Position numbers and translations under genes: made by a program
The notes under the pieces: model-generated
What the model was told of the DNA's origin: nothing
Database searches by the model: none
What the model saw: the letters and a program-made list of their open reading frames with translations, nothing else
DNA from: Nymphaea colorata
Lineage: Eukaryota > Streptophyta > Magnoliopsida > Nymphaeales > Nymphaeaceae
Reading direction: 5' to 3'
NCBI RefSeq assembly: GCF_008831285.2
Contig: NC_045148.1
Location: 9,551,001-9,615,000 of the forward strand
DNA length: 64,000 nt
Shown here: positions 1-64,000 of the stretch, in pieces
Layout of the letters: each line of letters opens with the position of its first letter
Numbering within the stretch: position 1 is the stretch's first letter

Positions 1-20
1 CTCAAGAAAATCAAGTAGAG

Positions 21-1703
21 GTGCTAGTGAGAAGATCCACTAGAGAGAGGAAAAATACAATTTCAAATGATTTTGTCTATCTCCAAGAACATGATGTTGA
101 TATGAGCTTAATGGAGGATGATCTGATTAACCTCCAGCAAGCAATAAAGAGTTCTAAATCTCATAAGTGGATAGATGCCATGAATGAGGAAATAAACTCC
201 ATGATGGATAATGACCTATGTGATGTTGTTCCTTTGCCTGAAGGTGTGAAACACATTGATTGTAAATGGATATTTAAAACCAAGAGGGATTCATTAGGTA
301 ACATCGAAAGATATAAAGCACGTTTTGTTGCAAAGGGCTTTACTCAAAAGGAAGACATTGATTATACAGAGACTTTCTCTCCAATTTCGTCGAAAGACTC
401 TTTCAGGACCATAATGACACTTGTGGCTCATTTTGACTTAGAGCTGTATCAGATGGATGTAAAGACAACGTTTCAAAATGGAGACATTGATGAAACGATA
501 TATATGGTGCAACCAGAAAACTTTGCTTCAGGGGATGCAAAGAAAATGATATGCAAACTCAAGAAATCCATCTATGAGCTAAAGCAAGCTACGCGCCAGT
601 GATATTACAAATTTCATCAAGTTATAGTTTCATCTGGTTTTGAGACTAATATGGTTGATGAATGTGTATACCAAAAGTTCAGTGAGGGTAAATTTATCTT
701 TTTGGTTTTATATGTCAATGATATATTGCTTGCAAGTAATGATGTTGGCATATTGCATGAAACTAAGAAATTTTTGTCAACAAAGTTTGACATGAAGGAT
801 CTTGGTGATGCACATTTTGTATTAGGGATCCAAATATTTTGAGATTGTTCTCAGAGTATTCTTGGATTATCACAGAAGGCCTACATTGATAAGGTGCTTC
901 AGCGATGTGGCATCAAAAGTTGCAAACCAGGAGATACTCCAGTTGTTAAAGAAGACAAGTTTAGTCTCAAACAGTGCCCTAAAAGTGAAATCGAATCTAA
1001 AGAAATGGAAAAGATTTCATATTCATCTGTTGTGGGAAGCCTTATATATGCTCAGATTTGTACTCGTCCGGATATTGCATTTATCATTGGAATATTAGGC
1101 AGATACTTAAGTAATCCTGGTATGGATCATTAGAAAGCAGCCAAAAGAGTATTGAGGTATTTACAAAGAACAAAACATTTTATACTCACATACAAGAAGT
1201 CAGACCAGTTGGAAATCATTGGGTATTTAGATTCTGACTTCGTTGGGTGCCAAGACAGTCACAAGTCTACTTCAGGCTATGTATTTCTATTGGCTGGAGG
1301 AGCTATACCCTGGAAAAGTGTCAAACAAACACTTATAGCTACTTCAACCATGGCAGCAGAATTCATAGCATGTTACAAGGCATCCAATCATGTTTTGTGG
1401 TTGCGAAATTTTGTCACGGGGCTGCGCATTGTGAGTGGTGTAGAAAGACCAATAAGGTTATTGTGTGACAATAATTTAGCAGTGATGTACTCTAATAACA
1501 GCCGCAGTTTGTCAAAGTCGAAGCACATCGACATTAAGTTTTTGGCTGTTAAGGAGAGGATACAGAATGGTCATGTATCATTAGAGCATATTGGGACAAA
1601 CTCTATGATTGCGGATCTGCTTACTAAGGGTTTAACACCTAAGGTCTTTCACGAACATGTTGTTCATATGAGGTTGTTATCTTTGGATGGTGTGTTGGTT
1701 TAG
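21..1703 (+). pseudogene. copia pol remnant: reverse transcriptase and RNase H
   Basis: One continuous frame reads the copia reverse transcriptase start (WIDAMNEEINSM, CKWIFKTKRD, ERYKARFVAKGFTQ), the catalytic box as YVND at about 708-719 where the family has YVDD, the connection region (TRPDIAF, AAKRVLRYLQRTKH) and RNase H (DSDFVGC, STSGY, AAEF, CDNNLAV, SKHIDIKF). Stops lie at 600-602 (a Trp codon in relatives), 840-842 (Arg in the related minus-strand copy) and 1131-1133 (Trp). All three, and the D-to-N change in the catalytic box, fit C-to-T or G-to-A transitions. No frameshift is apparent. It encodes no functional enzyme. Confidence 0.9.
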
Positions 1704-2098
1704 TGGGAGTTTGTATTTTGTTTGCTTTTATGTATAGACACATATTCAGTTTTCTGCAGAATACAATTTAAAGTTCTTTAGTTCCATTCTGTGTTTATGT
1801 TTTTGATCTCCATAAGGTTTTAAAGTAGGACCAGTTGAGAATAGACATGTTGTAATCATATTACATGTAATTCTCATGCTATACATCCATATCAGATCTA
1901 TGTCATTGATTGTGTTAACATTTGTGATCATTGAAGGTTTAGCTAATTTTAATATAGCGAAAGCCGCTTTGATTATGTGTTGATATGATCATGGACGAGA
2001 TTGGTGAAAATGACGTTGAATAAGATAGCATTTATGAGCTCCTAAGGTTTTATGTAATGTCTGAATGTATAAAGACATATTTGGCCCAAGTGGGAGAT

Positions 2099-2558
2099 TG
2101 TAAGATCATTTGGTGGGCCGACATATGTCATTTAGGAATTTCAGACATTATCGCTATCTTAACGTAAATATCTGCTTAAGTGATTTCATTTTGGGATATT
2201 ACGTCATTTTATATGATATGGGGCAATTTTGTAATGTATAAATACCTGTATGCAATTATAGACTCTTTGATGGGTTGAATCCGTAATTACTCTTGATATA
2301 AACATAGTAGTGGTCCCTGGGGTCATGCAATGGTTGCCAGAAACATTGGCTTCTAAGGTTGTCTCTTCCCCATCTGAGAGGGACCGTACGTGCGCCGCAC
2401 AGACTCTGGAAGATCCTACTGCGATCTACCGTCTGTGTTGTTCAGATGGATTCAGGTATGCTTCCATTACTGTTAAAGTTTTTGTTTCAATGATTTAGCA
2501 TGAACATGATCTTGTTTAGGGCATATTGATTTTGTATATGCATGAGAGAAATCTCTCA
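2099..2558 (+). repeat. 3' LTR of the left copia element
   Basis: It starts TGTAAGATCATTTGG directly after a purine-rich tract (aagtgggagat) and ends with CA at 2557-2558. The limits were set by alignment with the minus-strand LTRs at 27673-28157 and 23500-23960, which share the start, a central block containing AGAGTCCGTAATT-like sequence in reverse, and the end. The last bases are diverged (atctctca here, aatcccaaca in the 27.7-kb copy). Confidence 0.8.
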
Positions 2559-2560
2559 TC

Positions 2561-3016
2561 AGAGACTACAGTGCCCAGCTTTTGATCCCCACCATTTTCG
2601 AGTTCTTGAAGCAATTCGATGGTGGTCTTGAAGAGATCAAGAGATTTAACCACAAGAAGGTCATCGCAATGGGCAAGATGCTGGCGGAAGCGGGGGGAAC
2701 GGGCCTGGGCACCTCGCCGGAGCTGAGTTCGAGCATGATCATGGTCGGACTGCCAGCTGGTTTGAAGATTCGCAGCGATAAGGACACCATGAGATTGAGA
2801 GCTCATCTAAGAGTTAATTTTGAGGTAGAAGTGCCGATCTACTACGTGAAAGATTTGATCAATGAAGACAGCAAATAATGTGAGAATCTTGTGACCGGGT
2901 ACGCGAGGATCTCGCATTAGATTTACAACACTCTTCCTGACTATCATAAGCTCAGGGACGCGATCAACAAGCTTGTTGAAGATTCAATAACTTGCGAGAA
3001 GCTTGAGGTAATTTGA
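2561..3016 (+). pseudogene. L-cysteine desulfhydrase-like C-terminal fragment
   Basis: The frame starting at 2561 reads RDYSAQL, IPTIFEFLKQFDGG, SSSMIMVGLPAGL, LRAHLRVNFEVEVPIYY, VTGYARIS, DYHKLRDAINKLV. This matches the C-terminal part of plant PLP-dependent L-cysteine desulfhydrase (class V aminotransferase fold), which releases sulfide from cysteine. Stops lie in frame at 2876-2878 (in a variable loop) and 2918-2920 (a Gln codon in relatives, CAG to TAG), before a natural-looking stop at 3014-3016. The fragment has no intron and lacks the N-terminal two thirds, including the PLP lysine. It begins within 3 bases of the copia LTR end. The family call is from memory of its conserved motifs; the order and spacing fit well. 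Confidence 0.8.
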
Positions 3017-3936
3017 TATCTGTGATCCAAACTTGGATGATAGTTTCTTCTTCTTTCGTTTCTTTTCCGACGATGGAAAAAACCAGACCTGGCATTGCAG
3101 GTTTCACCGACTACTTTATAGTCGATAGTTTTTTCATATGCTGTCGCGAACTCACCTCGAGTTATAGTTTGATGTGCGAACTCCCTCATCTTTCCTGTTG
3201 TATGCTTTGAAACTTGAATAAAACTTTTGTTATGCCTGTTTGAGTTCTAGAAAACAAGCAATTTTGGTAACAAACCCCACCCATTCTTGGGCTCGGGCCC
3301 TGGTTCGGCGTATCCCATCTCGCCTCTTAGCAGTTTTAGCTCTAACCACCAAAAAGGTTAGTAATCAGAACAATCATTTATTTGATGATTTCGTTTATAA
3401 GCCTTTGAAGATTTTTTACAATTTTCAATGAAAGACTAAATTTATGAGGTGTTACAATTTTACAGTAATTGAATTTCTTTTAAAGGAGCTTGTTGGTGAG
3501 AACAATTGGAAATCTAAGCAATTTGGCAGACAAGATCGGTCCAACAAGGAGGAGAACCAGGTGATATGATACCATATGATGAAAGGGGAGGAAAAAGATT
3601 TGCATTTTTAGGAGTTTCTTGCATACGAATAAAGTTTCACACTTTTAATGAATAATAAGAGTAATTCAGTCTACTTTTTTTTTGAGAGTTGAATCACTCG
3701 CCCAGTTCATAGTTCTCATATAAGATACAGGACTTACTTTCGATGCTTTAAAATGTCATCTTCTCAGCATTTTAATGTGCATGTCAGTGACCTTTTATTT
3801 ACAGCACAAGAAATTGACATTGTAACGATTTGAAACTAAGATTGGTTGTCTATTAAACTTCGGTTCACGAGCCAACATCTCTAGGTGCAAAGTTTTGTAT
3901 TTCTTTTACACGCATAATTTTCCCGATTCTATCTCT

Positions 3937-3983
<47 letters not shown>

Positions 3984-4665
3984 TAATAATGAAACCAACT
4001 TGAATAAGAGACAAAAAAAACCAGACCCATTAAAACTAATTATCGAATTTTTTTCTTTTGCAATCTAAACTTATAATAGATCTTAGAGTGGTTTGGTGAG
4101 AATGTATATTAAATTAGTCATTTTTTACTTAAATAATGTTTTTCTAATAATAAAGAAAGGAACGGTTCAGATAATATCAAAATTTTGATAAAGATTTTTT
4201 TTGCAAGACTCAAACTAAAACATGATTTATATTAAATTAGTGTTTATAAACACATAAGAAGGTTTTGCTTTTTGTTTAAAACAGTTTTCAACGCAAGTAA
4301 GGTAGTTTAAACGTGAACTATACACCTTATATAAATTAAAAAGGGGAAAATTTGGAGAGACTTATTAATAAAGTCTAGGATATTAATATTTATCGCCTGA
4401 TCAGTATCGGCGAACCAAATAAAGTCTATGTATGCAAAGATTGATAAAATTGGGTTGCCAGAATATATACCAAGGAAACTGCATGACTCATTATAAATCT
4501 AGCTAAGTTCAAATTTGATGCTGGTCCTTCGCCTGGTCTGACTTTATTTCCCATAGAAGATCTTAGATCCTCATATTCAATTGCTGGAAGAAATGAATTT
4601 AATATTTTCTGACTGTGGATTTGGAATATTAGCTAGCAGCCACATTTTAATTAGACCCTCAAATT
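3017..4665. other. non-coding stretch
   Basis: The first 200 bases may be 3' flank of the desulfhydrase fragment. The rest is AT-rich, with one TA microsatellite (3941-3981). I see no gene, RNA or transposon end here. Confidence 0.6.
3941..3981. repeat. (TA)n microsatellite
   Basis: About 20 uninterrupted AT dinucleotides. Confidence 0.95.
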
Positions 4666-4683
4666 CGAATAACCCACGATATG
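4666..4683. repeat. LINE target-site duplication, left copy
   Basis: The 18 bases cgaataacccacgatatg are repeated exactly at 6156-6173 and flank the LINE on both sides. Confidence 0.9.
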
Positions 4684-5958
4684 GGTTGGAGATTTATTCA
4701 GGATAATACCGAGTGGAAGCTTGGGGATGGCAACCGCTGTCATTTCTGGCTCAATCCTTGGCAAGGTAGCCCACTTATCCAACAGATTAGTGGGGATAGT
4801 TCTGTTAATATTGCTAGGGAACTCAATATCTCAGTTGATAATAAGGTGCTCTTGAGCAGGGGTGCACGAATGATATTGAGGATGTCTGCATATGTTTCAT
4901 TGGCAACATAGACTCCATCCCTCTATCTAATGAAACTAACCAGGTTGTTTGGAGAGACAACCATCAAATTTGTGTTGGAGTTGGAGACATTCTTGATCAT
5001 ACTAGAGGAGCCAGGGAGAGAGAGAGGTGGAGAAAATACGTTTGGCAAGGAAAAGCCCCTTCTAGTGCTTGCTGGTTCAGCTTCCTTGCAAGCGATGGCA
5101 GATTACCCACTTTCGACAGAATTAAGAAGCTAGGTTTCCAACTTGCTAATTATTGTCTTTTTTGCAGGAAAGCTGAAGAAACTAATGAACATGTTATCCT
5201 TCATTGCGAGGTAGCCAAGAGAAATTTGGGAATGGATCTCAGCCAAGTTCGGCGTCATCTATTCACCTACTCGCAAGTTTCAGTTTGAAATCCAACGGTG
5301 GAAGCATAGGAAGGTGCATGACGAGTGGCTGAGGGTGTGTTGGAGAATCACATTCCCTATTGTTTGCTGGCGAATCTGGTGGCATCGCAATCAGCTGACG
5401 CATGAAGACAAACCTAGTGCAGCTATCAATTTTAAAGAAGATATATGGTTGACATGTGTGACCACTTTCTTGGGTATCAAATGGACCAACGAAATGAAAG
5501 GCACTGTCCGTACATGGACCATTTCCAATCTTATGTGCTCTGCCAGGTGCAAAGAACCTTCTAATATGCTTTTTTTTGAGGTTACACATGTTCAAATCGC
5601 TGGGAAGTTGAGGGTTGCTGGAAACTCCTATTTCAGCGATGAAGTGAATGGTATGGCTATATTGTTGAGTCCTAGGGGCAGGGTACTCGCTGGTGAGCTG
5701 GAGGTGATGGAAAAGTTGTTCAGGTATCATAAGGAGTACAATGGTCATGTTACCATTTGCACTAGGATTGAAGCCCTTGTCCGGAGGATACGACAACATT
5801 ATGACGATAGTAGAATATGGTCGGAGTTCCACATGCTTGTCAAAGATTTTCACTACAATGTCAAGATTGAAAGGGATCATCCTACGTCTGATTTTGCATC
5901 CTTCATTACATCCCACGTCAAGGAGTGGAGGGATGTTTTTTTTTTGTGTGCAGGCTAA
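4684..5958 (+). pseudogene. LINE ORF2 C-terminal remnant (zf-RVT and RNase H-like)
   Basis: Three frames must be joined. From 4681 it reads GWRFIQDNTEWKLGDGNRCHFW, the segment after the reverse transcriptase in plant LINEs. From about 4941 it reads the zf-RVT domain: YVWQGKAP, FLASDGRLPTFDRIKKLGF, then CLFCRKAEETNEHVILHC with the zinc-binding Cys/His pattern. From 5314 an open frame of about 214 codons follows the family's Trp/Arg-rich segment (VCWRIWWHRNQ) and ends in a region placed like the C-terminal RNase H-like domain, although I do not see its catalytic acidic residues. The endonuclease and reverse transcriptase are missing because of 5' truncation. Confidence 0.8.
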
Positions 5959-6155
5959 CTTTCACTGATCTTTAGCTTTCTTCTTGTATCTAGTGTTTTG
6001 ATAGTTGTTTTTCGGAAGAGCTGAGTCAGCCTTAGGGTATACTGTGTCTGAAGGATAACAGTTTTTTTGTTCTGTTGTTATCCTTTCCCTTTTTTTGTAT
6101 AGCCCATTTTGTTTAATAAAAGTAGGGGGCCACATCCCCCAGCAACCCGTTACTG
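4684..6155 (+). mobile_element. 5'-truncated LINE retrotransposon
   Basis: The insertion is bounded by an exact 18-bp target-site duplication and contains the 3' end of a plant LINE ORF2 plus a 3' untranslated tail. The tail has an AATAAA signal at 6115-6120 and a GGGGG/CCCCC hairpin at 6125-6140, and ends ...caacccgttact without a poly(A) run. The 5' truncation is typical of target-primed reverse transcription. Frameshifts near 4900 and 5220 show that the copy is old. Confidence 0.88.
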
Positions 6156-6173
6156 CGAATAACCCACGATATG
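6156..6173. repeat. LINE target-site duplication, right copy
   Basis: Exact 18-bp match to 4666-4683. Confidence 0.9.
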
Positions 6174-6182
6174 AAGGCCTTG

Positions 6183-6300
6183 CACTACAAAAAATAACCA
6201 CGATATTTTTAAAATATCGCGATAAAAACAACCCAAAAAAAGTGAGATGGAAAACCGAGCATATACACCATATATTTCAAATGTCGCGAAAATTTAGCAA
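6183..6300. mobile_element. CACTA (En/Spm)-like terminus, truncated
   Basis: It begins CACTACAAAAAAT, the terminal consensus of plant CACTA transposons, and continues with short inverted motifs around cgatatttt/aaaatatcg (palindrome 6201-6219) and a further tgtcgcgaaaattt, like the subterminal repeats of this family. I found no opposite end (ttttgtagtg) in the window. The inner limit is approximate. Confidence 0.5.
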
Positions 6301-6669
6301 AATATTGTTTGTGAAGAGCCTATGGTTCAAATTTGGTGCAAAGCAAGTCTAAAACAAGGAAGATATTTTATGGTGTTTTGGAGCAGGTTTCCAATATAAC
6401 AGAGATCCATATCGAAATCCAGAAGCTCAATCAAACTAAACCAAGGAGCCAAACCTCAAATCTACATTAAAAAATTCATGATCCATATATGGGATAGAAT
6501 TAAAATATTTCAAAAAATGTGACAAAAAAATGGGAAGCGCCTTGTGCTAGCACATCTTAGAATAGATCAAGTCCGTTTGAAAATTATTGCTAAAACCTTG
6601 GAGTGTTTTTGAAATTTTCTTTTTTGAGAACATGAGCAAAATGGAGGGGAAGTCCCCCATTATGGGCAT
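6301..6669. other. non-coding stretch
   Basis: AT-rich sequence without a recognisable gene. The first part may still belong to the CACTA remnant. Confidence 0.5.
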
Positions 6670-6805
6670 CCTAAGCTTTTAAATATCATATATTCAATGC
6701 TCTTACATTTTGAACTTGCCAGCATTTGGTCTAAAATTTGGAATCAGATATGAATGTAAAAATCAGATTCAGATTGTGACATTGGATTTGGATTTTAAAT
6801 TTAGA
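6670..6805. mobile_element. MITE fragment, same family as 6879-7286 and 14213-14667
   Basis: The run from the ttcttacatt-like block through gaatgtaaaaat and attgtgacat..ggattt matches the middle of the 14.2-kb copy. No terminal repeats are visible, so this is an internal fragment. Confidence 0.5.
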
Positions 6806-6878
6806 CTTACTTTGTAGGACGAGCCAATGGGTTGGTTTTCTTTCTGTTCTTTTAGAAATTCGGTCTAGTCATAGTCAT

Positions 6879-7286
6879 TAGGGATGTCAATATATCCGAT
6901 TTGAATTGGATATCCGACTTATCTGATAAAAAAAAATAAGATATTAAAAAAAAATTAATATTTGATTAAGAAATAGGATCGTAATCGGATTTAATAAATG
7001 ACATTCAATTGGATTTAGATATACATAAATATCTGATCGGATTCATTTTTATACAAATATCCCATATCTAGTGCTATTAAATTTTGAAAGTTGGCTAAAT
7101 CCTGTTCAAAATTCAGATTCAAAGTCAGTTATACATATGAAAATCGGATTCGGATTGTAAAATCGGATTTCAAAATCAGCTATGACTTTTTTTTTATTTG
7201 AATTCAAATCCGAATATATGAATATCCAAAAAAACAGATATAATCTAGGATATATCGGATCTGAATATGATCTGTTGACATCCTTG
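6879..7286. mobile_element. MITE with terminal inverted repeat AGGGATGTCAA
   Basis: It starts tagggatgtcaa and ends ttgacatccttg, which are inverted copies of each other. The interior is AT-rich and repeats motifs such as gatatccg and aaatcggattcgg. It has no coding capacity. A diverged copy with the same ends lies at 14213-14667. The terminal motif is common to hAT-type plant MITEs, but I could not define a clean target duplication. Confidence 0.65.
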
Positions 7287-7858
7287 ATAATCTTTATGTT
7301 TCTCTTTTTATTTGATTTCCCAGCACAGTTTTCTTTTTTTTTTTTCCCTTTTCCTTCACATTTTGACATTTCTAGGATTAAGTTTTTTCGAATCATTAAT
7401 GGCTAAAGCTTATTTGGCCTCCGTTTTCCTCTTCTTATTTTCTGTTTTATGTTGATTTTCAGCACATTTTAGGTATAGATTAAAGGCATTTTAGATCAGT
7501 GGATTACTGTACTTTATGTATACAATGTATATTCCTGGCTAAGTTTTGCTATCCATTTTGGCAATAATAGTCATTTGTAAGATTTAATATCTATCTCGGC
7601 GACCTTTGTAGTTGGGTAATATTGATTTGTCTTTAATGGATCGACGAATTGTTCCCATTGTAGATGGAGCAAGTAAATCTAATTGCTAGAGAAAATGAAA
7701 ACATTAGCGAACCTGCGATAACTTTGCAGGATTCTATTGCTATCTAAGTTGGCAGTAATATTAATTTATTAGATTTATTAACTATGTCAGCAATCTTTAT
7801 AATTGATATATATATATATACATCTGGATTTGTTTGGTCATGCATGACATGAACATTG

Positions 7859-7899
<41 letters not shown>

Positions 7900-8060
7900 G
7901 AAGATGGCTCATTTCATATGAAATAGCCAGTTTTACACGCACACCAGAGTGAATGGGCAGCGACAGCAGTAGTGAGAGAAACAGAAAAAGCGGCAAAGAG
8001 GGAGAAACACCAAAAAAATTCAAAAAAAGAAGGGCAGAGAGGGAGAAAGAGCATATTTAC
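7287..8060. other. non-coding stretch with microsatellites
   Basis: Contains T-rich runs and TA repeats (7805-7820, 7861-7894). The part next to 8060 would be the intron after the MYB exon. I looked for the next MYB exon on the minus strand and did not find it. Confidence 0.55.
7861..7894. repeat. (TA)n microsatellite
   Basis: About 17 uninterrupted TA units. Confidence 0.95.
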
Positions 8061-8200
8061 CTATCTTCTTCGGCAGTCCATTGCCCTCTGATCACATTCC
8101 CTTTCTTCTGATTCTTACTTGATTTCTTATTTGATGCACCATTCTTCTTGCCAAGGCTGTGGCCGATAGACCCATCAACCCCTCCCCTAACACAACACAT
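8061..8200 (-). pseudogene. R2R3-MYB exon relic (start of R2 repeat)
   Basis: The minus frame from an ATG at 8200 runs 47 codons through a Lys/Asn/Ser-rich stretch into GNVIRGQWTAEEDR, the start of the R2 MYB repeat as in the MYB98/MYB118-type group. The coding run stops at a good donor, AG|GTAAAT, at 8061/8060, where MYB genes of this kind can have an intron. Upstream in the same frame a TAA lies near 8254, so the ATG at 8200 or an upstream splice would set the start. The rest of R2 and R3 is not found, so this is probably a gene fragment. The 8275 copia insertion lies 75 bp upstream. Confidence 0.6.
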
Positions 8201-8269
8201 TTCTTGATTATCATTACTCAAAATCTTGCCTAGAGCTCCATGGGTTTCTTAGCAACGTTTCTTATGTTG

Positions 8270-8274
8270 CAAGC
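8270..8274. repeat. target-site duplication of copia element, left
   Basis: CAAGC, repeated at 13435-13439. Confidence 0.95.
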
Positions 8275-8510
8275 TGTTGGAAAGATCTCAACTGATAAAC
8301 TTTCCATAACAAAAATCTTGGTATCACAACAGTTTTGGTTCATCTTTATCAAGAGCTTGATCCAATCCCTACAAGATCTCTGTTATCTCATTGAGAGGCT
8401 TACCCAAAACTGTGTAACGTCAACTATAAATATGTTGGCCTGTCATGAATACAAAGTGTGATATTTTCTTCTTCTCTTTCTTTCTGTTCCTCACTTTCAC
8501 AAGTTTATCA
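8275..8510 (+). repeat. 5' LTR
   Basis: Starts TGTTGGAAAGATC and ends AAGTTTATCA (TG...CA). Near 8431-8437 it has a TATA-like tataaata, the likely promoter of the element. Confidence 0.97.
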
Positions 8511-8523
8511 TGGTATCAGAGCA
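8511..8523 (+). promoter_or_regulatory. primer-binding site for initiator Met-tRNA
   Basis: TGGTATCAGAGCA follows the LTR with no gap and is the standard plant copia primer site, complementary to the 3' end of initiator tRNA-Met. Confidence 0.95.
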
Positions 8524-8930
8524 CCTCTTCAATCGGGTGCCCCAATCGATCCTTATTATGGTAGGCCGGATGTCATCAGGGTTGAGTCCGCTCTCCTCTG
8601 ATTAATGCCGTTATCTTCTGCTTGCTGGTGCTGGCACAGAGAGACCCGTTGGGAACAACGATGGTGTTCAGATAGTCAGCATGGCCAGTAAGAATACACC
8701 TGAAATTGGAGACAACGGATGGTAACAATTTCCCCTCTTCTTCTTAGTGCTTGCTCTTCATTGCAACTCCTACCCTGTGGTTCTTTTATTTGCTTCTTTG
8801 TATTGTACTCGCCCTGATCAATGGCCAAGGGGCTAGCCGGTGCCTTCATTGCCATATCCATCTTGGTTGAGGACGATATTCCTTGAATGCCATATTTTTC
8901 CTAATCAGACCATTTAAATCAAGGGAGAAA

Positions 8931-9626
8931 ATGGCAGAAGGAAGACACGGAACAGAAAAAGAATTACACGCTTCTTATGCTAACGAGTTTGATAGCTCAA
9001 GTCCATATTATATCCATCATTCAGATGGACCAGGTACTGCTCTTGTATCTCATCCTTTGACTGGAGAAAACTATACTATGTGGCGCAAGGCTATGATGAT
9101 GGCCCTTAGTGCCAAAAACAAGCTTGGCTTTGTGGATGGGTCACTCTCCCAGCCTGAGAGCCCTGCACCTCTCAAATTCACGTGGGAGCGATGCAACAAT
9201 CTTGTCCAGTCATGGATCTTGAACTCGATCCATAAAGACTTGACTGTTAGTGTGATCCATGCAACATCGGCAACAGAAGTTTGGAGGGACCTTGAGGCCA
9301 GATTCACCCAAACAAATGGACCTCGCATATACCAAATACAACAACAAATCATAAATTGCAGGCAACACCAATCTTCCATTGCAGCTTACTACACCAAGAT
9401 GAAGGGCTTGTGGGACGAATTAGCATTATTATATATCGATGTTCTTAATTGTTCTTGTGGGTCCGTGAAAACTATTGCAGATCTCCGCCAACAGGACCAC
9501 CTTATGCAATTTCTAATGGGACTCAATGACAGTTATGCAGCTGTTAGGAGTCAACTCTTATTAATGGATCCTCTTCCAACCATTGCCAAGGCGTACTCTC
9601 TTCTCATCCAAGAAGAAAAACAATGA
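8931..9626 (+). CDS. copia Gag N-terminal part, ends at premature stop
   Basis: Starts at ATG 8931 (another in-frame ATG lies at 8883). It shows the plant copia gag pattern SHPLTGENYTMWRKAMMMAL, KLGFVDGS, WERCNNLVQSWILNSI, then ATEVWRDLEARF and LMGLNDSYAAVRSQLLLM. Gag forms the virus-like particle that packages element RNA. The frame is cut by TGA at 9624-9626, in the context EEKQ-stop-DVNIIQ. The same frame continues on the far side with a zinc knuckle, so the stop is a point change (CGA to TGA is the simplest) within gag and not the normal end of the protein. Confidence 0.9.
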   Translation: MAEGRHGTEKELHASYANEFDSSSPYYIHHSDGPGTALVSHPLTGENYTMWRKAMMMALSAKNKLGFVDGSLSQPESPAPLKFTWERCNNLVQSWILNSIHKDLTVSVIHATSATEVWRDLEARFTQTNGPRIYQIQQQIINCRQHQSSIAAYYTKMKGLWDELALLYIDVLNCSCGSVKTIADLRQQDHLMQFLMGLNDSYAAVRSQLLLMDPLPTIAKAYSLLIQEEKQ

Positions 9627-12452
9627 GACGTTAATATTATTCAAAATGATCAAAGGACTTCTATTCTTGCTGCTCAGTCCCATGATGGAGACAAATATAA
9701 TCAAATCAAGGAGAAGGGAAGACTTCGACTAAAATGTGAGCATTGCGGGAAACTCGGCCACATCAAGGCAAGGTGTTATTTCCTCGTTGGTTTTCCTAAC
9801 AAGTCGGGTTCTTCCATTGCATCAACAAGGCCAAAGGTGAACGCCACGAGGTCTCCTGCTACCGAACAATCCCAAACTCAGCTATTTCAAAAATTTCTTG
9901 AGTTCATAGAAAACTCAAGCCGAGGTACCAATGACCCCAAAGTAAATCTTTCAGGTAAGCTCCCACCATTCATTTCTTGTACCACAACCAGTCAATCATG
10001 GATTCTTGACACCGGTGCAACACACCACATCACCAATGTCTTATCTAATCTTGATCAACCCATAATCATAGATCATCCACCAATCAGTCTACCCGATGGC
10101 TCTAAAACTGCTGTCTCACATGTAGGAGATGTGATTATTTCCCCCACCATTACTCTAAAAAATGTTTTATATGTCCCAACATTTCATTTCAATCTCATCT
10201 CCATACCTAAGCTTTGTAGTGACTCAAAATGTGATGCAAAGTTTAATGAAAACTTTTGCTTGTTGCAGGACCGTCACTCGACGACTACGATTGGAACGGG
10301 TAAACTGAAAAATGGTTTGTACGTCCTCAATGAAGAAAGAGTTGCTGTTAGTACAACCATAACCAAACCTATACATTGGCATCTCAGACTTGGGCATGCT
10401 TCTAATCCCAAACTTCTTATGTTATCTCGATTGAAACTCATTGATTCTTATATGCCATTTGATAATTGTGATACTTGCTTTGTTGCTAAAAGTACTAGAC
10501 TTCCATTTCCAACTAGTTCAATCTCTACTCATGCACCTTTTGAATTGATTCACTGTGATGTTTGGGGAGGCTACCAGACACCTTCATTAAGTGGCGCACA
10601 TTATTTCTTAACTATAGTAGACAATTTTTCTCGATCTACATGGGTTTATCTTATGAGACACAAATCTGAAGTTTTTTGCATGATTAGAAATTTTGTCACA
10701 CTTATAGAAAATCAATTTCAAAGAAAAATTAAACTTATTAGGAGTGACAATGGGACAGAATTTTTTTCTCAAGATATGCAAAATTTTCTTCATGAAAAAG
10801 GAATTGATCGTCAACATAGTTGTGTTGCGACACCACAACAAAATGGAGTAGTTGAACGCAAGCATAGAGATCTTTTAAACATGGCGCGATCCCTTCTTTT
10901 TCAAGCAAATTTGCCCATCAAATTTTGGGGAGAATGCATTACTACAGCAGCTTATTTGATAAATAGGTTGCCCACCGATGCACTTCACAATAAAACACCT
11001 TATGAAATCTTGTTCCAAAAAGCCCCCAATTACAAACACTTACGTGTGTTTGGATGTCTATGCTATGCCCATAATATTTACAAAAAGCATAAATTTGATA
11101 TGCGTGCAAGAAGATGTATCTTCCTTGGATATCCATATGGACAAGCGGCATATCAAGTTTATGATCTTGAAAACAATGTTTTGTTCACAAGTAGGGATGT
11201 TCGTTTTTGTGAAAACTATTTTCCCTACAAAAGTGAGAATACTACTAATGGAGATGAAATAGTAGTGCTTCCCTTACCATTCAGTGATCAAATCTTAGGC
11301 GAACATGAGCTCTTTCCACATCCAACCCAACACCAAGATCCCATTCCTGATTTACAAACAAATCATGACCACCACAATATTCAACCTAGTGATGAACTAG
11401 GCAACCAAACCCAAGATACTAGTAACCCCGACACCACCAATGATTCCATCCAACTCCGTAGGTCTTCCCGCCCAAGCCATATGCCCAATCACCTTAAGGA
11501 CTACAAGTGTTTTTCTGCCCTACCCGTTTCCAACAAGTTGTTAACAAGTGATGGTTCGACAACACCAAAAGGTACACGTTATCCAATTGCATCATATATT
11601 GATGTCTCAAATTTCAGCTCTCATTATCAATGTTTCATGACTACCCTACTTGAGCAACATGAGCCTTCATCCTTTAGCCAAGCTATGCAGGACCCAAAGT
11701 GGCGAGAAGCCATGCGTGCTGAAATTGATGCAATGCAAGACAACCAGACTTGGACGGTCACCAAGCTACCTCCTGACAAAACCCCCATCGGTTGCAAATG
11801 GGTGTTTAAGATCAAATACCAATCTGATGGATCAGTTGAGAGATATAAGGCTCGTCTTGTTGCCAAAGGATACACTCAGACTGAAGGTGTTGATTATAAT
11901 GAAACCTTTGCCCCCGTTGCCAAAATTTCTACCATCCGCTGTTTGCTCGCCCTTGCAGCCATTAAAAAGTGGCATCTATTTCAGGTTGATGTTAATAATG
12001 CATTTCTTCATGGCGACTTAGTAGAAGAAGTATATATGCACTTGCCACCTGGGTTCACTCGACAAGGGGAGAAAGATATGGTATGTCGATTGAACAAATC
12101 CATTTATGGACTTAAACAATCGTCTCGAAATTGGTTCTCTAAATTGACAACATTTCTGACAAATTTGGGGTTTTCCCAATCAAAGGCAGATTACTCCTTA
12201 TTTTCCAAAACCACGACTAGAGGAAGCATCTTTCTAGTAATCTATGTAGATGATATAATTATTGCAGGTGACGACTTAGTGGGAATCAAGAATCTCAAAT
12301 TTGTGATGAATGAAAAATTCAAGTTAAAAGACTTGGGCAAGCTTAGGTACATGCTCGGCATTGAAGTCGCAAGATCTGAAAAAGGGATATTTTTATCTCA
12401 AAAGAAATATCTCCTCAATATTAACAGGCTATATGGGAGCAAAACCACATGA
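9627..12452 (+). pseudogene. copia Gag end and Pol: zinc knuckle, protease, integrase, reverse transcriptase
   Basis: Same frame as gag, read after the TGA. Order seen: CCHC knuckle CEHCGKLGHIKARC (from 9735), protease WILDTGATHHIT with catalytic Asp at 10008-10010, pre-integrase HWHLRLGHAS and CDTCFVAK, integrase core with HCDVWGGY, DNGTEFF and QQNGVVERKHR, then reverse transcriptase with CKWVFKIKYQSDGSVERYKARLVAKGYTQ split by ordinary spacing, VDVNNAFLHGDL and YVDD at 12243-12254. All key catalytic residues I can identify are intact. The frame ends at 12450-12452 because of an indel just upstream; the protein continues in another frame. Confidence 0.93.
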
Positions 12453-13191
12453 CTCTCCTATGGAACAGCAGTTGAAGCTTGATAATGAAGAAGGAGAGGT
12501 CCTCAAAGAAGCCAGTCAATACAGAAAAATCATTGGTAAGCTCATATATTTGACTATAACTAGACCTGATATCGTACATACAGTACATATATTAAGTCAA
12601 TTTATGAGCAAACCTCGCGTCCCGCATAGAGAAGCAATGAATCGTCTTCTAAAGTACCTAAAGGGAACTGCAGGCTATGGGGTATTATTGTCTTCAGAAG
12701 GTCCCATTCAACTTAAAGCATATTGTGATTCAGATTGGGCATCATGTCCCATGACTCGAAGATCTACAAGTGGATATTGCACTATGATCGGCAACAGTCT
12801 CATTACGTGGAAAACAAAAAAACAAACAACAGTTTCTAGGTCTTCCGCTGAAGCTGAATACCGATCCATGGCACTTACAACATGTGAACTCATATGGCTT
12901 AAAGCGCTTTTACAAGATTTTGGGATATTTCACACACAGCCGATCACTTTATTTTGTGATAATCAAGCCGCAATGCACATAGCAGCCAATCCTGTGTTTC
13001 ATGAGCGGACCAAGCATATTGAAATTGACTGCCATATTGTCAGAGATAAAATTCTAAGTGGAGAGATTCAAACTCAGTTTGTGCCTTCATCTCAGCAAGT
13101 TGCAGATGTGTTCACTAAGTCACTAGGACGAGAAGTGTTCCAAACATTAAGAAGCAAGTTGGCACTCTTCAATCCAGGAACGCCAACTTGA
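12453..13191 (+). pseudogene. copia Pol C-terminal part: connection and RNase H, frameshifted
   Basis: This frame is open from 12361 and takes over pol at about 12420-12450 with GYMGAKPHDSPMEQQ. It holds TRPDIVHTVHILSQFM, RLLKYLKGT, RNase H (AYCDSDWASC, STSGYC, SSAEAEYRSM, LFCDNQAAMHIA, HERTKHIEIDCH) and VADVFTKSLG before the stop at 13189-13191. RNase H removes the RNA template during reverse transcription. The shift relative to the upstream frame corresponds to +1 or -2 nt. Conserved spacing suggests that a few codons were lost next to YLLNI. Confidence 0.92.
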
Positions 13192-13198
13192 AGGGGAG
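13188..13198 (+). promoter_or_regulatory. polypurine tract of copia element
   Basis: The purine-rich ttgaaggggag directly precedes the 3' LTR and would prime plus-strand DNA synthesis. Confidence 0.9.
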
Positions 13199-13434
13199 TG
13201 TTGGAAAGATCTCAACTGATAAACTTTCCATAACAAAAATCTTGGTATCACAACAGTTTTGGTTCATCTTTATCAAGAGCTTGATCCAATCCCTACAAGA
13301 TCTCTGTTATCTCATTGAGAGGCTTACCCAAAACTGTGTAACGTCAACTATAAATATGTTGGCCTGTCATGAATACAAAGTGTGATATTTTCTTCTTCTC
13401 TTTCTTTCTGTTCCTCACTTTCACAAGTTTATCA
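13199..13434 (+). repeat. 3' LTR
   Basis: 236 bp, identical by eye to 8275-8510. Confidence 0.97.
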
Positions 13435-13439
13435 CAAGC
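13435..13439. repeat. target-site duplication of copia element, right
   Basis: CAAGC, matching 8270-8274. Confidence 0.95.
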
Positions 13440-14212
13440 TGTAACCGTCCTCCCCACAGGCTAGTTTTCAAAGGGTTGGAATTTCTTTAGGTTAACATTG
13501 TGCCATTTTCTTGTAAAATGCATGAAAATCAGCTACATATTCCTTTTATTTATACTTGCTGTGGGTCATTAATTGTATGTTGTTTCTTGGTTTGGAGTCT
13601 ATTGAATTCCTTCAGGAGGCTTTGTTTCGGAGATTCAATGGTGGATCAGGAGGCGATTCTATTGCAAATAGTTCAATTTGTGTCAGATACTCTGGTTTAA
13701 ATGTAGTCATGTGGAAAATTTGCGTCATTTCAGAATATGGCAGTTCACAGGGACTTTATCAAATCTAGTCGAGAGTCTTAAGAAGGTGCTCCAGAACTCG
13801 CGTGGTCGAATCATATGAGAATTACTTCAATGCTTTGGCTCCAGACCAAAATGCTCAGCCCGATTTTGGAGCGTGATGGCTGGATGCTAGAGATTGCTTC
13901 ATCAATAATCGGTGGAAGCTGAAGGCGTGCTGGTTTTGGCAAAGACTTCCGTGGCTGAGAAGTGAATATGTCTTGGGTTTTGATCTGGATCTGATTCATA
14001 CTTGTTTGTAGTCCCGCCCACAAAAATGAAACGCACCGAGAAGAAGAAAGCCCAGACCATATAAATGAAAGCCCAGTCCCTCACTCTACACTCACCAATC
14101 TTCTCAATTCTTCTTCTTCTTCTTCTCCTTCTACCTCAGGCAGTCCGCGTCTTTCGCATCTTCTTCTTCTTCTTAAACGATTTCTCTTTGCTGATCTTTC
14201 TCCTCCTGAGCT
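13440..14212. other. non-coding flank with promoter-like end
   Basis: Before the copia insertion this was continuous with 8269. No gene is recognised. The last 150 bases look like a plus-strand promoter and leader: TATA-like tataaat at 14060-14066 followed by CT-rich (ttcttcttctt) sequence up to the MITE at 14213. Confidence 0.45.
14060..14066 (+). promoter_or_regulatory. TATA-like box
   Basis: tataaat followed after about 30 bases by tctacactcacc and pyrimidine runs resembling a plant 5' leader. No reading frame follows, because a MITE lies immediately downstream. Confidence 0.3.
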
Positions 14213-14667
14213 AGGGATGTCAATCTATCTGATTTTGAATCAAATATTGGGCTAAATCATTCCAAAAAAGTTGGATATGAAAAAAAAAATCTGATTGAGA
14301 AATCAGATCATATTCAGATTTAAAAAATAGCATTCAATCGGATTTGGATATCCATAAATATTCTATTGGATTTGGATGTCGATTTGAATCAACTTTATTT
14401 TTAAATAACTATCATACATCTAATGTTCTTACATTCTAGACATCAATCAAATTCGGTTCAAAATTTAGATCCAGATTCAAATATGAATGTAAAAATTGCA
14501 TTAAGAACAGATTGAGATTGTGACATGGGATTTCGGAATTAGATTCAGATATAACTTTTATTTGTATGTATTCAAATTTGAATTTAAATGTGGATAATCT
14601 GAATATCTAAAAAAGCGGATACCATTAAAGGGTACATCTAATTCAAATCTGATCTACTCACAACCCT
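14213..14667. mobile_element. MITE, second copy of the AGGGATGTCAA family
   Basis: Starts ctagggatgtcaatc and ends ctcacaaccctag, an imperfect inverted match. The interior aligns with 6879-7286 (tgaatatctaaaaaagcggat, ttgaatttaaatgtgg). Non-coding. Confidence 0.6.
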
Positions 14668-15423
14668 AGGATGAATGACGCTATCCTTCATAGCCTAATA
14701 TCTTGCATAGTCTAATATCTCACGATGAATGGCATTTTGCATGTCAAATACAGGGACAAATATCTTACGATGATTGAGTGTGTCTTGCATGTTAAATGCA
14801 GGGAGTAATATTTCAATCAAGTCCAATAGTCCATTATTCACTTTTCTATTCAATTATTGGACAAAACCCGTCCAACCCGTTCATTCAACTTGTGATAATA
14901 GACAATGTTGCTTCCAAAGTGTCCTAGTTATAGTTAATGAATGAAGGGTTTCAGATGTCATTAGTTCGCCCAGTTCGCCCAATGCTCTGGTTCTATTTGG
15001 CCTGCTAATGATCTGTTTTTTATCTTGTTTTGGGAGGTTGATTTTTCATGATCATGCTTCCATAGGTTTTTTGCTCTCTTTCATTCAACTAACTGTTAGA
15101 AGATTCCTACCGTTGCTATGTTGTTCACAACTTTTTATCATCTTTGAGGTACATGAAGTTCTTGAGGGGAAAGCTTGTAGCAAACAAGCTCAATTTCCCC
15201 ACCACAACTTGTTCGTCACACATATTCGTAAAATTATTTATGTTACGACAACGAAAAGACGTGACGGAATTGAATGGTTGAAAAACATGAATCACAGACG
15301 ACACCTTAAACAGAAGAGGCACGCACACTCTCCCCTGCCAATCTTTTATTCTAGCGTAAAAGCCAAGAAGTAGAAAAGAAAGACATGCACGGCTTGTGCA
15401 TTTGGAGCTCTCTTCACTTTTTG
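14668..15423. other. non-coding stretch
   Basis: Contains two short similar phrases (atatctcacgatgaatggc and atatcttacgatgattgag). The right half is probably 3' flank of the minus-strand zinc-finger pseudogene. A 121-codon open frame at 15008-15373 shows no recognisable domain and I do not call it. Confidence 0.45.
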
Positions 15424-15895
15424 CATACAATGCCGCGACCATTCAAGCTGCTCTTGCAAGGTGGGAGAAGTTGGAGTTGTTGGTGTTGGTGTTGTGGTGG
15501 CGGTGACTCCTCCGTCCCAGTGGCAGCGCTTGTGGCCACCGAGCGCCTAGCTGGTGGGGAAGAGCTTGAAGCAGACGGAACACTGGTGGATCTTGGCAAC
15601 CTTGGCGCGCTCAGCCGATTGGTCGCCGGAGGCGGTGGTCTTCATGTGGCTGGCCTTGTGACCACCGAGCTCTTGATAGGAGGAGGGGAAGGCCTTGTCG
15701 TAGACAGAGCAGCGGTAAGTGGTAAGTGAGGGCGGGTGGCACCTCCACCGCTATCGGTACTGGCGTCGGTCCAGCGCGGCCGCTGTTGGTGAGCATGATG
15801 AGGCATTGTGCGAGGTACTCTTCCTCCGATCTGGGGCGCTTGGAGCGTTTCTCCTTGTTCTTCCATGAAACCAGTTCTGCTTAAACGCTGGGCAT
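15424..15895 (-). pseudogene. ZAT-type C2H2 zinc-finger gene, degenerate
   Basis: From ATG at 15895 (minus) it reads MPSV, stop, AELVSWKNKEKRSKRPRSEEEYLAQCLIMLTNSGR: the basic nuclear signal and EEYLA-CLIML box of ZAT10-type stress transcription repressors. After a frameshift (near 15730-15760) it reads two fingers with the plant-specific QALGGH spacing: [19 protein letters not shown] and [11 protein letters not shown]-stop-ALGGHKRCH. Lesions: TAA at codon 5, a frameshift, a zinc-binding Cys changed to Tyr and an Ala-to-Glu change in finger 1, and Gln to stop (TAG) in finger 2. It cannot make a DNA-binding protein. The 3' limit is approximate; no C-terminal EAR motif was seen. Confidence 0.85.
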
Positions 15896-15910
15896 GGTTA
15901 CGCCAAACAC
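15763..15910 (-). repeat. inverted repeat, left arm (ZAT N-terminal part)
   Basis: 148 bp matching the reverse complement of 16069-16216 with two mismatches: one in the 5' leader, and one that makes the stop at codon 5 in this arm only (TAA here, GAA in the right arm). The loop between arms is 15911-16068. Confidence 0.92.
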
Positions 15911-16068
15911 CGGTTCTAGACAGCCGTGACCGCGGAGCACATATATATAGTTAAATGGGAAGTGTTAATAGTAATTCTTAATCTTGAGTTACTACTAGGT
16001 ATCCACTGAAACCAGAAACTTTTTGACAAAAGCAGCACTTTCAACTGCATCTTGATCCTCGAAAAAAA

Positions 16069-16216
16069 GTGTTCGGCGTAACCATGCCCAGCGTTGAAGC
16101 AGAACTGGTTTCATGGAAGAACAAGGAGAAACGCTCCAAGCGCCCCAGATCGGAGGAAGAGTACCTCGCACAATGCCTCATCATGCTCACCAACAGCGGC
16201 CGCGCTGGACCGACGC
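16069..16216 (+). repeat. inverted repeat, right arm (ZAT N-terminal part)
   Basis: Holds ATG at 16084 and reads MPSVEAELVSWKNKEKR and on to LTNSGRAGPT without a stop. It then leaves the homology and runs into unrelated sequence. It is an inverted partial copy of the pseudogene at 15424-15895. Confidence 0.92.
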
Positions 16217-16253
16217 GGGGGAGAGAGAGAGCGTGAGTGTTGAGGGAGGGGGC

Positions 16254-16262
16254 GTATTTATA
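16254..16262 (-). promoter_or_regulatory. TATA-like box facing the inverted repeat
   Basis: On the minus strand this reads CTATAAATACGCC, followed by CT-rich leader-like sequence (CTCTCTCTCTC) and then the right arm about 38 bases on. Transcription from here would cross right arm, loop and left arm. Confidence 0.45.
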
Positions 16263-16270
16263 GGGAAGCA

Positions 16271-16303
16271 GCATAGGGCCCACATTTTATGGTTGAGAAA
16301 ACT
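16271..16303. repeat. 33-bp direct repeat, copy 1
   Basis: Begins gcatagggcccaca and ends ggttgagaaaact. It matches 16430-16462 with one mismatch. Confidence 0.9.
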
Positions 16304-16308
16304 GGTGA

Positions 16309-16312
<4 letters not shown>

Positions 16313-16368
<56 letters not shown>
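16313..16368. repeat. (TA)n microsatellite
   Basis: About 28 TA units between the two 33-bp direct repeats. Confidence 0.95.
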
Positions 16369-16373
<5 letters not shown>

Positions 16374-16429
16374 ATAAATATTTAAGATTTTTGTTTAAAA
16401 ATAAAAAACTAGCGTGGAGTATAGCCACT

Positions 16430-16462
16430 GCATAGGGCCCACAATTTATGGTTGAGAAAACT
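16430..16462. repeat. 33-bp direct repeat, copy 2
   Basis: See 16271-16303. The 126 bp between the copies is mostly the TA microsatellite. Confidence 0.9.
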
Positions 16463-17880
16463 CTGGTTTGAAAGAAAAAGGTCCCTTTGGTTGTTTGTCG
16501 ACAAGCTCGGGGAAAATGTCATTTTCAAAGAGAAGCCCGAAAGAGCCTGGAAGTTTTGTCCTCCAAAACTCAGTTGTTCCATTTACTTTGTTTAGGACAA
16601 CTTCCCATGAGTGGTTGATGGTTGCGTTACAGTCAGGAATCTTTGATTCCTCAAACGTAAGGCATGCATGGTCTGGTTTTTGGAAATAAACACACAAACA
16701 TGAGCGAGGGCGAGAGAGACAGAGGGAGAGAGTTCAGCAAGTCATTTAACCAGCGAAGTAACATCATAAAGAGTCGACAAAAGATAGGAAGCAGACATTT
16801 AGAAGTTATCTCAGCATTAAAGTTTCACTTAAGATCTTCTAAAGTTCCATAATGGCTCCAAAACTTCGGCATTGAAGTTTCGTGTTTGTCTGAAGCTAGA
16901 AATTTCCACCTAATTTGAACTAAAGTTCCAACCACACAGTAAAGTTTAATGTACTCAAATGGACTCTAATGAAACAAAAGCATAAACAAGAGTCTTTCAT
17001 CCTCCCCGCTCTATTCTGAGGTTGTTCATTTGAAGCATAAAGCTTCAATATCTCTACACGCCGTTATGATTAAGGAGAGCAAGGTGATCAGGCCATGGAC
17101 CTGTTATGCCATTTTTGAGGGACACGTTTGTGCCTCAATTAGAGAGAATGTAGGTTGAGTGAATAGAGGTCGTTAGTGGACAACTATCAAATGACCTCGT
17201 ACCACAAGGGGCGGAGCAGGATGCCACGCTAGTCTAGCTACTGCTATGCAAGTTTGCATGGGGCTGGGCGTCGTCTTCATCGTAAGCTGCCCGGTGCCAG
17301 AGGCCTGTTGACTCTCGGCTAGTGTGGCGGCCTGCCTTGACCTGGACGGTCTAGTCTCTCCCATGTAAGTTTTCGCAGGGCCATGCCTCATCCTCGATAT
17401 AAGCTGCCTTGCGTTGATGGCCTGCTGGCAGATTTGCCGTCTCCAAGACTGAGCTGCTCTCGTGAGTATCTACTTGTCTGTGGCCAGCCCTCATCACCGT
17501 GGTCGGTTTGGTGCCTTCCTCTGTCTCGTGCATCACTCGACCTGGCCTCATAATTGGTCCGGCCATATAATCCCTTATGGAATAGCGACTCTCCTTATCC
17601 AGGTGATGCTGCTTGACCTCAGCCTGCCATTCCAGTCCTCGGATTCCTGGTTATTCGCCTTCAGCCCTTTCCCATTCTGTGGACCCCTTCGTCGGGGACA
17701 GCTGTGTGGAGTTTGAGGGGCTTGGCCAACTTGGTCTGGGTGCGCGGTGGCCGTGGTAAGGTCCAACCTCGGGGTGCCTGAGACTGCCCTTTACCTCCTG
17801 ATGCCTATCAAGCACAACCTGACTATGACACAAGTTTTAATCTTTCAAAGACCATCAGGTTGCAGCAGGTTCACCATAGT
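16463..17880. other. unassigned stretch, partly GC-richer
   Basis: 16446-16697 holds an 83-codon minus frame (SWEVVLNKVNG, FWRTKLPGSFGLLF) that I do not recognise. 17170-17770 is richer in G/C and has a degenerate tandem repeat of about 115 bp (atgcaagtttgcatggggct near 17247, atgtaagttttcgcagggcc near 17362). No gene is supported. Confidence 0.4.
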
Positions 17881-18113
17881 ATGCGTTGCTTCCAAGCTAG
17901 ATCATTTATATAAGAAAAAGAAACACACACGAATTGTTGGCCCCAATCATCGGCAAACCTATCTGCATGTGCATAAGCATGGGTGTGTGTCTGTGTACGC
18001 GGATACGAATTTTCAATCTTTGGTTTTAATATTAAGCTAACATTTGTGTTAATCAAGGAAAACAAGGAAAGTGAACTGATTATGTGATTTTGTTGGTATT
18101 TTGGCAAGGTTGC
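17881..18113. repeat. outer inverted repeat, left arm
   Basis: Reverse complement matches 27187-27428 (shared: atgcgttgcttccaagc, acacacacgaatt, tattttggcaaggttgc) with scattered differences. Confidence 0.85.
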
Positions 18114-19208
18114 GCTTAAACTTAGATGGAAATGCTATACAATGTTTTTTTGGTGATACTTGTCAGCTTGTTAATGTTATTCCCCAATATCTAAAGAGGT
18201 CATGAGCACCCAAAGCAGGGCTGGTGTTTTAAGGAAAAGGGTGAGGGCTGGTCTTTTAAGGAAAAGGGTGAGGGGTTTTGGTCTGATCCTTAGAAAAAAT
18301 AAAGGATGTCTTAAAAAGTCCAAAATTCCTGTGAAAAAGGTTTTTGGAGAAAAAAAGTAGACAACGAAACAATTGGATAATTAAAAAATATGAGGAACTA
18401 TCGAATCAAATCGGCTAGTCGGCCAATGCAGCGGCCGATTTAGCTGAAATTAGTTATAAATCAGCAAAAAATATTACTATCTTATTTTTGTAACAAATAT
18501 ATCATAAAAACGCAAGAAAATAATAAATTAAATTGTGCATGGCATTTGGTAGTAGGACTACTGCATCAGCATGGGGTACGTGAATCAATTCGATTTGCCG
18601 CCTACTCGATCGGTTTAAATAGCCGGTTTGGGCAACATTAGACGCTACCCAGTGCCATGTTTTTATAAAATTCCTATTTTATGGATTAGTCACGATTCTC
18701 CAAGAATTTACACTTTTATATATTTTACTATTTTAATCTATGCCGTCAGCCTTGGTTAAAATTAAAGGCAACCTGCAGAAATTGAAATTGATCAAGTTCA
18801 TGCAGTTACTTGCGATCATTCAAGTCGTAAACATTTAACCCAATTGATTGGAGAGTTCGTGGTAGTACTTCTCCCTTAGCGCATACGATACTTTGGATGC
18901 TTTCAAGTAAGTGAAGGCTGAGTATCAGTCCTGACCCCGACCCAATAAGGAGTTGGGCCTAGCTTGGCTACCCGAAACTTGAGCCCAGGCTCTACCCGAC
19001 CCAGTCCACCTGGTTAAATTTTAAAAATATATTTTTTAATATAAAACGATATATAAATATAATATATTTTTTAATATAAAACAATATATAAATATATTAA
19101 TCATAATAAACTATATTACATGAGTTTTATTTTTTAGTTATTCCCATACAGCTGGCTGGTTTGAAACAGTAAATAACTTAAAGCACTTACAATTTTCATA
19201 AGCTAACA
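18114..19208. other. non-coding stretch with a short tandem duplication
   Basis: 18900-19020 has a gacccgacccaa..gggcctagc segment like the ends of plant hAT MITEs. 19028-19097 holds two copies of an AT-rich 35-bp unit. A ggctggt(g/c)ttttaaggaaaagggtgagg phrase is duplicated at 18220-18275. No gene. Confidence 0.45.
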
Positions 19209-19857
19209 TTCATACCATTTCCAATTTTCCAGTAGACCAGGTGGATGATTCATTCCATCACCATAAAATGCGTTCGCAAGACCGAGAATAGTGGGACTTC
19301 GTCTGAATCGTCCACATGCTCTTGGCTCCCGTGTACTAATGGTCTCACGAGAGATGCCTATGTGAACAATCCAAAGGCAAAAATTTTGGTTGGACTTAAA
19401 AACTATCATTCCTTTAAGAGTCATTTGGAAAGCGTTTCATGAATCTGCCTTAAAGATTATGACAGCTTAGTTTTAATGTTTCATGAATCTGCTTCAATTT
19501 TTAGATAAATTCATGCAACAATCACAAAATATACCAACTACCAAACGATATGTTAAGGGTTGTTGGTAATAGCAATATATTATTATTGTACTATGAATCT
19601 GTCCAAAAAATAAAATAGATTCATGGAACATTTATAACTGGGTCATGAATTGATCTCATTTTCTTTAGGTATGTTCATAGGGCAGTAACAGAAATGTTAC
19701 GGCTGCTAAAACAGCCGTTTAAGGTGACCAATATATATACAAATAATCAAATACTCCAAAACATTAAGTAACCAAAAAATAAATATATTTTGTGGGGCTA
19801 GGGTCATGTGGCTCACCTTCACCACCTTGTTCCTAGGTAATAGATGACCACAACAAT
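19209..19857. repeat. inner inverted repeat, left arm
   Basis: Reverse complement aligns with 24779-25506 over its whole length, including taccatttccaattttcc, acatgctcttggctcccgtgt and aaaaaataaatatattttgt. Diverged, with indels. Confidence 0.82.
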
Positions 19858-20138
19858 GAACTGGAAACTTAGAGAGCCATCCTTTTTCATCGGCTACAAT
19901 CTTAACTTTGCGTCTGGTACTAAATTTGACATAAAAATTCCCAGATGGAGGGATATGAAGGAAGCCCATCAACTGGTGGTGGAGACAAATTAAGAAGACG
20001 AGATGGAGTCGTGATGTGTCGTGACTTTCTCCACTGCAACCCCTCATTGGACACGTTACAGCTTCAAACTGCAAGGAACGTGACTTATAAAGTCACCATT
20101 GGTCAGTATTATATAAATAAACAAACAGCTGGGAACTA

Positions 20139-20140
<2 letters not shown>

Positions 20141-20171
<31 letters not shown>
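20141..20171. repeat. (TA)n microsatellite
   Basis: About 15 uninterrupted units. Confidence 0.95.
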
Positions 20172-20175
<4 letters not shown>

Positions 20176-20415
20176 TAGGATAGCAACATAGTTGGCAAGC
20201 CTAAGAATCGAACTTGAACCAGTGAATGATCGGTCAATAAATCAGTGAGTTGACTCAGCGATACGGCCAAGTTAGGTCATAAATTTTATAGTGTACTTTA
20301 TTTAAATTTTGTAGCGTAATATACTATCTCGCCACCCAGCATAAAGCAACATAATCATGGTTATAGTTTATCAACAATTCTATCAATATAGGACGTCACA
20401 AACACTTGCTTAACT

Positions 20416-20443
<28 letters not shown>
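20416..20443. repeat. (TA)n microsatellite
   Basis: About 14 units. Confidence 0.95.
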
Positions 20444-20448
<5 letters not shown>

Positions 20449-21093
20449 AATTGCGTGGAAAGTGTACTTACGGCAGTCATTTTTGTGTGTACAGGGAGAC
20501 AAACAAGAGAGATTGCGTGCACACATTTTTTTGGGCGCTTACATTTTAAAATCCCCGACTTATTCAAAGGCGTTGCTATTGTCATAATTACTCGGTGGGT
20601 ATAACAAATTTTCGTTATTGTTGTAACCAGAAAAGATAGAGTTCTATGGAAGAGTCAATTTACATATCTATCTTTTTAGATAACACTTGCAGAAAGTTAT
20701 TGCAATTTATAATATTTCAATATGTGCGTGTGTTTGTAGTTGAGAACGACCATAATTTCAGCAATATCGGATGTGATATAAACCCGACTTTTCAAATATA
20801 GCAGTTGCAGGCACTTTGCGTCCATTTTGATGGTTGAAAACAAAATCTTCGATCTACTGAATCAAGAAAAGGTGAAGGCTCCATGTTCACTGAACACAAA
20901 GCACACTCCCTTGCGGACCCAGATTTTATTCACAAAATATTATGTACAGAGGCAAAAATGGGAGTCTTTGATGACTCTTAGTTATGCATATTAACACAGA
21001 ACGGGTCGCAGACCCTATCATTAGTCTTCCATTCACAAAATAAATCCCTTTCGTTAGAAATTGTGAGCAGCCGAATCACCTCAACCGCAGGAG

Positions 21094-21371
21094 GATCTTT
21101 TCCAACAGAGATCAACAACTGATCCGCCAAACCCTTTGCAGCAGGAAGCAGAAAGGTCTTCGCCCAGTGATAGCTTGTTCAAGGCGATTTCTTCACATCC
21201 CATTGTTACATTGAATTAAAATACTTCCTTTTGTCCCTGAGCTTCCCGTAAGCACTTCCCTCATGCAATGAAAAAGAGTCCAATCTAGGCTAACTTCCGT
21301 CATATCAGCCCGCCACCCAGTAATTTACCATCCCTCTTGTTTATCAATCCAGCAGCTTCAACCATACTTTT
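21094..21371. repeat. direct repeat of unknown origin, copy 1
   Basis: Matches 25948-26229 in the same orientation (gatcttttccaacag, ggcgatttcttcacatccca, cttttgtccct). The minus strand reads partly like protein (AGLIKKRDGKLL, GCEEIALN), so it may derive from a gene I do not recognise. The copies differ by indels. Confidence 0.8.
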
Positions 21372-21735
21372 GAGGCAAGTCGAAGCAAGGTGGAAGCTAA
21401 TCTGGAAGTTGTCCTGCCAACACCAAACTCCAGGAACAATGCCATAATGAAACTAGTCAAAAATAGATAATCCGTCCCCGCTCTGTCATTCTCATGAAAG
21501 AAAAAGGCACAGTAACAACGTGTTTCCGCCATTCCTCTGAAGACGCCTTGACTTGAATCTCAGTAACAGTGCTTTGTCTATCAACAGGAGTGCTAGCGGC
21601 ATGAGACCAAACTAAAATGTCATTCTGGCTGCTACCATTGTTCATTGCTAGCGGTAACACAAAGTTGCTGACAAAAGTTTAACACAGACTGGTCGTCTAG
21701 CACCATGTCACAACACAAACATATCTATATATATA

Positions 21736-21772
<37 letters not shown>

Positions 21773-22612
21773 TGTAATTTTCCTCATGAAAGACGTAAAT
21801 TTAACAATATATATCATGCATGGAGGGTTATAATGATCATAATATACCTGTAGTTAGTAATGACGATGATAGCTCTAGTTAGTAAAAAAGGGAGTCACCT
21901 ATAAGAACAAAAAGAATGGTAAAAAAGTTAAAAAGTCTTAAAAAAGCATTTGTTAAAAAATTTATAAAATACTCTAACTCCTCTTTTTTCTCCGGTGCAT
22001 GTCTGTTGTGTACACAACTCACTCTCCTCTAAATTTGGTGAAGAGTTTTGAATTCCCCCTTGGAATATTATTCTTGCTCCACCACACCCCATGAACGGAA
22101 CAGGCTGGTTGAGCTAAGAGAAAATTAGAGCTGGGAAAGAATATAAATTTTATGTTGACTCCTGTAATAATTCTGAAAAAAATATTGTTTGGTTCCCCCA
22201 AGGGAAAAAAAAAGTTTTTAGCACTACCCCTTTGTGATAGAGACCGATTTGTTCCGCTGTTCAACCAAATCAGTGATAGTAAGTCCCATATTTCACATTG
22301 GCTCAATGTTTGAAATGTTCAGGTTAAATATTGGATCCAGAAGGTGATTGGATAATCCACCATAGAAATGATAAATGGCATAATATTCATATTGAGTAGA
22401 CGGGTTATAAGAGGAAGATGCCATGTTTATCAAGTTGACTCCGAACTAATGCTTAATTTCTTATGTAGGACTTGCAACATTTTATCATTGAAAGGTTGCA
22501 TGCTATGGATTAGGAAAAATACAATTGGGGGATTTTTTTTTTCTCCTTGAGCCAAGTCAAGTGCTATTTCAGGTCTATATAAACACGACATCGCATCTGT
22601 CCTGGCAGCATC
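21372..22612. other. non-coding stretch
   Basis: Contains a TA microsatellite (21721-21769). A 95-codon minus frame at 22019-22306 shows no recognisable domain. No gene is supported. Confidence 0.45.
21721..21769. repeat. (TA)n microsatellite, interrupted
   Basis: TA units with two ctat interruptions near the left end. Confidence 0.9.
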
Positions 22613-22684
22613 CAACTTTTATAAAAATCTTTCACCTCTCACAACACACAACTTTTATAAAAATCTTTCACCTCTCACAACACA
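22613..22684. repeat. 36-bp tandem duplication
   Basis: Two adjacent copies starting caacttttataaaaatc, period 36, identical by eye. Confidence 0.95.
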
Positions 22685-22751
22685 TCGCTCCATGCATTGA
22701 TTATGAGGCTGTGATTAGACGGAGACCCAAATGATCGAAGAATTTCAGTGT

Positions 22752-22771
22752 GTATATATATATATATATAA
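22752..22771. repeat. (TA)n microsatellite
   Basis: About 10 units. Confidence 0.9.
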
Positions 22772-22983
22772 GAATTTAAATCAACTGCCCAACCTCTTTA
22801 ATAGGATGGTTTTTTAATATTTTGCGATGCTAAAACCATCTCAAATGGTGTATTTTTTGTGATAGCAGTTGATTAAAAATGCTTTTTAGCCATCGAACAC
22901 TATTTATAACAGTTTCTAGCCTCTTAATTTTTTTTTTAGAAAAAAAACTATCGGGTCATAAAGGTAAAAATAGAGGCTGATTT

Positions 22984-22987
<4 letters not shown>

Positions 22988-23014
<27 letters not shown>
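22988..23014. repeat. (TA)n microsatellite
   Basis: About 13 units. Confidence 0.9.
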
Positions 23015-23017
<3 letters not shown>

Positions 23018-23063
23018 TCTCTTTCTGCAATATTAAGTAATGGTTTTTTTCATGTTCATCTGA

Positions 23064-23390
23064 TCAACTTGATTGCAAATGCAAACTACAGATGAAACCA
23101 AGTTTCTTGCCAATGGATATGCTAAAGGATGCGCCGTCGGACACGAACCTAACTGCAATGCCTAAGCTATCCCTATAGGTGAAAATGGGACATGCCCCAT
23201 TTTGAGAGGCCCGCAGGATCTGAATATCGTTACCAAATCCCATCGGAGCCTTCCAAGCCTCCAGTATTCTACGGCGGGCCATGAGGTGAGAATCTGCCTG
23301 CAGAATATGATGTCTATCTTTTTGTACCCAAAGCAGGAGGCAGATGAGGGCAATTGCCCACACAAGCCCACAAAAATATTTTATTTTCAC
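23064..23390 (-). CDS. unrecognised 108-codon frame with possible N-terminal membrane anchor
   Basis: The frame starts MKIKYFCGLVWAIALICLLL, a short basic start followed by a hydrophobic run of about 17 residues like a signal anchor, then a charged stretch (QKDRHHILQADSHLMARRR). I know no matching family. There is no neighbouring exon, and the frame lies between a TA repeat and a copia LTR fragment. It may be an exon relic or chance. Confidence 0.2.
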   Translation of the reverse strand: MKIKYFCGLVWAIALICLLLWVQKDRHHILQADSHLMARRRILEAWKAPMGFGNDIQILRASQNGACPIFTYRDSLGIAVRFVSDGASFSISIGKKLGFICSLHLQSS

Positions 23391-23499
23391 ATTAAAGCTT
23401 CATGGCAGTTTTGGACTATGATATAGTGTCATGTCTTTTGAGTTATGATTAGTGGATGTAAGGCCGTCTATAGCTTGTGAAGATCTGATAGATGTGCAG

Positions 23500-24216
23500 T
23501 GTAATCTATTTCCCTCATGTATACATAAAACAAATATGCCCTAAACAGAATCATGTTCATGCTTAATCATTGAAACAAAACTTTAACTGTAGCGGAAGCG
23601 TACCAGAATCCATCTGAATAAATGGACGATCGGATTGCAGTAGGATCTTCCAGGGTCTTTGCGGCGCACGTGCGGTCGCTCTCAGATGGGGAAGAAACAA
23701 CCCTAGAAACCAACGTTTCTGGCAATCATTCGCACGACCCCAGAAACCACTACCATTTTATATTATGGGCAATTATGGATTCAACCCATCAAAGAGTCCG
23801 TAATTGCATACAGGTATATATACATTACAAAATTACCACATACCATATAAAAAGACGTAATATCTCAAAATGCAATCACTTAACGGATAATTACATTAAG
23901 ACAGCCATAATGTCTGAAATTTCTTATAGACATATGTCGGCATACCAAATGATCCTTACAATCTCTCACGTGTGCCAAATATGTCTTTATACATTCAGAC
24001 ATTACATAAAACTTTAGGAGCTCATAACTGCTATCTTATTAAACGTCATTTTCACCAATCTCGTCCATGATCATATCAACACAAAACCAAAGCGGCTTTC
24101 GTTATATAAAAATTAGCTAAACCTTCAATGATCACAAATGTTAACACAATAAATGATATAGATTTGATATGGATGTATAGCATGAGAATTACATGTAATG
24201 TGATTACAACATGTAA
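23500..24216 (-). mobile_element. copia LTR fragment with adjoining 3' internal sequence
   Basis: The LTR is 23500-23960 on the minus strand (start TGTAAGGATCATTTGG, read in reverse from 23960). 23961-24216 matches the 3' untranslated part of the element at 28158-28410. Homology then stops abruptly, so the rest of the element is lost. Same family as 1-2558. Confidence 0.85.
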
Positions 24217-24778
24217 TGTGTGGCTTAGACTTCATATGCTTTAAGAATATCTTTCTCAGCTACCGTATCGCGAACTGCAGGGGGGCATTTTTTAGAGAGA
24301 GAGTTGTCTATGCCACTCAATTCAGACAAGATAAATACGCCAAAAAAAGGCCAGGAGTTTCATAAAATTATTTTAAAAAAATGTTTTTTCTAATCACTTA
24401 ATTGTTTTTTTTCTATAAAAAATCTCTTTTTTTGTTATCAGGATTATTTTAGTCATTAAGCATATTGGCACACAAAAAAAAAAATTATGCACAATCTGGC
24501 ACATACAATTCAAAATATCAAAAAATTTCCTTTTCCCAAAATTTTCGGGTCATTTTTTTCTATTTCCTTTTCCCAGTTCAAGAGCATTTTCTTCTTTTCA
24601 CCCTAGTATTCAATTGAATCCCCTGTACCTGCTGTTTGAATCTATTTTGGTATAAAGATCCATGAAGATTCACATCAAAATAGAGGACCCATGGACCTTG
24701 AGACCTCGAAGTCGGAAAGATGTTGAATTCAATAACTAGGATTTGGGCTAGCTGATTGGATCAGTTTCTAGTTGGATT
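24217..24778. other. non-coding stretch
   Basis: AT-rich with A and T runs. No gene or repeat recognised. Confidence 0.5.
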
Positions 24779-25506
24779 CTTGTGGTCATCTAGTCCCTAG
24801 GAAGAAGGTGAAGCTGAGCCTTTGTGGGCATCTAGTTCCTAGTAACAAGGTGAAAGTGAGCCTTGGTTTCTCATTCTATACCAGACTGAGTTGGCGACAT
24901 TGACTGAGCCACGTGTGATACTGGCCCCACAAAATATATTTATTTTTTGGTTAGAGAATTTGATTATTTGTATATTTTGGTAACCCTAAAGAGCTGTTTT
25001 TGGCAGCCTTACTACCCCACGAACATACCAAAAAAAAATGAGATAAATTCTCGACCTCATTACAAGTGTTTCATGAATTTATTCTATTTTTTGGACAGAT
25101 TCATAGGACAATAATAATGTGTTGTTATTACCAATTTGGTAGTTGGTATATTTTGTGATTGTTCCATCAATCTACCTAAAGATTGGAGCAGTTTCATGAA
25201 ACATTAAAATTAAGTGTTCATAAATCTGTCTCAATCTTTAGGACAGATTTATGGGACACTTTTCAAATGGAATGCTTTCCAAATGACTCTTAAAAAAATG
25301 ATAGTTTTTAAGTCCAACCAAAATTTCTGTCTCTGCCTTTGGATTGTCCCCATGGGCATCTCTCGTGAGAGACAAGTACACGGGAGCCAAGAGCATGTGG
25401 ACGATTCAGACGAAGTCCCACTATGCCTAGTCTTGCAAAGGTATTTTATGAGGATGGAATGACATCATCCGCTAGTCTATTGGAAAATTGGTAATGGTAT
25501 GAATAT
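24779..25506. repeat. inner inverted repeat, right arm
   Basis: Reverse-complement partner of 19209-19857. Its outer end carries an extra tandem copy of about 42 bp (tgtggtcatctagtccctag then tgtgggcatctagttcctag) that the left arm lacks. Confidence 0.82.
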
Positions 25507-25947
25507 TTGCTTTTGGTCCGAACAGTGGAGATGGGGTATGTGGACTTCATTGCTCATGGTCCAGACCTCATTCTCTGCAACCCTTATCTGAGTTCATCTG
25601 TATCAGACATGATTTACACTCGTAGCTTACAATCCCCATGGATCAGACAAATTCTTGATGGTACTACTCTCTCCCAAGGAGGTGATACTCTTATGAATCG
25701 TTAACTTCAAAAAATTGGCATTGCTCAACGTGGGAGGATCTTTTTTAATAGAGCCGATAAAAAATATATAACAAAATTTGGGGACAAGAAGTCCTTTAAC
25801 TACAATAACAAACTGCAAAAGCAAAATAAAAGAACGAAATATACAAGTTAGCAACACAATAAAACAAATAAGAGGGGTGCAGAGAGAGTGGATAGACGGA
25901 GCGACAGAGTCACCCAGCAATAGTAGACAAAGAACGGCGCCGTAGCC

Positions 25948-26229
25948 GATCTTTTCCAACAGAAACCACACAACTGATCCGCCAAACCCAGGAACCCAAA
26001 AGGTCTTCGCCCAATGATAGCATGTTCAAGGCGATTTCTTCACATCCCATTGTTGCATTGAATAAAAAACACTTCCTTTTGTCCCTAAGCTTGCCGTAAG
26101 CACTTCCATCATGCATTGAAAAAGAGTCCAAGGCTAACTTCCGTCTTATCAGCCTGCCACCGAGATATTCCACACAGTAATTTACCATCCCTCTTCTTTA
26201 TCAATCCAGCAGTTTCAACCATACTTTTT
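25948..26229. repeat. direct repeat of unknown origin, copy 2
   Basis: Partner of 21094-21371. The minus strand has a 92-codon open frame (25910-26188) that is not conserved as a frame in copy 1. Confidence 0.8.
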
Positions 26230-27186
26230 TTAAAGCTGTCCTGCCAACACCAAACTTGTTTCTGTTCCAAACGATGTCGTAGTCTTGAAGTGTCAAACCA
26301 AGGAGCAAGAAGCAATATTTTTTATTGACTTACTTCCAAATTTTCGTGTTCTAATTCCAAATATCAGGAAACATGTCTGAGTTCCGTAGATTGTTGAAAC
26401 GCAACTTGCCTTTTGGGTACCCAAAAGTTTGTGCTATGTTCCCTCGTCCACCACGTCATTGGTGGCGAAGCAATTTAGAAACAAGAAAGAAAATGAGGCA
26501 GTCGAGTTCATATTTGTCCCTTACCGGTTTTGTGTTGGGGTGATTTTTTTCCAAATCCCGGCAGAATATACTACTGAACACGTCATGAATATCGTCTCCA
26601 GCTCAAGCAATTTTATTTCGCGTGGCATTACCGGATGATTATCGTTCACTTTAAGCTCCTGCGCCTTATCGAACTATCAGACATTTTGACCATTCGAAAA
26701 TCGAAAGCAGCTAATTTGAGTTTTTTTTTGTTTTTCAAGTTATCTTCGGTGTAATTGAAAGTTTGTTTTCCAAGAATCATTTAAATGCTTGGGTTTGAAT
26801 CTTCTAAATATTTTGTTTAACTACATATTTCCAGTGACAAGAAGGTATGAAGCTTCTGGATGGCCAAGAAAAATGGTAGGTGAGAAAGAGATTAACAACA
26901 TGTAACAATAAGTACAAAAAAAAAAGACTTCAAATATTTTAAAAAACAATAATCAAATCAAACATAACGCCCCTACGTCTGCCGGTAAATGGAATCTATT
27001 CATAAACCTGGTCGATTGAAATACTCTGCTTCGGGGGAATCAGAAATTGATGCACGAGAAAGGAAGAAGATAAATACCCGATGGTGGTCTCCACTGCGCG
27101 TCGGGTCGAATGGCCGTCATCATCGCTTTCTGATGCAGCCTTTTCTGTTTCCATTTTGGAATTGTATAAGAGAGAGAAAACACTTT
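26230..27186. other. non-coding stretch
   Basis: No gene, RNA or transposon end seen. Confidence 0.5.
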
Positions 27187-27428
27187 GCAACCTTGCCAAA
27201 ATACCAACAAAATCACATAATCAGTTCACTTTCCTTGTTTTCCTTGATTAACACAAATGTCAGCTTAATATTAAAACCAAAGATCGAACATTCGTATCCG
27301 GTCACACACACACAACCATTCTTATGCACATGCAGATAGGTTTGCCGATTATTGGAGCCAACAATCTCTGCATAATTCGTGTGTGTTGCTTTTTCTTATA
27401 TAGATGATCTGGCTTGGAAGCAACGCAT
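27187..27428. repeat. outer inverted repeat, right arm
   Basis: Reverse-complement partner of 17881-18113. Confidence 0.85.
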
Positions 27429-27672
27429 ATATATGCCTCACACCTTTTTCTTCTATTTTCATGGCAAGAATGATGGCTATAAGAAAACCGTATGCTTGGA
27501 TTCTGATAGCGTTAATAAGTTGGACAGGACTCATTCTTCCAATTCGGTAGCACCAACATGACCCCGAATCCTACGTTTGTTTATGCAGCAGTTATGATGC
27601 GTGATTTACTTTGTCGATCATCAATAAGAAATTGTGTTCTGATTTCATGTGGTAATAAGCCTATGCATATAG

Positions 27673-28157
27673 TGTTGGGATTTCTCTCCTCATGTATATA
27701 CAAAACTAAACGTATATACCTTAAAACAGGATCATGCTCATGCTAAATCATTGCAATAAACAAAACCTTAAACTGAAGCGAAAGCGTACCTGAATCCATC
27801 TGAAATGCGAATTCATCTGAAATGCACGGACAGTAGATCACGGTAGGATCTTCCAGGGTACGTGCGGTGCGCGTGAGGTCTCTCTCAGATGGGGAAGAGA
27901 AACCCCTAAAAATCAAAAGCAACTGTTCGCACGACCCCAGGAACCACTACCATTATATAATGAGGACAATTACGGATTCGACCCATCAAAGAGTCCGTAA
28001 TTGCGTACTGGTATCTATACATTTCAAAATTATCCTATACCATCTAAAATGACATAATATCCCAAAATGCAATCACTTAAGCGGATATTTACGTTAAGAC
28101 AGTCATAATGTCTGAAATTCCTCATAGACATATGTCGGCCCACCAAATGATCTTACA
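27673..28157 (-). repeat. 3' LTR of minus-strand copia element
   Basis: On the minus strand it runs TGTAAGATCATTTGGTGGGC to GAGAAATCCCAACA (TG...CA), 485 bp. Confidence 0.88.
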
Positions 28158-28499
28158 ATCTCCCACTTTGGCCAAATATGTCTTTATACATTCAGACATT
28201 ACATAAAACCTTAGGAGCTCATAATTGCTATCCACGTCATTTTCACCAATCTCGTCCATGACCATATCAACACAGAACCAAAGCGGCTTTCGCTATATTA
28301 AAATTAGCTAAACCTTCAATTATCACAAATGTTAACATAATCAATGACATAGATCTGATATGGATGTATAGCATGAGAATCACATGTAATGTGATTACAA
28401 CATGTCTATTCTCAATTGGTCCAACTTTAAAACCTTATGGAGATCAAAACACAAATACATAAACACAGAATGGAACCAAAGAACTTTAAACTTTATTCT

Positions 28500-28969
28500 G
28501 CAGAAAACTGAATATGTGTCCATACATAAGAGCAAACAAAATAAAAACTCCCACTAAACCAGCACATTATCCAATGATAACACCCCCATATGAACAACAT
28601 GTTCGTGAAACACCTTAGGTGTTAAACCTTAGTAAGCGGATCCGCAATCATAGAGTTTGTCACAATATGCTCTAAAGACACCTGTCCATTCTGTATCTTC
28701 TCTTTAACAACCAAAAACTTAATATCGATGTGTTTCGGCTTTGACCAACTGTGGTTATTATTAGAGTACATGATTTATTGTTACACAATAACCTTAGTGG
28801 TCTTTCTATACTATATATAATGCGCAGCCCCGTGACAAAATTCAGCAATCATAAAGCATGATTAGATGCCTCGTAACATGTTATGCTACTTTCTTGGCAC
28901 CAAGCAAAGTCAGAATCTGAATACCCAATGATCTCCTACTGGTCTAACTTCCTGTATGTGAGCATAAAA
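28500..28969 (-). pseudogene. copia RNase H and 3' region, degenerate
   Basis: Pieces read SDSDFA, YEASNHAL, LNFVTGLRI and ERPLRLL in broken frames. A segment between the DSDF and YEASN boxes is deleted relative to 1152-1703. The sequence down to 28167 is 3' untranslated. Confidence 0.7.
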
Positions 28970-29440
28970 TCATATGTTCTTTGTAAGTACCTCAAAACCC
29001 TTTTTGGCTGCTTTCCAATGATCCATACCAGGACGAGTACAAACCTGAGCATACATAAGGCTTCCCACAACAGACGAATAGGGAATCATTTCCATTTCCT
29101 TAGATTCGATTTCACTTTTAGGGCACTGTTTGAGACAAAACTTGTCTCCTTTAGCAAATGGAGTATCTCCTGGTTTACAATCCTTTATGTCATATCGCTG
29201 AAGCACCTTATCAATGTAGGCCTTTTGTGATAATCCAAGAATACCCCGAGAACGATCTCGAAATACTTGGATCCCCAAAACAAAAGATGCACAACCAAGA
29301 TCTTTCATGTCAAACTTTGTTGACAAAAATTTCTTAGTTTCATGCAATATGCCCACATCATTACTTGCCAGCAATATATCATCGACATATAAAACCAGAA
29401 AAAATAAAATTTGCCCCCACAAAATTTTTGGTACATACAT
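28970..29440 (-). pseudogene. copia RT and connection fragment
   Basis: Reads LVLYVDDILLASNDVGIL with an intact YVDD, then KFDMKDLG, LGIQVFRDRSRGILGLSQKAY and VCTRP joined directly to GMDHWKAAK. Compared with the copy at 1-1703, the 48 bp between TRP and GMDH are missing, in frame. Everything of RT before the YVDD box is lost apart from a short degenerate stretch. Confidence 0.88.
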
Positions 29441-29895
29441 TCATCAACTATATTAGTTTTGACGTCAAATAAAACTATAACTTGATGAAATTTGTAATAC
29501 CATTGACTGGAAAGCTTGCTTTAGTTTATATATGGATTTCCTTAGTGACACATTTACTTAATTTTCTTTAGGTTGTTGAGTTTGTTCTTCAGTAGGGAGA
29601 TCGACATCATTGCCTTCTTCTGAATATATTGATGGAACAATGTCACGAATGAATACCTGACTATTGCTTACAACATTCGTATGAGTGGACTCAGGTCCCT
29701 TTTCAAAGGCAATGCTTCTAACCTGATCACCTCCCCAAACTCAATATCATCAAAGAAATGTGTATTTTCCGTTTCAAAGAAAGACTTACTGATTGGATTA
29801 TAAAACTTATAACCCCTTAATGTTTGTTCGTTTTCCCTTTATACATACAATGCAAACATTAAAGTCTGCAAAATCAAGGGACTCAAGAATTTCAT
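29441..29895 (-). pseudogene. copia remnant between integrase end and RT
   Basis: Broken frames read FIRDIVPSIYSEE and RKSIYKLKQAFQS-like text, matching the variable region after integrase and a short RT piece. The integrase core is absent. Confidence 0.55.
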
Positions 29896-30642
29896 TCAAC
29901 ATAAGCATTTTATTCTCTTTTCAGAGATTTGGTGTCTATGCCACAACATAACAGAATTCTCATTGGCCAATTTACTTTTAATACCACTAGACGTAATATG
30001 CAATGTTTCATGATATAAAGTAATCGTATTAAGCAAATAGAGGTTACTACAACTAGACAAAGAACTAGTGGAAATCAAATTTGAATGCAGAAACAACTTA
30101 AATTTACTTCCTCCAAATAAACAATAATAACTGAATTTGTTCAGTAAGGAAATAACAACCAAATTTCGTCTAAAAGACGGTATTACATAAGTTTCTGTCA
30201 AATTCAAATAACAACCAGTCTTTAACAATAACCCAAAAAAATCTGTTATGGCTTCAATCTTCGCCTTCATGTCATCGCCCTCATAGATGAATCTTTCAGC
30301 ATCAATTGGCGTCCGACAATTTAGGCAGCCCTGCACAGAAACACTTATGTGAGTAGTAGCAACTGAATTTACCCACAAGTGCATTGGTACTGAAATTAAA
30401 TTAACCTCAGAACAAACCAAAGTAAGGATTGTACCTTTTTTTTCACGCCATGCGTGATACTTAGTACAATCCTTCTTCATATGACCTTCATCCTTGCAAA
30501 AGAAGCAGCCTGATTTGCCATCCTTATGCTTATTTTGTTTCTTGATGGATGCATGTTCAACTGCAACATCCTTAATAGTCTTTTTTTTCTTACTTTTAGG
30601 CGTAGCAGCCAAGTGAACACTTTCTATTCTATCATGCTTCAA
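29896..30642 (-). pseudogene. copia Gag end, protease and pre-integrase, inactive
   Basis: Has the CCHC knuckle CFFCKDEGHMKKDC at 30466-30507. The protease site reads WVNSVATTHIS where copia has a D-S/T-G-A box, so the catalytic Asp is replaced by Asn. Then come YVIPSFRRNLVVISLL, LLNTITLYHE and LWHRHQISEKRIKCLC of the pre-integrase region, where homology stops because the integrase is deleted. Confidence 0.85.
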
Positions 30643-30798
30643 TCTCTCCTCTTCTTCCGCACAGTACGAAATGAGCTCATTAAGAATCTATTTCTCCTTC
30701 TGACAGTTATAACTAACTTTAAACTGTCCAAACTGTGATGGAAGAGAAAGGAGAACCATATGCACTATAAAGTCTTCAGGTAACCTCAAACCTAGCGC

Positions 30799-31365
30799 CT
30801 ATAATTTTGAAGCAAGATGAGACATTTTCATAATGTGCTCCCGTATGTTCCCTTTGCCTTTATACTTCAGCGTCACAAGTTTACTCAAAAGAGTGTTTGT
30901 TTTAGCCTTTTCATTTTTAGTAAAAAGCTTTTCAATCTCTTCAAGGAACGCCTTGGCACTAGCCTTTTCAGTAATAGAGCCCCTAAAATTTTCTGGGGTT
31001 GATCTCTTCATGATCATTAGACACATGCGGTTTGAGCGTTCCCACCGTTCAAAGTACCGCTTATCCTCATGGGAACTTTCATCTGTTGGATGAGGTGGGC
31101 ACGACTCCCTAAATGCAAGGTCTAGATCCATACAACCCAGAACAATCATGACTATTTCTTTCCAGTCCTTAAAATTCGAACCATTTAACTCAGGAAATGT
31201 ACTCAAATTTGTAAATATCATGAAAGTAGAACTCACTGTACAAAGAACAAACCAAAGCATGCTCACAATCAATACATGTACAAAGATGAAATAACTAATA
31301 TAAATGAATTTAAACACAATGGCCCAAAACCCATTACAAGGTACCGGTGCAACGCCAATATCCAA
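30799..31365 (-). pseudogene. copia Gag N-terminal part
   Basis: Reads FPELNGSNFKDWKEIV, LGCMDLDLAFRE, RWERSNRMCLMIM, FLEEIEKLFTKNEKAKT, LVTLKYKGKGNIREHIMKM: the UBN2-type gag of plant copia. The likely gag start is the Met before FTNLSTFPEL. The upstream 48 codons are non-gag sequence open by chance. It is separated from the downstream gag part by a frame break near 30700-30800. Confidence 0.82.
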
Positions 31366-31889
31366 TCTTTGGATTGAAATATTAACTGCAAGTGATATTC
31401 TTGGTCAACAATGAATATAGATAATTAATTCTGTCAAACAACGAGCATGTCTTTGGAATGACTCGTTATTCACATGGAAACTTGAAAAATTATCACATAT
31501 TCATTGTCGTGTATACTTAAACCTGACAAAGCAACAATCCTCCTTTGGGTTGATTATTGCCTGCATGGATCAAGTATACTATCATTCAATGTTCAAAACA
31601 GGTAAATTCGTACAACATATGTCACTTTGACGACATAAAGTACAAACGTACTCATTTCGAACAACAGACATGGCCAAAGTTCAAATTCACATTTCAAACA
31701 TTCATTTAAAGTACACCCACAAATTAACAACATGCAAAACATAATGCATAAACCAAATTACATACAAAATTTTGCCCTACATTAAATCTAAAACCAAATG
31801 ATTCAATGATGTGACACATACAAAATTGCCTTACATTGAATCCAAAACCAAATGATTCAATGATATGGACCCAAAAGAGTTCAAAATTT
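31366..31889. other. non-coding stretch with a local duplication
   Basis: 31763-31870 has two similar blocks of about 55-60 bp (acatacaaaatt..ccaaatgattcaatgat). No LTR or primer site of the neighbouring element was found. Confidence 0.55.
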
Positions 31890-32590
31890 CATGAACCGGT
31901 ACCATAATTATGTTTAAATGGGTCAAGAACCACTGAATCTGCCTTAAAATGGTCTGTATCGGTCTTAGACCACAACAAAAAACACCCACATAGTCCTAAA
32001 CCGGTCTAAAAATTGGACGAACCGTTCAAAATTAGACCGTATCGGTTCCAAAACCCAATGAACCAGTTAAAAATGGCAAAAATAAGTTCTAAAACTGAAT
32101 GAACCGGTCTGAAAAGCCCTGAACCGGTTTGACAATGGCCTGAATCGTTTCAAAACTGAATGAACCGGTCAGAAAAGCCCCGAATCGGTCCGAAAACTAA
32201 CTGAACTGGTCTGGAAAAGCCCAAATCGTTTAAAAACTGGATGAACCGGTTTGGAAAAGGCCCGAATCGATTCCAAAACTAAATGAACCAGTCTCAAATT
32301 GGTCTGAATCGTGTTTAAAAGGTCTGAATCGGTTCTGAAACTGAATGAACCTGTCCACCAAATGTCTGAATCGGTCCCCAAAAGTGTGAACCGATTCTAA
32401 AAGGATTCGAACCAGTCTGAAAACCAATTGAACCAGTCCAGAAAAGATCTAAATCGGTCCACAAAAGGTCTGAACCGGTTTCAAAAGGTCTGAACCGGTT
32501 CTGAATCGAGTTGAATCGGTCTGTAACCGAATGAACCGGTTCGACTCTTTTTCAGAACCGGTTTGACAAAAATGAACCGTTTTTCAAAAG
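31890..32590. repeat. degenerate minisatellite of AACCGGTT-type motifs
   Basis: Dozens of variants of ctgaa(c/t)cggt(t/c)..aaaa follow each other at about 17-20 bp spacing, with a longer periodicity in places (aactgaatgaaccggtc recurs). Many units contain the palindrome AACCGGTT or one-base variants. The open minus frames here (FRTDSGLF-like repeats) follow from the repeat. Confidence 0.85.
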
Positions 32591-32639
32591 TTAAACCGCA
32601 TGGATCGGACCCGACTCGGTACAAAAAATTAAACGCAGG

Positions 32640-33240
32640 GGCTCGGGCGCGAGGTGGCAATTTTTTTTTTTTTTAAGCTTATGGATCTGGATCGGTTTTG
32701 TTACGACCCGATCCGGTCCGACCCACTGGCTCGACTGCTCGCGGCGCTCGCGGCGTCGACTCCACCGCTCGCCTGCCGATTTTTCAGAATGGCAGGCGAG
32801 CGGTGGCCTTCCACCGGCAGGCCACCCAACTCCGTGGGTGGCCGTCGGCAGGTGCCGCCAGGACGGCCGGCCGTCGCCCGCCGAAAACCGACCGATACCG
32901 GCTGGTTCTCCCTTGTTTTGCAAATCTGCCCCTTTCTGAAGTTGGGCGACTGTTTGAGCGACGAAGAAGCCGCCGGCAGGCCACCCAACGGCGTGGATGG
33001 CCGCCGGCGGGTTGCGCAAGGACGGCGGTGTTCGGCCGTCGCCTGCCAAGACGGCCAGAACCCGTCGCCCCTCTTGCACCTCCCTGTTTCCCCTTTCTGC
33101 AATGTCCAACGCCTTCCACGAAAGCCCGACAGCCTCCGGTCAAGGTTGGTGGGCGTCGACTATTCTACCAGCCACCATCCCTCCTGCGTGAAGCTGAGCA
33201 GGACTCAGCCTTTCAAAGGGTGGGGCACGTTGAATTTCTG
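32640..33240. other. GC-rich stretch with hairpins and a local duplication
   Basis: Open frames exist on both strands (up to 204 codons), but none shows a domain. A block around ggcaggccacccaac (near 32816) recurs about 160 bp on (near 32975). Strong hairpins are present, see 32762-32806. Confidence 0.5.
32762..32806. repeat. perfect 16-bp stem hairpin
   Basis: ccaccgctcgcctgcc at 32762-32777 pairs exactly with ggcaggcgagcggtgg at 32791-32806, across a 13-base loop. A second smaller hairpin (ggccaccca/tgggtggcc) follows at 32820-32843. Confidence 0.93.
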
Positions 33241-34792
33241 AGCGGGACACGCTGGATTTCTGAACGGGACACGTCAAATCCAAGCGGGACTCGTCGATTA
33301 ATCCTGACATGATAGAGCGGGATGCGGCCGACTCGTTGGCGGGATTCAACGTCGACTTCAGATACTGCAAGACGGGATTCTTTGGACACGGGCGTGGGAT
33401 TCACCAAGTTTGCAGCGACACTGCTGCGGTGGATACAGTGGGACTCAGGAATCAGAGCGTGACACGGCTCGTGACGACACCATGATTGAGGACTCGTCGG
33501 GGACTGAAGAACTCGGTGGAATATTCTGTTGGATTCGTCGAGATGGCTGGAATTTTCCTTCCGTGTCAAAAAACTATGAGAAATCTCTAACCGACTTCAA
33601 TCTTCGATTTCTCCCTCGTTCCTGGTCAGATTTTGACGTGTGAGGGCTTGATTTGCTAGAAATTCCGTCAAGATTGTTCTCTGATGATTAGCAACGTGAT
33701 TTGAACCCAAAATCAATCGGATTGAGGGTTCAACCGCTCTAGATTGATTCGTTGTTGATTTGCAGCGATTAATTCTCAAATTGAGGGCTGGATTCACCAG
33801 ATGTTGCTGCGACTCGTTGGACTCCTCTTCCGATGATGATCATATCTTTGCAATGGAAGCACGGATTCCTCTGAGCTTGGGCTCGTTGGAATCATCTAAG
33901 CATCAGGGATCAATCTACACCATCTGATAATGAATTCACCCACAGATTTGGCCGGACTTGCGTCGAGAACAGGGATGGGTCATTCGGTCAGCCAGAAGCA
34001 CACAAAAATGGAATTTGCAAAGACGATCCACTTTTAATCAATCGGAAAGGATTTGGAATCACTTATCGTTCGCTGGAAATCGCTTTGAGGTCGTCTTTCA
34101 TCCAAACAACAGGTTTTCGATGGAGGAGGTGGGATTTGGATCCGCCGAGAGAATGAGGAAGGTTTGACAGCGGAAATGGAACGCATCGTCGGGTCAGTCC
34201 TACCTCAGGGAGGCCAAAGGTCGAAAGAGAGCCACGGTTTCGTTTCGCTCTATCGAAGGAGTTTTGTTCGTCGTGGTGTACAAGCATGTCGCCGAAGGAA
34301 GAGTTGTCTGCCAAAAAACGAACAAGGAGAAGATTATCGAAGAACCACGTCAGAAGGCGAGAATTCACAAAAATTCTCAATCAGTTTTGTATATTGTTCC
34401 AGCTGGAGGTGCACTCCGGCGAAAGCTGGGAAATCTCCTAATTACAAGAACAGTTCTCCAGAATTCAAAAGCGTCAAAAACAAGAAACTAACACACGGCT
34501 TTATACGCGCGCGCTAAAAGGTTTCAACCCGCCGAAACCAGTCGGACTGACTGACTGACCTAGTTTGGCGAGTCAAACCTTGCGTCCTCTACTGTTGTAT
34601 GTTGGTGACGTCTGAGTCCCCCTCTCGCCGTGTATCTAAGCTCATCTCATGCGGAGGGCAGCCGACTGCGCTCACCTCGAGCATTGTTTGTAGTCAGCCA
34701 GTCTATCCATGAACTGGTGATGCCACAGCCGCTGCCGCCGTTTCCGTCAGTCGTAGGGTAAGACTCACCTGTGGTGTTGTCGGTCTTATGTG
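33241..34792. other. unassigned stretch
   Basis: Starts with three near copies of a gcgggacacg..ttctga phrase (33240-33300). No conserved domain is seen in any frame. Open frames of about 70-117 codons look random. Confidence 0.4.
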
Positions 34793-34799
34793 GTCATGC
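34793..34799. repeat. putative target-site duplication of MITE, left
   Basis: gtcatgc, repeated at 35615-35621. Confidence 0.65.
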
Positions 34800-35614
34800 C
34801 TAGGCCTGGGCGTCGGGCTGGGCCACTGCCGGCTCGATAACCAGGCCAGGCCCGGGCGGGAAGGACGGCCCCACAGCAGCCCAACTCCCACCCTTGGGCG
34901 GCTTCCGCCCTCCGCTCGCTTCCCTGACCCCTCCCTCTCTCTTCCCGTCTTCCTCTCCCTCTCTGCTCCCTCTCCCTTCCGTTTCCCTCTTCCTTCTGTC
35001 TCCCTCTCCCTTCCGTCTCCCTCTCCCTCTGCTCCCTCTCCCTCTCTGCCCCTCTCCCTTTTCCCTCTCCACAGCTCCGCTCCCTCTCCGCCTCCGTCCT
35101 GGGCGTCGGGTCGGGCCGGGCTGACCCGGGCCCGATAACCTGGCTCGATAACCAGGCCGGGCGCGGGCGGGAAGGACGGCCCGACAGCAGCCCAACTCCC
35201 ACCCTCGGGCAGCCTCCGCCCTCCGCTCGCTTCCCTGACCTCTCCCTCTCTCTTCCTGTCTCCCTCTCCCTCTCCCTCTCTCTTCCCGTCTCCCTCTCCC
35301 TCTCTGCTACCTCTCCCCTCTGTTTCCCTCTTCCTTCTGTCTCCCTCTCCCTCTCTGCCCCCTCTCTCTTTTCCCTCTCCGCTTTCGTCCACCGCAGCCC
35401 CGCTCGCTCCCCTCCCTCTCCGCCTCCGTCTCCCTCTCCGCCTCCGTCCCACCACAGCCCCGCTCCGCTCCCACACCGCCTTCGTCCTCCACAGCCTGCA
35501 GCTCGCTCCTCTCCCTCTCCGCCTCCGTCCCCCCGCAACCCCTGCAACTTTTGGTGGCCCGGCAAGATTATCGGGCCGGGCCCAGAAAGCTTCAGGCTCG
35601 ATGCCCACCCTCTA
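34800..35614. mobile_element. hAT-like MITE with CT-rich interior
   Basis: Ends ctaggcctgggcgtcggg and (reversed) ctagagggtgggcatcgagc form an imperfect inverted repeat of the gggcatcgggccgggc type common in plant hAT MITEs, and gtcatgc flanks both ends. Inside, a block of about 290 bp starting cctgggcgtcggg is duplicated in tandem (34803 and 35098), and the rest is ccctctcc-type pyrimidine repeats. The interior has no transposase. Long minus frames of Arg/Glu/Gly repeats are compositional. Confidence 0.6.
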
Positions 35615-35621
35615 GTCATGC
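35615..35621. repeat. putative target-site duplication of MITE, right
   Basis: gtcatgc, matching 34793-34799. Confidence 0.65.
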
Positions 35622-36328
35622 TTGACCGCCTCTACTGGCTTCACCGAGTATCCCTCGGCAGGGACCACGACTGCTGGCCAACTTGCCCTCGGTATGGCGC
35701 GTCTCACATAACCTCTTGGCTATGTCAACCAGGGCCCCCATGAGCTCGACATGATGTCGAACATGCATGCGCATGCGCCCGAATATCTCTGGGTTACAAG
35801 GGCTACCCGTGTAGCCATTCGCTCGGAATATCACCGACTGTAGTCGGGCGCCTCTCGACTACGGCTATCTAGGCCCCCGCCCATGCCTGGCCATATAGTG
35901 AAGGGCTCTACCCATGCCTGGCCATATAGTGAAGGGCTCAGAGCCTCGTGCGGTCCAGCCAAGGCTGAATGGTTGGACCCACGAGCGTTCACTCCCGTAC
36001 CCTGCCCGCCCCACCACTGCGTCTCCACATCACCCGAATGGTCTGGCGGTGAGTGCAACTCCACATCACCCGAATGGTCGTGTGTTCGTCTCCAAGGTTC
36101 TGCATAAGCTGAAAGCTGACTAGGCAGAGACCAATCCCTTTCGCCTGTAAACGCTGTAACTTTGGTCGAACCTTCCTGCTGCTCTCTTCTGGTATACTGG
36201 GCAAGCTAGGAGGCCGGCTAACCTCCCTAGCCTCGCACTGGCTGGCAACGTCTCATACTCAACACGGCCTTGCTGCGCCATGTCCTCGGTGTTCTCGACA
36301 GTCCCATGTGGGGTGCATCACCGAGTCC
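35622..36328. other. unassigned stretch with short tandem duplications
   Basis: 35881-35939 holds two copies of a 28-base phrase (starts ccatgcctggccatatag) at 31-bp period. 36023-36080 holds two copies of ctccacatcacccgaatggt at 35-bp period. No gene recognised. Confidence 0.55.
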
Positions 36329-37200
36329 CCTATCAGCTAGGGTCTCCAGAGGATCTGGCACACCATGCGATAGAAGAAGACTCACCCCCAGCGCCAGCAA
36401 AGCACAGTAGCCGCAACGACAAGAGAGCTTCGACCGAGAGCACCCAACAGTCTCGACCAGGCATAGCCGACCACCCAACCACCGCCCAAGCAAGAGAAAG
36501 CCTCTCCTGCATGCAAGGGAGGCTCAGGGAATAATGGGCAAAGATACCGAGACTGCGGGTGGCCAAAGAGGTGGTGAGGCCAGGTTTGCCATGAGCAACC
36601 ATAGGAAGAACTTGGCCCAAGCCAACATGGGGCGCATAGGCACAGTATCCAGAGTTGAAACCCTGCTGGCTATGTAGGGGCATCCAAGAGGCACGCCCGG
36701 CAATGTGGCCTGCCTCGCAGCATGACCCGGTTGCAATCGTGTTGTGGCCGAATCCACCAAGAGGCCGCAGCCAGCCCCCTATCAGCTAGGGCCTCTAGAG
36801 GATCAAGCACGCTATGCTATCACCCACCCACCCCAACGCCAACAGAGCACAACAGCTGCAATGGTAGGAGAGCATCGGCCGAGAGCGCCCAACAACATTG
36901 GCCAGGTGCCGCCAAGACTGCCGAAGCAAGAGAAAGCCTCTTCCTCACCCAAGCTAGGCCTCCGACACAACAACCATAGGAAGAGGCCTCCGACACAACC
37001 ACCATAGGAAGACCATGGCCTATGCCGAGATGGGGTGCATAGGCATAGTCAAGAGGGCCCAGACCCTTGCTTGCTATGTTAGGGCAACCAAGAGAGGCTC
37101 CTGTCGTCTAGGATCTATAGGATCAGGCAAGCCATGCGATAGAAGAGGCAGCCGCAGCGGCAGGAGGTCAAGAGCGCCTAGCAAACTTGGCCAAGTGTAG
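36329..37200. repeat. degenerate tandem repeat, three partial copies
   Basis: Blocks starting cctatcagctaggg at 36329 and 36778, and a related cgtctaggatctat block near 37099, share ggatc..gcaagc/cacgct, aagagcgccyagcaa-like text and agcaagagaaagcctc. A linker with ggggtgcataggcatag also repeats (near 36628 and 37029). A 29-bp duplication (ggcctccgacacaac) lies at 36957-37014. No coding function seen. Confidence 0.6.
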
Positions 37201-37209
37201 TCGAGAGAG

Positions 37210-38400
37210 CATGAGCAACGAGCGAGGGAAGAAGGGAGGCGCAGGAAGAAGGGGGCAATGGAGGAGGAAGAAGAGGCAGAGAAGGGAGGCAATGGAGGAG
37301 GAAGAAGGGAGCGAAGGAGGACGGAGGGAGGCGTAGGAAGAAGAGACGCAACAGAGGAAGAGGAAGGGAGGAAAAGAGGACGAAGGGAACGAGGGAGGAA
37401 GAAGGAGGGAGGCAAAGGAGCGGAGGAAGAAGAAGGGAGGCAATGGAGGAAGAAAGGAGGTAGGAAGAAGGGAGCGAGGGAAGAAGAAGGGAGGAAGGAG
37501 GCAGGAAGAAGGGAGGCAACAGAGGAAGAGAGGAAGTCAGGAAGAAGGGAGGCGAAGGAAGAAGCAGGGAGGAAGAAGGGGAAGGCATAGGAAGAAGGGA
37601 GGAAGAAGGGAGGTGCAGGAAGAAGGAAGCGAGGGAGGAAGAAGAAGGGAGCGAGGGAGGAAGGGAGGCGCAGGAAGAGGGGAGTGAAGGAGGCGGAGGA
37701 AGGAGGAAGGGAGGCGCAGGAAGAGGGGAGCGAAGGAGGAAGAAGAAGGGAGGCACAGGAAGAAGGGGGAAGAAAGGAGGGGCAGGAAGAAGGGAGGCAG
37801 TAGAGGAAAAAGAATGGAGGTGTAGGAAGAATGAAGTGGGGTAGGAAAAAGGGATGCGGAGGAAGAAGAAGGGAGGCATAGGAAGAATGGAGGGAGGAAG
37901 AAGGGAGGCAGCGGAGGAAGAAGAAGGGTCCTAAGAAAGGAGGCGTAGGAAGAAGGGAGCGAGGGAGGAAGGAAGAATGGAGGAGGAAGAAGGGAGGCAA
38001 TGGAGGAAGGAGGGAGGCGTAGGAAGAAGGGATGCCACAGAGGAAGAGGAAGGGAGGAAGATAGGACAAAGGGAACGAGGGAGGAAGAAGGGAGGCAGCG
38101 GAGGAAGAAGAAGGGAGGCAATGGAGGAAGAAAGGAGGTAGGAAGAAGGGAGCGAGGGAAGAAGAAGGGAGGAAGGAGGCAAGAAGAAGGGAGCGAAGGA
38201 AGAAGAAGGGAGGCAACAGAGGAAGAGAGGAAGTCAGGAAGAAGGGAGCGAGGGAGGAAGAAGGGAGGCGAAGGAAGAAGCAGGGAGGAAGAAGGGGGAG
38301 GCGTAGGAAGAACGAAGCAAGGAGGAAGACGGAAGGGAGGCGCAGGAAGGAGGAAGGGAGGCGGAGGAAGAGGGGAGCGAAAGAGGAAGAAGAAGGGGGG
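37210..38400. repeat. purine-rich flank, diverged partial copy of the array's A/G block
   Basis: Made of ggaagaagggagg-type units. From about 37760 to 37950 it aligns with 39480-39650 of unit 1, through landmarks such as agaggaaaaagaatggaggt, gggatgcggaggaag and gggtcctaag, with more differences than between array units. It joins unit 1 at 38400 without the AT-rich spacer. Confidence 0.8.
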
Positions 38401-38437
38401 CAGCAATCTCAAGAAACTGAATAACTAAGTGTGATGA

Positions 38438-38471
38438 CTGAGAAATAAACTTTCAGAAATTTATTTCTCAG
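38438..38471. repeat. unit hairpin, unit 1
   Basis: CTGAGAAATAAA and its exact reverse complement TTTATTTCTCAG, 10-base loop. Confidence 0.95.
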
Positions 38472-38500
38472 ATGAAAAAAAAAATATATTGCCAGGTTAA

Positions 38501-41088
38501 GGGGAAGAAGGGAGCAAGGGAGGAAGAAGAGAGCGAGCGAGGAAGAAGGGAGCGACGAGGAACGGCAGGCAGAGAAAGAAGGGATGGAGGGAGGAGGAAG
38601 AAGGGAGCGGGGAAGGAAAAAGGGAAGCGGAAGGGAGCGAGGAAGAAGGCGAGCGACGAAGGAAGAAGGGAGGCAGAAGGGAACGATGGAGGAGAAAGAA
38701 GGGAGAGAGGGAGGAAGAAGGGAGGCAGGGGAGGAAGAAGAAGGGAAGCGCAGGAAGAAGGGAGGGAGGGAGGCAGAGGAAGAAGGGAGGCAGAGGAAGA
38801 AGGAGGTAGGGAGGAAGAAGGAAGGCCGAGGAAGGAGGAAGGAAGAAGGGAGCCAACGGAGGAAGAAGAAGGGAGGCGCAGGAAGAAGGCAGCAAGGGAG
38901 GAAGAAGGAGAGAGGAAGAAAGGAGCAAGGGAGGAAAAAGGAGGGAGGAAGAAGTGAGACACTAGAGGAAGAAGAAGGGAGGTGCAGGAAGAAGGCAGCG
39001 AGGGAGGAAGAAGGAAGGCAGCGGAGGAAGAAGAAGGGAGGCGCAAAAAGAAGGGAGCGAGGGACGAAGAAGGGAGGCAGAGGAAGGAGGGAGGAAAAAG
39101 GAGGCAGCGGAGGAAGAAAAAAGGAGGAAGAAGAGAGGCGCAGGAAGAAAGGAGCGAGGGAGGAAGAAGGGACGCACAGGAAGAAGGGAGCAAGGGAGGA
39201 AGAAAGAGGGAGGAAGAAGGGAGGAACAACGGAGGCGGAGGAAGGAGGGAGGAAGAAGGGAGGCAGTGGAGGAAGAAGAAGGGAGGCACAGGAAGAAGGG
39301 AGCGAGGGAGGAAGAAGGGAAGCGAAGGAAGAAGCAGGGAGGAAGAAGGGAGCAAGGGAGGAAGAAGGGAGCGAGGGAGGAAGAAGAAGGGAGCGAGGGA
39401 GGAAGGAGGATGGGAGGCGGAGGAAAGAGGAAGGGAGGCGCAGGAAGAGAGGAGCGAAAGAGGAAGAAGAAGGGAGGCACAGGAAGAAGGGGGGCAGCGG
39501 AGGAAGAAGAAGGGAAGAAGGGAGGCAGTAGAGGAAAAAGAATGGAGGTGCAGGAAGAATGAAGTGAGGTAGGAAAAAGGGATGCGGAGGAAGAAGAAGG
39601 GAGGCACAAGAAGAAGGGAGGCAGCGGAGGAAGAAGAAGGGTCCTAAGAAGGGAGGCGTAGGAAGAAGGGAGCGAGGGAGGAAGAAGAGGAGGCAGCGGA
39701 GGAAGAAGAATGGAGGAAGACAGGAAGAAGAGAGCGAGCGAGGAAGAAGGGAGGCAGAGGAAGGAGGGAGGAAAAGGGAGGCGTTGGAAGGAGGGAGGAA
39801 GAAGGGAGGAAGCGGTGGAAGAAGTAGGGAGGAAGAGGGGAGCGAGGGAGGAAGAAGTAGGCAGGAAGAAGGGAGGCAGCGGAGGAAGAAGAAGGGTCCT
39901 AAGAAGGGAGGCGTAGGAAGAAGGGAGCGAGGGAGGAAGAAGGAGGAAGAAGAGGAGGCAGCGGAGGAAGACAGGAAGAAGAGAGCGAGCGAGGAAGAAG
40001 GGAGGCAGAGGAAGGAGGGAGGAAAAGGGAGGCGTTGGAAGGAGGGAGGAAGAAGGGAGGCAGCGGTGGAAGAAGTAGGGAGGAAGAGGGGAGCGAGGGA
40101 GGAAGAAGTAGGCAGGAAGAAGGGAGCGAAGGAGGAAGAAGGGAGCAAGGGAGGAAGAACGGAGGCGCATGAAGATGGAGGGAAGAAGAAGGGGCGCATG
40201 TACAAGGAGGAAGAAGGGAGGCGTAGGAAGAAGGAAGCGAGGGAGGAAGAAGAGAGGCGAAGGAAGGAAGGAGGAAGAAGGGAGGCGGAAGAAGATGGAG
40301 GGACGAAGAAGGGAGGCAGCGGAGGAAGAAGAAGGGTGGCAGTAAAGGAAGAAGGGAGGCAGCGGAGGAAGAAGAAGGGTCCTAAGAAGGGAGGCGTAGG
40401 AAGAAGGGAGCGAGGGAGGAAGAAGGAGGAAGGAAGAAGGGAGGCGTCGGAGGAATAAGAAAGGAGGAAGAAGGAAGCGAGGGTTGTAGAAGGAGGGAGG
40501 AAGAAGGGAGGCAGCGGAGGAAGAACAATGGAGGAAGGCAGGAACAAGGGAGAGAGGAAAAAAGAAGGAGGGAGGAAGAAGGAGGCGGAGGAAGAAGGGA
40601 AGCACAGGAACAAGGGAGACAGCGGAGGAGGAAGAATGGAGGCAGCGGAGGAAGAAGAAGGGAGGAAGACTGGAAAAAGGGAGCGAGGGGGGAAGAAGGA
40701 GGGAGGAATAAGGGAGGCAGCAGAGGAAGAAGAATGGAGGAAGGCAAGAAGAAGGGAGAGAGGGAGGAAGAAGGAGGGTGGAAGAAGGGAGGCATTGGAA
40801 GGAGGGAGGAAGAAGGGAGGCAACGGAGGAAGAAGAATGGAGGAAGACAGGAAGAAGGGAGGCGGAGGAAGAAGGAGGGAGGAAGAAGGGAGGCAGCAGA
40901 GGAAGTAGGAAGGAGGGAGGAAGAAGGGAGGCAGCAGAGGAAGTAAGAAGGAGGGAGGAAGAAGGGAGGCAGTGGAGGAAGAGGAAGGGAGGAAGATAGG
41001 AAGAAGGGAGCGAGGGGGGAAGAAGGGAGGCAGCGGTGGAAGAAGAAAGGAGGCGCACGAAGAAGGGAACGAGGGAGGCAGCAGAGGT
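38501..41088. repeat. polypurine minisatellite block, unit 1 (2588 bp)
   Basis: The plus strand is almost entirely A and G, built from variants of ggaagaagggagcgaggga (19), ggaagaagggaggcgca (17) and ggaagaagggaggcagcgga (20), with scattered C and rare T. Open frames up to 804 codons on the minus strand are a result of this composition. Confidence 0.95.
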
Positions 41089-42478
41089 AACTGTAAAAAA
41101 AAAAAACCGGAAAAACTTTTCCAGCACTCAGCTGGAAAATTTTTTCCAAAAATATATTTTCGTTTCCAGCCCCAACAGTCAAAAAAAATTTTCCATGTTT
41201 GATAAACTGGAAAAATTTTAAAAATTTGAAATAAGTTTCATGTGCTACCGTGAATTTCCAGCCCGTCAAACGTTTCCTAAAGGATGCAGTAAGAAAATCT
41301 TAACTACATCAATACAGTCACAAATGTGTGTCATGCACTCATCCAATAATAAAAGAATGAAAAGAGAAGAAAGCATAAGCACTGCATCATTATTATTAGT
41401 AATGATGCAACATCACACTCTGCCCCCTACTTGTCCCAACGAACAAGCACATTATAGGAAGCTTTTCTTTCAACAACATGAAAAGTAACAAAACAATAAA
41501 GCCCCCCAAATAAGTATTGAAAAGAAACGTTGTGCAAGTAACTGGCAAAACAAGGATAACCTTGAGATTCAATAATAAAGTCAACCAATCTGTTGAATCC
41601 CCATGCCCGCTCACAAATATTCTTCTCCTTAAATCAAATATTCAACAGAGTCAAGAGTGAAGTATTAATTGTTTAGCAAGGAGTACTTACTACAAGGAAC
41701 CCTGAACAAGAACATTATAAGTCCATATTCAAGAACAAAATTAACCCTGAATCAAACCAATTTTCTTTTTCTTTTATTTTATACTCACATTGGCAAATAT
41801 CCTTTGTTACTCAACTTAAGTCTGTGTCTGCAAAAGATTATATAATACTGATATCAACATTGTAAAACAAAAACTGCTTCAGATCTTTTGAACCCATCGT
41901 GTTTACAAAGTTCAATGTCATTTTCATATGCAACACATAAAGCAGAAAATGGAAACAGTAAAAAAGAGAACAGAGATGTGTTCAACGACAAACCTAAGCA
42001 AGAACTTCCATTCATTCGTCTTCATCTTTGGACAATACAACACCAAATGAAGGCCTTCTTTGCAAGCTGTTGATTTCCAGAAGCCAGAGTCTCGTTTCAT
42101 AATAAAATCTCTAACGAGAACATTCATCCTCAATCTTGCGATCAGGTATTTCACAAAACCCACAACCACATTGCGCTATTTGTAATCATCCTTAAACAAG
42201 CATGACAGTTATACCAAAAGAAATTCAATCCCTGCTGCTTGCAGCCACCTAATCACACGCTCATTATTCAACTCTGAGTGACATCTCAAAAACCAATAAC
42301 AATTTTTCTATAAGAAAGCCAAACAATAACGAATGAACACATCCCAAACTATTTTACCAATCACGCAATCCTCACATTTCATCTACTAACCATGACAAAG
42401 AAGAAACACTCAAAATTTTACTCCAATAAAACAAAACAAACTAAGAAAGAGTGGAATCGGTGGCGCATCTGAACTCAC

Positions 42479-42665
42479 CTTAATAACAACATGCATCCAG
42501 ACGATATTCTGATGATTAATCTCCAACTGCTTATTCGTTTGCCATCATGAATCTCCCTGTTTCTATCTCGATCTTCATCTCAATGGCACTTTTCATCTCC
42601 ACCACCAATGCCCATTCAATAACACCACTGCAACAATGTCCAAAGGAGCATTGATATGCCTCAAT
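42479..42665 (-). other. exon-like segment B, unit 1
   Basis: On the minus strand it is preceded by TCTCTTTTTGCAG (acceptor) and followed by GTGAGTTC (donor). It resembles segment A (42772-43004) in sequence (gcatatcaatgctcc, attgagat, gatattctg), so the two are duplicates. One frame is open for 48 codons (AYQCSFGHCCSG, IEMKIEIETG) and then stops. No known family. Confidence 0.4.
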
Positions 42666-42771
42666 CTGCAAAAAGAGAACATGGAGAACAAAGAAGAAAC
42701 ACTCAATTTTACTGCAACAAAACAAAAGAAACGAAGAAGGACAACGGAATCACTGGCCCATCCATGCTCAC

Positions 42772-43004
42772 CTCAATAACGTCATGCATCTGGACGATAT
42801 TCTGAAGATTAATCTCCGACAGCTGATTTGTTCGCCGCCATTAAACTCCCTGTTTCTATCTCAATCTATCTCGATATCTCCAACAGCTGATTCGTTCGCC
42901 GCCATTAATCTCCCTGTTTCTATCTCGATCTTGATCTCAATGGCACTTAATCATCTCCACCACCACTGTGACAATGTACAACGGAGCATTGATATGCCCT
43001 CAAT
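42772..43004 (-). other. exon-like segment A, unit 1
   Basis: Minus strand: preceded by TTTTCTTTTTGCAG (acceptor) and followed by GTGAGCATGG (donor). It contains an internal duplication of about 60 bp (ttcgccgccattaa..ctccctgtttctatctc). All three frames have stops, so if spliced it would be untranslated or part of a non-coding RNA. Confidence 0.4.
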
Positions 43005-43362
43005 CTGCAAAAAGAAAACGCAGTGAACGACAAGAAAATAAACGAAAGGAACGAGAGAACAATAAGAACCTCTACATCTTTCACAGGGCATTCTTGCAAG
43101 AAATCCTCATCCGCATCATCCGATTGCATCACCATTGTCACCCATTGACATCCGATGGCTCCGCCTCGTGAACGAACTCCTGCCATTAAAAGAAAGATAT
43201 GCTGCCCAAAGAGCTCAATGGTGGAGCAAGAAACGATCATGGAGAAAGAAGCGTGGGAATTTGCCAGCCCTAACATGCAACAAGAAGAAAATCATTGGAG
43301 AAAATAGCGACTGACTTTTTTTGTTTTTTTCCTAAAAACCAATGTGGACTCGAAGAAACTTT

Positions 43363-43413
43363 ATGGCGCATTTGATACCCACCGGCTTTCTTTCTTAGCA
43401 GATCAAACGCCAT
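43363..43413. repeat. short inverted repeat near 5' edge of exon-like region, unit 1
   Basis: atggcgcatttgat and atcaaacgccat face each other across 25 bases, resembling a small MITE or solo transposon ends. Present in every unit. Confidence 0.55.
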
Positions 43414-43649
43414 AGAAAGTGCGGGGATCAACCGTTCCACTTCATATGAGAAAAGAGTGGGCCACCGTCTTACCGATCATTGGGTTGGATCCCCACAAAA
43501 TATCTGTTGTCAAACCCAAGTGCTGAAAAGAGACCCGATCCATACCTATGACCCTTTTCTCGCCATGCTCAACTACATTCAAGACCCTGCTGGTAGCATA
43601 AGTCTTGGGCCGTGTTTGAGTCAGGAGACAGCTCAAATGAATTAAATGA

Positions 43650-45100
43650 GCTTCTCTAAAATCTACCCTTTTATTTGATCAGTCGGTCTCGATCGTCATC
43701 CCCAACTACAATAAACGAGAAATCTGCACATTATCATATTCACTTATTTATAAAAAACTAATTAAACTGATGACAAGAACTACTCATCAAATGACAACAT
43801 AAAAGAATATAATAGATTTTCGTGAGATATGGTCTCATTAAACAGCCATAAATGGCAAAAAGTTACCAGAACACACTTATTATCAAATATGAAATAAGTT
43901 TAAAAAAAGGAAATAGCACCCTGTCTCATGGGTGTGTGGTGATGACGTTGTAATCAACCAAGCCTATATAGAATCTCTAGAGACTAAAAGAAGGGTTGAA
44001 TATGATTGTTATATATTTGAACATATTCAACAAATACAACACTAAATTGTAAAAAATTTAAACAAAAAATAAAATGATACCTAACTTGTAGAAGAAATCA
44101 TGAAGTCAAACTTAGTAAATATTATAAAGAGACAAGTCTATAAATAACTTTTGAGAGAGAAAAGTAAGAACTAACAATAAATTTATCATAAAAAACATTT
44201 AACATGAAAAGATTTCTTAGCAAGTTAATCCTTGTCTGAAATGAATTAAAAAAACTATCATGTCTAATAAAAGTTTATATTTAAACCGTCGTCTAAAGCC
44301 CAACATCATAAACCTGAGTAAAAAAAACAATCATAAATGAGCTATTCACTAAAACAAAAGATATGCAAATCAAATAGCTCAATAACAAGTCTTGAAAAAA
44401 AAAGATAATGATAAGAGTATGTCAATATAAGATAAATAACCTTTTAACTTTTTAAAAGCCTAAGAATATATAATCATACAAAGCAAATTGAAGTAGTACA
44501 TAAAATTTGACAAAAATGTATAATCCTGTAATGAATAGAAGAAATGACACCATATCTTTCATTGATGTTAAAGATATAGTAAAAAGTTAGGTACAAAAGC
44601 TTCATAGATCCCCAAACCATATCTTAAATTGAAAAACTTCAAACAAACTCATCATACAAAAGCATTTAAAAATGAGAAAAATAAGACGTGAAGCTCTTAA
44701 AGTAGTAATATCAGGAAAATGAATAACTTGAGTTAGCTTTTAAATCTAATTAACAATGTGCACGTAATATAAATAAAAAAAAATGACAACACATATTGGA
44801 TGGACATTTAAGGATGTAGTAAAAGTTATCACCACAAGCTCCAAGCATCATTAAAAAAAGCTCAATAAATTCCCAAACCAGGTCTTCGAAATGGAAAACT
44901 CTAAAAAAAATTATCATCAAAAAAGTATTTAGAATCAGAAAATGTTTAATTAAGATAAATCATATTCATCAAAAAAATGAGAAAAAAGAAAATGTTTTGT
45001 CCACGAACCAGTAATCTCAAGAAATTGAATAGCTTCAATAATGTAATGTTTAACCAAGCTAAATCTTATTCATCAGCAATGAGAAAAAAAGAACGTGAAA
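43650..45100. other. AT-rich spacer, unit 1
   Basis: Very A-rich sequence with no open frame worth noting and no transposon signature. Repeated almost unchanged in units 2 and 3. Confidence 0.7.
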
Positions 45101-45147
45101 GTCCATGAAGCAGCAATCTCAAGAAACTGAATAACTAAGTGTGATGA

Positions 45148-45181
45148 CTGAGAAATAAACTTTCAGAAATTTATTTCTCAG
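45148..45181. repeat. unit hairpin, unit 2
   Basis: Same 12-bp stem and loop as 38438-38471. Confidence 0.95.
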
Positions 45182-45210
45182 ATGAAAAAAAAAATATATT
45201 GCCAGGTTAA

Positions 45211-47737
45211 GGGGAAGAAGGGAGCAAGGGAGGAAGAAGAGAGCGAGCGAGGAAGAAGGGAGCGACGAGGAACGGCAGGCAGAGAAAGAAGGGATGGAGG
45301 GAGGAGGAAGAAGGGAGCGAAGGAGGAAGAAGGGAGCGAGGAAGGAAAAAGGGAGGCGGAAGGGAGCGAGGAAGAAGGCAAGCGATGAAGGAAGAAGGGA
45401 AGGAGGTAGGCAGAAGGGAGCGAGGAAGAAGGCGAGCGACGAAGGAAGAAGGGAGGCAGAAGAAGAAGGGAACGATGGAGGAGAAAGAAGGGAGAGAGGG
45501 AGGAAGAAGGGAGGCAGGGGAGGAAGAAGAAGGGAAGCGCAGGAAGAAGGGAGGGAGGGAGGCAGAGGAAGAAGGGAGGCAGAGGAAGAAGGAGGTAGGG
45601 AGGAAGAAGGAAGGCCGAGGAAGGAGGAAGGAAGAAGGGAGCCAACGAAGGAAGAAGAAGGGAGGCGCAGGAAGAAGGCAGCAAGGGAGGAAGAAGGAGA
45701 GAGGAAGAAAGGAGGCGCAGGAAGAAGGGAGCAAGGGAGGAAAAAGGAGGGAGGAAGAAGTGAGACACTAGAGGAAGAAGAAGGGAGGCGCAGGAAGAAG
45801 GCAGCGAGGGAGGAAGAAGGGAGGCGCAAAAAGAAGGGAGCGAGGGACGAAGAAGGGAGGCGCAAAAAGAAGGGAGCGAGGGACGAAGAAGGGAGGCAGA
45901 GGAAGGAGGGAGGAAAAAGGAGGCAGCGGAGGAAGAAAGAGGGAGGAAGAAGAGAGGCGCAGGAAGAAAGGAGCGAGGGAGGAAGAAGGGACGCGCAGGA
46001 AGAAGGGAGCAAGGGAGGAAGAAAGAGGGAGGAAGAAGGGAGGAACAGGAAGAAGGGAGAGAGGGAGGAACAACGGAGGCGGAGGAAGGAGGGAGGAAGA
46101 AGGGAGCCACAGGAAGAAGGGAGCGAGGGAGGAAGAAGGGAGGCGAAGGAAGAAGCAGGGAGGAAGAAGGGAGAGGTGTAGGAAGAAGGGAGCAAGGGAG
46201 GAAGAAGGGAGCGAGGGAGGAAGAAGAAGGGAGCGAGGGAGGAAGGAGGAAGGGAGGCGGAGGAAAGAGGAAGGGAGGCGCAGGAAGAGGGGAGCGAAAG
46301 AGGAAGAAGAAGGGAGGCACAGGAAGAAGGGGGGCAGCGGAGGAAGAAGAAGGGAAGAAGGGAGGCAGTAGAGGAAAAAGAATGGAGGTGCAGGAAGAAT
46401 GAAGTGAGGTAGGAAAAAGGGATGCGGAGGAAGAAGAAGGAGGCACAAGAAGAAGGGAGGCAGCGGAGGAAGAAGAAGGGTCCTAAGAAGGGAGGCGTAG
46501 GAAGAAGGGAGCGAGGGAGGAAGAAGAGGAGGCAGCGGAGGAAGAAGAATGGAGGAAGACAGGAAGAAGAGAGCGAGCGAGGAAGAAGGGAGGCAGAGGA
46601 AGGAGGGAGGAAAAGGGAGGCGTTGGAAGGAGGGAGGAAGAAGGGAGGAAGCGGTGGAAGAAGTAGGGAGGAAGAGGGGAGCGAGGGAGGAAGAAGGGAG
46701 CGAAGGAGGAAGAAGGGAGCAAGAACGGAGGCGCATGAAGATGGAGGGAAGAAGAAGGGAGGCGCATGTACAAGGAGGAAGAAGGGAGGCATAGGAAGAA
46801 GGAAGCGAGGGAGGAAGAAGGGAGGCGAAAGAAGGAAGGAGGAAGAAGGGAGGCGGAAGAAGATGGAGGGACAAAGAAGGGAGGCAGCGGAGGAAGAAGA
46901 AGGGTGGCAGTAAAGGAAGAAGGGAGGCAGCGGAGGAAGAAGAAGGGTCCTAAGAAGGGAGGCGTAGGAAGAAGGGAGCGAGGGAGGAAGAAGGAGGAAG
47001 GAAGAAGGGAGGCGTCGGAGGAATAAGAAAGGAGGAAGAAGGGAGGCAGCGGAGGAAGAAGAAGGGAGGCACAAGGAGGAGGAAGGAAGAAGGGAGGCAG
47101 CAGAGGAAGAAGAAGGGAAGCACTGGAAGAAGGGAGGAAGAAGGAAGAGAGGGTTGTAGAAGGAGGGAGGAAGAAGGGAGGCAGCGGAGGAAGAAGAATG
47201 GAGGAAGGCAGGAAGAAGGGGAGAGGAAAAAAGAAGGAGGGAGGAAGAAGGGAGGCGGAGGAAGAAGGGAAGCACAGGAACAAGGGAGACAGCGGAGGAG
47301 GAAGAATGGAGGCAGCGGAGGAAGAAGAAGGGAGGAAGACTGGAAAAAGGTAGCGAGGGGGGAAGAAGGAGGGAGGAATAAGGGAGGCAGCAGAGGAAGA
47401 AGAATGGAGGAAGGCAAGAAGAAGGGAGAGAGGGAGGAAGAAGGAGGGTGGAAGAAGGGAGGCGTTGGAAGGAGGGAGGAAGAAGGGAGGCGGAGGAAGA
47501 AGGGAGGCAGCGGAGGAAGAAGAATGGAGGAAGACAGGAAGAAGGGAGGCGGAGGAAGAAGGAGGGAGGAAGAAGGGAGGCAGCAGAGGAAGTAGGAAGG
47601 AGGGAGGAAGAAGGGAGGCAGTGGAGGAAGAGGAAGGGAGGAAGATAGGAAGAAGGGAGCGAGGGGGGAAGAAGGGAGGCAGCGGTGGAAGAAGAAAGGA
47701 GGCGCAGGAAGAAGGGAACGAGGGAGGCAGCAGAGGT
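45211..47737. repeat. polypurine minisatellite block, unit 2 (2527 bp)
   Basis: Shortest block. Two gggtcctaag landmarks (about 46480 and 46947). It differs from unit 1 by gain and loss of whole 17-20 bp subunits. Confidence 0.95.
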
Positions 47738-49126
47738 AACTGTAAAAAAAAAAAACCGGAAAAACTTTTCCAGCACTCAGCTGGAAAATTTTTTCCAAAA
47801 ATATATTTTCGTTTCCAGCCCCAACAGTCAAAAAAAATTTTCCATGTTTGATAAACTGGAAAAATTTTAAAAATTTGAAATAAGTTTCATGTGCTACCGT
47901 GAATTTCCAGCCCGTCAAACGTTTCCTAAAGGATGCAGTAAGAAAATCTTAACTACATCGATACAGTCACAATGTGTGTCATGCACTCATCCAATAATAA
48001 AAGAATGAAAAGAGAAGAAAGCATAAGCACTGCATCATTATTATTAGTAATGATGCAACATCACACTCTGCCCCCTACTTGTCCCAATGAACAAGCACAT
48101 TATAGGAAGCTTTTCTTTCAACAACATGAAAAGTAACAAAACAATAAAGCCCCCCAAATAAGTATTGAAAAGAAACGTTGTGCAAGTAACTGGCAAAACA
48201 AGGATAACCTTGAGATTCAATAATAAAGTCAACCAATCTGTTGAATCCCCATGCCCGCTCACAAATATTCTTCTCCTTAAATCAAATATTCAACAGAGTC
48301 AAGAGTGAAGTATTAATTGTTTAGCAAGGAGTACTTACTACAAGGAACCCTGAACAAGAACATTATAAGTCCATATTCAAGAACAAAATTAACCCTGAAT
48401 CAAACCAATTTTCTTTTTCTTTTATTTTATACTCACATTGGCAAATATCCTTTGTTACTCAACTTAAGTCTGTGTCTGCAAAAGATTATATAATACTGAA
48501 ATCAACATTGTATAACAAAAACTGCTTCAGATCTTTTGAACCCATCGTGTTTACAAAGTTCAATGTCATTTTCATATGCAACACATAAAGCAGAAAATGG
48601 AAACAGTAAAAAAGAGAACAGAGATGTGTTCAACGACAAACCTAAGCAAGAACTTCCATTCATTCGTCTTCATCTTTGGACAATACAACACCAAATGAAG
48701 GCCTTCTTTGCAAGCTGTTGATTTCCAGAAGCCAGAGTCTCGTTTCATAATAAAATCTCTAACGAGAACATTCATCCTCAATCTAGCGATCAGGTATTTC
48801 ACAAAACCCACAACCACATTGCGCTATTTGTAATCATCCTTAAACAAGCATGACAGTTATACCAAAAGAAATTCAATCCCTGCTGCTTGCAGCCACCTAA
48901 TCACACGCTCATTATTCAACTCTGAGTGACATCTCAAAAACCAATAACAATTTTTCTATAAGAAAGCCAAACAATAACGAATGAACACATCCCAAACTAT
49001 TTTACCAATCACGCAATCCTCACATTTCATCTACTAACCATGACAAAGAAGAAACGCTCAAAATTTTACTCCAATAAAACAAAACAAACTAAGAAAGAGT
49101 GGAATCGGTGGCCCATCTGAACTCAC

Positions 49127-49313
49127 CTTAATAACAACATGCATCCAGACGATATTCTGATGATTAATCTCCAACTGCTTATTCGTTTGCCGTCATGAAT
49201 CTCCCTGTTTCTATCTCGATCTTCATCTCAATGGCACTTTTCATCTCCACCACCAATGCCCATTCAATAACACCACTGCAACAATGTCCAAAGGAGCATT
49301 GATATGCCTCAAT
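49127..49313 (-). other. exon-like segment B, unit 2
   Basis: Same acceptor and donor as 42479-42665. Confidence 0.4.
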
Positions 49314-49419
49314 CTGCAAAAAGAGAACATGGAGAACAAAGAAGAAACACTCAATTTTACTGCAACAAAACAAAAGAAACGAAGAAGGACAACGGAATCA
49401 CTGGCCCATCCATGCTCAC

Positions 49420-49652
49420 CTCAATAACGTCATGCATCTGGACGATATTCTGAAGATTAATCTCCGACAGCTGATTTGTTCGCCGCCATTAAACTCCCTG
49501 TTTCTATCTCAATCTATCTCGATATCTCCAACAGCTGATTCGTTCGCCGCCATTAATCTCCCTGTTTCTATCTCGATCTTGATCTCAATGGCACTTAATC
49601 ATCTCCACCACCACTGTGACAATGTACAACGGAGCATTGATATGCCCTCAAT
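49420..49652 (-). other. exon-like segment A, unit 2
   Basis: Same acceptor and donor as 42772-43004. Confidence 0.4.
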
Positions 49653-51794
49653 CTGCAAAAAGAAAACGCAGTGAACGACAAGAAAATAAACGAAAGGAAC
49701 GAGAGAACAATAAGAACCTCTACATCTTTCACAGGGCATTCTTGCAAGAAATCCTCATCCGCATCATCCGATTGCATCACCATTGTCACCCATTGACATC
49801 CGATGGCTCCGCCTCGTGAACGAACTCCTGCCATTAAAAGAAAGATATGCTGCCCAAAGAGCTCAATGGTGGAGCAAGAAACGATCATGGAGAAAGAAGC
49901 GTGGGAATTTGCCAGCCCTAACATGCAACAAGAAGAAAATCATTGGAGAAAATAGCGACTGACTTTTTTTGTTTTTTTCCTAAAAACCAATGTGGACTCG
50001 AAGAAACTTTATGGCGCATTTGATACCCACCGGCTTTCTTTCTTAGCAGATCAAACGCCATAGAAAGTGCGGGGATCAACCGTTCCACTTCATATGAGAA
50101 AAGAGTGGGCCACCGTCTTACCGATCATTGGGTTGGATCCCCACAAAATATCTGTTGTCAAACCCAAGTGCTGAAAAGAGACCCGATCCATACCTATGAC
50201 CCTTTTCTCGCCATGCTCAACTACATTCAAGACCCTGCTGGTAGCATAAGTCTTGGGCCGTGTTTGAGTCAGGAGACAGCTCAAATGAATTAAATGAGCT
50301 TCTCTAAAATCTACCCTTTTATTTGATCAGTCGGTCTCGATCGTCATCCCCAACTACAATAAACGAGAAATCTGCACATTATCATATTCACTTGTTTATA
50401 AAAAACTAATTAAACTGATGACAAGAACTACTCATCAAATGACAACATAAAAGAATATAATAGATTTTCGTGAGATATGGTCTCATTAAACAGCCATAAA
50501 TGGCAAAAAGTTACCAGAACACACTTATTATCAAATATGAAATAAGTTTAAAAAAAGGAAATAGCACCCTGTCTCATGGGTGTGTGGTGATGACGTTGTA
50601 ATCAACCAAGCCTATATAGAATCTCTAGAGACTAAAAGAAGGGTTGAATATGATTGTTATATATTTGAACATATTCAACAAATACAACACTAAATTGTAA
50701 AAAATTTAAACAAAAAATAAAATGATACCTAACTTGTAGAAGAAATCATGAAGTCAAACTTAGTAAATATTATAAAGAGACAAGTCTATAAATAACTTTT
50801 GAGAGAGAAAAGTAAGAACTAACAATAAATTTATCATAAAAAACATTTAACATGAAAAGATTTCTTAGCAAGTTAATCCTTGTCTGAAATGAATTAAAAA
50901 AACTATCATGTCTAATAAAAGTTTATATTTAAACCGTCGTCTAAAGCCCAACATCATAAACCTGAGTAAAAAAAACAATCATAAATGAGCTATTCACTAA
51001 AACAAAAGATATGCAAATCAAATAGCTCAATAACAAGTCTTGAAAAAAAAAGATAATGATAAGAGTATGTCAATATAAGATAAATAACCTTTTAACTTTT
51101 TAAAACCTAAGAATATATAATCATACAAAGCAAATTGAAGTAGTACATAAAATTTGACAAAAATGTATAATCCTGTAATGAATAGAAGAAATGACACCAT
51201 ATCTTTCATTGATGTTAAAGATATAGTAAAAAGTTAGGTACAAAAGCTTCATAGATCCCCAAACCATATCTTAAATTGAAAAACTTCAAACAAACTCATC
51301 ATACAAAAGCATTTAAAAATGAGAAAAATAAGACGTGAAGCTCTTAAAGTAGTAATATCAGGAAAATGAATAACTTGAGTTAGCTTTTAAATCTAATTAA
51401 CAATGTGCACGTAATATAAATAAAAAAAAATGACAACACATATTGGATGGACATTTAAGGATGTAGTAAAAGTTATCACCACAAGCTCCAAGCATCATTA
51501 AAAAAAGCTCAATAAATTCCCAAACCAGGTCTTCGAAATGGAAAACTCTAAAAAAAATTATCATCAAAAAAGTATTTAGAATCAGAAAATGTTTAATTAA
51601 GATAAATCATATTCATCAAAAAAATGAGAAAAAAGAAAATGTTTTGTCCACGAACCAGTAATCTCAAGAAATTGAATAGCTTCAATAATGTAATGTTTAA
51701 CCAAGCTAAATCTTATTCATCAGCAATGAGAAAAAAAGAACGTGAAAGTCCATGAAGCAGCAATCTCAAGAAACTGAATAACTAAGTGTGATGA

Positions 51795-51828
51795 CTGAGA
51801 AATAAACTTTCAGAAATTTATTTCTCAG
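51795..51828. repeat. unit hairpin, unit 3
   Basis: Same 12-bp stem and loop as 38438-38471. Confidence 0.95.
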
Positions 51829-51857
51829 ATGAAAAAAAAAATATATTGCCAGGTTAA

Positions 51858-54420
51858 GGGGAAGAAGGGAGCAAGGGAGGAAGAAGAGAGCGAGCGAGGA
51901 AGAAGGGAGCGACGAGGAACGGCAGGCAGAGAAAGAAGGGATGGAGGGAGGAGGAAGAAGGGAGCGAAGGAGGAAGAAGGGAGCGAGGAAGGAAAAGGGA
52001 GGCGGAAGGGAGCGAGGAAGAAGGCGAGCGATGAAGGAAGAAGGGAAGGAGGGAGGCAGAAGGGAGCGAGGAAGAAGGCGAGCGACGAAGGAAGAAGGGA
52101 GGCAGAAGAAGAAGGGAACGATGGAGGAGAAAGAAGGGAGAGAGGGAGGAAGAAGGGAGGCAGGGGAGGAAGAAGAAGGGAAGCGCAGGAAGAAGGGAGG
52201 GAGGGAGGCAGAGGAAGAAGGGAGGCAGAGGAAGAAGGAGGTAGGGAGGAAGAAGGAAGGCCGAGGAAGGAGGAAGGAAGAAGGGAGCCAACGGAGGAAG
52301 AAGAAGGGAGGCGCAGGAAGAAGGCAGCAAGGGAGGAAGAAGGAGAGAGGAAGAAAGGAGGCGCAGGAAGAAGGGAGCAAGGGAGGAAAAAGGAGGGAGG
52401 AAGAAGTGAGACACTAGAGGAAGAAGAAGGGAGGCGCAGGAAGAAGGCAGCGAGGGAGGAAGAAGGAAGGCGGAGGAAGAAGGGAGGCAGCGGAGGAAGA
52501 AGAAGGGAGGCGCAAAAAGAAGGGAGCGAGGGACGAAGAAGGGAGGCAGAGGAAGGAGGGAGGAAAAAGGAGGCAGCGGAGGAAGAAAAAGGGAGGAAGA
52601 AGAGAGGCGCAGGAAGAAAGGAGCGAGGGAGGAAGAAGGGAAGCGGAGGAAGAAGAAGGGACGCGCAGGAAGAAGGGAGCAAGGGAGGAAGAAAGAGGGA
52701 GGAAGAAGGGAGGAACAGGAAGAAGGGAGAGAGGGAGGAACAACGGAGGCGGAGGAAGGAGGGAGGAAGAAGGGAGGCACAGGAAGAAGGGAGCGAGGGA
52801 GGAAGAAGGGAGGCGAAGGAAGAAGCAGGGAGGAAGAAGGGAGAGGTGTAGGAAGAAGGGAGCAAGGGAGGAAGAAGGGAGCGAGGGAGGAAGAAGAAGG
52901 GAGCGAGGGAGGAAGGAGGAAGGGAGGCGGAGGAAAGAGGAAGGGAGGCGCAGGAAGAGGGGAGCGAAAGAGGAAGAAGAAGGGAGGCACAGGAAGAAGG
53001 GGGGCAGCGGAGGAAGAAGAAGGGAAGAAGGGAGGGGCAGGAAGAAGGGAGGCAGTAGAGGAAAAAGAATGGAGGTGCAGGAAGAATGAAGTGAGGTAGG
53101 AAAAAGGGATGCGGAGGAAGAAGAAGGGAGGCACAAGAAGAAGGGAGGCAGCGGAGGAAGAAGAAGGGTCCTAAGAAGGGAGGCGTAGGAAGAAGAGGAG
53201 GCAGCGGAGGAAGAAGAATGGAGGAAGACAGCAAGAAGAGAGCGAGCGAGGAAGAAGGGAGGCAGAGGAAGGAGGGAGGAAAAGGGAGGCGTTGGAAGGA
53301 GGGAGGAAGAAGGGAGGAAGCGGTGGAAGAAGTAGGGAGGAAGAGGGGAGCGAGGGAGGAAGAAGTAGGCAGGAAGAAGGGAGCGAAGGAGGAAGAAGGG
53401 AGCAAGAACGGAGGCGCATGAAGATGGAGGGAAGAAGAAGGGAGGCGCATGTACAAGGAGGAAGAAGGGAGGCGTAGGAAGAAGGAAGCGAGGGAGGAAG
53501 AAGGGAGGCGAAGGAAGGAAGGAGGAAGAAGGGAGGCGGAAGAAGATGGAGGGACAAAGAAGGGAGGCAGCGGAGGAAGAAGAAGGGTGGCAGTAAAGGA
53601 AGAAGGGAGGCAGCGGAGGAAGAAGAAGGGTCCTAAGAAGGGAGGCGTAGGAAGAAGGGAGCGAGGGAGGAAGAAGGAGGAAGGAAGAAGGGAGGCGTCG
53701 GAGGAATAAGAAAGGAGGAAGAAGGGAGGCAGCGGAGGAAGAAGAAGGGAGGCACAAGGAGGAGGAAGGAAGAAGGGAGGCAGCAGAGGAAGAAGAAGGG
53801 AAGCACTGGAAGAAGGGAGGAAGAAGGAAGAGAGGGTTGTAGAAGGAGGGAGGAAGAAGGGAGGCAGCGGAGGAAGAAGAATGGAGGAAGGCAGGAAGAA
53901 GGGGGAGAGGAAAAAAGAAGGAGGGAGGAAGAAGGGAGGCGGAGGAAGAAGGGAAGCACAGGAACAAGGGAGACAGCGGAGGAGGAAGAATGGAGGCAGC
54001 AGAGGAAGAAGAAGGGAGGAAGACTGGAAAAAGGTAGCGAGGGGGGAAGAAGGAGGGAGGAATAAGGGAGGCAGCAGAGGAAGAAGAATGGAGGAAGGCA
54101 AGAAGAAGGGAGAGAGGGAGGAAGAAGGAGGGTGGAAGAAGGGAGGCGTTGGAAGGAGGGAGGAAGAAGGGAGGCGGAGGAAGAAGGGAGGCAGCGGAGG
54201 AAGAAGAATGGAGGAAGACAGGAAGAAGGGAGGCGGAGGAAGAAGGAGGGAGGAAGAAGGGAGGCAGCAGAGGAAGTAGGAAGGAGGGAGGAAGAAGGGA
54301 GGCAGTGGAGGAAGAGGAAGGGAGGAAGATAGGAAGAAGGGAGCGAGGGGGGAAGAAGGGAGGCAGCGGTGGAAGAAGAAAGGAGGCGCAGGAAGAAGGG
54401 AACGAGGGAGGCAGCAGAGG
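51858..54420. repeat. polypurine minisatellite block, unit 3 (2563 bp)
   Basis: Nearly identical to the unit 4 block; a 517-codon minus frame translates identically in both. Confidence 0.95.
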
Positions 54421-55809
54421 TAACTGTAAAAAAAAAAAACCAGAAAAACTTTTCCAGCACTCAGCTGGAAAATTTTTTCCAAAAATATATTTTCGTTTCC
54501 AGCCCCAACAGTCAAAAAAAATTTTCCATGTTTGATAAACTGGAAAAATTTTAAAAATTTGAAATAAGTTTCATGTGCTACCGTGAATTTCCAGCCCGTC
54601 AAACGTTTCCTAAAGGATGCAGTAAGAAAATCTTAACTACATCAATACAGTCACAAATGTGTGTCATGCACTCATCCAATAATAAAAGAATGAAAAGAGA
54701 AGAAAGCATAAGCACTGCATCATTATTATTAGTAATGATGCAACATCACACTCTGCCCCTACTTGTCCCAACGAACAAGCACATTATAGGAAGCTTTTCT
54801 TTCAACAACATGAAAAGTAACAAAACAATAAAGCACCCCAAATAAGTATTGAAAAGAAACGTTGTGCAAGTAACTGGCAAAACAAGGATAACCTTGAGAT
54901 TCAATAATAAAGTCAACCAATCTGTTGAATCCCCATGCCCGCTCACAAATATTCTTCTCCTTAAATCAAATATTCAACAGAGTCAAGAGTGAAGTATTAA
55001 TTGTTTAGCAAGGAGTACTTACTACAAGGAACCCTGAACAAGAACATTATAAGTCCATATTCAAGAACAAAATTAACCCTGAATCAAACCAATTTTCTTT
55101 TTCTTTTATTTTATACTCACATTGGCAAATATCCTTTGTTACTCAACTTAAGTCTGTGTCTGCAAAAGATTATATAATACTGAAATCAACATTGTATAAC
55201 AAAAACTGCTTCAGATCTTTTGAACCCATCGTGTTTACAAAGTTCAATGTCATTTTCATATGCAACACATAAAGCAGAAAATGGAAACAGTAAAAAAGAG
55301 AACAGAGATGTGTTCAACGACAAACCTAAGCAAGAACTTCCATTCATTCGTCTTCATCTTTGGACAATACAACACCAAATGAAGGCCTTCTTTGCAAGCT
55401 GTTGATTTCCAGAAGCCAGAGTCTCGTTTCATAATAACATCTCTAACGAGAACATTCATCCGCAATCTAGCGATCAGGTATTTCACAAAACCCACAACCA
55501 CATTGCGCTATTTGTAATCATCCTTAAACAAGCATGACAGTTATACCAAAGAAATTCAATCCCTGCTGCTTGCAGCCACCTAATCACACGCTCATTATTC
55601 AACTCTGAGTGACATCTCAAAAACCAATAACAATTTTTCTATAAGAAAGCCAAACAATAACGAATGAACACATCCCAAACTATTTTACCAATCACGCAAT
55701 CCTCACATTTCATCTACTAACCATGACAAAGAAGAAACGCTCAAAATTTTACTCCAATAAAACAAAACAAACTAAGAAAGAGTGGAATCGGTGGCCCATC
55801 TGAACTCAC

Positions 55810-55996
55810 CTTAATAACAACATGCATCCAGACGATATTCTGATGATTAATCTCCAACTGCTTATTCGTTTGCCGTCATGAATCTCCCTGTTTCTATCTC
55901 GATCTTCATCTCAATGGCACTTTTCATCTCCACCACCAATGCCCATTCAATAACACCACTGCAACAATGTCCAAAGGAGCATTGATATGCCTCAAT
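55810..55996 (-). other. exon-like segment B, unit 3
   Basis: Same acceptor and donor as 42479-42665. Confidence 0.4.
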
Positions 55997-56102
55997 CTGC
56001 AAAAAGAGAACATGGAGAACAAAGAAGAAACACTCAATTTTACTGCAACAAAACAAAAGAAACGAAGAAGGACAACGGAATCACTGGCCCATCCATGCTC
56101 AC

Positions 56103-56355
56103 CTCAATAACGTCATGCATCTGGACGATATTCTGAAGATTAATCTCCGACAGCTGATTTGTTCGCCGCCATTAAACTCCCTGTTTCTATCTCAATCTAT
56201 CTCGATATCTCCAACAGCTGATTCGTTCGCCGCCATTAATCTCCCTGTTTCTATCTCGATCTTGATCTCAATGGCACTTAATCATCTCCACCACCACTGC
56301 CCATTCATTAACACCACTGTGACAATGTACAACGGAGCATTGATATGCCCTCAAT
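56103..56355 (-). other. exon-like segment A, unit 3 (253 bp)
   Basis: As 42772-43004 but with 20 additional bases (gcccattcattaacaccact). Segment B has a similar stretch, so the longer form is probably ancestral. Confidence 0.4.
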
Positions 56356-58497
56356 CTGCAAAAAGAAAACGCAGTGAACGACAAGAAAATAAACGAAAGG
56401 AACGAGAGAACAATAAGAACCTCTACATCTTTCACAGGGCATTCTTGCAAGAAATCCTCATCCGCATCATCCGATTGCATCACCATTGTCACCCATTGAC
56501 ATCCGATGGCTCCGCCTCGTGAACGAACTCCTGCCATTAAAAGAAAGATATGCTGCCCAAAGAGCTCAATGGTGGAGCAAGAAACGATCATGGAGAAAGA
56601 AGGGTGGGAATTTGCCAGCCCTAACATGCAACAAGAAGAAAATCATTGGAGAAAATAGCGACTGACTTTTTTTGTTTTTTTCCTAAAAACCAATGTGGAC
56701 TCGAAGAAACTTTATGGCGCATTTGATACCCACCGGCTTTCTTTCTTAGCAGATCAAACGCCATAGAAAGTGCGGGGATCAACCGTTCCACTTCATATGA
56801 GAAAAGAGTGGGCCACCGTCTTACCGATCATTGGGTTGGATCCCCACAAAATATCTGTTGTCAAACCCAAGTGCTGAAAAGAGACCCGATCCATACCTAT
56901 GACCCTTTTCTCGCCATGCTCAACTACATTCAAGACCCTGCTGGTAGCATAAGTCTTGGGCCGTGTTTGAGTCAGGAGACAGCTCAAATGAATTAAATGA
57001 GCTTCTCTAAAATCTACCCTTTTATTTGATCAGTCGGTCTCGATCGTCATCCCCAACTACAATAAACGAGAAATCTGCACATTATCATATTCACTTATTT
57101 ATAAAAAACTAATTAAACTGATGACAAGAACTACTCATCAAATGACAACATAAAAGAATATAATAGATTTTCGTGAGATATGGTCTCATTAAACAGCCAT
57201 AAATGGCAAAAAGTTACCAGAACACACTTATTATCAAATATGAAATAAGTTTAAAAAAAGGAAATAGCACCCTGTCTCATGGGTGTGTGGTGATGACGTT
57301 GTAATCAACCAAGCCTATATAGAATCTCTAGAGACTAAAAGAAGGGTTGAATATGATTGTTATATATTTGAACATATTCAACAAATACAACACTAAATTG
57401 TAAAAAATTTAAACAAAAACTAAAATGATACCTAACTTGTAGAAGAAATCATGAAGTCAAACTTAGTAAATATTATAAAGAGACAAGTCTATAAATAACT
57501 TTTGAGAGAGAAAAGTAAGAACTAACAATAAATTTATCATAAAAAACATTTAACATGAAAAGATTTCTTAGCAAGTTAATCCTTGTCTGAAATGAATTAA
57601 AAAAACTATCATGTCTAATAAAAGTTTATATTTAAACCGTCGTCTAAAGCCCAACATCATAAACCTGAGTAAAAAAAACAATCATAAATGAGCTATTCAC
57701 TAAAACAAAAGATATGCAAATCAAATAGCTCAATAACAAGTCTTGAAAAAAAAAGATAATGATAAGAGTATGTCAATATAAGATAAATAACCTTTTAACT
57801 TTTTAAAAACCTAAGAATATATAATCATACAAAGCAAATTGAAGTAGTACATAAAATTTGACAAAAATGTATAATCCTGTAATGAATAGAAGAAATGACA
57901 CCATATCTTTCATTGATGTTAAAGATATAGTAAAAAGTTAGGTACAAAAGCTTCATAGATCCCCAAACCATATCTTAAATTGAAAAACTTCAAACAAACT
58001 CATCATACAAAAGCATTTAAAAATGAGAAAAATAAGACGTGAAGCTCTTAAAGTAGTAATATCAGGAAAATGAATAACTTGAGTTAGCTTTTAAATCTAA
58101 TTAACAATGTGCACGTAATATAAATAAAAAAAAATGACAACACATATTGGATGGACATTTAAGGATGTAGTAAAAGTTATCACCACAAGCTCCAAGCATC
58201 ATTAAAAAAGCTCAATAAATTCCCAAACCAGGTCTTCGAAATGGAAAACTCTAAAAAAAATTATCATCAAAAAAGTATTTAGAATCAGAAAATGTTTAAT
58301 TAAGATAAATCATATTCATCAAAAAAATGAGAAAAAAGAAAATGTTTTGTCCACGAACCAGTAATCTCAAGAAATTGAATAGCTTCAATAATGTAATGTT
58401 TAACCAAGCTAAATCTTATTCATCAGCAATGAGAAAAAAAGAACGTGAAAGTCCATGAAGCAGCAATCTCAAGAAACTGAATAACTAAGTGTGATGA

Positions 58498-58531
58498 CTG
58501 AGAAATAAACTTTCAGAAATTTATTTCTCAG
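58498..58531. repeat. unit hairpin, unit 4
   Basis: Same 12-bp stem and loop as 38438-38471. Confidence 0.95.
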
Positions 58532-58560
58532 ATGAAAAAAAAAATATATTGCCAGGTTAA

Positions 58561-61124
58561 GGGGAAGAAGGGAGCAAGGGAGGAAGAAGAGAGCGAGCGA
58601 GGAAGAAGGGAGCGACGAGGAACGGCAGGCAGAGAAAGAAGGGATGGAGGGAGGAGGAAGAAGGGAGCGAAGGAGGAAGAAGGGAGCGAGGAAGGAAGAA
58701 GGGAGGCGGAAGGGAGCGAGGAAGAAGGCGAGCGATGAAGGAAGAAGGGAAGGAGGGAGGCAGAAGGGAGCGAGGAAGAAGGCGAGCGACGAAGGAAGAA
58801 GGGAGGCAGAAGAAGAAGGGAACGATGGAGGAGAAAGAAGGGAGAGAGGGAGGAAGAAGGGAGGCAGGGGAGGAAGAAGAAGGGAAGCGCAGGAAGAAGG
58901 GAGGGAGGGAGGCAGAGGAAGAAGGGAGGCAGAGGAAGAAGGAGGTAGGGAGGAAGAAGGAAGGCCGAGGAAGGAGGAAGGAAGAAGGGAGCCAACGGAG
59001 GAAGAAGAAGGGAGGCGCAGGAAGAAGGCAGCAAGGGAGGAAGAAGGAGAGAGGAAGAAAGGAGGCGCAGGAAGAAGGGAGCAAGGGAGGAAAAAGGAGG
59101 GAGGAAGAAGTGAGACACTAGAGGAAGAAGAAGGGAGGCGCAGGAAGAAGGCAGCGAGGGAGGAAGAAGGAAGGCGGAGGAAGAAGGGAGGCAGCGGAGG
59201 AAGAAGAAGGGAGGCGCAAAAAGAAGGGAGCGAGGGACGAAGAAGGGAGGCAGAGGAAGGAGGGAGGAAAAAGGAGGCAGCGGAGGAAGAAAAAGGGAGG
59301 AAGAAGAGAGGCGCAGGAAGAAAGGAGCGAGGGAGGAAGAAGGGAAGCGGAGGAAGAAGAAGGGACGCGCAGGAAGAAGGGAGCAAGGGAGGAAGAAAGA
59401 GGGAGGAAGAAGGGAGGAACAGGAAGAAGGGAGAGAGGGAGGAACAACGGAGGCGGAGGAAGGAGGGAGGAAGAAGGGAGGCACAGGAAGAAGGGAGCGA
59501 GGGAGGAAGAAGGGAGGCGAAGGAAGAAGCAGGGAGGAAGAAGGGAGAGGTGTAGGAAGAAGGGAGCAAGGGAGGAAGAAGGGAGCGAGGGAGGAAGAAG
59601 AAGGGAGCGAGGGAGGAAGGAGGAAGGGAGGCGGAGGAAAGAGGAAGGGAGGCGCAGGAAGAGGGGAGCGAAAGAGGAAGAAGAAGGGAGGCACAGGAAG
59701 AAGGGGGGCAGCGGAGGAAGAAGAAGGGAAGAAGGGAGGGGCAGGAAGAAGGGAGGCAGTAGAGGAAAAAGAATGGAGGTGCAGGAAGAATGAAGTGAGG
59801 TAGGAAAAAGGGATGCGGAGGAAGAAGAAGGGAGGCACAAGAAGAAGGGAGGCAGCGGAGGAAGAAGAAGGGTCCTAAGAAGGGAGGCGTAGGAAGAAGA
59901 GGAGGCAGCGGAGGAAGAAGAATGGAGGAAGACAGCAAGAAGAGAGCGAGCGAGGAAGAAGGGAGGCAGAGGAAGGAGGGAGGAAAAGGGAGGCGTTGGA
60001 AGGAGGGAGGAAGAAGGGAGGAAGCGGTGGAAGAAGTAGGGAGGAAGAGGGGAGCGAGGGAGGAAGAAGTAGGCAGGAAGAAGGGAGCGAAGGAGGAAGA
60101 AGGGAGCAAGAACGGAGGCGCATGAAGATGGAGGGAAGAAGAAGGGAGGCGCATGTACAAGGAGGAAGAAGGGAGGCGTAGGAAGAAGGAAGCGAGGGAG
60201 GAAGAAGGGAGGCGAAGGAAGGAAGGAGGAAGAAGGGAGGCGGAAGAAGATGGAGGGACAAAGAAGGGAGGCAGCGGAGGAAGAAGAAGGGTGGCAGTAA
60301 AGGAAGAAGGGAGGCAGCGGAGGAAGAAGAAGGGTCCTAAGAAGGGAGGCGTAGGAAGAAGGGAGCGAGGGAGGAAGAAGGAGGAAGGAAGAAGGGAGGC
60401 GTCGGAGGAATAAGAAAGGAGGAAGAAGGGAGGCAGCGGAGGAAGAAGAAGGGAGGCACAAGGAGGAGGAAGGAAGAAGGGAGGCAGCAGAGGAAGAAGA
60501 AGGGAAGCACTGGAAGAAGGGAGGAAGAAGGAAGAGAGGGTTGTAGAAGGAGGGAGGAAGAAGGGAGGCAGCGGAGGAAGAAGAATGGAGGAAGGCAGGA
60601 AGAAGGGGGAGAGGAAAAAAGAAGGAGGGAGGAAGAAGGGAGGCGGAGGAAGAAGGGAAGCACAGGAACAAGGGAGACAGCGGAGGAGGAAGAATGGAGG
60701 CAGCAGAGGAAGAAGAAGGGAGGAAGACTGGAAAAAGGTAGCGAGGGGGGAAGAAGGAGGGAGGAATAAGGGAGGCAGCAGAGGAAGAAGAATGGAGGAA
60801 GGCAAGAAGAAGGGAGAGAGGGAGGAAGAAGGAGGGTGGAAGAAGGGAGGCGTTGGAAGGAGGGAGGAAGAAGGGAGGCGGAGGAAGAAGGGAGGCAGCG
60901 GAGGAAGAAGAATGGAGGAAGACAGGAAGAAGGGAGGCGGAGGAAGAAGGAGGGAGGAAGAAGGGAGGCAGCAGAGGAAGTAGGAAGGAGGGAGGAAGAA
61001 GGGAGGCAGTGGAGGAAGAGGAAGGGAGGAAGATAGGAAGAAGGGAGCGAGGGGGGAAGAAGGGAGGCAGCGGTGGAAGAAGAAAGGAGGCGCAGGAAGA
61101 AGGGAACGAGGGAGGCAGCAGAGG
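58561..61124. repeat. polypurine minisatellite block, unit 4 (2564 bp)
   Basis: Within one base of the unit 3 block in length. The minus strand is open for 945 codons across the block and both edges, which the other units do not keep in the same frame. Confidence 0.95.
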
Positions 61125-62515
61125 TAACTGTAAAAAAAAAAAACCAGAAAAACTTTTCCAGCACTCAGCTGGAAAATTTTTTCCAAAAATATATTTTCGT
61201 TTCCAGCCCCAACAGTCAAAAAAAATTTTCCATGTTTGATAAACTGGAAAAATTTTAAAAATTTGAAATAAGTTTCATGTGCTACCGTGAATTTCCAGCC
61301 CGTCAAACGTTTCCTAAAGGATGCAGTAAGAAAATCTTAACTACATCAATACAGTCACAAATGTGTGTCATGCACTCATCCAATAATAAAAGAATGAAAA
61401 GAGAAGAAAGCATAAGCACTGCATCATTATTATTAGTAATGATGCAACATCACACTCTGCCCCCTACTTGTCCCAACGAACAAGCACATTATAGGAAGCT
61501 TTTCTTTCAACAACATGAAAAGTAACAAAACAATAAAGCACCCCAAATAAGTATTGAAAAGAAACGTTGTGCAAGTAACTGGCAAAACAAGGATAACCTT
61601 GAGATTCAATAATAAAGTCAACCAATCTGTTGAATCCCCATGCCCGCTCACAAATATTCTTCTCCTTAAATCAAATATTCAACAGAGTCAAGAGTGAAGT
61701 ATTAATTGTTTAGCAAGGAGTACTTACTACAAGGAACCCTGAACAAGAACATTATAAGTCCATATTCAAGAACAAAATTAACCCTGAATCAAACCAATTT
61801 TCTTTTTCTTTTATTTTATACTCACATTGGCAAATATCCTTTGTTACTCAACTTAAGTCTGTGTCTGCAAAAGATTATATAATACTGAAATCAACATTGT
61901 ATAACAAAAACTGCTTCAGATCTTTTGAACCCATCGTGTTTACAAAGTTCAATGTCATTTTCATATGCAACACATAAAGCAGAAAATGGAAACAGTAAAA
62001 AAGAGAACAGAGATGTGTTCAACGACAAACCTAAGCAAGAACTTCCATTCATTCGTCTTCATCTTTGGACAATACAACACCAAATGAAGGCCTTCTTTGC
62101 AAGCTGTTGATTTCCAGAAGCCAGAGTCTCGTTTCATAATAACATCTCTAACGAGAACATTCATCCGCAATCTAGCGATCAGGTATTTCACAAAACCCAC
62201 AACCACATTGCGCTATTTGTAATCATCCTTAAACAAGCATGACAGTTATACCAAAAGAAATTCAATCCCTGCTGCTTGCAGCCACCTAATCACACGCTCA
62301 TTATTCAACTCTGAGTGACATCTCAAAAACCAATAACAATTTTTCTATAAGAAAGCCAAACAATAACGAATGAACACATCCCAAACTATTTTACCAATCA
62401 CGCAATCCTCACATTTCATCTACTAACCATGACAAAGAAGAAACGCTCAAAATTTTACTCCAATAAAACAAAACAAACTAAGAAAGAGTGGAATCGGTGG
62501 CCCATCTGAACTCAC

Positions 62516-62702
62516 CTTAATAACAACATGCATCCAGACGATATTCTGATGATTAATCTCCAACTGCTTATTCGTTTGCCGTCATGAATCTCCCTGTTTC
62601 TATCTCGATCTTCATCTCAATGGCACTTTTCATCTCCACCACCAATGCCCATTCAATAACACCACTGCAACAATGTCCAAAGGAGCATTGATATGCCTCA
62701 AT
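62516..62702 (-). other. exon-like segment B, unit 4
   Basis: Same acceptor and donor as 42479-42665. Confidence 0.4.
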
Positions 62703-62808
62703 CTGCAAAAAGAGAACATGGAGAACAAAGAAGAAACACTCAATTTTACTGCAACAAAACAAAAGAAACGAAGAAGGACAACGGAATCACTGGCCCATCC
62801 ATGCTCAC

Positions 62809-63061
62809 CTCAATAACGTCATGCATCTGGACGATATTCTGAAGATTAATCTCCGACAGCTGATTTGTTCGCCGCCATTAAACTCCCTGTTTCTATCTCA
62901 ATCTATCTCGATATCTCCAACAGCTGATTCGTTCGCCGCCATTAATCTCCCTGTTTCTATCTCGATCTTGATCTCAATGGCACTTAATCATCTCCACCAC
63001 CACTGCCCATTCATTAACACCACTGTGACAATGTACAACGGAGCATTGATATGCCCTCAAT
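62809..63061 (-). other. exon-like segment A, unit 4 (253 bp)
   Basis: Long form, as in unit 3. Confidence 0.4.
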
Positions 63062-64000
63062 CTGCAAAAAGAAAACGCAGTGAACGACAAGAAAATAAAC
63101 GAAAGGAACGAGAGAACAATAAGAACCTCTACATCTTTCACAGGGCATTCTTGCAAGAAATCCTCATCCCCATCATCCGATTGCATCACCATTGTCACCC
63201 ATTGACATCCAATGGCTCCGCCTCGTGAACGAACTCCTGCCATTAAAAGAAAGATATGCTGCCCAAAGAGCTCAATGGTGGAGCAAGAAACGATCATGGA
63301 GAAAGAAGGGTGGGAATTTGCCAGCCCTAACATGCAACAAGAAGAAAATCATTGGAGAAAATAGCGACTCACTTTTTTTGTTTTTTTCCTAAAAACCAAT
63401 GTGGACTCGAAGAAACTTTATGGCGCATTTGATACCCACCGGCTTTCTTTCTTAGCAGATCAAACGCCATAGAAAGTGCGGGGATCAACCGTTCCACTTC
63501 ATATGAGAAAAGAGTGGGCCACCGTCTTACCGATCATTGGGTTGGATCCCCACAAAATATCTGTTGTCAAACCCAAGTGCTGAAAAGAGACCCGATCCAT
63601 ACCTATGACCCTTTTCTCGCCATGCTCAACTACATTCAAGACCCTGCTGGTAGCATAAGTCTTGGGCCGTGTTTGAGTCAGGAGACAGCTCAAATGAATT
63701 AAATGAGCTTCTCTAAAATCTACCCTTTTATTTGATCAGTCGGTCTCGATCGTCATCCCCAACTACAATAAACGAGAAATCTGCACATTATCATATTCAC
63801 TTATTTATAAAAAACTAATTAAACTGATGACAAGAACTACTCATCAAATGACAACATAAAAGAATATAATAGATTTTCGTGAGATATGGTCTCATTAAAC
63901 AGCCATAAATGGCAAAAAGTTACCAGAACACACTTATTATCAAATATGAAATAAGTTTAAAAAAAGGAAATAGCACCCTGTCTCATGGGTGTGTGGTGAT

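Follow-up and report, generated by a model that had tools for sequence, protein, structure and literature searches.

Introduction

Plant tandem arrays built of kilobase-sized units are a known phenomenon, and the monomers in print reach 5.9 kb. They include the Sobo satellite (4.7 kb), Solanum centromeric satellites of up to 5.4 kb and the satellite monomers of the rye B chromosome, which range from 0.9 to 4.0 kb (PMC5895790), as well as the 2D8 satellite of Solanum bulbocastanum (5.9 kb) (PMC8122249). The long tandem repeats of wheat 7DS, TaeCsTr99 and others, have units of 1167 to 2726 bp (PMC6567227). Among human macrosatellites, the unit measures 3.3 kb in D4Z4 and 3 kb in DXZ4, the latter present in 12 to 100 copies (PMC8122249). 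Retand elements, finally, carry tandem repeats inside a retrotransposon (PMC11963269).

Here, we describe a head-to-tail array of a composite 6.7-kb unit in Nymphaea colorata, contained in a window of 64,000 nucleotides, by which we mean the whole stretch of DNA that was analysed. As far as the relevant portions of the above sources go, the locus has tandem monomers of several kilobases in common with the long-monomer satellites of Solanum, some of which are complex in structure, but its unit, present in 3.8 copies in the window, is larger than the Solanum monomers of at most 5.9 kb. The same portions describe 2D8 as resembling the rDNA intergenic spacer, whereas the Nymphaea unit has no Rfam match, and most of the other long Solanum satellites as retrotransposon-like or complex, whereas no mark of a retrotransposon was found in the Nymphaea unit. 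The wheat 7DS repeats likewise form local arrays, made up of 8 to about 40 units, in which internal deletions and variant sub-arrays occur; their units are shorter, and the available part of that report does not mention a polypurine composite (PMC6567227). Like D4Z4 and DXZ4, the array consists of kilobase units and is probably bound to its locus, although DXZ4, unlike the Nymphaea unit, is described as CpG-rich (PMC8122249). Both human macrosatellites have known roles. The retrotransposon context given for Retand was not found around the unit.

A literature search on the motif and composition of the unit, with subscription journals mostly outside its scope, returned no report of this composition among the matches listed. 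To that extent, the statement in an earlier, sequence-only reading of this DNA that no described family has such a composition stands; long complex plant monomers, as the excerpts cited above make clear, had nevertheless been published.

Layout of the array

The array is confirmed as sequence. Self-BLAST of the window aligned 38713–57294 with 45213–64000 (18,909 columns, 96.3% identity) and 38400–50591 with 51757–64000 (93.9% identity), and 14,659 successive spacings (7488 + 7171) of 20-mers with 2 to 29 occurrences fell within 6600–6799. On the plus strand, unit alignments delimit unit 1 at 38401–45110 (6710 bp), unit 2 at 45111–51757 (6647 bp), unit 3 at 51758–58460 (6703 bp) and unit 4 at 58461–64000, of which 5540 bp lie inside the window. 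There are thus at least 3.8 head-to-tail units, three full ones and part of a fourth that is truncated by the window end at 64000. These starts and periods are those of the sequence-only reading and hold by both self-BLAST and 20-mer spacings; the sequence common to the units begins one base before the landmark, at 38400 for unit 1. Macrosatellites have highly alike head-to-tail units of one to several kilobases, and numerous copies confined to one or a few loci and differing in number among individuals. The array shows the first of these features, and the label, also proposed in that reading, fits as a description.

Anatomy of the unit

Read on the plus strand, each unit comprises a 109-bp hairpin segment, a purine minisatellite, a second hairpin, a mosaic segment and an AT-rich spacer. 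The purine minisatellite makes up roughly two fifths of the unit and lies, on the plus strand, at 38510–41087 in unit 1 (2578 bp), 45220–47735 in unit 2 (2517 bp), 51867–54420 in unit 3 (2554 bp) and 58570–61124 in unit 4 (2555 bp); the polypurine tract reported previously as 2.6 kb is present, its length being closer to 2.5 kb per unit. The tract of unit 2 is 91% A+G, with the recurring motif GGAAGAAGGGAGG/C, and the minisatellite is noisy (58–76% matches in TRF rows longer than 900 bp). The unit 1 tract displays a 251–265-bp excess, and the sequence at 39712–39875 recurs 251 bp further on. Structure signals in the unit 2 tract are weak: it contains no three-tetrad G-quadruplex motif, 36 two-tetrad motifs (a raw count without a shuffle baseline) and three mirror repeats with arms of at least 12, where 20 shuffles averaged 0.75 and never exceeded 3.

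Changes in length are more frequent in this minisatellite than elsewhere in the unit. The first unit alignment contained 24 indel runs in the purine tract versus 6 in the rest, and an indel-tolerant alignment of the tracts yielded 0–1.16% substitutions along with many gaps of 17–25 bp and more.

The non-purine DNA of a unit consists of the 109-bp hairpin segment, identical in all four units, and about 4.02 kb of other DNA. The range of about 4120–4140 bp given for it earlier covers units 1 and 2 (4132 and 4130 bp) and is exceeded by unit 3 (4149 bp). A hairpin had also been noted, and it is real: the first hairpin, an inverted repeat with a 12-bp stem about 30 bp ahead of the unit 2 tract (45148–45181), has a DNA-fold z of −3.17, and 1 of 200 shuffles folded equally well. 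A stronger one (z −5.18, equalled by none of 200 shuffles) flanks the purine tract at its opposite end, about 20 bp beyond it in unit 1 (41109–41147). An exact 31-base hairpin pattern had no match in viral contigs. With regard to a Helitron or other DNA transposon array, which would be marked by specific termini and a target-site duplication, the inverted repeats detected include no convincing long terminal pair.

In unit 1, the non-purine segment at 41088–43950 carries short open reading frames (ORFs), in which no domain was found, and an internal duplication within 42395–43028 with spacings of about 290–340 bp. The AT-rich spacer that follows (43951–45110) ends in two copies of a 102–104-bp repeat (44941–45133) that cross the border between units 1 and 2.

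Branching order of the units

Outside the purine tract, the units differ at 0.10–0.49% of compared sites: 9 of 4021 for units 1 and 2, 13 of 4020 for 1 and 3, 14 of 2856 for 1 and 4, 9 of 4018 for 2 and 3, 11 of 2855 for 2 and 4, and 3 of 2874 for 3 and 4. The array thus appears to be recent, which bears out the earlier claim of recent head-to-tail amplification. With plant substitution rates of about 0.65–1.3 × 10^-8 per site per year, a divergence of 0.3% would correspond to about 0.1–0.25 million years, as a rough guide only.

The branching order of the units is ((1,2),(3,4)). All seven two-against-two substitutions, counted in gap-free columns that contain two letters and are represented in all four units, set units 1 and 2 against units 3 and 4; in the first alignment, five of them fall in the non-purine part and two in the purine tract. 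In addition, a 20-bp stretch flanked by CACCACTG repeats is absent from units 1 and 2 (the deletion point in unit 1 is 42960–42961) and present in units 3 and 4 (at 56292 and 62998). The within-unit paralogue of this region (about 42600–42640) has the longer form, so that the deletion is derived and joins units 1 and 2. Together, the seven concordant substitutions and the polarised deletion make a pattern of stepwise duplication. Homogenisation, offered previously as an alternative to recent amplification, is rejected, as none of the seven substitutions conflicts with a simple tree; in these sequences, the history of the array reads as stepwise duplication with no detectable homogenisation.

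The purine tract is more divergent than the rest in five of the six unit pairs. Alignment with cheap gaps gave 26 substitutions in 2241 sites with 18 gaps for units 1 and 2, and 16 in 2496 with 9 gaps for units 2 and 3; an initial count of 44 in 2262 for units 1 and 2 was discarded, as it partly reflects misaligned minisatellite indels. The exception is the pair 3–4, whose tracts show no substitution in 2554 sites and a single inserted base. Taken alone, the purine tract would group unit 2 with units 3 and 4 rather than with unit 1. We read this as a probable long branch leading to unit 1, because the indel states common to units 2–4 could be either ancestral or derived.

The left edge

To the left of the units lies another, older polypurine minisatellite, P1 (37200–38399, plus strand); together with the unit 1 tract, this separate tract makes up the 3.9 kb of purine sequence at the left edge. 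In the best six matches per unit, P1 is about 72–77% alike to the unit tracts. Comparing the unit 1 tract with itself at an offset gives a similar figure (75.0%), and P1 is therefore old and no recent unit remnant. Just before P1, at 36324–37094 on the plus strand, BLAST detected diverged direct repeats about 400–450 bp apart (36324–36523 with 36773–36959, 71.4%; 36598–36690 with 37001–37094, 76.6%), which are of another kind.

The polypurine of P1 (37.2–38.4 kb) extends to GCAGCAATCTC of unit 1, and at the joint, where polypurine meets spacer, the letters GCAGC occupy 38400–38404. Where units 2, 3 and 4 begin, spacer sequence precedes these letters. The 102–104-bp spacer repeat is continuous across the in-array border and cut at the left edge. 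In the unit 1 purine tract, GCAGC occurs 19 times, in all 19 cases with G before it. From this arrangement, we infer a native border inside the array and, at the left edge, an abnormal joint at a 5-bp microhomology, because the equivalent point within the array sits inside the 104-bp repeat.

Searches for known families

At the gathering score, Rfam gave no match in the whole window, and the array is accordingly not recognised as 45S or 5S rDNA. Pfam, queried with two unit ORFs (among nine proteins) and seven unit peptides (one made by joining two of the rest), yielded no family above the cut-off; the best score was that of SAMP, whose 13.4 bits fell short of the 19.6 required. The region described earlier as exon-like consequently has no match above the curated Pfam cut-off. 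Minus-strand ORFs of 885–955 amino acids across the purine tract were rejected as genes: these frames stay open as a result of composition, since purely pyrimidine codons cannot be stops.

The tRNA-Met primer-binding site is absent from 38401–64000 at up to two mismatches; a perfect one occurs at 8511, inside a copia element (8275–13434). The left part of the window encodes copia-type gag and polymerase domains as well as a zf-RVT domain, in keeping with a plant host. BLAST of 41080–45215 against positions 1–38400 gave no match at E 0.01. On the Pfam, Rfam and tRNA-Met evidence, nothing makes the unit a gene or a retrotransposon.

Origin of the array

We consider it probable that this is a local, young, macrosatellite-like array of a composite and probably non-coding segment that grew by exchange or template switching in the purine tract. 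The ancestral order would have been polypurine, non-purine segment, spacer, hairpin, polypurine. Misalignment of the two purine tracts or, as soon as a second unit was complete, of whole units could then have led to duplications by unequal exchange, which the polypurine tract probably eased; alternatively, template switching may have followed stalling of replication by the purine tract. Later steps would have enlarged the array after the first duplication, and the left edge may stem from a separate, microhomology-mediated joining event. The weak structure signals in the unit 2 tract speak against this account, and exchange between the 104-bp spacer repeats would also produce a continuous-looking border. 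The window shows the left edge of the array only, and the ancestral duplication joint is expected at its right end.

A circular route would also account for the head-to-tail order, the left-edge microhomology and the apparently native in-array border: exchange between polypurine tracts would have released the segment as a circle, which rolling-circle replication turned into a multimer that was reinserted at the P1 microhomology. We regard this route, judged here from one array edge, as unlikely: a single rolling-circle burst predicts units related in a star-like manner and the observed order is nested, although later exchanges could add such an order.

A tandemly duplicated gene or gene fragment, suggested by the sequence-only reading, has found no support and seems to us quite unlikely. 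Its candidate is a minus-strand stop-to-stop ORF of 114–124 amino acids with a stretch starting MAGVRSRGG, and the short ORFs and the internally duplicated region, with splice-like borders read by eye, would suit it; such an origin would be compatible with growth by purine-tract exchange rather than exclusive of it. Against it stand the Pfam result and the 20-bp indel, which is not a multiple of three and alters the longest ORFs between units, from 123 to 178 amino acids on the plus strand and from 114 to 124 on the minus strand.

That the assembler doubled one unit into units 3 and 4 is, in our estimate, improbable, and it is a serious worry all the same, these two being the least certain pair. 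Their purine tracts, identical but for one base, and the three substitutions in the remainder make them suspiciously close, yet those substitutions and single-base indels do exist between them. Units 1, 2 and 3 are clearly distinct, each with substitutions and minisatellite indels of its own, so the assembler did not produce them by repeating a single unit.

An LTR retrotransposon, or some non-autonomous derivative of one, repeated in tandem is highly improbable as an explanation: 38401–64000 holds no tRNA-Met primer site at up to two mismatches, the unit peptides tested show no retrotransposon domain such as gag-pol, and 41080–45215 gave no BLAST match to positions 1–38400.

Implications

By itself, the array is an ordinary outcome of repeat dynamics. 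A bolder view, to which we assign very little probability, is that the block of hairpin, polypurine and hairpin is a self-amplifying cassette that halts replication or seeds exchange and so turns adjoining single-copy DNA into a kilobase-scale satellite. If that were true, the same block would be present elsewhere in the genome, next to other passenger DNA.

The array seems to have been caught at an early stage, with few units in view, a tree-like relationship among them and a visible left edge. As such, it may help to understand how satellites of this kind arise and whether polypurine minisatellites serve them as exchange points.

Retroelement-like sequences and repeats to the left of the array

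The left part of the window holds an apparently young copia-type element (8275-13434), with a pair of 236-bp LTRs that are 100% identical, a perfect tRNA-Met primer-binding site at position 8511, and a coding part that is made up of more than one ORF and carries gag and RVT_2 domains. Other retroelement-like sequence comprises a zf-RVT domain at 4845-5288 (E 4.9e-16), which we take to be of the kind found in plant LINEs, and a copia RVT_2 fragment at 28970-29440.

The stretches 1364-2553 and 27679-28885 are 85% alike and inverted relative to each other, and are adjoined by a further pair, 557-1259 and 28888-29546 (81% alike), the second member of which contains the copia RVT_2 fragment; 1845-2552 is also matched by a third stretch, 23508-24214 (89%).

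Closer to the array, a degenerate minisatellite of AACCGGT-type motifs was read by eye at 31920-32600, and a GC-rich, CT-rich stretch occurs in two copies, 34831-35070 and 35142-35380, that are 88% alike. This region (34831-35380) is pyrimidine-rich on the same strand on which the minisatellite tracts of the array units are purine-rich.

Within the array, all three substitutions between the third and fourth units fall within about 200 bp, corresponding to 43113-43313 in the coordinates of the first unit.
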